This document shows positions 1 through 64,000 of a stretch of DNA of 64,000 bases, one piece after another. Location: contig JARFIW010001489.1 of NCBI GenBank assembly GCA_036346225.1, positions 372,001 through 436,000 on the forward strand, given 5' to 3'. Both the position numbers and the translations under genes were made by a program. The notes under the pieces are model-generated. The model was given only the letters and a program-made list of their open reading frames with translations. It searched no databases and had not been told where the DNA came from. The stretch's first letter is position 1, and every line of letters starts with the position of its first letter. The stretch comes from Platerodrilus igneus (Eukaryota; Arthropoda; Insecta; Coleoptera; Lycidae).

Positions 1-365
1 TTTGAAAGTGCGTTTTCTTATCAAAGCGTTTATTGTTCCTTCTTTATTACAAGCGTAATTGCATGAGGATTTATTAGGTTTTAGCTTATCTTCTGCGTAT
101 TTGTTTTATAAACTTGTTAAACACTTCTCAATGTACGATTATTTCTCTGCTGAATACGCGTTCTATTATTGAAAGATATGCTTACTGGCATTGATTAAAG
201 TTAATTACGGTCTATATACAAGGTGTTAAATGCTTGCTATTTTCATAATGTGCGAATTATTTATTTTCCTGCAAAATAAATGCAGTTTTCTAATTCCCAT
301 TGCTATTTACAGTTACTACTTGACCCTTACTACTGAATACACCCCTAAACAACCTCTTATCTCAG

Positions 366-366
<1 letters not shown>

Positions 367-398
<32 letters not shown>
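367..398. repeat. (TA)n microsatellite
   Basis: Uninterrupted TA dinucleotide run, one of nine such arrays of 30-55 bp in the window. Confidence 0.95.
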
Positions 399-400
<2 letters not shown>

Positions 401-410
401 CATAGATGTG

Positions 411-620
411 TACAGGGTGTAACAAAATAAGTGTAAAACATTTTAGGGGGTAATTCCTCATCATAAAAGAGATAGGGTCTTCCATATAAAGAAACTTTAT
501 TGGAGCATCCCTTGTTAAGATACAGCCCCTTAAAGGGGGTACATATAATTTGTTTTTCATTTTTTTACAAACACTAAAAAAGTTACAAAATTGAAATTAA
601 GGTGACATTTTTTACTATCA
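411..620. mobile_element. possible end of a Tc1/mariner-type DNA transposon or MITE
   Basis: The segment starts TACAGGGTGTAACAAAATAA. A TA followed by CAGGGTGT is a common start for insect Tc1/mariner-type terminal repeats. No matching inverted end was found, so this may be a truncated copy or a chance match. Confidence 0.25.
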
Positions 621-1015
621 AAAATACACTTACTCAGTAATTTATTTGGTTTACCACATGGTTGTAAGAAGTAGAAAACTCAACCCCTAAAATTTATTTT
701 CAATGTAACTTTTGTCTTATTATTTGTTTGCCATTTAAAAATTTATTTTCAATAGCTTATTTTATTCTAAATAAAAAATGTCTCTTAAATTTTTTGCCCC
801 AAAATTAACCAGTTTGCAGAAAAAATTATTTTACAAACAACTACAAAGATGACCCTTCATAAACTAAATACTTCAGTATATGCAAAAATGTAAGGATTAG
901 AATTTGAAATGAAGCCTTATGCTAATAAAGAATATTCTTATTTCTGACCTGCGTTTTTCTTGCTTGTTTCCAATTCTTAGAACTGCTTCTGCATGTGATT
1001 GACCAGCACCCCTGG

Positions 1016-1117
1016 ATTCTTCTTAAGCTTCTTTAGGAATTAAACCACTCATAGTTTTTAAAATGATCATTTTAAAAACTATGAGTGGTTTAATTCCCAA
1101 AGAAGCTTAAGAAGAAT
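1016..1117. repeat. 102-bp palindrome (foldback)
   Basis: Two 51-bp arms meet with no spacer at TGATCA (centre 1066/1067) and differ by about one base. The 11-mer ACCCCTGGATT occurs at 1008-1018 and again at 1150-1160, flanking the palindrome like a target duplication. No ORF is present. It could be a tiny foldback element or an inverted-duplication scar. Confidence 0.85.
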
Positions 1118-2377
1118 GATAAACAAACCACAACAAACATACAGGGAGTACCCCTGGATTGTTTCCACTTAAACTTTTTTGTTTACAGCGTAGTAGAGCT
1201 CGCCCAGTCTAACCCTTAGTTTGACTAATTTCTCCCTTCAAGGCTCCTATGCCTAAGCAGACCACTGCTTAATTATATATCTTCGTTAGAGCAACTATTT
1301 AAATCCGTTTTTTAGAGTAGTTATTTAATTTAGTTCATTAGATTCGTTACTTAGAATTCATTAGAGAAAGTTACTTAAATTCGTTTGCAAGAGTAGTCAC
1401 ATTCGTTACTTAGAGTAGTCACATAAAGCCCTAAGTTATTAAATATTAAAATTAGGTTCAATTAATAATTCTAACTTACGTTTTTCAAAGCTAACGGTAA
1501 TTATTATCGTAAATCGGCACTAGGATTATTCTTTTAAATTTTTTCTATCTCGACTTTCACTAAATAATTATTTAATTTTTATTATTTTCACTCCGTGTGA
1601 TAATATACTTTGAACTGATATGGTTTGTGCCTTGGTCGAAGAAAGACTGATTGTTTACCAAGTCCGTGTTCTATATAAAAGCTCCTCCCATCACGTGTAC
1701 CATTGGTTTTCCTAGCGTACTTTGCTAACTGAGGCGTTGTACTTTGCTTTTATCTTGAAGTTTTCGGATTTTCTATAAGGTTACCATCAAATTAGATTTT
1801 GTACTGAAATAACTTCTTATAATGTAGCGATGGTGTTTTCAGCAGCGTGGATATTTATAGAGTTTTTCAATGCGTTTTTTGATAATTAGATATATATTCG
1901 TATTAAAATAGCTTTGTATTCGTTGCGTTGAAGGTTGAGTTTTTAAATCATTCACTTTCAATAATGAGACTTGCGTTTGGATTTGCGGTTTGTTTTAATT
2001 CGTAATAATAATTTAATGATTCAAGTTAATAATAGACTGCAACGTGTTTCTATAATTTATAGAAATGCGGCGACGGTTACGTTTAAGTATTTTGTTTTTT
2101 ATATTTAGGTGCGTTATAAACAAAAATTTCGGTATTAAATAGTAAATTAATTACGTTCTATTTTTGGTATAGAGTTTACGTTGATGTTTGTGGTAGGAAT
2201 GTGTTTTTTTTTTTTTTATGAATGAGGATGAAGGTTTATCTAGGGGAGCAGTCGAGGCGATGAACAGAAGAAAGTCAACGGACCAGTTAATTTAGGAGGT
2301 TTCACAGCATTCTTTGACGCACAATCTGTGGGGCTCGATTCGAAAACCGTAGTTCCCGGATTTTGGTGATTTCACAG

Positions 2378-2379
<2 letters not shown>

Positions 2380-2421
<42 letters not shown>
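2380..2421. repeat. (TA)n microsatellite
   Basis: Pure TA run passing into TACA repeats. It is preceded by CAGCAATATA, as is the array at 3157. Confidence 0.95.
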
Positions 2422-2426
<5 letters not shown>

Positions 2427-3156
2427 CATACATATAGACGTGATATAACGAGATGTCATTTAACGCCAAATTTTATGACAACCTACCATCCTAAGTGAAA
2501 TAAACGGGAAAAATTAAAATTTCCCATTATTTAATAGTGTTACCTTGTATAAATACAAAACCATTCATTGAACTGGCGTTATTACAAAACATAAAAGAAG
2601 CCCTTATTTAATTATGTAATCAGATCTCGTGCAAAATGTACAAAAAATCGTAAAACGAATATAAACTTTAAGCCAAGTGTGCAAATAACTCTTGTTACCG
2701 TCAAATTTTGAGGTCGATGTTCGAAGCATTCTGACCTTTAATAAGTTATATGTGGACAATCATTGGCCAATTATACTCACGAGTGGAGTAGTAAAACACA
2801 AGAGAATTAGCCACTTATAAATTAAAAAGGATTTTGTTCTGTTAACAAAGATTAGGTAAATATTCTAGTAATAATTTAGGAATAATTTTATGTATGAATT
2901 TAAGCTGTAAACTGTTCTAATTCTTTTGTATGAAAAAAATGTTTTTGAATGTATAGATGTTTCTTGAGGTTGCTGCGCTTCATTTCATTTAGTAAATTCC
3001 ACAGTATAATTTTCGTTGAGCTAGCCAAGCAAAGAAAAGAAAAGGAAGGTAAAATAGTAATCTCATATTTACTAGTTGCATACCCATAGGTGTAGTTCGT
3101 TGTAGCAAAGTCATAGTAATAATTTTTGCAATTCCAATATAGACGATGTCCCAGCA

Positions 3157-3206
<50 letters not shown>

Positions 3207-3212
3207 GTATAC
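3157..3212. repeat. (TA)n microsatellite, imperfect
   Basis: TA run interrupted by CATA units, preceded by CAGCAATATA. Confidence 0.95.
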
Positions 3213-3951
3213 ATAATGCTATGATAAGAGGGTAGTTTAAGGGTAGATTAAGTCACAGGGGTTGTAGGATAGATATAAATAACTTTAACTATAAGAAAAT
3301 CAAATAATTCCATCAATTATAGGAGTAAATCGACTATTCTGCAAAAAGTCAATTGTGAGGACACTGTATATAAAGGATATTTGATTTAATGCATGAGAAA
3401 GAAGCTTATTTAGTAATAATCCGATACCATTTAATTAGAATAGTAATGTGTGCGTCGTATAATGTTTAAGTATAATTTACGAGTAAGGATAAGGTTTTAG
3501 AAGCAACTAATTGCATCAAAATAAATTATCGGGAAACATAGATAAATTGGCATTCCAAATATTTAATAATTACGTCAAAAATATCAACGCATTTATATGC
3601 AAACGCATCTTAATAATACGTCATTATTAGAAAATGGATACGTGACTACGGAGAATACATTTGTTCAGAAAACCAACATTCTGCAACAAACAAATAAACA
3701 CCAGGCGGTTCATTATATGATAAGTTTTGGACTTATAAACTACAAACATAAAATTACGTGATTGAATGTGGGTAATAATTAGGAATCCTGAAAAATAATC
3801 ATATAATACAGAACGCTTACGTGACTGATAAAGCATTGTTATCAAGAATTCGACATTGATTTTTAGATAATACCGAATTTTGCCAGAGATAAGGCAAAGT
3901 ACAAGCCTTGATTAATAAACACGCCAATGGAAACGATTGGTGGAGAGGGCT

Positions 3952-3987
3952 TATAAATACAATAGGAAATGAATAAAGAGTTCAGTT
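3952..3987 (+). promoter_or_regulatory. TATA + initiator core promoter
   Basis: TATAAATA at 3952-3959 and TCAGTT at 3982-3987 put the initiator A 32 bp from the first T of the TATA box, the usual insect spacing. Both motifs and the spacing are visible; promoter function is inferred. Confidence 0.45.
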
Positions 3988-4132
3988 CATATTCAACCAA
4001 GCACAAACTATACTCAAAAGCAGTAGAAATCTACGTGATGAAATTAATTAGTGAAACGATAAAATTCAGAATAAGTAAAATTTGAAAGTGCAAAAATTGT
4101 GCGACGAAAAATAAGCCGATCTACAAATAGAC
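3984..4132 (+). other. possible non-coding first exon
   Basis: From the predicted start at 3984 the sequence runs to AATAGAC followed by GTAAGT, a consensus splice donor at 4133. Only a 13-codon upstream ORF lies inside. The gene it would belong to is not recognised; no convincing coding exon follows in the next kilobases. Confidence 0.3.
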
Positions 4133-4950
4133 GTAAGTTAAACAATTAATTAAATTTATTTTTAGTATTTAACAAAACAGGGCTTTTGTTGAGACGGCTT
4201 TTCTGATGCCATTTTTTTGAGACGGCTTTTGTTGATGTCATTTTCGTTAATGCCAGTTTTGTTGATGTCATATGTACTAAGTTGATATTTAAGTTTATAT
4301 GCAAGTCAATGTTCATGTCGAGATCTAAGCCTTAACACAAATCTAAAAGTACGTCTGAAAGTGAGATCAAAAAGGTACTCAAAGTTAATTCAATGAAAAA
4401 TACCAGAAATGAAAAGTGGCTAATTCTGGCCAATAAATAGAGCAGACACAGCAAGGGATGCATACCACAGACACTATGAGGCAACTCCAGTGACCGTTCC
4501 AGGTTAGCGGTTTTTAAACATTTTATTATTTAAAGACTCTTTCAATTTAATATTTGCTATATATTATGTATTTGTAAGAGTCATCAAAAAGGTCATTTGA
4601 AAAGATAAAGACAGGGAAAGCATCTTAGAACGTTTGAAAATACTTGAGAGTAATTAAAAGATATTTTGATGGCTTTCAGAAAAGCATAAATTTGGTAAAT
4701 GTAAATATTCTATACAAGGGAAAATTTTGAGGTTACACAACATTGTACATATTATCAATTATTATATTGTGTGATTTTGAACTGCTTTATTTGAATCCAT
4801 TTAAAGGTTAAAATAAGATTTATTATTAGGAAGTCGAGCATTCAGTGATCTAGTCGTGGTAAACAAATAAAATAATACGTACAAATCGTGGGGCTTAATA
4901 AGGAATATCATAGCAATTTAATGACACGCCCAATCAGGGGCATTTCATAT

Positions 4951-4951
<1 letters not shown>

Positions 4952-4986
<35 letters not shown>
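4952..4986. repeat. (TA)n microsatellite
   Basis: Pure TA run flanked by CATATCAATA and TATTGATGTG, which are themselves roughly palindromic. Confidence 0.95.
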
Positions 4987-4988
<2 letters not shown>

Positions 4989-5164
4989 ATGTGATAACGA
5001 CTGCACGTTGGAGCGCCGCTTAATTATTGTTGTAATAACGGTTCGCTCCGAGCGTCACTAAAAGTGTGCTGTGATACAGATACGCAAATTGTAAAACTTA
5101 AAACCGTTGACTTATCTTCTTTTCTAACTTTTCTTTGCCTGACTAGCTCAACAGAGGTATTGGA

Positions 5165-5530
5165 ATTTACAACATTATATTAAACACAGTAATGTCATAA
5201 AGCATCTCATTCGTCAAGTCTTCAGTTCTGGAATTGGTTAAACGCACACCTATATTCTTTTTCATTCTGAGCCAACTTACACATTTCCCTAAAATTCCCA
5301 CAGCCTACATCTTTCACTATCTGCATGCAATAGTCTGATCTAGGTCTACATCTACCTCTCCTTTTTTATATATACTTGTAATATAGCCCGCACTATGCTC
5401 ATCATACATCTGAAGCATAACATTCCATAAGGTTTCTTTCTTTTCCAGTTTGCTTCTCCTACTGTCCCTATTTCATAGACGTACACTGTTGTGCTCCACA
5501 CATAATGCTTTGCTGCTCTTTCTTGTTAGA
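5165..5530 (-). pseudogene. RTE-type reverse transcriptase, C-terminal fragment
   Basis: The minus strand encodes a decayed match to the C-terminal end of the RTE-type RT at 38327-39094 of this window. Recognisable pieces in order are a WSTTVY...YE(I)G block matching the WSVLLYGSETW region, RGRCRPRSD matching VGRPRQS, and IVKDVGCGNFREMCKLAQN matching IIRDVGCEGYVDLFRLVQN. No intact start or catalytic RT motif is present. It is the first of three tandem 3' ends (see 5545 and 5875). Confidence 0.6.
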
Positions 5531-5544
5531 TACAGTTCGGTTCC

Positions 5545-5865
5545 CTTTTCTTGTTTTGTAAATTATATATTCTATTTCTCCGATATTCAGTAGTATGTGA
5601 AGGGAGTTAAGCAACCTGTGGTTACCAAGATTTCACAACACTTTAACATTTGCCGAGTTAATAGTTTTTCAATAAATCCTTTTGCAAAATCAAGATTAGT
5701 TGAAAATATTGCAAAACCAGCACCTGTAGTTGTTTATAATAATCATCAGGTTTGAGTGCAATTATTTTTCGTCATTATATTTTCCGTCTTAGAACTGGTT
5801 AGACGCGTACTTCTACTGAGTTCTATTCTGAGGTAGCTTACACAGTTCCCTGAGATTTTCACTGC
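5545..5865 (-). mobile_element. RTE-type 3' end, tandem unit 2
   Basis: The right edge encodes, on the minus strand, a relic of the RT C-terminus (LRELCKL.QN, then YASNQF). The rest is a 3' UTR that aligns base for base, at roughly 80 percent by eye, with the UTR of the next unit (shared ATGTGAAG.GAGTTAAGCA and CATCAGGTTT blocks). Confidence 0.55.
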
Positions 5866-5874
5866 CTGGTTACA

Positions 5875-6215
5875 GCTCGGTTTACTTTAATTGTTTTGTA
5901 AATATATATCCTATTTTACCGATAATCAGTGGTATGTGAAGAGAGTTAAGCAGCCTGTGGCTATCAAGATCCCCCAACTCTTGAACATTTGTCGAATTTA
6001 TACTTTTCCAATAAATCCTTTCGCATAATCAGGATTAGTTGAAAATATTGTAAAACCAATACCTGTATTTGTTTCTAGTACTCATCAGGTTTAAGTGCAA
6101 TTAGTTTTTCGTCAGTAGTTTTTCCGTTTTAGAACAGGTTGGACGCGTATCTCCACTGACTGCTATTGTGAGCTAGTTTACACAGTTCCCTGACATTCTT
6201 ACAGTTTAGATACAT
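5875..6215 (-). mobile_element. RTE-type 3' end, tandem unit 3
   Basis: Repeat of the previous unit: 3' UTR followed, on the minus strand side, by a C-terminal relic reading VRELCKLAHNSSQWRYASN. Together with the two units to the left it makes a head-to-tail array of 3' ends. Confidence 0.55.
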
Positions 6216-6254
6216 TATAATTTAATTAAAGGCCGCTATGCTTGCGGCCACGTC

Positions 6255-6292
6255 CCCAATGCTCCACCCGAAGGTACTACATTGGGTTTAAA
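6255..6292. repeat. SINE 3'-end fragment
   Basis: CAATGCTCCACCCGAAGGTA and the following TACATT match the tail of the SINE at 17686-17987 with one difference in the shared core. The tRNA-like head is absent here. Confidence 0.45.
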
Positions 6293-6299
6293 CGCGAAA

Positions 6300-7060
6300 A
6301 TATAAACGTGCTCCTAATTATTCTAACTTTAAAATTAACACATCTTAAATAAAAATGTAACAACTGAAACGAAAACTAAAAATAGGGTTTCATTGATGGT
6401 ATCCCTAGCGTTGATTTGGAGTGTGCACGATCAACAAGACACAAACAAAATTAACGAGGAGAGATCCGTAATGCCGGATAGCAGCTATCAGCTCTGCTTA
6501 CCGGTGCGACCTGAAGGGTCAACTTAAAACTATCCAAATCTAGCTAGCTAATTTAAAATGGATTTAAATTTTCTATGAATACGCCAAATAATAATAGTGA
6601 ATCCAGCTATTTTACCTGCTCTACAAATTTACCAATTCGTCTTCCCTGGTCTAAGTAATTTGTTAGCGTAAGTCCGTCCCTAGCTTTCCCTATCATTCCC
6701 TAATTGATTTATATTGTATAATTACAATCTTTTAAAACAATCTTTTTTCCTATATATAAGCTGCTACCAAAAATGGCGGCAGGACGTCAAACAAATAATA
6801 TCAAGCCACAAACAATAAAAGCAGGCAAAAATATAAAAATAAATACAAATATATATGTAAATATATAAATAAACATCTATAAGTATTAAGCGTTGAGCAG
6901 TGCATAAAATTGCAAAAAGCATAACCCAAATTATCAGGTGAACTCGCATAAGCATTATATCGGCTAGCGCCATTACGCACAAAACGTGCTCGTTAAATTC
7001 TTCCAAATTTACTAATTATCATAAATCAATGCTTATGCGAGCACAACCGCCACAATTTTG
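6300..7060. other. non-coding stretch
   Basis: No coding signal recognised. The direct neighbourhood of 6410-6540 is less AT-rich, but no ORF persists there. Confidence 0.5.
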
Positions 7061-7067
7061 TTCTTAC

Positions 7068-7251
7068 CTCGTTAATATATTTCTCGAGCATCCGAGGATC
7101 TGGTCGTCTGCATATCTTTAAACTTACTTCTAGGGGGAAATGGATGCACTGCTGTTCTGGTGGGCATGCACTAATCGTCCTGGGGGGTTCACAATCACTA
7201 TCACTCACTATCACTTCACTTTTAAGTCCTGGAGGGATGCGCAGTTTCACT
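7068..7251 (-). CDS. possible internal exon of a host gene
   Basis: On the minus strand an open frame is bounded by an AAATAG acceptor before 7251 and by ATTAACGAG followed by GTAAGA, a good donor, at 7067. The 184-nt segment encodes about 60 residues of balanced composition, including a SDSDCEPP acidic/proline patch and a basic KICRRPDPRMLEKY stretch. I do not recognise the protein. No neighbouring exon was identified. It could equally be a spurious ORF. Confidence 0.3.
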
Positions 7252-7486
7252 CTATTTTATTTCTTTCTTTATTTCATTGATTTAATTTAATAAGGTTTTT
7301 GATTTATATGTTCTTATTTATTTATTTGCCCGGATTAAGTTTTAAGTTTTTTATTTATTCCAGATTTCCGCGCCTATAAGGTTATATAGTGGTTATAGTG
7401 ATTGTATTAGTGGTGCGGGAGTTGTCGTGCATATGGACTTTTATAAATATTACGATAATTTTTTTTTTGTTTTTTTTTAGTTTTTG

Positions 7487-7487
<1 letters not shown>

Positions 7488-7520
<33 letters not shown>
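7488..7520. repeat. (TA)n microsatellite
   Basis: Pure TA run following a T-rich tract. Confidence 0.95.
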
Positions 7521-7524
<4 letters not shown>

Positions 7525-7779
7525 ATATATACTGTGATCCTACCTTATTAGTGATAGGCGTAATATATCTATCTGTCACTCCTTGTCTTATTTTAGAGCC
7601 TTGTTGAGTTATGCCACACAATTTATCTTTAAATATTTTACACGGCTGCTGCACTTAAATATTTTACAGGGCCGTCAAACACGTGGCGGAATCTACCTAG
7701 GGTGGGTCCGTCCTAAGCAAACACCTCTCAACTAGACACCCAAACAAATATTCAAGGATTTTTTAAAATAATTTTAAAA

Positions 7780-8939
7780 GCCAAAAGTATTCCCAAACAC
7801 TAGTTCCACTTTTATAAATTTGATTAAAGCACTGCGTAGATATTAAATACTAATACCTGGAATCCAGATACAAGCGCCGCCTTCCAGCCGTCCTGAAGCC
7901 AAGTGACCAACTGCAGGCACCTCCTGTAAATAATAAGTAACTCGAGCAACTGGTAATCTCCAGACTATAAAACTACTAATATTTCTACAAATTTTATGTT
8001 ATACAAATACTCAGATAACTCCAATTCCACTATGCTTTCGTCTTCAAACAATAACGGTACAGACCAGCACTCCCTCTTTTAATTAACTTTTATTCGCCGT
8101 AAAACTGCTACTATTTGCTATCTCCAGGTACAACTTGACTTTCAAAACTTTCTCGTAACTTTTAAATGTAATAAAACTCATAACAGTACAAAAACACGTC
8201 TATTTTTCAGTAATATAAATTTGAAGTCCCTTATAAAATAAAACCGTCTTCTTTTGTTTCCGTTGCCATGACAACTATCTCTACGCACACTATGTAATTT
8301 ATAATTATTAATAATTGATTAATAATACAGTTGTTTCTCTAGATACATTCATTTTCTAGATGGTTTGTAATCCAGTGATTTATGTATATTGAACTTTTAC
8401 AATATTGAAAATAGCTAACAAACTTTGATGGTTCAGCTTTTAAATTGTACGCAACAGACATTTATGTCTTATTCAGTAAACGTCCTGTCATTACATAACC
8501 AATCTTTAATTGTTAAAACATATTCAAACTGAAATTGATTTACAAATTTTACGGGAGTATCACTTAACTCCTTAAAATTTTAAAAGCGTGCAGTATACCA
8601 AGCAATTTTGATATTTGTTTTACATTCAAATGGTTTTGAAAACGCTAACTCCAAATTAAATTTCATATACGTGCAACCATAACAATTAAAATACGTATAC
8701 AATGCAAACTTATAACTAGCTTAGCCTGGTCTATGGCCGGTATATGTTGTTGAATGCAATGCAGTTTCAAAAGCTTTATAAATTTATAAACGTGGAATAG
8801 TTGTTGTTAATTTATAAACCAAAAATACCTGAAAGAACATACTCAAACAAAACCAAATATACCCCCATTCTAGCAAAGTCGTTTCGAAGCCCTATTTAAA
8901 CATTTTATAAGCCCACCCCCTTCTTGACAGTATATAAGG
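7780..8939 (-). repeat. 3' LTR of the gypsy element
   Basis: Matches 14570-15729 with only one substitution (8391 region) and five one-base homopolymer indels. It contains the purine-rich AAGAAGGGGGTGGG on the minus strand close to its edge. Confidence 0.9.
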
Positions 8940-9049
8940 CCCCACTGATTTTAAATAAAAATGAAAATTTTCTTCCTGGATATAAGTAATTCTTTTAATG
9001 GTTGAGAAATTTTAAATTTTAGTTAAAATTACTATAGTTTTTTTTTTCT

Positions 9050-10340
9050 TTATGTATGAGGATTAAGTGTTAGTTTCTGTATATTCTGTGTAGTTTTAAG
9101 CTCGTTAGTATTATTTACAGTGTTAATTTTATTCTTGCGATACTTTACTTTCCACATGGAAATATGGATACACAAATTTTCTATATGAAAACGTCCCCGA
9201 CATTCACCCCTGTCATTCTCCAATTCGTAAGTATTCCCTTCTGCAAAAATTCTTCTCACTCGATAAGGACCTTCGTATGGAAATAACAACTTGGCACAAA
9301 TATTTCTTTCCCAATTTGACATTCTCAATCTTTTAACAATAACAAGATCCCCAACTGAAAAAACCACTTGCTTCTTGATTTTCTTGTTACGTTTCTCCAA
9401 CTCCCTTCTTTGTATCGTTTCGACTTGTTGTTTGGCTTTATGCAACAACTCCGTTATATCCTCCACTTTTTGTTCAGCTCTCCACGGTCTTGCTGGAATC
9501 ACCTTCTTCATCAATGTCACAGGACACATTCCTGTCACTGAACTTGGTACAAAATTAATATATTCTTCTATTTGCGGTAAATACCTTACCCACCGATCAT
9601 GTTGTTCCTGCGTTATTAACCTCAAAACTTTATTACTTCTCGAATATATCTTTCACACGGATTTCCTTGAGGATGTCTGATACTACAGAATGTCATCTTT
9701 ATTCCATCCTTCCTTAATTTACTTTCAACCCTTCGATTACGAAAATACGTTGCATTGTCCAACAATACCCTATTCATCTTACCTATTCGTTCTACAAACT
9801 TTCTTACAGAACTCAATACATGCCTAGAATTACATCTCCTCGCTGGATAAAGCTGCACAAACTTTGTAAAAATATCAACTACAACTAAAATATGCTGATA
9901 TCCGTTCGTACTCGGTATCAAATTACTCAAGTAATCCATTGCCACAATATCTAATGGACCTTCCGCTCTTATACATCTAACTTGATTCTGCAACACCACA
10001 TTCTTATCCTTTCCTAACAAACACGTCTCACACAGATTTATGCAATTTTTCACCAATTTTCTATCGTTTCGTGCATAGAAAGCTTCCTAAATATCAAGAA
10101 CGTCTTACGAATCCCTATATGACCAAACGAAGTATGAATTTCCTGGATCAGCTCAACGGCTACCTGTGTCGTTAACACTAATAATTCATCATCCCATAAC
10201 CTTTTCACCAAAACTCCCTCGACCATATAAAACCTCTGTCTTGTTCTAAATTCTCTCTGAATAATTTTCTCTGATCACCCTTATTTCTTCGTGTGCTTGC
10301 ATCCGATGAAATCTGGCATTCGACCATTTTCCCAGATCTT
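9050..10340 (-). pseudogene. gypsy integrase
   Basis: Integrase joins element cDNA to the genome. Reading the minus strand: an HHCC zinc module lies at about 10130-10000 (HTSFGH, then CINLCETC). The catalytic core follows, with the three acidic residues in VAMDYL (about 9940), VLLDNATYF (about 9760) and QGNPCERY (about 9660). The C-terminal domain (191-residue frame, 9050-9625) has YEGPYRVRRI and a GDLVIVK motif typical of gypsy integrase tails. The core and tail are in different frames at 9625, and a stop and frame change interrupt the region at 10056. All DDE residues are present, so the breaks alone would inactivate it. Confidence 0.85.
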
Positions 10341-10358
10341 CAAACACTTGCAATGCAA

Positions 10359-10930
10359 TCAAAATCCATTCCTACTATCCGTTAGCAACCCTTCATCCTT
10401 CCTACTAAAGAAATCAGCCGTAACATTTTCTTTACCAGGTTTATGTCTAATCTCAAAATCATATTCCTGCAATACTAACGCCCATCTATACAATCGACTG
10501 TTCAAAAACTCTTTCTTCTTCAGAAACGTGACCACTGTGTTATCCGATTCAACCAGAAATTTATTACCCAATAAATAAAATCTTAACTTCTTCACAGCAT
10601 ATACGATTGCCAGCATCTCTTTTCCGCTGTCGAATACCTAGTCTCGCAGTCTTTCAGAGCCCTCGAAATAAAACAAATTGGCACTTCTCTCCTTCTTGAA
10701 CCTGCACCAACTCAGCCCCTATTGCAAAACTCGAAGCGTCTGTCCTTAAAATAAATGGATCCGTAAAATTGGGATATTTTAATGACAGTTCCTATAAAAT
10801 ACCGCCTTCAACTCCCGAAATGCCTGCTCCTTTGCTCGTTTCATTTCCACCTTTCGTTCTTTTTAACAACTCCAACAATGGAATGCACAACTCCGAATAT
10901 TTTGGTATGAATCGACGATAATAATTTAAT
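10359..10930 (-). pseudogene. gypsy RNase H and RT connection
   Basis: An 85-residue frame carries the RNase H core: ELEA-type start lost, then MLAIVYAVKKLRFYLLG, FLVESDNTVV with the catalytic Asp, and HKPGKENVTADFFSRK at the end. The stretch 10617-10930 between it and the RT palm is the connection region, readable only with frame changes. The domain removes the RNA strand during reverse transcription. Confidence 0.75.
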
Positions 10931-10934
10931 ACAC

Positions 10935-11590
10935 CTAAAATCCTCTTAAACCTTTCAAATTTCTTGGCTGTTTCAAATTCTTCAACTCGTCCAAGCGTTT
11001 TTCACAAGTTCTAATTCCTTCGCTGCCAACGACAAACCCCAAATACTTTACCTGGTGCTTAAAAAACTCACACTTCTTCGAATTCAACCTCAAACCTCCC
11101 TCGTCTAACCTTCGGATCACTTTTCTTAAATGTTCTAAATGTTCTAACTCGTTCTTAGAAAAAATCAAAATATCATCGACATAGTGCGTACAGAAGTCTT
11201 CGTACTCATCTAATAACTTCTGCATGGCTCGAACTAATGCAGCGGATGACGTTGAAAGACCAAATGGAACAACTCTGTACTGATAAATCTCCCCTTCAAT
11301 GCTAAATCCAGTATACTTCCGACTTTCCTCATGCAAAGGAATTAGCCAAAAAATTCTTTAAGTCCAGTTTGCTAAAAACTTTCATCTCGCTTACCTTGTA
11401 TAACAAATTATCTAGTGATTTTGGTTGTTCAAATTGTGGTTTAGTAATCGCATTCAATCTCCTAGCATCTAAACATATTCTTAATTCTAAATTATCAGAT
11501 TTAGGCACAACCACTACCGGATTGATATAGGGTGTTCTCGCTGATTCAATAATTCCTCTTTTAACATCTTTTAATCTCATTTTCACTCGA
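10935..11590 (-). pseudogene. gypsy reverse transcriptase
   Basis: Two overlapping frames make one RT. The first (11329-11586) holds ARTPYINPVVVVPKSD, LRICLDARRLN and FSKLDLKN. The second (10935-11336) holds VPFGLSTSSAALVRAMQ and the catalytic HYVDDILIF, followed by KKCEFFKHQVKYLGFVV. The frame breaks inside a run of six T's (minus strand, about 11358). A single missing T would account for the break, so a homopolymer sequencing error is a plausible cause. All catalytic aspartates are present. Confidence 0.9.
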
Positions 11591-11650
11591 CCCTTAATGC
11601 AAATGGTATTGGATATACCCTAGTACGAAAACTTCCCTCGTCTGTGACCT

Positions 11651-12260
11651 CTAACTTATGCGTATACTCCTTCGCAAACCTAGGCTCATTACTAAAACTC
11701 CTGCATGTCTATTAAACACCTCATATAACATTTCCTTCATATCCACCCCTATTAATCCTATCTGTTCCTCATCAAATACCTTCTCAAATATATTACATAA
11801 CCGTAACTCATCAATTCCATCATAAATTCTATTCTTAGTCTTTCCTGATCCTATACTATCTGTATTTATCTCATCCCTAGTATCCCGATTATCCTTAGGC
11901 ACCACCCATTTCTTCTCTAAATTTAATACCTTTACCATTCGTGCTTTACCATCTATAACCAGTCCAAATTCCTCAATTACATCTATCCCTACAATAAAAT
12001 CTAAATATAATCCTCTTGCTATCCAAAACTCTACTTCACCTAGTCTGGTACTTCCTAATACAATCGATACTCGTACAACTTTGTCTATCGTAGTTAACTT
12101 CCTCTTAATCGCAGACCATAAATTAATACTCTTAACCCTACAAATTTTCCCTTTGAATAATTCTGCATGTTTCAAAACTATTTCCTCTCTCACCAGCGAT
12201 AACTGCGACCCTGTATCTATCAATGCCGTGTAAACAGAATCCCTAAACTAATATGAATAA
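11651..12260 (-). pseudogene. gypsy aspartic protease region
   Basis: The minus frame has YTALIDTGSQLSLV with the DTG catalytic triad of retroviral-type proteases, then FIVGIDVIEEF, the second conserved Gly-rich turn of the fold. A stop lies just upstream of the DTG segment. The protease would cut the Gag-Pol polyprotein. Confidence 0.8.
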
Positions 12261-12318
12261 ATGGTAACTCCGCCTTCTTTCAAACTTATTATCTAACAAC
12301 TTATCTACTAAACTAATA

Positions 12319-14057
12319 CTATGCTGTGTCCCTAAATCTGATTTTCCTAACACTAATAAATCGACGTTTTTTTTGTACCGTGGGTTCATCGTGGACCTCC
12401 ACTTTCTCTATCCTATCCTCCGATCTCTGTCGCGTGTCTCTTGTTGTTACGTGTTGGATCGTCAAGTTTCTATCTGTCTCCCGTTCTCGGTCTCTAATCC
12501 CTGTCGGTATTTCCCCCTGATCCGTTGATCTCTGCTCCCTTTCTCTCTGCCATCTCTGCCCAAAACCCGTCCTTTGCTGTCCAAAACCTCTGTCATTCCT
12601 ATCCGTCCTGTTCCAGTCATTGTTCCCCCTATAATTATCGTCTCTATTAAAACGTTGTTCCCAATTATTATTCGTTCTCCTTTGATTTCCCTGATATTGC
12701 TTTCTGTAGTTGTCCTGTCCATTCTCCCTATAATTGTATCCTTGCACCCCAGTCCTCTGGTAGTCTGTGCTATTCCTATTCCTATCCCAATTCCTATTAT
12801 CACTATTTTCCTGGTATTCGTTTCAAACGTCCTAGCTACGTCATAATTTCGCATCATTTCCAAAAGTCTCTTAAAGTCCGAACGTTTTGTATCGCTACGG
12901 CCCTAGTTATTTCCGCCTCCATATGCCTTGACAACAATAATATAATTTCATCTTCTCTTAATTTAGGAATCAGGTGCTGCGCCTGGTTATACTTTTCAAT
13001 CACATAATTTTCTCTCGATCCTTGGTATGACCTATAGTTCCCAGTGTTTAAATCCGTTCGAATATTAGCCTGATGCGTGTTTCCCCAATATTGTTCTATG
13101 AATAGCCTTCGAAATTCCTCGTACGAACTATATTGCCTCCTCACGATACAGTGCCATTTCTCTGCACAGCCCCCCAATGTCACGCTCACCATCTGCATCT
13201 TCACCCTCTCAGGCTCACTCTCTACCATCTCGTCCAACTTGCTAAGATAGACCATCGGCTGCTCATTCTTTCTGCCTTCAAACCTCGGCAAGGTCTCTTT
13301 CCCTAGCCTATACTGGTATCCTGCATCACAAACAACTCTTCCCCTTTCCAATTCAACCAACTGTTCTCTCATCTGTCTAACATTCCCTTCAAGACCAGAC
13401 AATCCATTTACCGTATTCCCCAGAACCGTCGTATCCCTTCTCAGCTTCTCTGCCACCTCCTGACTCGCCCGCAATTTGCCTATAATTTCGTTTTTAGAGT
13501 TAATATTGTCCTCCGTCTGAATCCGAACTATTTCACCTAAATTCTGCAATTTTTCTGTCTGTCTAACTTCGACCATGTACAGCTCTTCCCTTAATTCATT
13601 TAAACCTGTTGTTACCTTCCCTTCTACAACCTGGACTCTATCCTCTACGTCCTTCAGAACTTCATCCTTAAATGAACACAAACTGCTCTGTATTGATACA
13701 TTAATTCCTTCAATTTTCATTTCCATCATATCAAATTTTTCCTTAACTTCCGCTTGTGAATTTCTAACCTCGGCCAACAATGATCCTCTCAATTCTTCAT
13801 GCGACTTAGTTAACGACCCTTTTAATTCCAACAAAACCATCATCACATCTTGGATCTGCATATTCTCTTTTCCTTATCAATTTCATTTTCTCCCGATGTA
13901 CCCCTGAATTCACAATAATCACCTCCGGCTCCACATATCCTCCAGCTTCATCCCTAGCATCCCCTGCTGCTACAGTCTTAACCACCGGTTGCCCTCTCAC
14001 ACCAGTCTCAACTCCATAAACTTTCCCTGACCTCGTGATTCTCTCCTCATCAGACAT
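12319..14057 (-). pseudogene. gypsy Gag-like polyprotein
   Basis: Three frames in sequence. The start is MSDEERITRSGKVYGV (14057). Next comes a long coiled-coil region rich in E, K, V and L (13861-13250), then a capsid-like part with FRRLFIEQYWG (about 13090) and LPRFEGRK. The end is an Arg/Asn/Gln-rich nucleic-acid-binding tail (12747-12319) with repeated NYR, NNW and DRN units. No CCHC zinc knuckle is visible; the basic tail seems to replace it. Frameshifts occur near 13860 and 12860. Confidence 0.75.
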
Positions 14058-14569
14058 GTCCCTTTAATTTTCAAAATAAACTTCAATGATGTGCCCCACT
14101 AAGCTACACAACCTTTGCAAATCTGAATCAGCCCTATCGAGCCCCACCTTTAGGCGAACAAATATTTTGTTGCGAAGTTATTTACCTATTCGAGCCCCAC
14201 CTAATGTTTTACCGCCGCTAAAATTGACCAAAGTGTGAATATCAAATTACGTCTTAGCCTACTACAATAAATTCAAAACCTTCAACAACTGTCAAATAAA
14301 TATATATGAAACGTCAATCAAATATTAATTTTCACTTTTAAATAGAATATATGCAACGTACAACTAACAAATCTACTCTGCCTCACGTTGTTAGCGCCAT
14401 CTGTTATATTTTGGTATATATTGAGTTATAGAGAACCCTTTTATAATCAATTACCATCTATTTTGTATTGTTTATTCATGATTACAGGATTGATCTTTCT
14501 TTTTTTTATCTTAGGACAATTATGACAATTGCAACCGAATACACAAGCATTCTTCAAATAATTGTAAAT
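14058..14569 (-). other. gypsy leader between 5' LTR and gag
   Basis: Non-coding leader. The first bases after the LTR on the minus strand read TGGCATTTACAATT; TGG is the usual first triplet of a tRNA primer-binding site, but I cannot match it to a tRNA. Two copies of CGAGCCCCACCT lie at 14138-14210. Confidence 0.4.
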
Positions 14570-15729
14570 GCCAAAAGTATTCCCAAACACTAGTTCCACT
14601 TTTATAAATTTGATTAAAGCACTGCGTAGATATTAAATACTAATACCTGGAATCCAGATACAAGCGCCGCCTTCCAGCCGTCCTGAAGCCAAGTGACCAA
14701 CTGCAGGCACCTCCTGTAAATAATAAGTAACTCGAGCAACTGGTAATCTCCAGACTATAAAACTACTAATATTTCTACAAATTTTATGTTATACAAATAC
14801 TCAGATAACTCCAATTCCACTATGCTTTCGTCTTCAAACAATAACGGTACAGACCAGCACTCCTCTTTTAATTAACTTTTATTCGCCGTAAAACTGCTAC
14901 TATTTGCTATCTCCAGGTACAACTTGACTTTCAAAACTTTCTCGTAACTTTTAAATGTAATAAAACTCATAACAGTACAAAACACGTCTATTTTTCAGTA
15001 ATATAAATTTGAAGTCCCTTATAAAATAAAAACCGTCTTCTTTTGTTTCCGTTGCCATGACAACTATCTCTACGCACACTATGTAATTTATAATTATTAA
15101 TAATTGATTAATAATACAGTTGTTTTCTCTAGATACATTCATTTTCTAGATGGTTTGTAATCCAGTGATTTATGTATATTAAACTTTTACAATATTGAAA
15201 ATAGCTAACAAACTTTGATGGTTCAGCTTTTAAATTGTACGCAACAGACATTTATGTCTTATTCAGTAAACGTCCTGTCATTACATAACCAATCTTTAAT
15301 TGTTAAAACATATTCAAACTGAAATTGATTTACAAATTTTACGGGAGTATCACTTAACTCCTTAAAATTTTAAAAGCGTGCAGTATACCAAGCAATTTTG
15401 ATATTTGTTTTTACATTCAAATGGTTTTGAAAACGCTAACTCCAAATTAAATTTCATATACGTGCAACCATAACAATTAAAATACGTATACAATGCAAAC
15501 TTATAACTAGCTTAGCCTGGTCTATGGCCGGTATATGTTGTTGAATGCAATGCAGTTTCAAAAGCTTTATAAATTTATAAACGTGGAATAGTTGTTGTTA
15601 ATTTATAAACCAAAAATACCTGAAAGAACATACTCAAACAAAACCAAATATACCCCCATTCTAGCAAAGTCGTTTCGAAGCCCTATTTAAACATTTTATA
15701 AGCCCACCCCCTTCTTGACAGTATAATAT
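14570..15729 (-). repeat. 5' LTR of the gypsy element
   Basis: Direct repeat of 7780-8939. Transcription of the element would start here on the minus strand. Confidence 0.9.
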
Positions 15730-15925
15730 ATATATATATTTTTTTACTTTTTTTATATAATTATTTAAATACAGGTTTTGGTTACCAAACTCATATCATT
15801 TAACGCCAGGTTAAAATTTAAAATTTCCAATCTTTCCCCTGCTCCCTACCGTTTTACGCGCGGTTATCGCGGTCTAATCTCGCGACCCTTCCCGCGAACT
15901 CTTTAAAGGCTGTCCAGAACGCCTT

Positions 15926-16977
15926 CTAGTTAGCCACTTCCCCAACTTTCTCTAGGCTCTTTGGCCATGCTAGACCTCGGATAGCTAATTTGCTATCAGC
16001 TAACCCTCGATTCGCCGCTTCAAGCGGGCAGTCGAAGAGCACGTGCTCTGCGCTTTCAGCGCCCTCACCGCATTCGCAGCGGTCGTTGTCAGTTAAACAG
16101 AATCTTTGTAAATACGCTTTTAGGACGCCGTGCCCTGTTATCAGTTGCACCATTTTATGATCGAGTTTTACCTCGATATTACCTCTAGCTTCTACGCTCG
16201 GTGTGAATGTGTGGGTCAACCTGCCAGTGGCAGCGTTGTTCCACCTCTCTTCTCATTGTCGAATTGACTTTTCGCGCATCTTTTTTTTAATTAGAGATCT
16301 CGATATCGACGAATCTGATATCCGAAAGTCGCCCGTCGCGGCTCTTTAGCTAATTCATCAACCCTATCGTTCCCTACGTTACCATCGTGCGACCTAACCC
16401 AACAGAACTTTAAACGTCGAAACTCGAGCGCCGTATGCGCTATCCTCCAGACGTCCGCCTGGAGGTTTGTTAAGGTGTTCATGGTAGTCAAAGCCGTCAG
16501 CGCTGATTTGCTGTCGCTGATTATATAATATTTATCTCTGCCCGTGTGGTATATGACGTAGTCGATTGCCTCTCGTATGGCTACCAATTCGCACTGGAAT
16601 ATAGTGCTCCAGTTTGCGAGTTTGGTTTGATACTGAAACACCTCCCTTTCCTGCTTAAACACAACAAATGCCGCATCTGCTTGCCCGTCATCCATATGTG
16701 AACCGTCTGTATAAATTCTGATACCCGTCGCGTCCCCATCGTCTTCTACAAACTCGATTTCTCTAATATCGGCCGGGTGCCCTAACTCCGATACAACGAT
16801 CTTTCTCTCTACTTCCCTATTATCAAGATGAATATCTTCGATAATTTTGCGCCCTTTCCCTATATTTATCAATTTCCTTTCTCTAATCTTCCTAACGACA
16901 TATTCGATAGGGACAGTCCTACTGGTTACTAGGACCGCCTCCGTGGAGGTGGTCCTGTACGCCTTGGCCGCTTTCAC
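15926..16977 (-). pseudogene. R1/I-type ORF2: RNase H and C-terminal zinc motif
   Basis: The frame at 16291-16977 carries a non-LTR RNase H with all four acidic positions visible: RIYTDGSHMDD, FQCELVAIREAIDY, YIISDSKSALTAL, and VRSHDGNVGNDRVDELA. The next frame (15926-16219) ends in RCECGEGAESAEHVLFDCP, a CxC...H...C motif seen at the end of R1, I and jockey-type ORF2. A frame change separates the two. RNase H argues for an I/LOA-like or RNase H-bearing R1 relative over canonical R1. Confidence 0.8.
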
Positions 16978-17005
16978 CGCGATTATGCGTTGTATGCTCC
17001 GTCAA

Positions 17006-18441
17006 TTAACGCATCTCCCAGACTTTACAACCTTCCGCCCATACAGAAGCTGCGTACAGCATTGCCGGCTCAATTGCTTTGGCATAAATCGTCCTCAGCG
17101 ATTCGCCTCTGAAACCCCAGTTGATTTTCGCCGCCGCCATCATTTTGTTTGATATTTCGCTGCCTTTGCTTTTAACGTACTGCACGTGAGCTTTCCAATT
17201 TAACTTATTGTCAATCTTTACCCCGAAATATGTAATTGCTTCCTTAAACGGTATTTTCTCCCCTCCCAGTTCTATCCTAGGGGGTCGCTGTCCCGGTTTC
17301 TTTCCGAAATAAAGCGCCTCTGACTTCGCGGTGTTAAATTTTAATTTTACCGCCTGCGACCATTTGTGTAGTTTATTAAGCGCTTTGTTCGGTTTTGTGC
17401 GCAATTCCACTAACAATCGCGATCTGACAATTAAAAGCGTTTCATCCGCAAATCCAACGATTGAGCATCCTGTGGGCAACTTGACCCTAAAGATGCTCTC
17501 ATACAACAACTTCCAAAATGTGGGACCAGAGAATGACCCCTGCGGGCATCCCCTTTCCACCTCGCGCGACAAAACTTCCCCCGGAATTTCAACCTGTGCC
17601 AATCGCCCCGAGAAATAACTCTTGACCAAAGACATCAAGTTTCGCGGACAATCTCTATTTTCCAACTCGCAAACAATCAATGGCCGTGCATTTATATTTC
17701 CAATGCTCCACCAGAAGGTACTACATTTGCCAGGAGGCGAGTTTTTTGTTGCCTGGAAATTTAGAATTTAGGTGAACCATTGCCGTTCTAGGCAAGGTAG
17801 GGATCTTTAACGTGCGTGACAACACTCACACACAGGACCTCCATTTAACCTCTCATCCGAACGAGGGCGTAATTTTTGTGAAAAATCCTCACCTGTCATT
17901 TTTCAAGCAGTCGGCCGTGTCGGGATTTGAACCCAGGACCTTGGGATCTGTAGTCTTACGCTTACTACATTGATCCACGGTGACGCCACAATCAATGGCC
18001 ACCAGGCAGCATCAAATGCTCCTGAAAAGTCCAAAGCAACAACGACACAATACTCCTTTGCATCTCTCGCCTGCTTAATTTCTCCGACAACGAACTCTAA
18101 TGCGTCGATAGTCGACTTTCCCTCCATAAAACCGAACTGTCGGCTATTAAAACCGCCGCTGTCACGCACTATGTGCTCAACTCTGGTAGTCATAACACAA
18201 TCCAAAGCTTTCCCCAGCACCGGAAGCAAGCTAATTGGACGATAGTTGCCCGGGTCTGACGCATCCGCCTTTTTAGGTTAGGTATGAATTTCACGTTCTG
18301 GACTTTCCAGCAACGCGGAAAGACGCCCCTTTCTAGACAAAGATTAAATAAACCGGTAAACACACACGGGGATAACAGGTACGCCTTCAGAGCAGCGTCT
18401 GAAGTGATTCCGTCATGCCCCGGTGCCTTCTTAGGGCTCAT
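17006..18441 (-). pseudogene. R1/I-type ORF2: reverse transcriptase, split by a SINE
   Basis: Minus frames show KKAPGHDGIT, QFGFMEGKSTIDAL, ALDFSGAFD (motif A), RGCPQGSFSGP (motif B) and GFADETLLI (motif C). Motif C reads FADE where FADD is expected, so the second catalytic Asp is replaced. The coding region is interrupted at 17686-17987 by a SINE between motifs A and B, and a frameshift lies near 18275. The relic is dead on several counts. Confidence 0.88.
17686..17987 (-). mobile_element. tRNA-derived SINE inserted in the RT
   Basis: About 302 bp. On the minus strand it starts GGCGTCACCGTGGATC, has a B box GGTTCAAATCC about 50 bp in, a central block with GCACGTTAAAGATCCCTAC, and a tail ending TTGGAAATATAAATGCAC. 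The 13-bp target duplication ACAATCAATGGCC is at 17673-17685 and 17988-18000. Removing the insert and one duplication rejoins the RT frame between motifs A and B. A related tail fragment is at 6255. The A box is poor, so the tRNA parent is not clear. Confidence 0.88.
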
Positions 18442-18479
18442 CCTCTTAAGAGCCCTGATGACTTCGTGAACTAGAATTG

Positions 18480-19790
18480 CCTTATCGGCACCTGTTCCTT
18501 GCGCCTCTGTAGCTTCCCGACGTACTAAATCGTGCGACCCTTCATCCTCCTCAGAATTATCTTAAGGGAAGAATTTCTCTAATAAACATTCCGCCGTGGT
18601 TTTAAAACCTTCCGTATATTCGCCATTTGTCTTTCTTATGTTACCGAGCGCGATTTTCTGTTGTTTACCCCTTATTACGCAGTATGCGGTTCCCCAAGGT
18701 TCTTTCTCTGAGCTTCGCGTGCAGAATTCTTTGAATTTATTTGTTCGCGTTTCTACTATTAATATCTTATATTCGCCTTGATTGTATTCTATTCTCCGTT
18801 GTTCTCTTATTTCTCCCGAGGCGCGTTGATAGCGGCGCTTTAGGTTACGCGTTTCTGCCCGCTTGGTGTTTAGTTCTCGGGTCCACCAGGGAACGCTTGC
18901 TTTAAATGTTTTCTTTTGCGGTATGGAGTACGACGACGCGTCTACCACCGCGTCGTTTAAATTTTCCGCGAGTGTTTCTATTTTGTCTGCCTCTCGGCAG
19001 TTAAATAGCTCGTTTTCGAGCGCAGGGATACTTTCGCCAAATTTTTGTTTAAACCCCTCCTAATTTGCTTTTTTATTACAGAACCGGGGAAATATAGTTA
19101 GCTGCTCGTTTGCGCTTGTTTTGGTTTCAACGTCCCATGTTATTAATTTATGGTCAGAGAGCGGTTTCTCGTCCGACCTCAATTTCCAATTACAAACATC
19201 TCGTGCGAGGTTGCAGTAATATCAATAAAACTGCTGCCTCTATGCCCCTCAAACGTAGGTGAATCATTAGTGTTTATCACACTAAGATCCCATTCCGTTA
19301 AAAGATCAGCAACCTGTGAACCCCTATCGTCTTCTATAGGGATACCCCATAGTACCGACTTGGCATTAAAATCTCCCCCGATAATTAGATTTTTATTCCT
19401 ACCGATTTTACGAAGAATTCCTTCAATTTATTAAGTCCTCTGTTTGAGGATTTTCTCGGCGGGAGTCGACCGGTGGAAAGTACGCGCTAATCACGTAAAA
19501 AGTTATTTAATCCGGTTTTGATTTCGGCCGTCGTTAGAAAATTGTTTGATAAATTATTTAATATAATTCCGGCCCACGGCCTATTAATTATTATTATTCA
19601 GCTGCGCGGTCGTTCGCCGTTCGCGTTTAAGACGGTAAACCACCTCCCAAAACCTGTTATTTTATGGCTATACAGGTGCGGTTCCTGTATGCACCCGATG
19701 TCGATTTTGTTTTCGTTTATTAATTTAACGAAATTATTTGTGGCCCCTTTGCCCTAGCTAAATTAATTTGCGCACTTTTAATTTTCGGGT
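18480..19790 (-). pseudogene. R1/I-type ORF2: endonuclease and linker
   Basis: Readable only with many stops and frame changes. It starts with INLARAKGATNNFVKLI and IDIGCIQEPHLY, where the Glu of QEP is catalytic in AP-type endonucleases. It continues with IIGGDFNAKSVLWG, the GDFNAK motif, and a linker with KRRYQRASG. Endonuclease would nick the target for target-primed reverse transcription. Confidence 0.7.
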
Positions 19791-19813
19791 TTCTCGTAAT
19801 ATCGTCTAATGGC

Positions 19814-21170
19814 CTAGGATCCATAGTCGATGTTCCTGGTGATGACTGCCTTCAAACGCTGCATCGCTGGGCACTGGCTGGACTTGGCGTCGTGACGAGT
19901 GTCGACCCTGACGCTACCAACCCTATCGTTTGACCTCGCACAAACAACACAACAAGAAACTGCCCGCCTACAGTTCTTGCACTTATGCCCAACTTCGGCG
20001 CAGTTACCGCAAAACTGCACCTGCTCCTTACACTCTGCTGACCTATGACCGAACTCGTAACAGCGATAACACTGCACCATCGAGAAGTGATCACGAGCCC
20101 AGACCTTACGCCAACTCAGACTAACCGAATCTACCAAGATACACCTCCTAGCCTACGGCGACACCTCAAAAACAACGCTGGCCAACGGATCTCTGGGTCC
20201 CTTGCTGCCAAACCGAAACGTCTCCTTGACCTCCTCCTCGAACCTAAGCCCCCTGAAACGGAGGTTCTGAACAATCAACCTCTTTACGAGCTCTTCTTGC
20301 TTCATCTCCCTCTCTACCCCAGGAAGCACGATGCGCGGCCTCCTCTTCTCAATGGTCCTTGCGGTCAGACCCTGACAAACCCCGCCCACTGTCGACTGCA
20401 ACCGCTTTGCGTCCTCCCGACCAGCACACTCGACAACAACGCCACCCCTACGCGCCCGACGTGCTCCGACAACAACAAACCCATCTTGGCCGGATCAACC
20501 TTCTTCTTCAACGTCGACATGACGTCTTTTTTGACCCCTGGATTGGCGTCAACACGAACCGCGACCGTCGACGCTGCCTTCTTCGCCACTGCATCTGCAT
20601 ACGAAGCTACCCCTGGGACCAAGCGACCTCTTGATCCCCCCTGCCCTACTACGACCTGCTCCGTCCTCGCTACAGCCTCCTTCACCTCGCCTCGCACCAT
20701 CCTAAGACCTCTAACCATCCCCAAAAGCTGATTCGCAACGTCTCGAAACTAGTCCGCGGCGTTGCGAATCACCTTCCTGTCGTCCACGGTGATGGTTGCC
20801 GAAGTGGCAGGGACCCGCTTGTGTATAAGGCCGTGCGCCTTCCTCGCCCGAAACATCAAGAGATCCAGTTCGTCTAGATCGCTAGCCGCAACGCTTCCGT
20901 TGCTACTAGTCGACCCGCGACGCTGGCCTCTCGACGTTGCGGGCGACTCAGGCCCGGCCCCACACACAAAGGGCGCCAGCTCCTCCGACTCTACCACCAC
21001 AGACCCAGGCTTCCTCTGCGACACGACACCGACTTCTCTTCCCTAATCACGACCTCCTTCTCTCTGACCTTATCGACTGCCCCAGGCTCCGACTGCTCAG
21101 CCCTGACTGACTCCGACCTACCATCCCTCTTCTTCTTCGGCAACGGCTCCTCATCTCGATGGACAACCAT
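19814..21170 (-). pseudogene. R1/I-type ORF1 (Gag-like)
   Basis: The likely start is the ATG at 21170 (MVVHRDEEPLPKKKRDG), giving a charged N-terminus. After two or three frame changes the C-terminal frame has three zinc knuckles: CYRCYEFGHRSAEC, CGNCAEVGHKCKNC, and CVVC followed by a degenerate H...C. This is the arrangement of R1, I and jockey-type ORF1 proteins, which bind element RNA. The base composition is much more GC-rich than the flanks. Confidence 0.8.
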
Positions 21171-22080
21171 GCTGAAAAATCAGATAACAAAAACAACAAG
21201 AACAAACAAAATCCAGATCAAAATGGCCTGACGACGCTAAATAAACTCTAAGCTAAGATGTACAGCTAAACAGCAAAACAACAACAAGTACAGAACAAAA
21301 ACGCTGCTCCAATAGGAGACCTAGATTTCAAATGACCCTTAAACTTTTCTGTTTTTATTTATTTATTCAAATTTTATAAACCGCCAAATAAAATTTCAAA
21401 TGTATGAGAAATAAAATAAACACTAACGTCAAAATAACAAGGAGGACAAAATAAGATAGCAAGCCCAATAAATATACGCAATTAAAAATCTACTATAACA
21501 AAACTGTATTTATTTATCTAAAATTCAAACTAACTAATTAACTCAAAAACAAATTTATAAAATACCGGACTTTAAATTTAGAAACAAACTAATTAAAACA
21601 CTGGTTATTTGAATGCGGTACCGGAAGCACTTACCGCTTGTTTACTCGATGTTTACTGGTCCTTGAAATGTTACACCACTAATTAATCCCAAAGATGGAC
21701 TTTACGGAATCTTAACGTACACGTGTACTTAAAAATGAAATATTTATATTCAAATTATTTTAAAATTTACGGTTTTTAGTTATTTGTTTGATTCAAAAAG
21801 GGCCTATATTTTGGTTTTTAAATTGTTATTATATTACACGCACGTAATATAATTTTCCCGAATTTATTTGCTGGTTTTACGCTGTTTTAGCTCGTTTTAC
21901 TTGTTTTTTCAATAAATTTATTAAAACGCTTTTTTAAATTATTTTGAATTTATTTTTGGTTATTTATTTAGTAGATTTTTAATTTATTATCCCGAAATTT
22001 AAGTTGGTTTATTTTAAAACGCGGATTTTAGTTAAATTTTAAGTTAAAACGCGATTTATTTAATTATTTACCTACTACAG
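21171..22080. other. non-coding, probable 5' UTR and flank of the R1-type element
   Basis: No ORF. Composition changes abruptly to AT-rich at about 21200. The exact 5' end of the element is not visible. Confidence 0.4.
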
Positions 22081-22082
22081 CT

Positions 22083-22425
22083 TCTTCCCTACCTTCACCT
22101 ACCACTGCATTAAAATCCCCCGTAATTATTAAATTTTCATATCATTTTACGTATCTTAGTATGTCTTCGATATCTTTATAGATCGCTTCTACCTCTACCT
22201 CGCTGTAGCTAGAGGTGGGCGCGTATACTTGTATTGTTACTGTATTTACCGGTTTAGATTCTAATCTAACCATGTGTACTCTTTTGTTCCTTTTTAAGTA
22301 GTTTTCTACATAGTGTCCTTTTTTTCATACTATTCCCACGCCCGAATTTCCTTCCTCTAATCCTGCGTGAATTACCCTAAAGTCTCCGCTGCAAAAATCC
22401 CCCGCTTCTGTCCAAACGTAATTGA
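22083..22425 (-). pseudogene. RTE-type endonuclease fragment
   Basis: The minus strand reads, with stops, TVTIQVYAPTSSYSE, then a helix VEAIYKDIEDIL, then ENLIITGDFNAVVGEGRE. It parallels MPTTQYEDEEVEKVYEDI and ENLIVMGDFNASVGEGSE of the RTE-type copy at 36593. GDFN is an AP-endonuclease catalytic motif. Only this fragment is left. Confidence 0.65.
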
Positions 22426-22448
22426 AAGTTAGGTTAATGTATAGTTGT

Positions 22449-22655
22449 GTATACGATTTAAATTTGTAAATTTTCCAATTGTGTCATCGGTCTCGTTGGC
22501 GCAATTGGTAAACGCATGGTTCCGGCAAAACCAGAATACAGGTTCAAGTCCTGTCCAAGACTTTATATTTTTCATCTTTCAATTACTAGCTCGATTTGAA
22601 ATGATCATTTGGGCTTTGCATAAAAGTCTAAGTTATTATTTCATCTTATTCACTG

Positions 22656-22701
<46 letters not shown>
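22449..22701 (+). repeat. tRNA-like repeat, copy A, with (TA)n tail
   Basis: A tRNA-like block at 22491-22563 has A box TGGCGCAATTGG, B box GGTTCAAGTCC, a perfect five-pair T stem (ACAGG/CCTGT) and a perfect anticodon stem (TGGTT/AACCA). It lacks U33, and the acceptor pairs imperfectly. An AT-rich body follows and ends in a TA run. It looks like a SINE or a duplicated tRNA pseudogene. Confidence 0.65.
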
Positions 22702-22704
<3 letters not shown>

Positions 22705-22907
22705 CAGTTCTAAATGAGTTCTAACAACTGCGACCATCTATAGCCTGAGTTCCAGGGGCGAACCATTTTTAAATAAATTTTCAACTTTCGGTCTGCACGG
22801 CACTCGGAAAAAAAGTGTCGTCTTGTTTATTTCTAGCGAATTTTCCATATAAATCGACAGTTCTATATGAGTTCTAACAACTACTATCACTTTTAGCCTG
22901 AGTTTTT

Positions 22908-22908
<1 letters not shown>
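22698..22908. repeat. short direct duplication
   Basis: ATCGACAGTTCTA.ATGAGTTC and about 30 further bases, up to TAGCCTGAGTT, occur at 22698-22752 and 22853-22908. Each copy abuts a (TA)n array. Confidence 0.7.
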
Positions 22909-22911
<3 letters not shown>

Positions 22912-22947
<36 letters not shown>

Positions 22948-23150
22948 AATAAATAATATATAAATAAAAACTTAGACTTTTATGCAAAGCCCAAATAATC
23001 ATTTCAAATCGAGCTAGTAATTGAAAGATGGAAAATATAAGGTCTTGGACAGGACTTGAACCTGTATCTTGGTTTTGCCAAAACCATGCGTTTACCAATT
23101 ACGCCGCCGAGAGCGATGACGAAATTGGGAAATTTACAAAATTAAATCGT
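22912..23150 (-). repeat. tRNA-like repeat, copy B (inverted)
   Basis: Inverted copy of 22449-22701, including about 45 bp upstream of the tRNA-like block and the (TA)n tail. Here the presumed loop reads TTGGCAA, giving a formal GGC anticodon. The sequence TTTTGGCAAAA can also simply extend the stem, so I do not call a tRNA gene. Confidence 0.65.
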
Positions 23151-23264
23151 GTACAAGTCCTGTCCAAGACCTTATATTTTCCATCTTTCAATTACTGGCT
23201 CGATTTGAAATGATCATTTGGGCTTTGCATAAAAGTCTAAGTTATTATTTCATCTTATTCACTG

Positions 23265-23306
<42 letters not shown>
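23151..23306 (+). repeat. tRNA-like repeat, copy C (5'-truncated)
   Basis: Starts inside the B box (AAGTCCTGTCCAAGACC), then has the same body as copy A and ends in a TA run at 23267-23306. It directly abuts copy B head to head. Confidence 0.65.
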
Positions 23307-23311
<5 letters not shown>

Positions 23312-24230
23312 GAGGATATTATATTTTATAAGAACAATGTAGATGTAAATCTCACGTTTAAATCATTATATTTTCCACGTTCCAATTCCAAGCAAAGGTT
23401 GCTAAAATACGTCAACGGAAAATTGGCTGTGGGGGTTTCTATGGAAATCCTCCTTATTATAGATGTCTAATTTCATGTATTTGAAACCAATGTTCTCTCG
23501 AAAGTGACGCATTCAATATCAGTTTCATACAATTGGGTCTTCTCATCAATAGCCGAATATTATCTAACCGTGTCAATAAATAAAAATACGTTATTTAATC
23601 TATATAGTGCTATTACAACATTCGGATACAATAGGAGTATTATGTTTCCCTTTGGGAGTTTTGTCGTGTCTCTCCAACACCTCCAACGGCGTCACATTAT
23701 ATACCGCAAGTAAAATTCCGCTTTAAAAGTAGGGTACTAATGAACATGAAAAAAAACGCACAGAAACTACGTCTTTGCCAGTGAGTATTACTGTAAATTT
23801 GTGTAAATTAACACTGAATCAGCGTCGTATTGAAGTATATACAGTTTGCTTATTACTAGTAAAAGTATTGTTCTTAAAATCAGAGGATGATTGTTTAATA
23901 TTTGTGGTAGCGCTGACTGAGATAAACATTACTTATACAACAGGTATGTATCTAAAAATTATTCAGTCATTTCGAAGGACATTTCTCTTATACAAAACCA
24001 TAAAGAAAACATACAGATATAATAATATTCCCACAGAACGTTTGCTGTACACAATATTCGTCTGATTTCATTTCTAACAATCAGAATACACAAATTCCCA
24101 CTCTATCAAAAGCGAAACTCACTAACGCCACTCAGATTGTCTAAGTTCTTATTTCATCAAAGGGGTTTATCAGTGCCTAAAGCTCTGTAGTGTATGTAGT
24201 TCATATCAAATATAATGTTCGCGAAGTTAT
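23307..24230. other. non-coding stretch
   Basis: One 96-codon plus-strand ORF (23775-24065) has unremarkable, low-information composition and no recognisable domain. Nothing else seen. Confidence 0.4.
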
Positions 24231-24232
24231 AA

Positions 24233-24318
24233 AATGTCACTTCCAAGTACATCAACAGAAGCTGCTTCCGATGTTGAAATCGATGAAAATTTGATCGATA
24301 ATGCATTTACAAAGACGT
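24233..24318 (+). CDS. possible first coding exon, unknown protein
   Basis: ATG opens MSLPSTSTEAASDVEIDE, an S/T-rich then acidic start, and the frame runs to ACAAAGAC followed by GTAAGT, a consensus donor at 24319. I do not recognise it. It lies at the left border of the virus-like cluster and could be the 5' exon of the plus-strand ORFs at 24572 or 30240, but the reading phases do not join cleanly. Confidence 0.35.
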
Positions 24319-24571
24319 AAGTTATTGTCTACAGTTTCATTTGAATAATATATTCTTAAAAATTTCTAAGCTTTTCCACATTTTCAAGCTTAAATATAAG
24401 TAAATATAAGATTGGTGTATCATATAAAAATTAAAACGTACTTTCCTTATTTACGAATGTATGATTGACATTGACAAAACTTGTTAAAGTAAATGAGAAA
24501 TTCCTGGTACCTATAGGTTGATAAAAAATTGAATTTCATTAATAGTGTACACATAATAGCTTTCTTATGTA

Positions 24572-24686
24572 ATGGAGAATCTTAACGGTCATTTGACGGA
24601 TGACGATGAGTTCATGGTATTTGTTGATTTAAGTGAAACTCATAAGGCCCAAAAAGTTTTTAGAAATATAGATATAATCATTGCGG
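24572..24686 (+). CDS. possible coding exon, unknown acidic protein
   Basis: MENLNGHLTDDDEFMVFVDL begins a plus frame that reaches ATCATTGCG followed by GTAAAT, an acceptable donor. It is acidic, with no known domain. Confidence 0.3.
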
Positions 24687-25349
24687 TAAATAAAATATTT
24701 CTTATTTTTGCTGTTTGTATTAGACAACGTGCATTCTATAACGGTTTTGTAACGTCTAACACGTGTTATTAATTTTTACTCTTTTTCCTGATCAAAATTG
24801 GCTGATATCTTATTAGGGTTGGCTTCAGACATTTTCAAAACACACTATTAAAGCACCGAAGACAAGCGAGAAAGCCATAAGTAAAAAACGAGTGACAAAA
24901 CTCTACGTCACGGTTTGTGCATGAGGACACGCGTTACTTAGCGTCTGTGATTAGCTCTCCCGGTTATTTGAACACGTCAAGCTTGCTAAAACAGCTATAA
25001 TTTTGTGGTTATGTTTATCAAAAGTTAGAAGGGTAGTATAATAATTTTCGTTGTAAGATGAGGTTTTCACTAATAAAAGTGACCTTTGTAGAAGTGTCCA
25101 CAATGCTTTTACATTTTATTTAAGTGCCTTGCCATCGTTTGTTGAAGCACTTAACCCTCAGAATTTTGTTTAAGAATACATAGATTGCTTTTACCATTTA
25201 AATTTATAGGTTTACAATATCGCGAATATTTTAAACGCAAGACCAACAGTAATACAATTTGAAATACACACATTAAAATGAGTCGTGAAAAATGTTGTTT
25301 AGGAAATGACATAATAAAAGAACACACATTCTAAAACGTTACATATTCG

Positions 25350-25925
25350 AGACAAATTATGTCACAAGTGCAAATACGTCTATTTAGCTAAGTAAAGTTG
25401 ATCAAGGTTCTATTTATTTTCAGCTGCATAGTGTAAATGACATACTAATTACACTCATCCTTAATGTATTGAACAATGACACTCTTATTTATTTACAAAC
25501 AGAAATGTGTTATATTTAGATGCGTTTTGATTTGAATTGTGTATGCAAAAACTAAATCATTGAAGAAAATGACCAAGTTTAATAAAATCACTAATTCTAT
25601 TAAAAAATACAATTATTTCCAAGAAGTGTCATGCTAGTAGCTCGATGTGACGTATCATTGTATTCTTCCATAACCTTAGGTAAAGTATCCCACCATCTAT
25701 GACTGCATTGCAAGTAAAATCTTTTGAACAACATGTTTTTGATTGTTCATATTAATCTTTCGCAGAAGAGCCGGCTTTGATTGCGGGTACGTAGAATAAA
25801 GGTTTAACTTTTATTTCATCGGGTTTTAGGTATTCAAAAAAGCGCGCAGGTAAAAAATAAAAAAATCATCACTTTCAACAATAGCACGACCTCCACACTT
25901 TGTCGACACTGACTTGATTTTTAAG
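25350..25925 (-). pseudogene. family B gene, left copy, 3' part and 3' flank
   Basis: The reverse complement aligns with 42520-43230 and with 44430-44560 at roughly 75-85 percent by eye. The coding end (about 25690-25925) reads, with a stop and frame breaks, SVSTKCGGRAIVESDD and a Leu-rich RAF block. The flank 25350-25690 matches the 3' flank of the copy at 42720-43230. The gene is cut at 25926-25929 by an LTR element; its 5' part resumes at 30095. Confidence 0.7.
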
Positions 25926-25929
25926 ATAC

Positions 25930-27005
25930 TATTACACTCATGATCGCATGCAATGCACTGAGCGGACAGCGAAACGTAAGTCTGACCATATCAGAGTACA
26001 CGTGCTGAGCACAGAACAACTTTTACTAAAAATCGGGAAACCAACATTTTTCAAATTTTGAATAATCAAAATTTACAACCTAAAACTAACAAAGCAATTC
26101 ATTGGTTAACTTTCTGATAAGCGTTTTTCAACTCACGATGGATAGCGACCTTAAGACTATAAATACAAATTCAATTTCTGCATAAATCAGTCCTAGTGCT
26201 CATCATAGCCTGGGGTTCACCTCTCCTCTGCAGTGCTCATCATAGCCTGTGAAAACCTTTCCAAAGCGACGCTCGCCATAGCACGTTTAATCCTAACGCA
26301 GTGCTCACCATAGCCTGCGTCCTGCCTTAAACGTTACCCTATCCGCCGCCGTACCTGGAAGCCGTCGTCGTAATTCATCCACACACAATTGACAAGCACG
26401 TACGAACGCTCAGCTCAGTTCCATACTGCACCGACGTCGTTATTGTGATTACATTCGTCAAGCTCTACCACAGGGACGACATCCCCGTAGAAGCATCAAC
26501 CCTACGACGCCGCCAGAGACTTCAGAAGACACTGAACATCTTCTGACCCTTTTTTTTTGTATATATTTGTAAATAGTAGTTTTTAAGTGCATATAATTTT
26601 CAGTTCATAATTGCTTTAACGTAATTTCTACCCACCACTAAACACACGAAGATTACCGACGAGAGCCGAACACCACCGAAGATGTCTGGACCTCGCCGAC
26701 CTCTATATATGTCTTAATCTTCGCTGTTAAGTTCACACGGGGCCTCTGAAGCAACATCCGAAGCTTCCCGAAGAAAGCCGAAGCCTTCCGAAGACCTACC
26801 CACCCCACTAAATGGTGCATATAATTTACTCCTGGCTCCACAGCCCCAGGAAGTCATCAGAAGCCATCCTAACAATTGAAACCATTTAATTTCACTTTTA
26901 TTATTATGTTTATTTGGATTTATAATGACTTTTCTTATGTTTATTAAACAATGATTTAAGCCAAGCCTACTTGCTTACAGACGCCGCCCCCATCGAACGA
27001 TAACA
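25930..27005 (+). repeat. 5' LTR
   Basis: Direct repeat of 29017-30094 with a few percent difference by eye. Just after the start site it carries four spaced copies of a GTGCTCATCATAGCCTG-like motif (26196, 26232, about 26271 and 26300). Confidence 0.9.
26158..26192 (+). promoter_or_regulatory. LTR core promoter (TATA + initiator)
   Basis: TATAAATA at 26158-26165 and TCAGTC at 26187-26192, with the initiator A 31 bp from the TATA start. The same pair is kept in the 3' LTR at 29246-29253 and 29275-29280. This places the U3/R border at about 26188. Confidence 0.7.
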
Positions 27006-27015
27006 AACGATAACA

Positions 27016-27036
27016 AATGTCGCCCAACGTGTCTGG
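27016..27036 (+). promoter_or_regulatory. primer-binding site
   Basis: TGTCGCCCAACGTGTCTGGG, some 12 bp inside the LTR, resembles the TGGCGCCCAACGTG start of tRNA-Lys-type primer-binding sites, with one difference in the first 14 bases. The intervening AACGATAACA duplicates the end of the LTR. Confidence 0.6.
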
Positions 27037-27225
27037 GCCGTCTTCATAAGAAGATTTTGCAAACAACGCGCTTGCAAGGACCACCATCAAGCCCGAGACG
27101 AAGACTCAAGTCATCTCTAACGTCCAGCCGGACACCAACCAGCCGCCTCCAACCCAGGAGGCCACTCAATCAACAGTTCTGGGACTGCAACAACTTAGTG
27201 GCGCTCAACAATACTGATCAACAAA

Positions 27226-27531
27226 ATGGCCACAACAGCCACCCCCGTGGCAGAGAGACCTACATTCTCTGGCACCCTCCTGGAGGATCCCAACGAATTC
27301 CTCCAGCAGATGGAAGCGATGAATGCGGATGTACCGACGACAACCGCACGATTCCGAGGCCAAGCAGCTACATGGTGGAAACCGTATGCCATGTTCCAGC
27401 CTACCTATGTCGAGTTCCGAAGGTTCTTTTTGGATAAGTACAGCAGTACAACCAGAGACTCGGAAAACAGCACCCCGAACGAGCCACGCCAGACTACAGG
27501 CCGGTCGGGCGCAACGAACTGGCACAACTAA
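27226..27531 (+). pseudogene. gag-like capsid fragment
   Basis: A 101-codon frame starts MATTATPVAERPTFSG and includes FRGQAATWWKPY and FRRFFLDKYSS. The latter two resemble the W..F...F...Y pattern of retrotransposon Gag capsids. There is no zinc knuckle; it stops after a Pro/Arg-rich tail. Confidence 0.55.
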
Positions 27532-27680
27532 CCGACGATGACCCACTACCAAGGATCCCCGTCACATTCTTAGTAGTTGCAGACCTTGCTGAGGATGTCA
27601 TTCCCGGCGAACCATGGCTACAGACGAGCAGACCACGAGCAACCCACACAACCCGTGTCGTTCTGCCTAATGTTGTGCAA
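27532..27680 (+). pseudogene. protease-like remnant
   Basis: Reading across, VTFLVVADLAEDVIPGEPWL resembles the D(V/I)I(L/P)G..(W/F)L second half of a gypsy protease. There is no DTG. It joins directly to the tandem repeats. Confidence 0.35.
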
Positions 27681-27713
27681 CGCGCACAACCGGAAAGGAA
27701 CACCTACGGACGG

Positions 27714-29095
27714 ATGTCTCAAGAAAAGGTGCTCTTTCAACAAGCAGCAAGCGACCCCAGAAGGGTTCGACGCCGCCACACGACGGTGACGCCCGTCACC
27801 GCCACACCAACTGCAGCTAAGCAGTTAACAAACGAATTCTTGCCAGCAGCCCTTGGGAAGGATTCCCACCAGTGATCAATGGGTCAGCTCTGCCTACTGC
27901 CGCCACCGGCATCATCCCATTATCACTGAACACAGCGACAGAAAGGTATACCTAAGGACGGATGTCCCAAGAAGAGGTGCCCTTTCACTCGCAACAAGCA
28001 GCAAGCGACCACAGAAAAGTCCAACGCCGCCACACGACGGTGACGCCCGTCACCGCCACACCAACTGCAGCTAAACAGTTCACAGACGAATTCTTGCCCA
28101 GCAGCCCTTGGGAAGGATTCCCACCAGTGATCAATGGGTCAGCTCCGCCTACTGCCGCCACCGGCACCAGCCTATTATCACTGAACACAGAGACAGAAAG
28201 GTATACCTACGGACGGATGTCCCAAGAAAAGGTGCCCTTTCACTCGCAACAAGCAGCAAGCGACCACAGAAAGATCCAACGCCGCCACACGATGGTGACG
28301 CCCTTCACCGCCAAACCAACTGCCACTAAGCAGTTCACAGACAAATTCTTCCCCAACCGCCTTTGGGAACAATCCACACCAGTGATCAGTGGGTCAGCAC
28401 CGCCTACTGCCAGCACCAGCACCAGCCCATTATCACTGAAAGTAGAAACATGCAGAGCACGAGCTAACTACACAGCCCGTGTCGAGCAGCCTAATATTGT
28501 GCAAAGCGCACAAACAGAAAGGAACACCTATGGATGGATGTCTCAAGAAAAGGTGCCCTTTCAATCGCAACAAGCAGCGAACGGCCACAGAAAGGTCCAA
28601 CGCCGCTACACGACGGTGACGTTCGTTGCCGTCCAACCAACTGCAACTACGCAGTTCACAGACGAATTCTCACCCAGCCGCCTTTGGGAAGAATTCCCAC
28701 CAGTGATGAATGGATCAGCACCGCCTACTGCCGCCACCGGCACCAGCCCATCATCACTGAACATAGAAACACGCAGACCACGAGCTAGCCACACAGCCAG
28801 TGTCGACCTGCCAAATATTGTGCAACGCGCACAAACAGAAAGGAGTACCTACGAACGGATATCCCAAGCAGAGGCGCCCTTTCAACCACAAGTAGCTGGC
28901 AATCATGGTGAAGTCCGACGCCGCCGCACAAAACGCAAACGTAGATACTTTAATCACAAAGCCCCGCCGCTTCTTCGCAACAACATAGCTACGCTACCAC
29001 CTTCAGCGAGGGGGAATATTACAATCATGATCGCATGCAATGCACTGAGCGGACAGCGAAACGTAAGTTTGACTATATCAGAATACACGTGCTGA
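27714..29095 (+). CDS. tandem-repeat ORF inside the LTR element
   Basis: A frame of 377 codons (27962-29095) contains four units, each starting (M/I)SQEEVPFHSQQA, then QRRHTTVTPV, then TPTAAKQFTDEF, then NGSAPPTAATGTS. A fifth, frame-shifted unit starts at 27714. Unit starts at 27714, 27962, 28217, 28538 and 28859 give lengths of 248, 255, 321 and 321 bp; the long units include an extra TARVEQPNIVQ block. Apart from the first step the lengths are multiples of three, which suggests the frame has mattered. It is rich in T, A, P, S and basic residues. Function unknown. Confidence 0.7.
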
Positions 29096-30094
29096 GCACA
29101 GAACAACTTTTACTAAGAATCGGAAAACCAACATTTTTCAAATTTTGAATAATCAAAATTTACAAATCTAAAACTAATAAAGCAATTCATTGGTTAACTT
29201 TCTGATAAGCGTTTTTCAACACACGATGGATAACGACCTAAAGACTATAAATACAAATTCAATTTCTGCATAAATCAGTCCTAGTGCTCATCATAGCCTG
29301 GGGTTCACCTCTCCTCCGCAGTGCTCATCATAGCCTGTGAAAACCTTTCCAAAGCGGCGCTCTCCATAGCACGTTTAATCCTAACGCAGTGCTCACCATA
29401 GCCTGCGTCCTGCCTTAAATGTTACCCTATCCGCCGCCGTACCTGGAGGCCGTCGTCGTAATTCATCCACACACAATTGACAAGCACGTACGAACGCTCA
29501 GCTCAGTTCCATACTGCACCGACGTCGTTATTGTGATTACATTCGTCAAGCTCTACCACAGGGACGACATCCCCGTAGAAGCATCAACCCCACGACGCCG
29601 CCAGAGACTTCAGAAGACACCGAATATCTTCTGACCCTTTGCTTTTGTATATATCTTGTAAGTAGTAGTTTTTAAGTGCATATAATTTTCAGTTCATAAT
29701 TACTTTAACGTAATTTCTACCCTCCACTAAACACACGAAGATTACCGACGAGAGCCGAACACCACCGAAGATGTCCGGACCTCGCCGACCTGTATATATG
29801 TCTTAATCTTCGCTGTTAAGTTCACACTGGGCCTCTGAAGCAACATCCAAAGCTTCCCGAAAAAAGCCGAAGCCTTCCGAAGACTTACACACCTCACTAA
29901 ATGGTGCATACAATTTACTCCTGGCTCCACAGCCACAGGAAGTCATCAGAAGCCATCCTAACAATTGAAACCATTTAATTTCACTTTTATTATTATGTTT
30001 ATTTGGATTTATAATGACTTTTCTTATGTTTATTAAACAATGATTTAAGCCAAGCCTACTTGCTTACAGACGCCGCCCCCATCGAACGATAACA
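29017..30094 (+). repeat. 3' LTR
   Basis: Partner of 25930-27005. The preceding AGCGAGGGGGAA (29005-29016) is a good polypurine tract. The TATA and TCAGTC core is at 29246-29280. Confidence 0.9.
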
Positions 30095-30098
30095 ATAC

Positions 30099-30258
30099 AA
30101 TATTTTCTATCGGTGGGAAGGTCAGATGCACTTATGGTAGTGTTATGCTTCATATTCATATTTAATTTTGTAAAATCCATAATTTTATATGATACGAAAA
30201 TAAGGAATAAAACAAATAAAGTGTTAACAATTTTAAAGTAGAAATTTAAATATTACAA
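30099..30258 (-). pseudogene. family B gene, left copy, 5' part
   Basis: The reverse complement matches 44275-44435: upstream AAATTTCTACTTTAAA.TTGTTAACAC, then ATGGATTTTACAAAATTAAA, encoding MDFTKLNMNMK. Similarity stops at about 30258. The 3' AG-type acceptor kept at 44341-44352 is lost here (TTGCCAG is changed), so this copy is probably not spliced correctly. Confidence 0.7.
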
Positions 30259-30868
30259 ATGACGCAGCGTATGAAGAATGTATAAACGCAGCAATTCAGT
30301 TAGAGCGAACCAAGTTGTTATTTGAAAAGCTATACTCCATAACAAAATCTTCTTCCAAAATCATAATTGTAGACCTGAATCTGTTCGACGTTTATAAAAT
30401 AACTTTCAGATTTGTTGACATCATTTTGCAGACCGTACTTGATGTATTCCTTAACGTATTTAGGAAGTTTATATCAAATCTTCCATATATTATACGCACT
30501 ATGGAAGGTGACGTGCGAAATCAGATATGCAAATTTGGCAACTTGCGCTTTTATTTAAATAAGGATTGTTTAGTGAAGATGGTGACATTTGATGAGAATT
30601 ATATATTATTTACCAAAGGAACTTTAGAACACTTTTAGAGATACCTCAAATCGTTATCAACTACGCTAATGCTTTAAGAGGACTAACGGAAAACGGTACT
30701 CCTAATATAGATCTGTTTCTCTTAGATGTAGCAATGGAAAGGTATAATAGGAATGATGTTTTACAGAATCTCACACATGATATAATTAAAAGCAAATACA
30801 GCAATAGCGATATTGAAGGTTATGTTATACGAATTTATAAGAACCTATCCAAGATTGTTTGAAAACTG
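30240..30868 (+). CDS. hypothetical protein, virus-like cluster
   Basis: An open frame runs from about 30247 to 30638 with one frameshift at a T run (30635-30638), then on to the TGA at 30860. Pieces include YEECINAAIQLERTKLLFEK, IRTMEGDVRNQICKFGN, CLVKMVTFDENYILFTK and IDLFLLDVAMERYN. There are no stops apart from the frame break, and composition is protein-like, with an aliphatic central segment (about FVDIILQTVLDVFLNVF) that could be amphipathic or membrane-associated. The first ATG in frame is at 30315, but the frame extends upstream to an AG, so this may be a 3' exon. AATAAA signals follow at about 31050-31080. Family not recognised. Confidence 0.5.
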
Positions 30869-31258
30869 TATTTGTAGACAAGTTGACTAAATGGAAGTGT
30901 ACAAAAAGTTACCATTCCGCGCATTTACGAGCGATGTTTAAATTTTAAACTATAGATTTTAGAGAAATTTCTACAACTATAATCCTGCATATTACAGTTT
31001 ATCTTCTTATATTTCTAAATTGTTGTATTTCAACTAAAAATATTAATAGCTGTAAATAAAATTATGTTATAATTTTAAATAAAATGATTCTAGTTAATAA
31101 TTTCGTAAAACGTTTATAGCATCCTTTTAATAAATACACATCTTTGTTATAATTCTCTTCATAAGAACTTAGATACCCATTTCAGTTATGTGGATATTTG
31201 AAAAATTAAACATTAATAATGTATACTTTATATTTTATAACATAAACAAGTTAATATA

Positions 31259-32231
31259 CAGAGTGGTAGAAAAGTCCCGGAACGGTCAAATATTTTGGGA
31301 AATACTCATCGCATCAAAAAAAGAAAAAATACGTGTTCAATATTTTTTTAAAAGCTATCCAATGACACCAAAATTGAACCCCCACCCCACCCCCTGGGGG
31401 TAGGAGTGGGGCAACTTTCAAAGTTTAAGTGGAAACCACCATTTGTTATTGCAGATTCGGATTCCGCAGGATAAATTACCCCAAATTGACCCACGATACA
31501 AGCCATTTTGGATGATAGAAGGCGTTGTAATTGATAAAACTAAAATAGGGTACAAAAACATTTGAAATCGAAAAATGTTAGACTTACATTCATTTTTAGT
31601 ATTCATTTCGTTACTAGCTTTTGAAATTATTTCGTGATGTTTCTGTCTGAAAGAGAACGAATAATTGTCCTGATGATGCGGGGGTATGGAGATAAAGAAA
31701 GATCATTGCAGCAAGTCGCAGATTTATTCAATGAAGTCAATGCTGAACGTCAACCGATTTCTAAGTCTACTGTGAGTCGAACAGTGAATCGTTTTGAGCG
31801 AACTGGTTCGGTGAAGGATGAACCAAGATCTGGAAGACCTAAAAGCGCGACAAATGATCAATTTGAACACCTTCGGCGGTAATTTCGTTATGTATAAAAT
31901 AAATAATTTATTATTTTACTTCTTTTATTTTCTGATCCATCAATTCTTCTAGAAATAGTTAATTTTTGTCGATTGCAGCGCCATCTGCAAAAAACCTAAA
32001 AAAATTATGACTAACATTTTGTGGCGAATCCGAATCTGCAATAACAAATGGGGATTTCTACTTAAACTTTTAAAGTTGCTTTACCCCTACCCCAGGGGGT
32101 GGGGGTGGAGGTTCAATTTTGGTGTCATTGGATAGCTTTTAAAAAAATATTGAACACGTATTTTTTCTTTTTTTGATGCGATGAGTATTTCCCAAAATAT
32201 TTGACCGTTCCGGGACTTGTCTACCACTCTG
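31259..32231 (+). mobile_element. Tc1/mariner-type element with ~200-bp inverted repeats
   Basis: 973 bp flanked by TA (31257-31258 and 32232-32233). The ends read CAGAGTGGTAGAAAAGTCCC and its inverse, and inverted similarity continues for about 200 bp (31259-31456 against 32026-32231), including a C-rich CCACCCCACCCCCTGGGGG block. Inside is only the N-terminal DNA-binding part of a transposase, so it is an internally deleted copy. Confidence 0.93.
31634..31882 (+). CDS. transposase N-terminal helix-turn-helix remnant
   Basis: 82 codons: FLSERERIIVLMMRGYGDKE starts the first helices, SKSTVSRTVNRFERTGSV is a helix-turn-helix recognition region, and EPRSGRPKSAT is the GRP-type linker that follows it in Tc1/mariner-type transposases. 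There is no catalytic DDE/D domain: it ends at a stop shortly after the linker. It could bind the inverted repeats without cutting. Confidence 0.75.
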   Translation: MMFLSERERIIVLMMRGYGDKERSLQQVADLFNEVNAERQPISKSTVSRTVNRFERTGSVKDEPRSGRPKSATNDQFEHLRR

Positions 32232-32302
32232 TATACAAAGTAATTTCTAAATTCACATCATTCATTTCTTATGATAGTGGTTGAGGTGGTTAAATTTTTG
32301 CT

Positions 32303-32491
32303 TTAAAACTTACAATTTAGTATATATTCCATCTGAGTATCTGCCAACAGTTTTATAAACCCCATCTCCTCGATTATTTCCATAAAATTTTTCAAATCTT
32401 TGGGCATTACTGACACAACAGTACAGTCCTGTATTGCATCCTCGTATGACTGACACATTTTTCTCCTTCTATAGAAAACCGTTGCCGGCAT
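32303..32491 (-). CDS. small hypothetical protein (62 aa), virus-like cluster
   Basis: The intact minus ORF begins MPATVFYRRRKMCQSYEDAI and ends LADTQMEYILNCKF; basic N-terminus, mixed charge. No recognisable domain. It lies just past the mariner-type element and in the same direction as the ATPase gene upstream. Confidence 0.4.
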   Translation of the reverse strand: MPATVFYRRRKMCQSYEDAIQDCTVVSVMPKDLKNFMEIIEEMGFIKLLADTQMEYILNCKF

Positions 32492-32795
32492 TTTGCTTTT
32501 TTACTGGTAGAGCATAGCGAAATCTTTGAATAACCTTTCCAAAGTCTTTATACATATTTGTTTAATCGTCTCTTTAAACTGTATAATCGACAAATTATAA
32601 CTTTTACGCAAACAGTCGTTTTACATGAGCTACTCTTGTTCGGATATACCCCGATTGTGTCCGATTTGGGTGCACGCACAAAATAACAGGTTGGGAATGT
32701 ATCCTATGAACTAATTCATTACATTCCTTAGGAAAATGCTAAAGACTTTAAAAATAATTATAACTCTTGTTAGACCTCTAGTGTCAGGATAAACG

Positions 32796-32924
32796 CTATG
32801 CCTTTGGATACTTGTTGGTAAGTAGTATATCCTTTTTGCGTTCCACAAACTTGTTTTGCACAGCATCTTGAATAAGCGGAAGTTTACATTTATTTGCAAT
32901 AAAATCTTTAACGTCCGGCATCAT
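32796..32924 (-). CDS. small hypothetical protein (42 aa), virus-like cluster
   Basis: Minus ORF starting MMPDVKDFIANKCKLPLIQD, ending KDILLTNKYPKA. It starts 18 bp after the ATPase stop, in the same direction. Not recognised; could be the C-terminal remnant of a longer protein. Confidence 0.35.
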   Translation of the reverse strand: MMPDVKDFIANKCKLPLIQDAVQNKFVERKKDILLTNKYPKA

Positions 32925-32941
32925 GAAACTTGGGATTGGGG

Positions 32942-33819
32942 TTAACCATCAACGTCTTTTTCTATATTTATATACTCATCGAAATTTTTCTTATATTGCC
33001 CTCTATCGACATCAAAATCTTTTACAATAGTAATAAAGCAATGTTTCGAGTCACCACCATTCCAGCATTGCTGGCAAATTTCTTTATATTTTATAAAGAG
33101 CATATCACCGCCAACATGATTTAGAAAGATATGCCAAAGATTTGCATCATCCTGCTTCCATAATGAAATAACATTAGCGTTATCTCTAAGTCCGTGCTTT
33201 ACTGTGCTGGCATACGTTTGACATAAGTAAAAGGAATCAATACTCTTATGTCTACCAAAGGATAAAAACTGCACAATCTTGTTTTGTTTGTTTGCAGGTA
33301 TATCATCAAAGATAATAATTGAATCGTCTTTATCATTCTGTGGCCCAATCAAATCATCATAGTTTTCAAATTCGTGGTAACCAATTTCTTCTCTTAAAGG
33401 TTCAAATACACTTCTTAACAGTTAATACTTTGGCTGATATAAACTTTTAAAAAACACATAAATGTTTTGGAATCTAAGTCCATTCTCATGTAAAATGATA
33501 GATATTAGAGGGCTAGTTTTTCCACAACTCGATGGTCCGGCGAATATTGCCCTTATATTGGATGGGAACAAAGATCCATGTTTACCAACTTTCTTTGCAC
33601 TAGAAGTGATTTATGCATCAAAGTTTTGTATAGGTATTTTAACTTCTTGTCTTGCAGCTTCCATTTCCGGAATATTTGATTCTCTATTTTTATTTCGAGT
33701 TTATCGAGGTGATCGCGTAGCGTTGTTCTAGGTACATTGTACAACCTACTAGCTTTACGTGTATTTAACACACCTTGCCGAATTTCACTAATTGCTTTCT
33801 CTAAAGCTTGCTTGTACAT
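32942..33819 (-). pseudogene. pipsqueak-HTH plus A32-like packaging-type ATPase
   Basis: Starts at the ATG at 33819, 23 bp from the predicted initiator. Order on the minus strand: a psq-type helix-turn-helix (ALEKAISEIRQGVLNTRKAS then VPRTTLRDHL), a linker, a Walker A P-loop FAGPSSCGKT (about 33520) followed by NGLRFQNIYVFFKSLYQPKY, and Walker B SIIIFDDIP (about 33310) with FLSFGRHKSIDSFYLCQTYA and a C-terminal NFDEYINI. The order and spacing match A32/FtsK-HerA-type genome-packaging ATPases of large DNA viruses and Polinton-like elements. Breaks: a frame change at about 33670, one in-frame TAA, and another frame change at about 33425. The ATPase catalytic motifs look intact. A partial second copy is at 34105. 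Confidence 0.72.
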
Positions 33820-33838
33820 CTTTCAAATATACAGCTAA

Positions 33839-33873
33839 GACTGATTCAAAATTTCAAAAAGCAGTCTTTTATA
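33839..33873 (-). promoter_or_regulatory. TATA + initiator promoter of the ATPase gene
   Basis: On the minus strand TATAAAAG (33873-33866) and TCAGTC (33844-33839) place the initiator A 31 bp from the TATA start, 23 bp ahead of the ATG at 33819. Confidence 0.65.
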
Positions 33874-33884
33874 CTAAGTAGTCC

Positions 33885-34035
33885 ATCCTCACCCGCCCCC
33901 CTCCCGCCCAACCATCCGGCCAACTGCCCGTCCGCCACCCGCCCACCTGCCCGCCCACTCGCCTGCCAGCCCGCCAACCCAGCCGCCACCCGCCCACACA
34001 TCCTACCCGCCTACCACCCCACCCGTCCATCCGTC
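33885..34035. repeat. C-rich degenerate CCGCC/CCACC tract
   Basis: About 150 bp of short C-runs (units like CCCGCCCA, CCACCCGCC) inside strongly AT-rich DNA. The minus strand is a dense series of GGG runs, immediately upstream of the ATPase promoter. Confidence 0.9.
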
Positions 34036-34104
34036 AAACTATGTAGTTAGAACATCAAAACTTATGATATAATTAAAATAACATAGATTGTAAACTTTTG
34101 ACCA

Positions 34105-34230
34105 TTTATGTCATCGCAAATATTTATATACTCGTCGAAATTCTTCATATACCGTCCTTTATCAATATTAAAATCTTTGACAATAGTTATAAAAATATGT
34201 TCCGAGTCACCATCATTCCAAACCACTTTA
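34105..34230 (-). pseudogene. ATPase C-terminal fragment, second copy
   Basis: The minus strand encodes WNDGDSEHIFITIVKDFNID and NFDEYINI, matching the last 35-40 residues of the ATPase at 32942-33060 (GGDSKHCFITIVKDFDVD). No other part of the gene is next to it. Confidence 0.75.
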
Positions 34231-34379
34231 GCTTACCATTAATTAAAAGAGTCAAATCAATATAAAAATTTATTTAGAACTACAAAATCATGTTAATTAA
34301 AGAATCAAATTAATATAAATTCAAAAAATAGTATTCTTTAAAATATAAACGTTTTGCTTGGCACAGTTCAGAAAATAAA

Positions 34380-34784
34380 CAATAAGCAATGGTTAGATTG
34401 TCCATCTTTTTGTAGCTGTTTCAAATTTGCAATACCAAACCGTTCAAGATTCACAACTTCGTTAGCTGGAAGGTAAGCGAGTGATGATGTTTTTCTTTAA
34501 CAACCCTTTTACACAAATGGTTCCATATACAGGTACTATTTCTTCCAAAAATAAACTTAAACGTTGAGCTGATAATTCATTGGTCGCAGAGATGTCCCAG
34601 TCTAGCCCGTGTAGGTGATTTTTACAAAAATCTTCGGAAATCCTCACCCAAGTTTTCACTTCTTGACGGCATATTCAGAATTTCTGTGCCATAACTCACC
34701 CGTTCTAACATTCAGTACAGCTATTTCTTTCACAAAAAATTCGCTTGACTTATACTGAAAGTCTTGGATATCCAAAACATACAT
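34380..34784 (-). pseudogene. family A (DIQ-F) protein, copy 1
   Basis: ATG at 34784 starts MYVLDIQDFQYKSSEFFVKE. After a frameshift come LHGLDWDI, EEIVPVYGTICVKGLLKKN and, after another, NLERFGIANLKQLQKD. The order D-x-Q-x-F near the start, (L)HGLxW in the middle and V/I-Y-VKG further on is shared with copies at 40440 and 41113. I have a vague memory of similar insect proteins and suspect a nuclease-like fold because of the conserved N-terminal Asp, but this is not shown. Confidence 0.55.
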
Positions 34785-34826
34785 GTTTCCACTTCGAGAG
34801 CTGATTTATAAATAACCAAACTTTGA

Positions 34827-35025
34827 GGTTGGGTTGGTGTGGTTAGGTTAAAATCTACTACTTAAGTTAGGATAGATAGCACGAAAATTGATATGCTAGG
34901 TTAGTTGGACTTGTCAGGAGTTAGGTTAGCTAGTGTTGTCTGAAATTGGGTTAGGTTAGTTTGACTTGTGCGTGGACTTAGGTTAGATAGCAGGAAAAAT
35001 TGATAGGTTAGGTCAGCGCTTCGTA
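34827..35025 (+). repeat. GGTTAGGTTA-rich segment
   Basis: Repeated TTAGGTTAG/GGTTAGGTTA words, with a longer duplicated phrase (AGGTTAGTTGGACTTGT... and AGGTTAGTTTGACTTGT...). It resembles but is not the regular TTAGG telomere repeat. Confidence 0.6.
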
Positions 35026-35269
35026 GTCACAGGTCAGACGATCTACACGCTGTTCTCGATATAGCATTATAATGTTTAGCACAAATTTGGATTTGGACAG
35101 GTGATAATTGCACTCGCCTTTTATAGTATTGTTGTGGAACATGTGCTGTGGTAACCGGAATCTTTGGAAAAAGACTCTCTTCTAGAACATTTGTGCAAGC
35201 GATAGTGCTACGGTTACATCATCGGCGTATTGATCGGAGTGATGTAATTATTTTCAGCACTGTGTGATA

Positions 35270-35771
35270 ATTTACATTGGTAAAATCATCAAATAGTAAT
35301 GACTTGCTCGGAGTTCACTTTCTATTAAAATTGTATCTCTTTCTTCATCCGTCAACACGATATTTCCTCCGCGATTTATATTTATTGCACTACCGATAAA
35401 CGCCTCGTAAAATGCATGAAAGCGTCAACTATTCAACCCTTGCAGCTCTTTACTTATTACTTCACTCATCTTGAATATCTTAAAGACTTCGCTTTGATTC
35501 AAAATAATAACATTTCGTCCTTTTGTAATTTCCACGTTAAAGGCATTCTCATCTAGTTAAGGGGTAAACAGACATACTTACTAACTTGTTTATGTCTAAC
35601 AGCGGCACAGGGATATCATCCACAACGTTTACACCGACAACTTTCATTATTTTAAACTTTGATACCCGATTAACTCGAAGATATTTCGCAAACTGGATTT
35701 TTAGCCTCACATTTCTCGTCTTATATATCGGATGTATGGGGTATGCGCCGATCAATCCTGAGTCTGTTTAA
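35270..35771 (-). pseudogene. degraded ORF, virus-like cluster
   Basis: The minus frame at 35549-35755 (IGAYPIHPIYKTRNVRLKIQ, then VVGVNVVDDIPVPLLD) is followed, after stop and frame change, by ENAFNVEITKGRNVIILNQS, then MSEVISKELQGLN, and ININRGGNIVLTDEERDTIL. The protein-like runs over 500 bp argue for a decayed gene. Not recognised. Confidence 0.4.
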
Positions 35772-35959
35772 GTCAGTCAACAGTATTAACTAATGGTATT
35801 AAATACAAGTCTTTACAGGAAAAACCTAACCCAAGGCTTAACTAATTATATTATTGTAGATTTTCCCCGAGTTTATCATTAACATACAAGTATTTGAAAA
35901 GTATACATAGACTCAAAGTCCAACTTGTTCAACATTTGACTGGACCGCCCGCTAGCCTG

Positions 35960-36203
35960 CTTTTGTATAATTAACAAAGTTTCACAGTTGATCTTCAACG
36001 CGGTATGCTCTTTTAATTTTTTTTCAGTCAAACGCACAAATTGAGTTTTCCGGGTCCGAAGAAATTCTCGAATGTCCCCAACAGCATGAGTGTTCCTTAT
36101 CCGATAACTTACTATACGATTTCTAAAAGCAGAGTTAATAATCTGAACTGTGTCATTATCAGTAGCTCCATCAACTGCATTTTTATGTGCATAGAACGAA
36201 GAT
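35960..36203 (-). pseudogene. Polinton-type polymerase-like protein, N-terminal region (distal part)
   Basis: Minus frame: IINSAFRNRIVSYRIRN, DIREFLRTRKTQFVRL, LKEHTALKINCETLL. This pattern (cysteine-rich fingers, then a NRIxxYR block, then a helix leading to LKxNxE) resembles the N-terminal region of large insect ORFs that carry Polinton-type family B DNA polymerase. No polymerase catalytic motif is visible here. The upstream part lies at 39632-40113; an RTE-type element separates them. At about 35960 the similarity ends and an unrelated tail runs to a stop at 35879. Confidence 0.45.
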
Positions 36204-36291
36204 AGGTAAAATACTCCCTCATTCGGATCTCCGGGAGGGGGTACTTGGGGCTCGTCATCGTAAGAATATAAAACAACAGTTCGATTTAGTG

Positions 36292-36970
36292 ATAGGGACT
36301 TGAAATGTAAGGTCATTACTTAGAGTAGATAAGTTAACGAATTTATTAGTTGAGAAAGGAAAAGCTGGACATTTTAGGTATTAGTGAGGTGAGATAGCCA
36401 GATAGTAATGACTTTTGGAAAGATAATTATAGAATAATTACAACCTCTTCAACTAATGGACAGGCAAGCGTAGGAATAGTGTTAGGTAAAAGATTAGGGC
36501 ATAAAGTTAAAGAGTACTTACAATTTAGTGATAGAATAATTATGGTTAGATTGAGTACAAAACCCACAGACACTGTTTTAGTTTAGGTTTACATGCCAAC
36601 AACTCAGTACGAGGATGAGGAAGTAGAAAAGGTATACGAGGATATAAATAGTATAGTGAGAAAAGTAAAAGGAGATGAGAATTTAATAGTAATGGGCGAT
36701 TTTAATGCGTCAGTGGGAGAAGGTAGTGAGGGAAAAATGGTAGGAAAATTTGGGTATGGCAGACGAAATGATAGAGGAGAAAGATTAGTTGAGTTTTGCC
36801 AGGAACATAGATTAGTAACTGTAAACACCCTATTCGAACAACATGTTAGGAGAAGATATACCTGGAAAGCGCCAGGTGATAGGGCTAGATACCAAATAGA
36901 TTATATTTTAGTTAAACAAAGATTTAGAAACCAAGTTAAAACTGTCGTAGTTATCCAGGGGCTGACATAG
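36292..36970 (+). pseudogene. RTE-type AP endonuclease
   Basis: Starts with a TGA-broken GTWNVRSLLR-type block at about 36292, then KLTNLLVEKGK. The long frame (36593-36970) has LIVMGDFNASVGEG, GERLVEFCQEHRLVTVNT, and RRYTWKAPGDRARYQIDYIL; GDFN and the YQIDYI segment are AP-endonuclease motifs. In databases this family is often mislabelled craniofacial development protein 2-like. Stops between the blocks make it inactive as written. Confidence 0.85.
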
Positions 36971-37283
36971 ATAGCGATCATAACTTAGTTAAAATGAAGT
37001 GTAAACTAAAATTAAAAAATTGAGAAAGTTTAAAAGAGAGGATGGGATCTAGGTAAGCTTAATGATAGTAGGGTAAAGAGGAATATAAACAAGTATTAGA
37101 TAATAAGAGCAAAGAGATAGCTGTAGGAGGAACGTAGAAAATAGATGGAAAGAAATAAAATGACTGTACATGATACAGCAACACAGACTATAGGTAAGAA
37201 AAATAGAAGCGAGAAAACCGTGGGTAACAAAGGAGATATTAGATTTAATAGAGAATAGAAGAAAGCTTAAACCTTTCAGAGAA

Positions 37284-38250
37284 GTGGATAGTGAAAGTAA
37301 GCAAAAATATAATACAGTTAGAAATAAGATAGTACATGAGTGTAGAAAAGCTAGAAATAAATGGATGGAGGGGAATTGTAAGGGAATACAAGATGATTTG
37401 AGAGTAGGTAAGACAGACAGGGCTTACAGGGCAGTTAAAAAGTTTTTTGGGGAAGATAGGAAAAAATATAATGGTATTAGTGACGAGAATAATGAGCTTC
37501 TAATAAATAAAGTCGAGGTAGCAGATAGATGGAAAAGATATTTAGAAGATTTGACGATATGGATGAGTTAGAAAACGACCAAGAAGAGGATGTAGAAATA
37601 GGGTTCTCAATATTAAGAGAGGAATTTGATAGAGCTGTTCGGAATCTTAAAATAAATAAAGCGCCAGGGATAGACGATATTCCCGCAGAATTAATAAAAT
37701 ATGCAAGTCAGAAAACTTTAGATAGATTATATGAACTAGTAAAAGTAATATATGACACAGGTGAGGTTCCAATAGATTTCGAAAAAAATATTATTATCTC
37801 AATCCCAAAAAAGTCAGGAGCTGATAGGTGTGAGAATTTTAGAATGGTTAGTTTAACTTCTCATGCTTCCAAAATACTAACAATAATAATTAAAAATAGA
37901 GTAGAAGCTTTGACTGAGAATTATGTAGGCGAAGACGAATATGGTTTTCGTAAAGACAGAGGGACTAGAGAACCGATACTAATGATTAGGGTAATTATCG
38001 AAAAAAGGTTACAAAAAAATAAAAAGACTCATTTCGCGTTTGTAGATTTAGAAAAAGCATTTGATAGGGTTAATTGGATTGTTATGTTCAGGGTTTTGCA
38101 AAAAATAGGAATCTCTCGTAGGGATAGAAAAATTATTTATAGTCTATATAAAAACCAAAGCGTAGTAATTAGATTTGATGAAATAGAAAAGGAAGCTAAG
38201 ATTAGAAATGGTGTTAGACAGGGTTGTATACTGTCTCCTTGATTTTAATG
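37284..38250 (+). pseudogene. RTE-type reverse transcriptase, finger and palm
   Basis: Two overlapping plus frames: 37284-37571 (KFFGEDRKKYNGI, RWKRYLEDL) and 37529-38242 (KINKAPGIDDIPAEL, ENFRMVSLTSHASKIL, FAFVDLEKAFDRVNW, RNGVRQGCILSP). Motif A is VDLEKAFD and motif B is GVRQGC(I)LSP. The frame ends at a stop two codons after ILSP, and a frame change leads into the next part. Confidence 0.85.
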
Positions 38251-38326
38251 TTTATATTGAGAAAGCTTTAAACTTAGCTAGAGAGAGAAAGAGATAGGTA
38301 TTAGTGTACAGGGACAGAAAATAGAC

Positions 38327-39094
38327 ATGTTACGTTTTGCAGATGATATAGCCATTATAGCAGAGTCTAGAAAAGAGTTAGGAAAGTTTTTAAATATTTT
38401 AGATGAGATACTACAGAGTAACTATGGTATGAGAATTAACTCAGTAAAGACAAAGATAATGACAAGTGAGTTACAGCCTAGTTCTAAACCAAAATTAAAA
38501 ATAGGTGATACCGAGTTAGAGGAGGTAGATAAATTTTGCTATTTAGGTAGTATAATTACAAAAGATGGACGTAGCAGAAGGGATATAGTAGCTAGAATAG
38601 CTCAAGCTAGAAAAATGTTTTTAAAAAAGAAAAACTTACTAATAGCTAATAGTATTAGTTTAGATAATAGAAAAAGTTTCTTAAAGTCGTACGTATGGAG
38701 CGTTCTACTATACGGTAGTGAGACTTGGACAATTAAAGAAGTAGATAAGAAAAAGATAAAAGCTTTTGAAACTTGGTGTTATAGGAGAATGTTAAAGATT
38801 AGTTGGACAGATAGAGTAACAAACGAGGAAGTTTATAGAAGGATAGGTGAGGATCCCTGTATGTGGAAACAATTGAAGGTCAGGAGAGATAGAATGATAG
38901 GGCACCAGTTAAGACATGAGGGACTATTTAGTAAAGTCTTAGATTATAGACTACCAAATAAAAATAGAGTAGGAAGGCCTAGACAAAGCTATATTAGTCA
39001 AATTATTAGAGATGTAGGTTGTGAAGGGTATGTAGACCTTTTTAGACTAGTTCAGAATAGAAAACAGTTTAGAGCTGCGTCAAACCGACTTTAA
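38327..39094 (+). pseudogene. RTE-type reverse transcriptase, motif C to C-terminus
   Basis: MLRFADDIAIIAESRKEL carries the catalytic FADD. It is followed by FCYLGSIITKDGRSRRDIVA, YVWSVLLYGSETWTIKEVDK, WCYRRMLKISWTDRVTNEEV and a C-terminal GRPRQSYISQIIRDVGCEGY. Long and clean, so decay upstream may be recent or technical. Confidence 0.9.
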
Positions 39095-39144
39095 GTAAGT
39101 TCGAAAACAAAACAAAAAGAAAAATAAAAATCAGTTAACTAAAT

Positions 39145-39330
39145 GTCACCAGGACATGACTCACAATTGGCTAGCGGTCTGGCATGTTGGTAGCGTTTCG
39201 TTGCTTAAGCCTTACCATAACATATAATTTAATAAACGTCACCATGGCATAACTCACAATTAGGTAGCGGTCTGGCATGTTGACAGCGATTCGTTGCTTA
39301 AGCCTTACCATAACATATAATTTAACACTT
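39145..39330 (+). repeat. 93-bp tandem repeat, two units
   Basis: Units at 39145-39237 and 39238-39330, both containing GTCACCA.G.CAT.ACTCACA and TTGCTTAAGCCTTACCATAA, lie in the 3' part of the RTE-type insertion. Confidence 0.9.
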
Positions 39331-39469
39331 TGCCTTTTTGAAGCGGATAACCAGGTTATATTTCATTTCCTTATAAATGGTAATCATGTAAACATGTTAG
39401 AGTTCTTTAACAACCATCAGGTTGCTAATATCTATGTAGAGAGAGCCAGCTGGATAGAAAAAAGATAGA

Positions 39470-39620
39470 AGGATATAGGAAGACCTAGACCAAACTATAT
39501 TAGTCAAATTATTAGAAATTTAGGTTGTGAAGAGTATGTAGAGCTTTTTAGATTAGCACAGAATAGAAAAGTAGTTAGAGCTGCGTCAAACCGACCTTAA
39601 GTTAGGTCGATAAAAAAAAA
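39470..39620 (+). pseudogene. second RTE 3' end
   Basis: Matches 38964-39105 at roughly 85-90 percent by eye: GGAAGACCTAGACCAAACTA, then TTAGAGCTGCGTCAAACCGA, a stop, and an A tail. It ends the same insertion, inside the single target duplication. Confidence 0.8.
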
Positions 39621-39631
39621 AGAACGAAGAT

Positions 39632-40060
39632 GGTGAGTAAACGCCTTTTTAGGTATGGCGACATCGCAGACGGTACACTGCATCATTTCATCTACACGAG
39701 ATTTCTTAGCAGGGGTGCTTCAGCATTGAACACCTGACGTTTACTATTTACAATCCTTGCACTCGTTGCTACAGGTGCTGTACGTGTAAAAGTAGACGAA
39801 CCTTCATGAGTATCTTAGAGTTGTTTTAGGACATTCTTCCTCGAAAAACAGCATTACAAATTTCACATAAATAATTCAAACTTGGACCACGCGTTGAAAC
39901 ACTGTGCTTAGAATCTTGGCTGTGTTTGAGGCTATCTTTTCTAGAGAACGCTACCGAACAAACATCGCAGATAAACATTTTTGAAGATTCCATTTTCTTC
40001 TGTATCAATAAACAGGGTTTAGAGGAGCGCGTATTTAAAATGGGTTTTGTTAGGAGCAAG
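39632..40060 (-). pseudogene. C2H2-finger N-terminus of a Polinton-type polymerase-like protein
   Basis: The minus frame from MESSKMFICDVCSVAF (about 39990) has CDVCSVAFSRKDSLKHSQDSKH, a C2H2 finger. Then comes CEICNAVF, broken by a frame change, and after a further frame change CTVCDVAIPKKAFTHHLR at the junction with the RTE-type insertion. Removing the insertion joins this directly to the frame at 36193. The split gene is thus explained by one transposition plus small frame changes. Confidence 0.55.
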
Positions 40061-40323
40061 ACTGAATACATCCTAGATATAGATCGCTGTCGAGATTTGT
40101 TTGTCAATGACAAGAAATCCCAGAACTACTCAATTAGAATGGCAATATCTAGAAGGTTTAGTTTTTACCCTCAACACGATTATTTTGAAGGTCCTGTCAA
40201 TGAGTCTGTGTATACTTTCCAAATATTTGTATGTTAATGATAAACAGGGTAACAAAAGACAAAATCAACATTTTTCTAGCCTGCTCGATTATTACACATT
40301 CATTACACAAACAAAATAACCAA

Positions 40324-40812
40324 TGTGACAGTATGTTAATGTATGCATTTAATACTACCCATGTGGGGTGTTGTTGGATTTATCTGGACTTTGCCAGTAT
40401 ATGTCAATGCTAAATAAAAACAAATAAAATTATTCAAACATTTATTCACAATATTTCTTAACATAACTACATTACTGCGGACACAATTAAGACTCTTGTT
40501 GGTATGTAATACACAGCGGCTTAAAGTGTCACAACTTTTTCTTAATTGTTTCAACTTGGAATACCCCATGCTTCTAGATTCTTGACGTTGTTATTAGACA
40601 GGTATCGAACAATTATTTTTGTTTTATTTAATCCCTTGAAATAAATAGTAGAGCCCACAGGAATCATCTCTTGCAAGTATAAACTTAAAATATTGTGGGG
40701 ATAATCCATTTGTAGAGGGGGTATCCCATTTCAGACCATGCAAGTATTGTGTCTTAAAATTGCATTGCTTTTGGAAGGCATCGCTTAAATCGGTGGTGCA
40801 CAACAGCATTCC
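40324..40812 (-). pseudogene. family A (DIQ-F) protein, copy 2, N-terminally truncated
   Basis: Minus strand: TTDLSDAFQKQCNF, YLHGLKWDTPSTNGLS, then in another frame IYFKG-type and NLEAWGIPS, SKLKQLRKSCDTLSRCVLH, RSNVVMLRNIVNK. It ends near AATAAAATTATTC. It is one unit of a ~489-bp tandem duplication with 40813-41300 and lacks the MYxxDIQGF start. Confidence 0.6.
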
Positions 40813-41517
40813 GTGACAGTATGTTAATGTTTGTATTTAATAATACCCATGTAAAGTGTTTTGGATTTATCTGAACTTTTGCCAATATATGTCAATGCTA
40901 AACGAAAACAAATAAAATTATACAATCATTTATTCACAATATTTCTTACCATAACTACATTACTTCGAGCACAATTAAGACTGTAGTTGATATGTAATAC
41001 ACAGTGGCTTAAAGTGTCACAACTTTTTCTTAATTGTTTCAAACTTGAAATACCCCATGCTTCTAGATTCTTGATGTTGTTATTAGGCAGGTATTGAACA
41101 ATTATTTTTGTTTTATTCACCCCCTTGACATAAATAGTAGAGTCCACTGGAATGATCTCTTGCAAGTATAAACTTAAACATTGTAGGGATAATCCATTTG
41201 TAGATGGGGTATCCTATTTCAGACCATGCAAGTATTGTGTGCTGAAATTGCATTGCTTCTGGAAGGCATCGCTTAAATCGGTAGTGTCCAACGGCATTTC
41301 CAAAATTTCGTGCCACAATTTCCCAATCTGCAAATGTATCACAGTCAATTCTTTGATAATAAATCACTTTTCTTGTATTTGGAATCCTTGTATGTCCAGA
41401 ATATAATACATTTTGCAGATGATTGTTGTTTGTTCGAAGTGTGATTTTAAATGTGCTCAGTCTTGAGTGAATTCTGTCATATAGTTGAAAAAGATATAAT
41501 TCAGTGTCTCGATGCAA
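40813..41517 (-). pseudogene. family A (DIQ-F) protein, copy 3
   Basis: The conserved frame on the minus strand begins MYYILDIQGFQIQEK (about 41410), then ELTVIHLQIGKLWHE, then YLHGLK, LYLQEIIPVDSTIYVKGVNK, NLEAWGISSLKQLRKSC and RSNVVMVRNIVNK. At least two in-frame stops interrupt it. A longer uninterrupted ORF in another frame (41113-41517) is a shadow, since the other copies support the frame given here. Its promoter is at 41578-41613. Confidence 0.6.
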
Positions 41518-41547
41518 GAACGATAATTTTAAACTAAAAAGTCATAC

Positions 41548-41613
41548 CTATTTTGTTTCGAATTTTGCAGATGTTGAAACTGATATTTGAACTAGAAACT
41601 CGGTCTATTTATA
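41548..41613 (-). promoter_or_regulatory. family A promoter and first exon
   Basis: Minus strand: TATAAATA (41613-41606), TCAGTT (41583-41578; initiator A 32 bp downstream), a 34-nt first exon ending AACAAAATAG, and GTATGA as splice donor at 41547. The whole block through about 41480 is an inverted repeat of 43985-44242 in front of the family B gene. Confidence 0.65.
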
Positions 41614-42365
41614 TGGATCTTAATGATATAAACAGATCCATTCCAATCAACATAAATCCTGTTTCTAAAACCTGACCCACAACTTTGAAACCCTTTCACA
41701 GAACGCTATGGCATCATATTGTTTATGGAAAATTCTCAAAAGTGTTTTAATAAGTGCTAGGATGATTATAACACATTTGGCTTTCTCATTTATTCATTAG
41801 CGCTTCAACAGAAACTTTCTCACATTTCTACAAACATTAATACCGATTTTTTCGACCATTTTCAAAGGAGTTTTAGCAAAAACTTCTGTTTTAGACTCTA
41901 TAAATCTTAGGTTTACTAAAAATATGAGAAAACTTGGTAATTGTATTATAAAAAATAAAAACCCATTTAAGCGTATTTTTAAACCAATTAAAACATCTAG
42001 ATTTCCCAAAGTATATTTTAAATCTTGTTTAATTTGGCAAAGGCAAAACTAATTAGAAGAATCCAAGTTATGTATATAAAATGCAAGAAACAGATGCCAA
42101 ATCGAGTTAAGGGTAAAAAAATATAATAGAATAATCTCGCTAAAAATTTGGTGTTTCAAAATGTCTATTGACTGCTTTAAACGTCCAGAACGCAAAAATG
42201 TGGAGGTGCAAGAGGTTCTATATGTCGGGGATTTCTATTAACACCGGATACCTAAGGATTTGATATGCGACAGAATAGGGTAGTGAATGCTGCAGATCCG
42301 AAAGAAGATTAGGATCTAGTTAATCAGGCTTAAAATATCCCTAAACACATTTTCACGATTCATGT

Positions 42366-42720
42366 TCGGAAACAAAGAGTAGGATATAAATCGAGAAAAT
42401 GGCGACATTATATTAATTATATAAAGTATCGTGACACGTTTGGACTGTACAATTTGCTAACCTATATGAACTTGATCACGAAAAGGGGCGATTTCAATTT
42501 ACACGAGGATTTACCAAATTACCTGGAGATGACTAAAGTAGCTTCGATTTTACGATTTTTTATTTTTACCAGAGCGCTTTTTCGAATACCTGAACTCGAT
42601 AGAATAAAAGATAAACCATTATTCTACGTACCCCGCAATCAAACTCAACTTTTGCGAAAGATTATTAAGAACAATCAAAAACAAGTTGTACAGAAGATGT
42701 TACTTGCAATGCGGTCATAG
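42366..42720 (+). pseudogene. family B-like gene, middle copy (chimeric 5' part)
   Basis: The open frame includes SRKWRHYINYIKYRDTFGLY, LITKRGDFNLHEDLPNYLEM and, from about 42540, FFIFTRALFRIPELDRIKDK and KPLFYVPRNQ. Only the last ~60 codons and the 3' flank match family B; the first part is different and unrecognised, so the copy looks fused or recombined. The ORF ends KMLLAMRS at 42720. Confidence 0.5.
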
Positions 42721-42734
42721 ATAGTCGGATATTT

Positions 42735-43230
42735 TACCTAAGGTTACGGAAGAAACAACAATACGTCACATCGAGCTACTAGCACGACACTTCATGAACA
42801 TAAATGTATTTTTTAATCGAATAAATGATTATATTAAACCTTGCCATTTTCTTCAATGAATTAGTTTTAGCATACACAATTCAAATCAAAACGCGTCTAA
42901 ACATAACACATTTCTGTTTGTAAATAAATAAGAGTGTCATTGTTCGATACATTAATGAGTGTAATTAGTATGTCATTTACATTATACAGCTGAAAATAAA
43001 TAGAACCTTGATGTATTTTTTAATTGAATAAATGATTTATTAAAATTGGTTATTTTGCTCCTCTCAAAAGTGGTAATCTATAAAACGCTCCTTTAAGCAC
43101 ATAAATCAGAGTATCATTGTTCTATACATTAATAATGAATGTAATTAGTACGTCATTTACATTAAACAGCTGAAAATAAACGGAGCCTTGTAAATTTTAC
43201 TTGGCTAAATAAACGTATTTGTGTTTGTAA
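42735..43230 (+). repeat. inverted partner of 25350-25690, internally duplicated
   Basis: CGTCACATCGAGCTACTAGC and the following ~280 bp are the reverse complement of 25395-25685. A second partial tandem copy (43020-43230: GTCATTTACATTAAACAGCT, then TAAATAAACGTATTTGTG) also matches the left segment. Confidence 0.85.
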
Positions 43231-44111
43231 CATATTTGTTTCAAATTGTTTCAATTAAAAATCCATTTCTACCTAAAAATGTTATTGTTAATGCGAAAAT
43301 TTTTCCCAAATTCATTTCTAACGAGTAATGTATCATAAGTATGAAATGAGTTTGTTTCTGTCAACAAACTTTCCAGTTATGAATTATGTTTACATTCTAA
43401 TTATGTACAAGAGATTGTTAAAAGACGTGTTTATTGTTTTCTTCTTTATGGAGATTGCCATAATTAAAATCATTTCTTCGGGAATTATGTCATTTCTAAT
43501 ATAATCTGGTTTAATATAATTGGGAAGGTCAAGTTTCTGTTTCAATAAACACGTTACTTCTAATTTTTACAAATTCCATCCTGTTGAAGCGTTAATAAAA
43601 ATGGGAAAGTCAAATATGATGTAATTACCCTAGCACTTTTACACCAAAGATTTATTTTAATTTTAATTTTAAATATGGCACGCTTTATGGTTTAAAGATT
43701 GCTAGAGCTTGGAATTTGTTTAATGTCTGTAGTAGATCTAAATACGAAGAATGCCGCAGGTCTCGTATTAATCATTCTCAAAGACTACTTTTGCAATATG
43801 GAGAGTACATTTAAATTTGTTTATGCAGAATGGGGGAATGTATGTCAATTGTCCAAGTACCCCATCGTTTTTATCCCCTATAACAATAGTTAATGTGTTT
43901 TAGCTACTTTTAGTTTGCCAATACTTGTATCTAAAGTTATTTAATTGCGAATTGATGTAACGTAGTTTTACTAAATACCTTAGGGTTAAAACATTACCTT
44001 TGAGAATTTTTCCATAAACAATCTGAAACTAGAGCGGTGTGTGAAAGGGTATTAAAGTTGAGGGTCAAGTTTCATAACAGGATTTATGTTGATTGGAAAG
44101 GATCTAAAGAT

Positions 44112-44179
44112 TTATGTAAATAGACCGGGTTTCTAGTTCAAATATCAGTTTCAACATTTGCAGAATTCGATACAAGTAG
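44112..44179 (+). promoter_or_regulatory. family B promoter and first exon
   Basis: A degenerate TATGTAAATA at 44112-44121, TCAGTT at 44145-44150, a 33-nt exon to AAGTAG at 44179, donor GTAAGA, and an acceptor TTGTTTGCCAG ending at 44352. It is the inverted relative of 41548-41613. Confidence 0.6.
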
Positions 44180-44352
44180 GTAAGACTTTTTAGTTTAAAA
44201 TTATTATTCCTGCATCAAGACACGGAATTATATCTTTTACAACATCTTAAAAGTTATATTTCGGTCTTAACTCATAAGAGATTTAATTGTAATACTTAAA
44301 TTTCTACTTTAAATTGTTAACACTTCATTTATTTTATTTTCTTGTTTGCCAG

Positions 44353-44665
44353 CTTATATAAAATATGGATTTTACAAAATTAAATATGAATATGAAGCGT
44401 ATAACTACAATAAGCGCATCCGAACTTCCCACTGATAGAAAATATCGTATCTTAGGAATCATGTCTGTGTCAACAAAGTATGGGGGTCGTGCTATTGTTA
44501 AAAGCGATGATTTTTTTTTGTTTTTTACCAGGGCGTTTTTTCGACTACTTAAAACTTGATGGAATAAAAACCTTCAGCGAACTAATAGACGGTAAGAAAA
44601 ATGTTTATATGATTAGCCGGGGTAAAGCCGGTGCAACAGTGAACATAGACTTCGAATTAGACTAA
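44353..44665 (+). CDS. family B protein (about 100 aa), right copy
   Basis: ATG at 44365, 12 bp into the predicted second exon: MDFTKLNMNMKRITTISASE, LPTDRKYRILGIMSVSTKYG, RAIVKSDDF. The frame then changes at a run of nine T's (44511-44519) to FLPGRFFDYLKLDGIKTFSE and GKAGATVNIDFELD, ending at 44665. A one-base homopolymer error would explain the break, so the gene may be intact. Basic start, beta-rich pattern, ending acidic; I suspect a small DNA- or protein-binding beta fold but recognise no family. Confidence 0.6.
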
Positions 44666-44879
44666 AATTAACATTTTCTCCTTGCTGAATCTTTGCTGAT
44701 CTTAACCGTATGCAAAATTGTTCTATTAATGTATAGTATACCGAATAAACTGTATTAACGCATATTGTTCTTTTCCCAGTGGACTGTTAATAATACATCT
44801 TGACGTTCCACACACTGTTATAAATTGAACAAGATTCGCGCTGAAAGCACCGTGTTCTATCCTTCTCAAAGACTACAAA

Positions 44880-45020
44880 ATGATTCGAAAATTAGCTTAC
44901 AGTAGTATACGAGGTAGGTCGATAAAAATTGGTTTAAAATATGGTGCTGGTGATGTAAGCAGACATGGTCGATGTGTTAAAGTGATGTTGGGGTGTAAAG
45001 TTACTGGCACACCTGATTAA
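44880..45020 (+). CDS. small basic protein (46 aa), virus-like cluster
   Basis: Intact ORF: IRKLAYSSIRGRSIKIGLKY, SRHGRCVKVMLG, ending TGTPD. Net charge about +10. A TATAAA lies at 44819-44824. Too short to assign; small basic proteins are often DNA-condensing or capsid-associated in DNA viruses, which is only an analogy. Confidence 0.4.
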   Translation: MIRKLAYSSIRGRSIKIGLKYGAGDVSRHGRCVKVMLGCKVTGTPD

Positions 45021-45069
45021 GCTAAAGAATACTGTCCGCCGTGTGTTGGTGTTTCAATCAGTCTCCATA

Positions 45070-45660
45070 GTTAAAGTCTATAATTTTCAAACGATTGCAT
45101 TAGGTTTAATTAATTAATCTAGTAGATTTGTGTAAGTAGTTTTGCTAAACCATCCTAATGAATTAATCTGTGCAAATACTGTACTTAATCGATGTTACTA
45201 GAATATTCATGCAAATATTTGAGATTTAGACAAATAAGAATTTAGTCTGCAAACGATTGCATTAGGTTTAATTTGTCAATCCAGCAGATTTATGCAAATA
45301 TCATCATAATTAGTGGGGAGAATTTGCAGATCCGGTGGTCCTGGGGAAAGATACCGGGGGCCCGACGGTCCAGATCAGGGTGCTGAGAGCACAATCCATG
45401 CCTCCGTTAGCCAAAAAATGTTTAGTTGAAGAAAACTATTTTGCAATTTTAAGATGACAATGTTATTTAATACTGTTACTAGATGTGCAATTATTTTTTG
45501 CAAGTGCGGTGGCGGTTGTGGAGTGGAGGGTTTAACTCCCAGATCGGGGTGCCGAGGACAAGATCCGTGCCTGGAACTAAATAATGCTTAGTTGAAGAAA
45601 ACTATTGTGCAGATTTAAGATGACAATGTTATTTAATACTGCTACCAGATGTGCAAATAT
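45070..45660 (+). repeat. two imperfect tandem duplications
   Basis: CAAACGATTGCATTAGGTTT occurs at about 45077 and 45251. AAGATGACAATGTTATTTAA occurs at about 45452 and 45617 as part of a ~165-bp repeated unit that also holds (G)ATC(A/G)GGGTGC(T/C)GAG. No coding potential. Confidence 0.75.
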
Positions 45661-45739
45661 TTACTAAATAAGGTTAGATGGCGCTAGCGGTAATGACATA
45701 TGTGACGTATGGAAAAATGATAGCATCCTTAATGAGTTT

Positions 45740-46140
45740 TCCGATTAAAAACGATTAGTGTTAATAAATTTTCCAATTAAAAGACGATTAGTGCTAATGG
45801 GTTTTAAAGAGAAAACCCATTAAAAAGCGATTAGTGCTAATGGTTTTTGAATGAGAAAACTCATTAAAAAGCGATTATTGCTAATGGTTTTTAATGAGAA
45901 AACCCATTAAAAACGATTAGTGCTAATGGGTTTTTAATGGGAAAACCCACTAAATAGCAATTAGTGCTAATATGTTTTTAATGAGAAAACCTATTAAAAA
46001 AAGCAATTAGTGCTAATGGATTTTAATGAGAAAACTCATTAAAAAGCAAATGGTGCTAATGGTTTTTTAATGAGAAGACTCATTTAAAAGCAATTAGTGC
46101 TAATTAATTTTAATGAGAAAACTCATTAAAAAGCAATTAA
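45740..46140 (+). repeat. 44-bp tandem repeat array (satellite-like)
   Basis: About nine units with ATTAGTGCTAAT at roughly 45755, 45788, 45831, 45876, 45917, 45961, 46007, 46050 and 46095 (spacing 33, then 41-46 bp). Each unit holds GGGTTTTTAATGAGAAAACCC-like arms that can fold into a hairpin. The array has no ORF. Confidence 0.92.
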
Positions 46141-46924
46141 CGGAGGAGAGTCCAGCTCCGACTTCCTCTCTCTACTAGAGTGTATTTGCAAGACTGAATA
46201 ACGTGTTGGCAAAAACAATAATTTATTTATGTATACCTATCATTAATCGTTCAGGTTAATATACATATGTTATGGTGGAATGTTAATTTATATGTATATA
46301 TTTTTTGGAAACTTCCGTTATCCTCTAAGAAACTGAACGTTAATAATCTTAGGATTTCCAGAAAATTGAATATATGTGCAGTAGCTATTTTATAGAAGAA
46401 TCTAAAAATATACAGTAAAATATTTCCAAGCCAATTATGATATGACATTCAGCTACAACATATTCGTATACCTGATACAACTAAGAAAAATATTGCTCAA
46501 GAATTAGCATTTAGCGTATTGCAAATGTGATAGCATTGGAGTTTACAGTGTAACGAACTTATGACAAAGAAAGTTATCACCAATATATGGGACATGCAAA
46601 AAATTGATATTGACATGTTTTGGAAACTGTATTGTTACGATGCAAATAAGGCTTCACTATTATAAATTAGAAATTGAGAAATTGTATAATGACACATTGG
46701 ACATGTTATTCATAAAACATTAGATCACCGTAAATTACAATAATTCACATTACGCGAAATCCAATTAGTAATCTTCCTCCTTGAGTAAATCAATACAAAG
46801 AACCCGACCGCAAGTATGATACGTCCAGAAAAGCCAAGCATCATTTCTTAAGAATAATATTAACAAGTAATTCCCGTAAATAGATAAGAGAATACATATA
46901 AACCCGGAGACTGTCCTGGGTAAA

Positions 46925-47015
46925 GTAGTAGTAAGGCAGATAGTAGATAGATAGTAAAAGTAGTAGTAAGGCAGAGAGTAGAGTAGAGTAGAGTAGAGAA
47001 GAGTAAGAATAGTTG
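46925..47015. repeat. AGTAG/GTAGA microsatellite
   Basis: Runs of AGTAGTAAGGCAGA and GAGTAGAGTAGAGTAGAG. Confidence 0.9.
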
Positions 47016-47551
47016 TCAATATAAACTTAGTTACCATTAATCCTTAAAGTTGTGCAAATATAATGTAAGTACCACTTTTTATGTATCTTAGATTTAAGGC
47101 TTAAAATGTATAAAGAACTATTTTGATTTGTTAAATAGATGTAAGTGTTGTTTAAACTGAGTTTAAATCATTGTACATGTGTGTGTTGTGGTTCAATGAA
47201 AACCCCCTCGCTACGATCCCGGTAGTTAGTGTAGCTAAGACGGCGTTGCGCCATTAGTTTCGCAATAATAGGCTGACGCAACATTAATAATAGCTACGCA
47301 ACAGTATTGTTATTTAAAGGATTTTCACAGTGTTTGCATATCTATTTATCCGTATATACACCCAACATTTACTTATGCTATTTGCTCGTAATAAGTCAAA
47401 CAAAACCAAATAATACGAAGAAATTCTATTATACTGCTACACTTAGTGGTTAAATTAGAAACACAAAAATAATCATTATTTGTTACTAAATTCTTTTAAG
47501 TGCTGATATGGTATATTTAAACATTCTTTGTTATTTTTGTTTAATAATAAA

Positions 47552-47607
47552 ATGCACTCACTATTTTATTTAGTGTTGTTTCTTTGTGCACATTTTACCT
47601 TCAGCAG
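47552..47607 (+). CDS. possible signal-peptide exon
   Basis: ATG at 47552 encodes MHSLFYLVLFLCAHFTFS, a classic short signal peptide (hydrophobic YLVLFLCAHF core), and reaches TTCAGCAG followed by GTATGT, a consensus donor. A secreted protein's first coding exon would look like this. No second exon was found in the next kilobases. Confidence 0.35.
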
Positions 47608-48444
47608 GTATGTTAGGGCATTTTTAAATATATTTTCATTCATTCCTTTAGACAAACATAATATGTAATAGGGACTAAACGTTTCAACAGCACAGCTCTA
47701 AGATGATATATTTTGGACCATAGCTAAACTTTATAATTATTTAGTTAACTATTTGTTTGGTCTGTTGATATTAACACGATAGGCACATACGTATTTTACA
47801 TAATACACATAGTATATTTGGTATACACAACATTTTTTTAGAATATGTTTAAACAATTTTGATCCAAAATTATTTCTTGTTAGACTTCGTAGATCAGATA
47901 TTTAAAACAATTTTGCATTATTCAAGTATGTGTACAAAAATAAAGTCTAAACGAAATACAATATCCACATTCACATTAAAACATCTTGATGTTAATACAC
48001 AATCTTACAAATTTCTAATCTAAGCTAAACATATTATTTTTTAGCATACACATATACTTGTTACTTGCACACTTACTGATAGTATTACAACATTTTTTAT
48101 AATACATAGGTAAGTGGTATTCAATTGAAGACTGCTTGAACAACACAGCAAGTAACAAAATAAGGTTTTTAAATGATCGCATTGGTTAATTTTATAACTT
48201 TAGAGGTTAGAGGTATAGAGGATAATCAATAATTATTATTTTTTTTTCCAAGTCATTGTACATGCCAACGAATATTGCTCTAATATTCTGTATTAAATAT
48301 ATAATATCACATTATAGGTACACTGACATGTATATTATTGATGTAAATTTAAGAATATTCAGACTTAAATTCTAAAAAAATTAAAAATGTTTAATTGTTA
48401 ACTTTAATCTGTGCAGAACTGTTGCATATATTCGTCATCATCAT

Positions 48445-48640
48445 TAGATCTTCAGTCGTGAAACTGGTTAGATGCGTACCCTCATTGTTTCCTATTCTGA
48501 ACTAACCTACACATTTCCGTGAAATTTGCAGTCTGCATCTATCGCTATCTGATCTAGGTCTACATCTACCTCTTTATTCCTATCTCTGCTTGTAATATAT
48601 CCCATACTATTTCCTAAAATTCCTTAGAACGTATTCTGTC
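48445..48640 (-). pseudogene. RTE-type RT C-terminal fragment
   Basis: Minus strand, broken by frame changes: RGRCRPRSDS and MCRLVQNRKQ.GYASNQF, matching the RTE-type C-terminus (FRLVQNRKQFRAASN at 39050) and the copies at 5165-6215. Confidence 0.55.
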
Positions 48641-50749
48641 TGTCTATTTCTCCTATTTTTTTTCCACAGGTATTTTTATTCCCCTACTATTTCTATAACC
48701 TATCTGTTACTAACTTTGTCTGTCCATGCTATCATCCTCATACAGCATATATTTATATGACTTGCTTATTCAATTTGTACAAATTTTGAATGTGTGTAGA
48801 AGTGTACAACAAACAATATAATAATAATAATGTCTTTATTACAATAGAATTCTTAAATCAGAATAATGTATAAAAGATAAAAGTCAATCTATTGGGCGAT
48901 TCTCAACTCGACATGAATTCAACTCTCGAATACAATATTGTGCGCCTGCGCCAAGCAATGCGGATCCTCATGCACAAACGATGACGTATTTGTTTTATGT
49001 CTAAGAGCCACTCGTAGTAAAAACAGTTATAATTATTTAATTTTCAAATCCTCAAAAATCACAAATGCGCTTGCGTTATATTACTAACTGTTTAAAAAAT
49101 TATCTACTCTAAGCTTAGATAAGCTTGTACTGATGTTGAATTTTACAACGGTTACTGCTTTAAGCTGGGGTTTAAATTTAGGAACTTAGTTAAGCTTGAG
49201 CTCAACTTACGATTGTATAACCGGCCCTAAATGATTTTGGTATCAGGCTGTGACAAAATATCACCGACGGATATTCATTATTTTAACTTCCCATAAATTT
49301 TAATTACGATTAACATTGTGTAGGATTACTTGCCAATAAAGTAGAAGTGGGAAGGATATGAAGAAATTTTTCAGTGATCAGATAAAAAGGTCTACCAATG
49401 TAGTGCTTTGCAATATCGAGAAAGGAAGTAACGTTTATTGATTTTCGTGAAAGAGACTGGTAGCTAACCTAATTCAATTTCTTGGTGCAATCCATTAAAC
49501 AAGGTGTAAAGGTCACAAGTTTCCATCGCAGATCTTTGTAATGTATGAAATATAGCATGCGCTTTCAAGTTACTTCTAATTTAGTATGTTAAACCGTTAT
49601 AAGAAATTAGTTGAAATGCAAAATTAAACTTTTCTTAGAACAATTATTTTATTCATTTTAGAAATCTTTTTTAACTCCAAATGTTATGTTTATTTGAAGT
49701 TATCACCAACTTATATATCGTTCCTATATTATTTAAAATGTGCCATTTCTCCCTATTTTATTACACCGCTTGTCAGGTTTCAACTTGCATCATTATTAAC
49801 AAATTTTACTAATTAGTTGTGCAAAATAGGGTGAAATTTTTTCAAAAAGGAAAAGAAAGGTTTATTTTTTGTATCCAAAAACTATGTTACCATGAAAATT
49901 ATGAACATCAAATGTCAAATTCAAATCAGTGCATATGATTTAGGAGTACTAGTAATTTCATACATAAACGTACATTTTTTACTTGACACTTAATGTTCAT
50001 CGCGTCTGTATGGCTGCTGTTATTTTGGATACAAAGGGTGAACCTTTTAATTTTTGATATAATATGAGGATATATTGCATAAATAATGGACAAAATTTGT
50101 TAAAAATAAAATACTCAATAACTTATATTTAAAACATTTTCCCCCAAAACTTATATTGGAGATATGAACTGCATTTGAAAACCCAATACGATAAAATCCA
50201 AAATGGAACGTACGGTATAAAATAATTAGTTAGAGCTTTTATATACATACTATTTTGACTTATGCAAAATTTTGAGTAATTTTAGAGCATTATCAAATGT
50301 CAATTCTAATTAATTCATTTCTATTTCGTTTTACTGTATTCTGTATTTTCTATTCTGTGAAATTTTAAGGTTATGTATGTGTTTGTCCGTGTGGTCTGTG
50401 TCCTGCATTTTACTTCTAAAGTCGACTCTTTCCTTCTTCGCGTTTTTATTATGTGAATTTACATCGTTGTAAAACTGTTGCTCACTGTAGTATTATTTCT
50501 AACTCAAAGCGAACTGTTTCAGTACTGTATAAATGTGTATTATTATAACAAAAGTATGAGTGAATAATAAGAAATAAATGTTGGTAATTATAGGCGAAGC
50601 GGCGCACGCATTCAAAAACTTCAAACGGAAACGAATCAAAAGTGATCGAAAGCTAATGGCATACAATTTGTATGTGTAACATGTCGAAGCAATTGGCAAA
50701 ACCGCAACTGTAAAGTAAACTGCTATATAACTTGGCATTGTTTAAAGCA

Positions 50750-51225
50750 CTGTATGGGTAGTAATGGGAAACTCCATATCATCGTGTAAAGTCTGAGAAA
50801 ATCTCTACACAATGCTGGAAAACTGTTCATATAATGAATTGGTTTGTAAATAAAAAAAAAATTGGATATCATTATCTAAAGCTTCAGGAATTGGAATTAG
50901 TTAAGTAGAACCGCACTTTGCATCTCACAACATATGTTATTGCTGAATTCTGAATTGGTGAAAAATAACGGATAAATAGTACTGCTATTACCCCCTGTCA
51001 CTGCAATGACTCCTATAAAATTGGTATGGACTTACGTTAAAAATATGTTACTGCACATAACACTATATTCAAATTAAATGAAAAGTTGTGTCGATCATAT
51101 TATCGGGAAGGAAGAAAAACAGTTATGAAATGTGGCATTGCAGACGTGGTTGAAAAAGTAGTGATAGGTATGAATGCGAATTTAGATAGTGATTCTAGTA
51201 ACGATTCCGTTATAAATTGATTATA
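50750..51225 (+). pseudogene. Tc1/IS630-type transposase, C-terminal relic
   Basis: Plus strand with several stops: WKTVHIMNWFVNKKKIGYHY, LELVK, TTYVIAEF, then TPCHCNDSYKIG (degenerate PPYHC.YNPIE) and an open tail GIADVVEKVVIGMNANLDSD ending SSNDSVIN. The order 'WxNxKxI..L...Y.ID......LPPYHxxxNPIE......E..SDS' is that of insect IS630/Tc1-type DDE transposases. The Glu/Asp after NP is lost. Dead. Confidence 0.6.
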
Positions 51226-51629
51226 GAGTAATGCCTACATCTTTTTCTAAATTTTACTATAAAGCTTAATCACATTCATCATGATTCAATACATAGAGAT
51301 GGCCTTATGCCATTTAATTATTTACTATAAATGTAGTGAAACATTTCTTAAAAGGGCATAATATTGTATTATTAAAGAAATGTGTTTTATGTGACGTCAC
51401 TATTCAACTCTTTTTATAAATAATGGTTTTCTGGTTGGTAATGTCAAATGTCAGATATATTAGGTTAAGTAACTATTTTGAATTTCCCACTCTTAATATT
51501 CTAGTGGTGTAAGTGGCTCTCATTACGACTTGCTCTCTACTTTATTCTCTCATGGAACGGATTATAGATATTAATTATAGTTTCCTCCTTGTTATGAACC
51601 CACAAATCCCTTGCCCATAGCGTCTTCTA

Positions 51630-52390
51630 AAAATTCATACACCCAATATTTCTGTCCGTCCAGTTGTATCCTTTGTTAACACACTAGCTTACTGACTTCC
51701 CAAACGGCTAAATAATTTATTAAAAAACAGACTAAACTATCTTCAATTTTGCTATAAAGATAGCATTGACTTAATTCAAAAATTAAACAAGTTATGACAT
51801 CCAAATAAATATAGCTTAATTTTCTTCGATGGTACGAATGTACCTATTCCCTAGCATGCATCTGATTGCTTTAATGTAGTAAATAATCTTATTGTAGAAT
51901 CTAACTTCAATAATGAACTAGCTAATTGTATTGTATATTTATTAGATCTTTCCTTAACACAAAATTTTTTTTCATCTTCAGCTGCAAATATTATCAATAA
52001 GTTAGGTTTGGCTATTGACTTAAACTTTTCACGTTTCTTAGTTGAAATCTTTATGGGCAATCTAGAGAAGTACTTTATAAGCAAACACATTTTTTAAATA
52101 TAAAATTTTATTTTGGGGCCGTTTCGTCGATAAGATTTTAGTTGTCACCACCCGCTCTATTAATTCTTTAAAGTACTTTCATAACTGGCTCAACACTTTT
52201 CACCCAAAAATAAAATTTACTTTAGAATATGAATTTAATAACACTCTTCTTTTTCTCGATTTGATACTACACAGTTCTCATTTTCACATCTCATTCAGCA
52301 TATATAAAATCCATAACTACGTGCAGTGCGCTTCAACCACCCTCCAAATTATTAAGCAAATTATTAGTTATTTGAATACGACATATTAAA
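51630..52390 (+). pseudogene. Penelope-type reverse transcriptase relic
   Basis: Plus-strand pieces across stops: HTPNISVRPVVSFVNTLAY, NNELANCIVYLLDLSLTQNF, GLAIDLNFSRFLVEIFMGNL and RFVDKILVVT. Penelope-type RTs carry RPIVS, then GxxMGSPLSPxLAxIFM, then YVDDxxVV, and here the last reads FVDK. LEYEFNNTLLFLDL and HPKIKFTLEYE follow, as in the family. No GIY-YIG endonuclease is seen after it. Dead. Confidence 0.75.
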
Positions 52391-53389
52391 TAAGAATGCA
52401 TATAATGTTTGTTCTGTAGGTGGGTATTTTAGTAACATGGAGTAAACATGCATCGTGTGGTTTGCAATTTGTCAGGATTTTAAAGTCAACGGCTATTAAA
52501 AACAGAACATGAGCAAGTTTAGAAAAAAAAACAGATAAAGCGGGGGTTGAGTTACCTACTAACCATCGAAGACGTGGGCTACGTGTGAATATATAAAGGT
52601 ATTGCACGGTTTTTTTTGAGTACTTAACTGTCGAATGACGCTACTTGTAGTTTACTAAGAAACACGAAAAAGTGTTGATCAATTATTAATAAAGTAAGCT
52701 TTGGAGTTGCGATAATTGTGACTTTATTTAAACTTCTTAAAGTAAAATTGAATGCGAAATATAGGTAAGTGACACCGGGTTTGTTTTGGTTGCCGGAGAA
52801 TTATTAAAGCGTCAATAAAGTTTTTGTTTTGGTTGTATAATTATTCTGGTGAAAATGGATTTGCAGCTAATTTTATGCTTCCTGGTTTGATTTGGGTAGT
52901 TCAAGCAAAAGGCAATGATCTGTTTTTTTAACAAAGAGCCGGCCGGTACTTCATACAGCTGTTGGGGAATCTAATTTGTTTCGTTCAATTGTACCCTTCT
53001 AAATATTTTCATTCGACTTATGATTCTGTTTAAATATTCCCAAGCTTCCACTTTGACTTCCGTGTAACTACCTATTATAGGAGACGCCCCTAAGCACACT
53101 TTATAATTTAATATTCTAGGATATGAGGGATTGTCTTCACGGTAGTCAGGACCATAGCTGAAACAGCGGACCTACGCAGAAGAGCATTTGGGTCTATGTA
53201 AAAGTGCTAAAAAAAAGAGAATCTTACTAGTGTTAATAAGCACGTAAGAAACTTACCGAGGTTTCTGTTGCGGTATTCGGTGTAGGCGTGTTTCTCTACT
53301 TACTTTGCTGCTTTTTTTCTTGTCTGCACGGAATACCGTAACAAATTGCTGGTGTTATTAAACATTTTTATTTACTATATAAGATGTCG

Positions 53390-54660
53390 TGATTATCCCT
53401 AAAGGGAAAGGTAAAGACCCCAAACAACCAGGCTCTTACCGACCCATATGCGTTTTGAACCTTAGGAAAAACGTACGAAAACTATTATGTACACGAATAC
53501 ACGCCCACAAACAAACTACAAGAGTACACGCAAGACAATACGGCTTGACAGAAAACAAATCGACTGAGGATGCCATAAACCAAGCAGCAATCACACAAAA
53601 ATACGTTTTATTAATATTAGTGGACATAGAAGACACATTTAATAACCTTGGTGGCATTCACTTTTTAACAGACTTACAACCATAAACTGTCTACTACAAC
53701 TGTACCATTCCTTCAGAAGCTACTGCAGGGACAGATACGTAACCCTATAAGGTACAGAGAGCAATACCAAACATATAAAAAAGGGTTGCCCACAGGGCTC
53801 CGTATGTAGGCCACTATTTTGGAATATTGTAATGGATGAACTCCTGGAAAAGCTGGACACCATTGACGAAGTGTTGTCGACGATTGCATACGCCGACGAC
53901 ATCTTACTGGTTGGGAAATGCAATTGCAGAAGAGAAATCGAACGTAAGGCTAACATCGTCCTAACCCAAACACAAAGTTGGTGCAAAACCAACAAAATGA
54001 CCATAACAAAACAAAAAATTACATACTTTGTGATGAAGGGAACCCTGGCAAGGAACCCCACCATCAAACTAGAAGGTGAAAATATAAGTAGAATACAAAA
54101 CACAAAATATCTGGGCTAAACATTAGACGAAAACCAGAATCATTTAACACATATAAACACAGTATGTGCAAAGGACTTGTAAGATAAACCTTAATTGTTT
54201 AAGGCTTCATTTCAACAGTGTGATCGGGGCTATGGTATCATATGCCGCGAGCGCCTGGGGACATCGGTTTAACACAATCAAACCTATACAAAAAATTAGC
54301 AGTACACCACGAAGTGTTGTACTGCAACTGACGGGTGCTTATGCGACTTCCGCACAGATGCATTTCATGTTCTGGTGGAAACTATGCCCTTGGACCTAAT
54401 AGTAAAACAGCAAGCTGCAATGTACTATCTTACACACAAGGAGAACCAACAACTACTACACATCTTAATCACAAACCAACTGCCACGACAAAGACGGAAA
54501 TGAAGAACTACATATTTGCAGAATAGCAAACACATTGCGATCAAAGCACAACCGATAAGATGCTATATGCAATTTCTGGGGGGAAAGCCAGGCCTGCTTA
54601 AATTTTAGGTAGCAGACTACTGAAACGCTGGGACAAATAAATAAAAAAAAATAAAATACC
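53390..54660 (+). mobile_element. 5'-truncated R1/jockey-type non-LTR copy
   Basis: 1271 bp with an A-rich tail, flanked by ATAAGATGTCG (53379-53389) and ATAAGATTGTCG (54661-54672), a target duplication with one extra T. Coding starts abruptly at VIIPKGKGKDPKQPGSYRPI, then QYGLTENKSTEDAIN, LVDIEDTFNNL (motif A, with Asp to Asn changes), STIAYADDILLVG (motif C intact), and YAASAWGHRF near the end. Frames break at 53685 and 54119. Typical dead-on-arrival copy. Confidence 0.85.
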
Positions 54661-54679
54661 ATAAGATTGTCGAATTCGG

Positions 54680-57600
54680 ATTGCCTAATAAATTGTAACC
54701 ACGTTGCAGACGTTTCGTTTATTTTTGCTTAAACTTTCAAATGTAGATGGTAAAAAATAAATTTAAATTTATTTGTCTTACAGTCTAAAGTAATTAGTTT
54801 GTCGTCCTGCTAATATAGTTCGCTTTATGACCCCGAAGAGACGTGTGCAAAAATAATTGATACGTCGATAAGTGTTGTTATAATTAATTATGCAGTCTTG
54901 ATTCTGACAGTCTGTAGCACAGCAGTAAAAATCAGAGAAGACTAAGTTCATATCCAGCAATCTTAAAAATCCATGAGCCGATCAGTCATTATGTGCTTTG
55001 TACCGTAGCATTGTATCGCTAGCAAAAAGTTCATTAGCTGATTAATTTTTTGCTGGTAGGATGCTTCTGAAACTAACTCGTTATTCGACACCGCATATTA
55101 AAATTTTTTATAAATGCTTTGTTTTGTTTATATTGTGGTAGGTTATGTTACTATGCAAAAATAGCATACATAATTTGTTAGATTTACTGTGATAATATTG
55201 TGTAAATAATATAATTTTATTATACCTTGCGTTCGCATGTATGAAAACCAATGCCATCTAAATCTGTATTACTTGTTCAAATTATTTACCACACCAAAAA
55301 AATTGCACAACTGTGAATAAATACAGTCTTTGTTATGATGTGTTTCAGTTGTTAATAGGGAACTAGCCAAGTTATTGTTTTTTATAAACGATACAACTAT
55401 AGTTTGATAGTTGCTACTTGAAAATCGTTTCGATTTAATTCACTGAAAAGCCACTTAGTCTTTAAATGTATTTTTATTGGCATTTCGATCCATGATCGCG
55501 GATTATTATCAAAATAAAAATTTTATTTTGACAATGATCGTAATTTATGAATCGTGACGTCAATAAAATGCATTTGAAGACTATGTGGTTCTATTCCCAA
55601 CAAAATAAAGAAATAATAAGTAACCAACCTCGCAGGAAGTATTCAAAATATTATAATAAACTAACAAAATTGTGAAAAAAATGTCGATAAACATACTGTT
55701 TATGTATATATGAAATCATTCCTTAATTAGTCATTTAAGCCAGAAATACCTTGATATTCATAAGAGCTACTTAGGAATGCAAAGTCACGATAGTTTTGTA
55801 CGAAACTTAGTTTACGATACTGACATAAGCTTTTGAGAAAGGTGCATGATCATACCAAACCAATGCATCTGATAAATGTCTTTATAATCTACATACAATA
55901 ATTCTAGAGCTGACAGCACCTGGGTATTGTGTTTTAAGTACAACTATTTAGAGTAGCTCAAAGATCTCGGCATAATTCCTTAAACACCATGACCACGTTG
56001 AGCCATCTTGCTAGACACCCCATAAGGTTTGAAAGTTTTTCCCATAAAAGCATCTGGGATGTTAGACGCCCTATTCAACTTAATAACCATCTAATAGATA
56101 AAGCGATTAGAATAATATCATATAACATTATGTTCATAACACAAATTATTTCTTTTACCATACAATACTCGAAATATTTAAGTGCAGTTCAATATCATAG
56201 TTAGATTTGGCACCTTTGTTGGAGATCAGAATCTAAACTAACATCATCTTATATGAACATGTTGACAATGATAAAATGAAAGAACAACCGCTTACCATAT
56301 AGATTTTTGCTTTCAAAAGTGGTTTCCACACATCATTCCCTACTTCGCTCACTTATTTTTAAACTAATTGGGAATATTGGTATTAAATAAGTGATTTGTT
56401 TGAAAATAAAAATATATAAAATAAACAATGCTTACATGCTTAATGCTATATTACTTATCAATATATATTATTTCAAAACATTAAAGTTGAACAAAAAATA
56501 TGTATAGAAATGTATAACTTACATGTAAGTCTATAAAACTAAAACCACTACCTAAATATAAAAGCAAACAGTAAAATATTTATCGTTGTTGCAAAACACA
56601 ATACTTAATAAAGAAATCTGTAAAATGCGGTAGCAAGAAACAAAAATTTTGTTTCAGACAAATTCAAAATTTTTTAGTTTCTGTCCTTGAAGTTATCCTA
56701 ATAATTAAGTTGAAAATAAGGCGCCAACATAAAACGTCTTATTTTGCTGTATGTGAAAGTATGGAACTTTTAAATATTTCAATGTAACATATTTTGGAAT
56801 GCTTAATTTAGATACACACCAGATTACAAACCTAATGTCAACGGTGTTGTCAAGAGTTAGGTTTTTTGCAAGATTTATAAACTTTTGATTTTAAATGGGA
56901 CAGTCTGTAATTTATATATTTCTTTAAATTCATTTGGTAATTCTACACAAATTGTATAAATTTTCTCTATACCCAAGTCACCACTTTTAGGATATTTTAA
57001 TATTTGTAAGTACATTGAAGCATTATTATATAAAATTTAATCAACAAGGTAGGAGTACCTCACTTAAGTAAATAACCGAGAGTTGGGCACTATCAATATT
57101 TAATTTATGCTGATTGTAAAACTGTACAAATCATCTGAAAAAAGAATAGAAATTTCGATAATATTAACAAATGAATGTTTAGCTGTTTAAGAATACATAT
57201 TTAAGTTGTAGGAAAATCGTAAATGTTCTTCGAAATCTCATAGTCTGTTTTGGAAATCAACAATTTTAGTTATTTACATTAAAATCGATCCTAAATACTT
57301 CAAGTGCCATTTGTATTTCGTCATTTGTTTGGATATTAAATTAGTTCATTACTGTTGTTTTTGGTTTTAGCAGAGTTAATGTGTTTTGGTTGTAATTTAT
57401 AATGTATGTGGCGTTGTCCAATTTCAATGAATTATTGACAAGATCTGATAAATTGAGAAGATATACTACGAAATATCACAGCTAACATGGCTTAAGTTAA
57501 CACCTTGAGAAAATGTAAAAGGATTGATTATTGAATGTCATGCTTTCATTTTTTATCTGTTCGATAATAATGTTTTGATCATTTATTAGTAAAAGTTACA

Positions 57601-57780
57601 CAATTTGTGTGTAAAATGGCAAAAGGAATTCAGAAAAATAAAAAATTACAAGTTGGCAAATCTAGCAATAACTAAAATCTTAATAGCACTTCAGTTTTGA
57701 TCTTCCCCATTACTCACTTTGGATAATACAAAATTCGTTGAGATATTCAAGTTTCCACATTTTTGGTAACATAGTATAAT
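54680..57780. other. non-coding stretch
   Basis: AT-rich. Only short ORFs of low information; inverted ATTTTTATTTTGA-like words near 55470-55530 suggest a small inverted repeat. Nothing else supported. Confidence 0.5.
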
Positions 57781-57784
57781 AAAA

Positions 57785-60110
57785 TTAAGCTTGTAAGACA
57801 ATATATAACCTACTATCAATAAAATGTATGGTTTTGCGAAAAACGCTATGAATGTCACGCCAATTTACACAACTTTGCTGTTTAGTTTTTTCAACCTCAT
57901 AGGCATGGAAATGGTCATCCAATACTACAGTTCTTAACTTAGCTAATATAAAGTAAGTTTGATTATTTTGTGCGTGTCCAATAATAATGTTGATAATTCC
58001 AAAAATTGGCTGAAAATCAATACAGTCTGTGAGCAAAACCAAGCCAGTAGAATATCTTAAACCATTAATTTGAACCCAGTGAGTAAAGAAGTAATCACAT
58101 TAAGCACCTCAAAATTTAAAAAATTTGCAAATATTTTGTATTCTTTCTCACCAAGGTATTTTATATTTTCTGCAGTTTCGCATGCAGATTCATCTTTAAA
58201 ACAATTTTTTTCAAGCAATCAATAGCACACATTTAATTGATTTTCTACTGCCATAATGTAGAGAATGTTTTTTCTAGAGTAAGCTGCATGTGATGCAGCT
58301 TTAAGCTGTTTATGTTTGCCTTCAAAACGAATGGAAGAAATGTAACCCAAAGGGACTACAGTAAGTAATAAGTTAGGATAATGAATCATAAAATGATGTT
58401 TTGGTTTAAGATTTCCAAAAAATTCCATACAGATAGCATAGTGTTCAGCAATAAGAGTAGTCAGTAATTGAGAATACTCTGGTGGAATAACTTTAGAAGT
58501 AACTATTTGAATGACCTCTACTAAAGACAGGTAGAGTTCCCATATATGATTGTTTTTGGAATGTAGTCACCTATTATTAAACCAAAATTTTCAACAAATG
58601 AAGACATCTCTGATGATCAACATATAAGTTGTTTTTTTAATAAATGTGATTTGGATATTGATGGTGGTTTACTTTTATCAGAAAAATTAAAAAATTGTAA
58701 TTGAATATTTAAAGTACGAAGTGCAAAAAATTTATCCGCATAAATATAATGAAACAACATATTACCAAGATCGTACCTACATACTCCTTCCCATATATCA
58801 TGCATAATATCGCAAGATAAATTTCTTGTTACATGATAGGTCGGCAATGAATTCCAAATACAATTTTCTTTTATTCCACAATCAAATGAAATTAAATCTA
58901 TTTCGTAATTTTCAGGGTTACGCAAAAGGTTAGCATTTTCTTGTGTTTGAACCTTAGTACAACGGCAAAATCTACAATAGTAATTTGAATCAAATGCTTC
59001 TATTAATCCTAACATAGAGTGTATTCCCAGCTTATCTCCTAATATTAGAACAACCCTGAAATATACAGTTTCAAACCCCAACCCAGAATTAATTGTTATG
59101 CCATTTGCTTATAATTTTATGAGATCTTTGATAATATGTTAAAAGTATTTTTCATTTCAAAAAAATTTGATATCGGAAGAGTAACAACGTTGTAGTACAA
59201 AAATATTTTCTAAAAGAGATGCATGTTCAGGTGGCAAACATCTTAGGAAAAATACAAACCACAGATCTTATGAATACCTGCATGGCTTCCTGATGAATTT
59301 CCAATTTCAAAATCGTCACTATTTAAGAGAAGAGGCCAAACTGTTTTATTTGAAAGTTGTGTAAGCAAATTTTCTATAACGTGCCTTAAATTATATTTCT
59401 AATAGTTTCAGAAGCATTCAAATTAGAAATGTATCTAGATATAGATTTATATATAGAAGGAAATTCTAAAAACGATTTTAAAGTTTTTTCAATCGGAATA
59501 TACTGACATGTACTAGCTATCAAGTACATAGTAACCTTGATTTAATTATTTTATCAGTTAATCTATGACCTAGCGCAATAGAAGTAGGTGCAATAAACTT
59601 ATTTGACTCTCTAAATTGTTTGAAACACAAATATTCAGAAGAAAACTTTTTATGTGGATTCCTAAACAATTCTATCATTGAATGAATTTCATTATTACAT
59701 GCAATAGTGTTATTAGTAGTAATAGAATTTAATTTGTTTTTCAAAATCTGAAGAGGTTCATTTAATAAATGACATATATCAAATATTACACTTTGAACAA
59801 AATTTCTAGGCAACAAATAGTTATTATATAATTTAAAACAAAGAAACTAGTTTCCTTTTCCAAAGGTATTTGAAATTCATTTAACATGTTTTTATTCAAA
59901 TTGCTTTGTGCAACAGGAGCATAGGTATAATTATTGTCATTTAAACTGTTGTAACGAGAAGGAACAAAATATGCACTACTATTGGCAACTACGGGTTTAT
60001 TTTCAACAACTGAATGTTTCAGTTTAAGATGACGTTTTAGGCTATGAGCATTTTGAAACACACGAATACATTCACTTTGTTTGCAAGTGAATCATGTAAC
60101 AAAGTTACGC
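57785..60110 (-). pseudogene. zinc-finger transposon-like protein (DIMHDIxEGV family)
   Basis: Broken minus-strand gene. In order: a C2H2 finger (TCKQSECIRVFQNAHSLKRH then LKLKH, about 60080), FVQSVIFDICHLLNEPLQIL (about 59780), a central block VLILGDKLGIHSMLGLIEAF with YYCRFCRCTK and NLSCDIMHDIWEGVCRYDL (59081-58800), KPKHHFMIHYPNLLLTVVPL with IRFEGKHKQLKAASHAAYSR (58400), and a C-terminal DCIDFQPIFGI...LDDHFHAYEV (58040-57900). This arrangement recurs in insects and fish as a repetitive, transposon-like family; a link to KDZ/Zisupton-type transposases is my guess. Stops lie between blocks. Confidence 0.6.
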
Positions 60111-60269
60111 CTTATTCAAATATGTTTGAATAAATTGTTCAAAACTTTAAAGTTTTGCTCACAAGCTGGGAAAATGTACATATTTGTACACAATTTTCTA
60201 GTTCCTTTAAAATAGTCATAACTGCTGGTACTTCTGGTGCAGTACTTTTAATTTTGTATAAGCCATATT

Positions 60270-60560
60270 CTAACAGCAACCAAATATATGTTCACTCTCT
60301 TTTAGATATTGAATACTTAAAGCATGAAATGTTTTAAATGCAAAATCTAAACAAAGTAAAACTGAACACGTTTTATACGTGTGATTATCTATTAATAAAT
60401 ATGAATCTGTAACTGATGTAAAAGATTCCCCAACTACAATCAAAAGAGGTTGAAGTGTTAAATTCATCTTATTAAGTTTTTTGCATCTGTTTTGAATTGT
60501 TTTGTCTATATTAATTACATGTCCGCAACAAGAATGTGCATTGACAATTGTATTTGACAT
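60270..60560 (-). pseudogene. upstream ORF of the same transposon-like unit
   Basis: 96 codons: LLIVVGESFTSVTDSYLLID, CLDFAFKTFHALSIQYLKES, ending EHIFGCC. The (V)LGES.TS.....L.ID...L...FK.FH.LN..YP.ES pattern often accompanies the DIMHDI family in insects. It is truncated before its usual end. Confidence 0.45.
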
Positions 60561-61646
60561 ACTATAAAAAAACTAAGTATTCACCAAACAGTATACGAAG
60601 TACTAACTGATACTAAAGCAATGAGACTTCCCTGACATTTAATAATACAGGGTTTCCAGTGTCATTTGTTTGCTCGGATTCTAGTAGATGGTGCAAAATG
60701 CATGGAAAGGACAGCTATTTGTACAGCATTTTTAGAAACTTAAATAAAAGAAATTAGTAAAAAGTCCAGTTTTAATAGACCATATACCTTGACTAATATC
60801 TGTTACTAAGGAACACAAAAATTCCTCAGTAGAAGAATTTTGTGTCCGAATGCCTCTGAGTTTTGTGAAAAAGTACTCTTATTTATCATGGTCTTGAAAG
60901 TAATGATATAATTTCTGAATTCGGAAACAACTGCTGGAAATCACTGTCAATCTAAAATATCAAAATTGTAATATACAAATTCTTAAAAAAGGATATATAT
61001 TTCAACTTACTTACTGATATGCATCTTTATGTTTTAAAATTGGCCATTCGATTATAAATGATTTCACAGTGGAATAGTTAGGGTACCCTGTCTCAAAGGA
61101 TGTGTCTTCTTGCAATTAGTGATTACCAGATCCTATGGTTTCTGCCATGATTTTAACCATTTTGCACAATTATTAAGGTGGTCTAAAAATATAACTGCAT
61201 ATGCTGTCAACAAAGAACATGTAGCTTTTTTCTGGCACAACCGTGTATCACAATCTTTATAAAAAAGGGATTTTAAAATATAAGTTTGCAAGTACTACAT
61301 CCTGGCAACAATATATTTTTAATGTTAATTTTATATGAGATAAACTTAAAAGCTTTTGCTACTAATCGAATAATTTCAGGCGAGTATTTGAAATTCAAGT
61401 TTTGGAAACACCTTTATTAACTATGAGTTCTTTGTATAATACAAAACATTTATATACTAACAATTTAACTGTCAAATTAGGCATAGACTCAGAAGGAATA
61501 TGCTTTGTGCATTTATTAAGATATTATTATTACGAGCTACTATTAGGCAACTCGTCAAACACACAAGCGCCGTAAGCACTGTATATTCTTCAGGAACCGA
61601 GGATGTTTAAGCACATACCAGAGAATGAATCATCTATTTTAATTCA

Positions 61647-61700
<54 letters not shown>

Positions 61701-62480
61701 CCGCAGATAAATATAAGAGTTTAGTCTATATCAAAATGTCGAATATAAATTATATCGTGTAAAGTTAAATAGTTAGGCTTTTGGAAGTCCGAAAGTAAAC
61801 AAATTTGTATTATGTGAAAGTGTATATTGTACCGACAGCTTGTGGAATACATAAATAGACAAAAGTGTAATAAATAAATAGTAGTGTTTAGTGTTGTTAA
61901 TAGACGTATGATTAAGAATTTAGTTTAAGAAGATATTAGTGGTTGGTAATAGCATTAGTGTGATAGTGCTTCATTGTTAATTGGACTGAAAAGATTTATA
62001 AATAAAGCATATACTGTTAATTGGACTTATGAATAGTGAGTAATAAAGACTTTTATTACTACTTGTTTTAAATTAGTGAAACGCGTTAGTAGTAGCCTGC
62101 TACATTATTTTCATTCAAGAGGAGTGCGTTCAAATTGCTTACTGTTCAGACAATTGTCGGAGATGGAATCATAATTTTGCTTTACCTGTCATGTATAACA
62201 TAGTTGCAACCAAAAAACCTGAAATACATATCATACATTTCTTGTTGTTTAACACAAGTATGGAATGATATAGAGAGCATTTCCAAATTGAACGGACAAA
62301 GTCTAATAATATGTGCATTTACATACCATGTAAATGTTATATCAATTGACTGGAACTGTAAGGGTTAACTTCAATAAATCAAAACCTTTTGAAGTAGTAG
62401 AAGTTAAAGAACTTTATAACGTTAAAAAAATGTACAAAAATAAAAACTTGATTTATTAACAGTGGCAAATCAGATGACGG
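60561..62480. other. non-coding stretch with (TA)n at 61650-61695
   Basis: The stretch 61640-62110, with AATAAAGAC at about 62040, has an LTR-like look upstream of nothing identifiable. No partner repeat is seen. Confidence 0.4.
61650..61695. repeat. (TA)n microsatellite
   Basis: Longest pure TA run in the window, about 46 bp. Confidence 0.95.
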
Positions 62481-62489
62481 TTCAGTCGT

Positions 62490-62790
62490 TCAGTGGGTAA
62501 AAATAAAATGAATTTGAATTCTGGAAGTTGAAAAAATTTCGATTTCACATTCTCTTAAAGGAGATAGCGAGAAATCGAAACTTAACACAGAGACGAACGG
62601 CAAACTTGCAGTGGAGTTAAAAAGTATTGGTGGTGTACCCATTTTTAATGAAAAATACCATGATTTCGTCATTGCTTCCATTAATTCCTGCCGAGTATAA
62701 CCCATTTTATATAAATCCAAAGCATTGTTCAAAACAAAAAAATCAAGATTTTGAATCGGATTTGGAATAATACAAATAGTAATAATAGTT
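62490..62790 (-). other. possible coding fragment, unknown
   Basis: The minus frame reads IQNLDFFVLNNALDLYKMGY then TRQELMEAMTKSWYF and GTPPILFN before becoming low-information. The helical MGYTRQELMEAM is reminiscent of a UBA-like helix, but the resemblance is weak. Confidence 0.2.
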
Positions 62791-63009
62791 TTTACAATTT
62801 TGTTCCTTCTTGCTTTATTAGATGTTTTTTAATGTGTGGCTTTATTTTTTTCCTAACAACACTTTTATTGTATACATACTGTAGTATAAAAAATCAGTGT
62901 ATTAGCAAACTTTATTAATTTTTTTTATGAAGCCCTAACATATATATTATTTAAAAACTTAATGAGACACCAGGATATACCGTTTATTTTAAATTTTATT
63001 AAAAAAGAA

Positions 63010-64000
63010 GCTAAATAAAGAAAGTACCAACTGCCAGTATCCGCTTTTCAAGTCCAAGGTTGAAAACCATTTAGATCAGGATAGAGTATCCAAGGTGTTA
63101 TCAATTCTGGACGAAGGATAGCTGTCTTTCTTTGTAACATTGTTCAGTCGCTGGTATTTTACACAAAACCTTGTCGACCTATTCTTTTTTTTGACAAGTA
63201 CTACCGGGAATGTCCATGGACTATTGGAAGGCTCAATCACTCCCTGTTTCTCCATGTCTGTGATAATTTGCTCGACTTTCTTACGTTTTGCTAAAGGAAG
63301 CAGCCTGGGATATTGTCGTATCGGTTGCGCATCTCCAGTATTGATCTTGTGTTGCACCATATTTGTCCTTCCTTTCTCATTATCATCCAGTACGAACACA
63401 CCTCGATATCGTCCAACCAGTTCTTTTACCCTGCCTACTTGGTTGCCGTTTAGTCCTTGATACGAAGATATTAACCTATTCAGCAATTTCTGTGAGCAAC
63501 CGTTGGCTGCTTTATATTTTGTGTAGTCCACACAACGTTTAATATGGCATACTGGAATGCAACTTCCCAAAATCATGTTTTTATTCAGGATTACCGTATG
63601 CGGACTAATGTTTAGCACCCTTATTGGTATCGTATTTCGAGGCTTTACCAGTGTTCTTTCAACCAGTAATCCCTCCTGACCCATTCCCGATTCAGTTGCT
63701 TCCATCATGCATACTTGTCCTTCTCGGAGATTATCATCCGGGTTTCCCATCACAATCATTTCCCTATTCTCGAGTATTTTTATATCACCAATCTTTCGAA
63801 CTTGCATCGTCTGGTTACTCGTCTTTTGAAATGGAATCTCATCATCATCTATGCGAAGCACATTTTCTTTCATGTTAACATGAAACCCGTATTCTCTCAT
63901 GAGATTCATTCCCAAGATAACTTCTTTTGTAATTTCATCTACCAACGCCAGATTATTAACTAGCTCGTCTCCAATTTTTAACGGAAGACATACTGATGCA
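63010..64000 (-). pseudogene. Ty3/gypsy pol fragment (protease end and start of RT)
   Basis: Open on the minus strand from the window edge (LPLKIGDELVNNLALVDE at 63990-63940) to a stop at 63076. It holds EVILGMNLMREYGFHV (end of protease), a long linker with NISPHTVILNKNMILGS, then the RT start: PIRQYPRLLPLAKRKKVEQI, GVIEPSNSPWTFPVVLVKKK, FCVKYQRLNNVTKKDSYPS. After the stop it continues KWFSTLDLKSGYWQ (motif A, LDL) and ends abruptly at about 63010. Catalytic motif C is missing. It is a different family from the element at 7.78 kb and continues beyond the window. Confidence 0.85.

Follow-up and report, generated by a model that had tools for sequence, protein, structure and literature searches.

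The Locus and Its Genes

The DNA analyzed here (the window) is a 64,000-nt stretch of the 2.71-Gb genome of Platerodrilus igneus (Lycidae; assembly GCA_036346225.1, contig JARFIW010001489.1, positions 372,001-436,000, forward strand). Judged from its sequence, the region from 25.2 to 44.7 kb is very probably DNA of a decayed Maverick/Polinton-type element. Its genes lie on the minus strand from approximately 41.7 to 25.2 kb, adjoining pieces at 42.3-44.7 kb have the opposite orientation, and three inserts break it up. The features are as follows; L numbers denote other loci of the same genome.

25345..25932, minus: left copy of a segment that follows gene D and includes the C-terminal half of gene B; matches L005 2859-3406
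25934..30098, plus: inserted LTR element, outside the Maverick DNA; LTRs 96.7% alike, the flanks showing a 4-bp duplication, ATAC
30091..30258, minus: remainder of the left segment, with the N-terminal part of gene B severed by the LTR insertion
31244..32246, no strand assigned: inserted DNA transposon, outside the Maverick DNA, with a helix-turn-helix frame between inverted arms; presumably mariner-like
32250..32671, minus: DNA of the element, lying downstream of the ATPase gene; 85-86% to L010, L012, L013 and L016
32963..33664, minus: putative A32-like packaging ATPase, full length, 234 codons with two in-frame stops, Walker A and B kept
33697..33822, minus: psq helix-turn-helix (HTH_psq, Pfam, E 6.9e-8), N-terminal domain of the fused psq-ATPase
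34101..34256, minus: ATPase C-terminus, second partial copy (tblastn span 34119-34256)
34324..34805, minus: gene A copy 1, decayed; a 165-aa open frame in L006
35552..35749, minus: gene C fragment; 82% over 66 aa to an L005 frame, E 1e-24
35948..36190, minus: PolB N-terminal region, second piece; 41% over 81 aa to L021 PolB, E 6e-14
36204..39620, plus: inserted LINE with reverse transcriptase, outside the Maverick DNA; absent in seven of seven distinct related loci
39844..40125, minus: first piece of the PolB N-terminus, comprising its C2H2 finger part (zf-C2H2_6 E 1.4e-4, under its cut-off)
40339..40836, minus: gene A copy 2, within a 488-bp tandem duplication
40927..41405, minus: gene A copy 3, from repeat comparison
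42356..42552, plus (opposite orientation): gene D fragment; 92% nt to L005
42556..43246, plus: R1, right copy of the segment that follows gene D, from repeat comparison
44287..44662, plus: R2, third gene B copy with its 5' flank; this site is undisturbed by the LTR insertion

A sequence-only reading of the window had reported a psq helix-turn-helix with an A32-like ATPase at 32942-33819, together with a partial second ATPase copy. The former is confirmed by the HTH_psq match and by a Pox_A32 match over the curated Pfam cut-off (E 4.1e-5), and the latter by the C-terminal piece found with tblastn. Over its whole frame, the ATPase is approximately 36-51% identical to its relatives (tblastn rows, queries P0001-P0043), and the psq piece matches residues 1-43 of the fused protein at 88%. 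The two parts are in different frames in the window, being frame-shifted, and in a single frame in open copies elsewhere.

The window ATPase has 43 relatives in the protein database, in a search admitting proteins of approximately 87-278 aa, outside which a 294-aa fusion in other species falls; the nearest are approximately 230 aa long, and Pox_A32 is present in 40 of the 41 relatives aligned. The predicted structure of one relative (pLDDT 84) has the STIV2 packaging NTPase B204 as its best PDB match (E 2.2e-7); among viral models, a bracovirus protein ranks first, followed by A32-like, virophage, adintovirus and IVa2 ATPases. In the tree, the window ATPase is nested in this family on a long branch (96/94, 10-row set). 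By domain matches and predicted fold, the family is classed as a packaging ATPase of the A32/FtsK-HerA type. Viral contigs yielded no relatives of the window ATPase, the ATPase family alignment, or the polymerase, A, B or psq pieces, and bacterial and archaeal genomes yielded none of the ATPase family alignment.

The polymerase gene is represented in the window by N-terminal pieces only. The proposal that C2H2 fingers join a Polinton-polymerase-like N-terminus holds in that both parts match PolB (39844-40026 matches its C2H2 part, E 3e-5), but residues 1-41 of the frame at 35879-36319 are LINE-derived, and polymerase is restricted to approximately 35948-36190. The three copies each of families A and B noted previously are real repeats, those of gene B lying at 25700-30180 (split), 42556-42720 and 44366-44662. 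The structure predicted for family A, at pLDDT 34, was of no use, and the protein database gave no match to family A or to the polymerase piece, with queries that were short and decayed and, for the polymerase, partly LINE.

The window copy is dead. Six frames of at least 120 aa occur in 13.8 kb outside the inserts, compared with a mean of 0.41 in 200 shuffles (maximum 4), an excess over chance, and one occurs in 12.7 kb of other window DNA. For A, B and the ATPase, the copies in the window showed no clear codon-position bias.

Inverted Layout

An inverted layout of approximately 17-19 kb had also been described. Its segments are indeed inverted, 25401-25864 pairing with 43012-42556 (88%) and 30095-30258 with 44450-44287 (86%). 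However, the right-hand parts are out of mirror order, so they do not form a simple terminal repeat, and terminal inverted repeats were dropped as the source of the layout. The most fitting reading is a pair of oppositely oriented fragments. The left segment is split at 25930/30098 because the LTR element inserted there. The window bears no trace of the terminal repeat of the high-copy family described below, a point against the Maverick reading.

The psq-ATPase Family in the Host Genome

The window genes recur together elsewhere in this genome. Around the polymerase piece at seven other loci, gene C is found at six, the C2H2 part at six and gene A at five, in a shared order with approximately 87-93% nucleotide identity. 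Failure of these frames to co-occur elsewhere had been named as grounds against a viral origin; within this genome, they do co-occur. A gene D frame of approximately 320 aa comes after the psq-ATPase.

At least 150 scored copies of the psq-ATPase are dispersed in the host genome, approximately 55 of them stop-free. In all 12 stop-free copies fetched, which were chosen for open frames, the ATPase lies in frame behind the psq helix-turn-helix (fused length approximately 294 aa) and its former start methionine has been lost; the methionine is kept in L002, L003 and the window. Between L010 and 11 other copies, the psq-ATPase frame differs by 2.1%, an ORF-free flank by 3.7%, and two PolB stretches by 5.1% and 2.7%; because copies with open frames were selected, this comparison is biased in how conserved the ATPase frame looks. 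The same bias applies to dN/dS in the ATPase part, which is near 0.4 (12 copies, 66 pairs). When the psq-ATPases of L002, L003, L005 and L006 are compared with that of L010, differences number 131, 79 and 128 by codon position, and this minimum at second positions points weakly to coding constraint. Three findings are new here: the fusion of psq to the ATPase, its spread, and the disappearance of the former ATPase start codon from the high-copy lineage.

Four complete elements of the family (L013-L016) are 15.6-16.4 kb long and have AG...CT inverted ends, and all four, the evaluable ones, are flanked by perfect 6-bp target duplications. These ends and duplications are the terminal features of Mavericks. 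In the complete elements, the psq-ATPase lies near one end and the C2H2/PolB gene near the other. PolB of L021 contains a DNA_pol_B_2 region (Pfam, E 2.4e-11) as well as C2H2 and Endonuclease_7 regions, and L024 has an open PolB frame of 1130 aa; from these matches, the gene is predicted to encode a family B polymerase of the Maverick protein-primed, viral/organellar type. We consider it highly likely that the window belongs to this large same-genome group, which encodes a psq-fused A32/FtsK-HerA-type ATPase and whose complete copies add C2H2-PolB. The earlier idea of integrated Polinton-like remains is thereby supported, as relatives with Maverick ends, a PolB gene and the same ATPase exist in this genome and the window gene pieces match them.

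Possible Mechanism and Alternative Origins

PolB would copy the linear element, and the psq domain would give the ATPase a sequence-specific hold on the element's own DNA, uniting recognition and ATP-driven translocation or packaging in one protein. Integration with a 6-bp duplication would fall to a retrovirus-like integrase, provided either in cis or by other Mavericks in the same genome. The role of the psq-ATPase would thus be to recognize element DNA for translocation or packaging. We put the mechanism as a whole forward tentatively, at somewhat less than even confidence. What lets the A32/FtsK-type packaging ATPases encoded by Mavericks and by viruses related to them select their own DNA is, to our knowledge, not established; an ATPase of this type that is naturally joined to a DNA-binding domain makes the question directly testable.

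The high-copy psq-ATPase elements might be non-autonomous Maverick satellites that have retained their ends, the psq-ATPase and PolB but rely on full Mavericks of the same genome for integrase and capsid, the window being an old relative; this is plausible, if short of probable. In agreement with the sequence-only reading, which had recognized no capsid, integrase or protease gene, the window frames scanned with Pfam, a part of those in the segments covered, revealed no integrase (rve), capsid (double jelly-roll major capsid, penton) or adenovirus-like cysteine protease domain, which weighs against the Maverick reading. The interval of approximately 10.5 kb between psq-ATPase and PolB in L010/L021 contains no frame longer than 110 aa, and the middle of one decayed copy, with the minus strand scanned in part, yielded no integrase, capsid, protease or other Maverick domain. 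At least 150 PF08398 phospholipase-type matches, many with frames of approximately 284 aa, occur in the host genome; the insect Maverick CAP has been likened to parvovirus VP1 with its PLA2 domain (PMC5803895). However, the domain scan represents one copy, the lineage may be decayed or rearranged, insect Maverick capsid genes may be absent from Pfam, and the PF08398 places could not be linked to those of the psq-ATPase. A fuller scenario, in which a Maverick packaging ATPase of this insect lineage captured psq and became a cis-recognizing motor, enabling gene-poor elements to spread as satellites on the integrase and capsids of others, is unlikely. Because related copies abound in this genome at varied stages of decay, the course by which Mavericks expanded, perhaps by way of satellites, should be traceable in one species.

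That the psq-ATPase is a Maverick-derived host gene now serving the insect would fit its numerous open frames and low divergence, but is very improbable: the copies are dispersed, and the four seen with both ends sit between inverted ends and target duplications, indicating a mobile family and not a single host locus. An endogenous nucleocytoplasmic large DNA virus or poxvirus piece, suggested by the Pox_A32 match and by fold matches to large-virus ATPases, is still less credible; it is refuted for the family by element ends and size, is at odds with the viral/organellar-type PolB and with closest ATPases the size of an insect Maverick ATP (228 aa; PMC5803895), and the four complete copies, at 15.6-16.4 kb, fall short of a large genome with a conserved core gene set. 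Equally improbable is a chance gathering of unrelated transposon scraps and open frames, which the repeat-rich window, its real LINE, LTR and DNA-transposon inserts and the partly LINE polymerase frame might suggest, but which is refuted by the gene order recurring at other loci.

Comparison with Known Systems

Like the Maverick-type family described here, intact vertebrate Mavericks end in inverted repeats bearing AG.../...CT motifs and are flanked by 6-bp target duplications; they contain eight conserved intronless ORFs (seven in one frog), whereas the recognized genes here are the psq-ATPase and PolB (PMC8097293). Sf Maverick 1 and 2 of Spodoptera frugiperda encode a poxvirus A32-like ATP of 228 aa and a POLB of approximately 1162 aa in which endonuclease VII and DNA polymerase B2 regions are present, a pairing also seen in this family (PMC5803895). 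Their ORF2 (305 aa), which follows ATP, resembles gene D in place and size only, and Sf Maverick 2 has a large ORF on the opposite strand, where the polymerase piece also lies in L005. They have integrase, CAP and protease, which were not found here in the stretches scanned, and the available part of the source mentions no psq fusion (PMC5803895).

The FtsK-like protein of Drosophila-associated adintovirus 3 has a similar fold (E 2.9e-6, 16% identity), the ATPase fold alone being compared. B204 packaging NTPases of STIV and STIV2 (PDB 4kfr, 4r2h) belong to the same fold family as the ATPase relative at 13-15% identity, although the matched chains are listed without a helix-turn-helix fusion. 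Under the less likely capture scenario, one psq-ATPase chain would do the work of the separate recognition and motor subunits of other packaging systems.

Structure of the High-Copy Family

A search of the P. igneus genome with the ATPase yielded at least 150 scored matches among 10981 first-look candidates (71-86% identity apart from the window itself), and about 55 of the best 150, counted by eye, have a stop-free frame of at least 285 aa. Comparison of 11 copies of this high-copy family revealed a sharp homology border, starting AGTAG, about 840 bp before the gene for an A32-type ATPase fused behind a psq helix-turn-helix (psq-ATPase). The far end is visible in four copies (L013-L016) of the ten with a second fetched stretch. 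Once inverted, the far ends of L013-L016 are 94-97% identical to the left end of L013 over 286-298 bp, perfect 6-bp target duplications flank the element in all four, and summed coordinates give a length of 15.6-16.4 kb. Near the far end lies a gene for C2H2 fingers, a family B DNA polymerase (PolB; Pfam DNA_pol_B_2, E 2.4e-11) and an Endonuclease_7 region (E 0.0011, below the cut-off); PolB is split into three frames in the far-end locus L021, and a 1130-aa open frame occupies its position in L024. Insect Mavericks are described with an A32-like ATP of 228 aa and a POLB of 1162 aa (PMC5803895), and the Polinton gene set is outlined elsewhere (PMC4028283; PMC6431247). Because the inverted ends, 6-bp duplications, A32-like ATPase and PolB agree with published Mavericks, the high-copy family is of Maverick/Polinton type.

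In L010/L021, about 10.5 kb between psq-ATPase and PolB contains no frame longer than 110 aa. A Pfam scan of this middle (six frames of L010 5190-9901, plus strand of L021 1-5500, minus strand of L021 1-3600) recovered no integrase, capsid or protease and gave two weak, unrelated matches (E 0.01-0.02). The middle may be a decayed region or reflect a satellite design. At L021:39-721, inside the Maverick, lies a decayed tyrosine recombinase-like piece (Phage_integrase, E 0.0021, below the cut-off; not recovered in longer frames at E <= 0.05). This piece may come from a Crypton-like element inserted there, or be an additional, atypical gene.

The psq-ATPase Fusion and its Possible Retention

In all 12 copies sampled from the roughly 55 stop-free ones (L009-L020), psq lies N-terminal to the ATPase within one shared reading frame; a single 295-residue frame of one fetched copy matches both HTH_psq (E 1.1e-6) and Pox_A32 (E 2.3e-5). 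The second codon of the fused frame is Met in 11 of the 12, being lost in L019. The original ATPase start Met is missing from all 12 and is retained in the window and in loci L002 and L003. From this loss we infer that, in the high-copy lineage, the ATPase could be made solely as a psq fusion.

Relative to L010, and among copies chosen for open frames, 206 of 9735 positions of the psq-ATPase frame are changed, with one frame-shifting gap, as compared with 412 of 11027 and 39 gaps in the ORF-free flank (11 copies each), 802 of 15611 and 71 gaps in the first two PolB pieces (7 copies), and 144 of 5427 and 23 gaps in part of the third. This suggests that selection retained psq-ATPase longer than most other element DNA, but the choice of copies favours such a result, and differences by codon position in psq-ATPase (97, 49 and 60) do not peak at the third. 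In PolB they are 232, 191 and 379 (first two pieces) and 53, 18 and 73 (third), and this third-position excess is a sign of past constraint.

Remnants in the Window

The window lies in an assembly of 2.71 Gb in 1723 contigs and is rich in repeats, including an LTR element, LINE reverse transcriptases and simple repeats (self-comparison, Pfam and repeat scan). These transposons, together with a beetle protein among the ATPase relatives, mark it as insect DNA. Window 32250-32671 and 32802-33936 are 86-87% identical in nucleotides to L010, L013 and L016, and window pieces match, in order, the fused protein, PolB, and frames at other loci of the small recurring genes A, C and D.

Features of the window
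41405-40935 and 34805-34324, minus: gene A (match to A frame from other locus)
40026-39844, minus: PolB residues 17-90 (match to family PolB)
36190-35948, minus: PolB residues 158-237 (match to family PolB)
35749-35552, minus: gene C (match to C frame from other locus)
33822-32945, minus: psq-ATPase (match to fused protein)
33664-32963, minus: full-length ATPase, Walker A and Walker B kept, two in-frame stops (tblastn with 43 relatives)
34119-34256, minus: second ATPase piece, C-terminal (tblastn with 43 relatives)
42356-42552, plus: gene D (match to D frame from other locus)
7741-8934 and 14532-15725: repeats of the LTR element, 98.7% alike; rve and RVT_1 matches, Ty3_capsid below the cut-off (Pfam)

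The sequence-only reading had joined C2H2 fingers to a polymerase N-terminus. The PolB matches bear out a polymerase, but residues 1-41 of the piece recur at 90-98% in more than 100 of the best 150 scored rows and adjoin a LINE, and for these reasons we read them as LINE DNA. The LINE insertion is absent at the equivalents of 36203/39621, all seven distinct related loci being continuous across the site.

The same reading had proposed an inverted layout of about 17-19 kb. The arms are indeed inverted, 25345-25864 pairing with 43246-42556 and 25809-30258 with 44569-44287, but not in mirror order, and the high-copy terminal repeat leaves no trace in the window. Both arms (25235-25816 and 42603-43246) match one and the same segment of L005 (contig C1274), which immediately follows D there. 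The left arm thus goes with the minus-strand genes, and the pieces of opposite orientation include the right arm, preceded by D; both arms are copies of an internal segment. Among the window's A, B and ATPase copies, differences are roughly even across codon positions, as expected for dead DNA.

Other sequences in the window include an open frame (42334-42720) in which a deletion apparently joined part of gene D to the C-terminal part of gene B; a GC-rich minisatellite of CCCGCC type immediately 5' of psq-ATPase (33884-34030), similar repetitive frames preceding psq-ATPase in L004, L007 and L008; two inverted tRNA-Ala(GGC)-like sequences (22489-22563 and 23040-23114) inside a repeat with long AT tracts; and a minus-strand repeat protein in several pieces with a finger-like start (57785-60091), two scanned pieces of which have no Pfam match at E <= 0.01. 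Window 30240-30862 contains two open frames (133 and 88 aa) that do not share a reading frame; they are absent from the element copies compared with the window by nucleotide and give weak Pfam/PHROGs matches (E 0.037 or worse); the best PDB-sequence match of the 133-aa frame has E 0.34.

Co-occurrence of the Genes Elsewhere

That the genes stay together outside the window holds within this genome, where they recur in the same order at about 87-93% nucleotide identity. The series A'-C2H2/PolN-C-A-psq-ATPase (A', additional A copy; PolN, N-terminal polymerase pieces) is complete at one non-window place, contig C1028 (L006, L039, L040), and partial as A'-C2H2/PolN-C-A at L036 and L038, A'-C2H2/PolN-C at L034 and A-psq-ATPase at L003. 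Within 1.5-kb flanks of the polymerase piece at seven other loci, C and C2H2 each occur at six and A at five; beside the ATPase at L002-L008, C and D each occur at four of seven and A at two. L009 and L010, the high-copy copies inspected in detail, keep remnants only (last 22-28 residues of C, first 40 of D). Genes A and D each have at least 150 scored copies in the genome (of 9968 and 4470 candidates, respectively), many A copies being stop-free and many D frames 250-333 aa long. Gene D immediately follows psq-ATPase in L005 and, judged by coordinates, on contig C405.

Relatives of the ATPase and Proposed Function

The minus-strand piece at window 32942-33421 scores above the Pfam cut-off for Pox_A32. 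Of 51 candidates from a database search, 43 proteins qualified as relatives at E <= 1e-3, mostly 220-260 aa; the one with an organism name, P0043, comes from the beetle Callosobruchus chinensis. The window ATPase falls inside their family in the tree, on a long branch. Pfam (E <= 0.01) lists Pox_A32 for 40 of the 41 aligned relatives and HTH_psq for none. In the PDB, the top match to the structure model of relative P0018 (41 alignment rows, pLDDT 84) is the packaging NTPase B204 of STIV2 and STIV. Among viral models, a bracovirus protein ranks top (28% identity), followed by large-virus A32-like ATPases, ATPases from virophage and adintovirus, and IVa2 of adenovirus.

The fusion, ends, target duplications and PolB are observed, and the ATPase fold is that of a relative's model. 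We propose that PolB would copy the element by protein priming and that integration would be carried out by an rve-type integrase, encoded by the Maverick itself or by others. The psq domain might recognise the element's own DNA, so that the ATPase would act on that DNA.

PF08398 is a phospholipase A2-type domain of the kind in parvovirus VP1 and, as reported for insects (PMC5803895), in Maverick CAP. PF08398 has at least 150 scored matches in this genome, many in stop-free 284-aa frames, and none in 14 control genomes, which suggests that capsid-type Maverick genes exist here, although none of the matches could be assigned to a psq-ATPase element. One of them is located downstream of a same-strand match to gene D, at a distance of 5.8 kb (example coordinates G000:C933 16768-17064 and 22835-23020).

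Comparison with Known Mavericks

A psq-ATPase fusion in Mavericks is not mentioned in the titles and abstract openings listed for the literature searched, a scope mostly outside subscription journals. Gene D occupies the place of ORF2 (305 aa) of Sf Mavericks as described in PMC5803895, and, by position and size, probably corresponds to it. Intact vertebrate Mavericks are reported with inverted repeats, AG.../...CT end motifs and 6-bp duplications (PMC8097293), and the four complete high-copy copies have the same ends and duplications.
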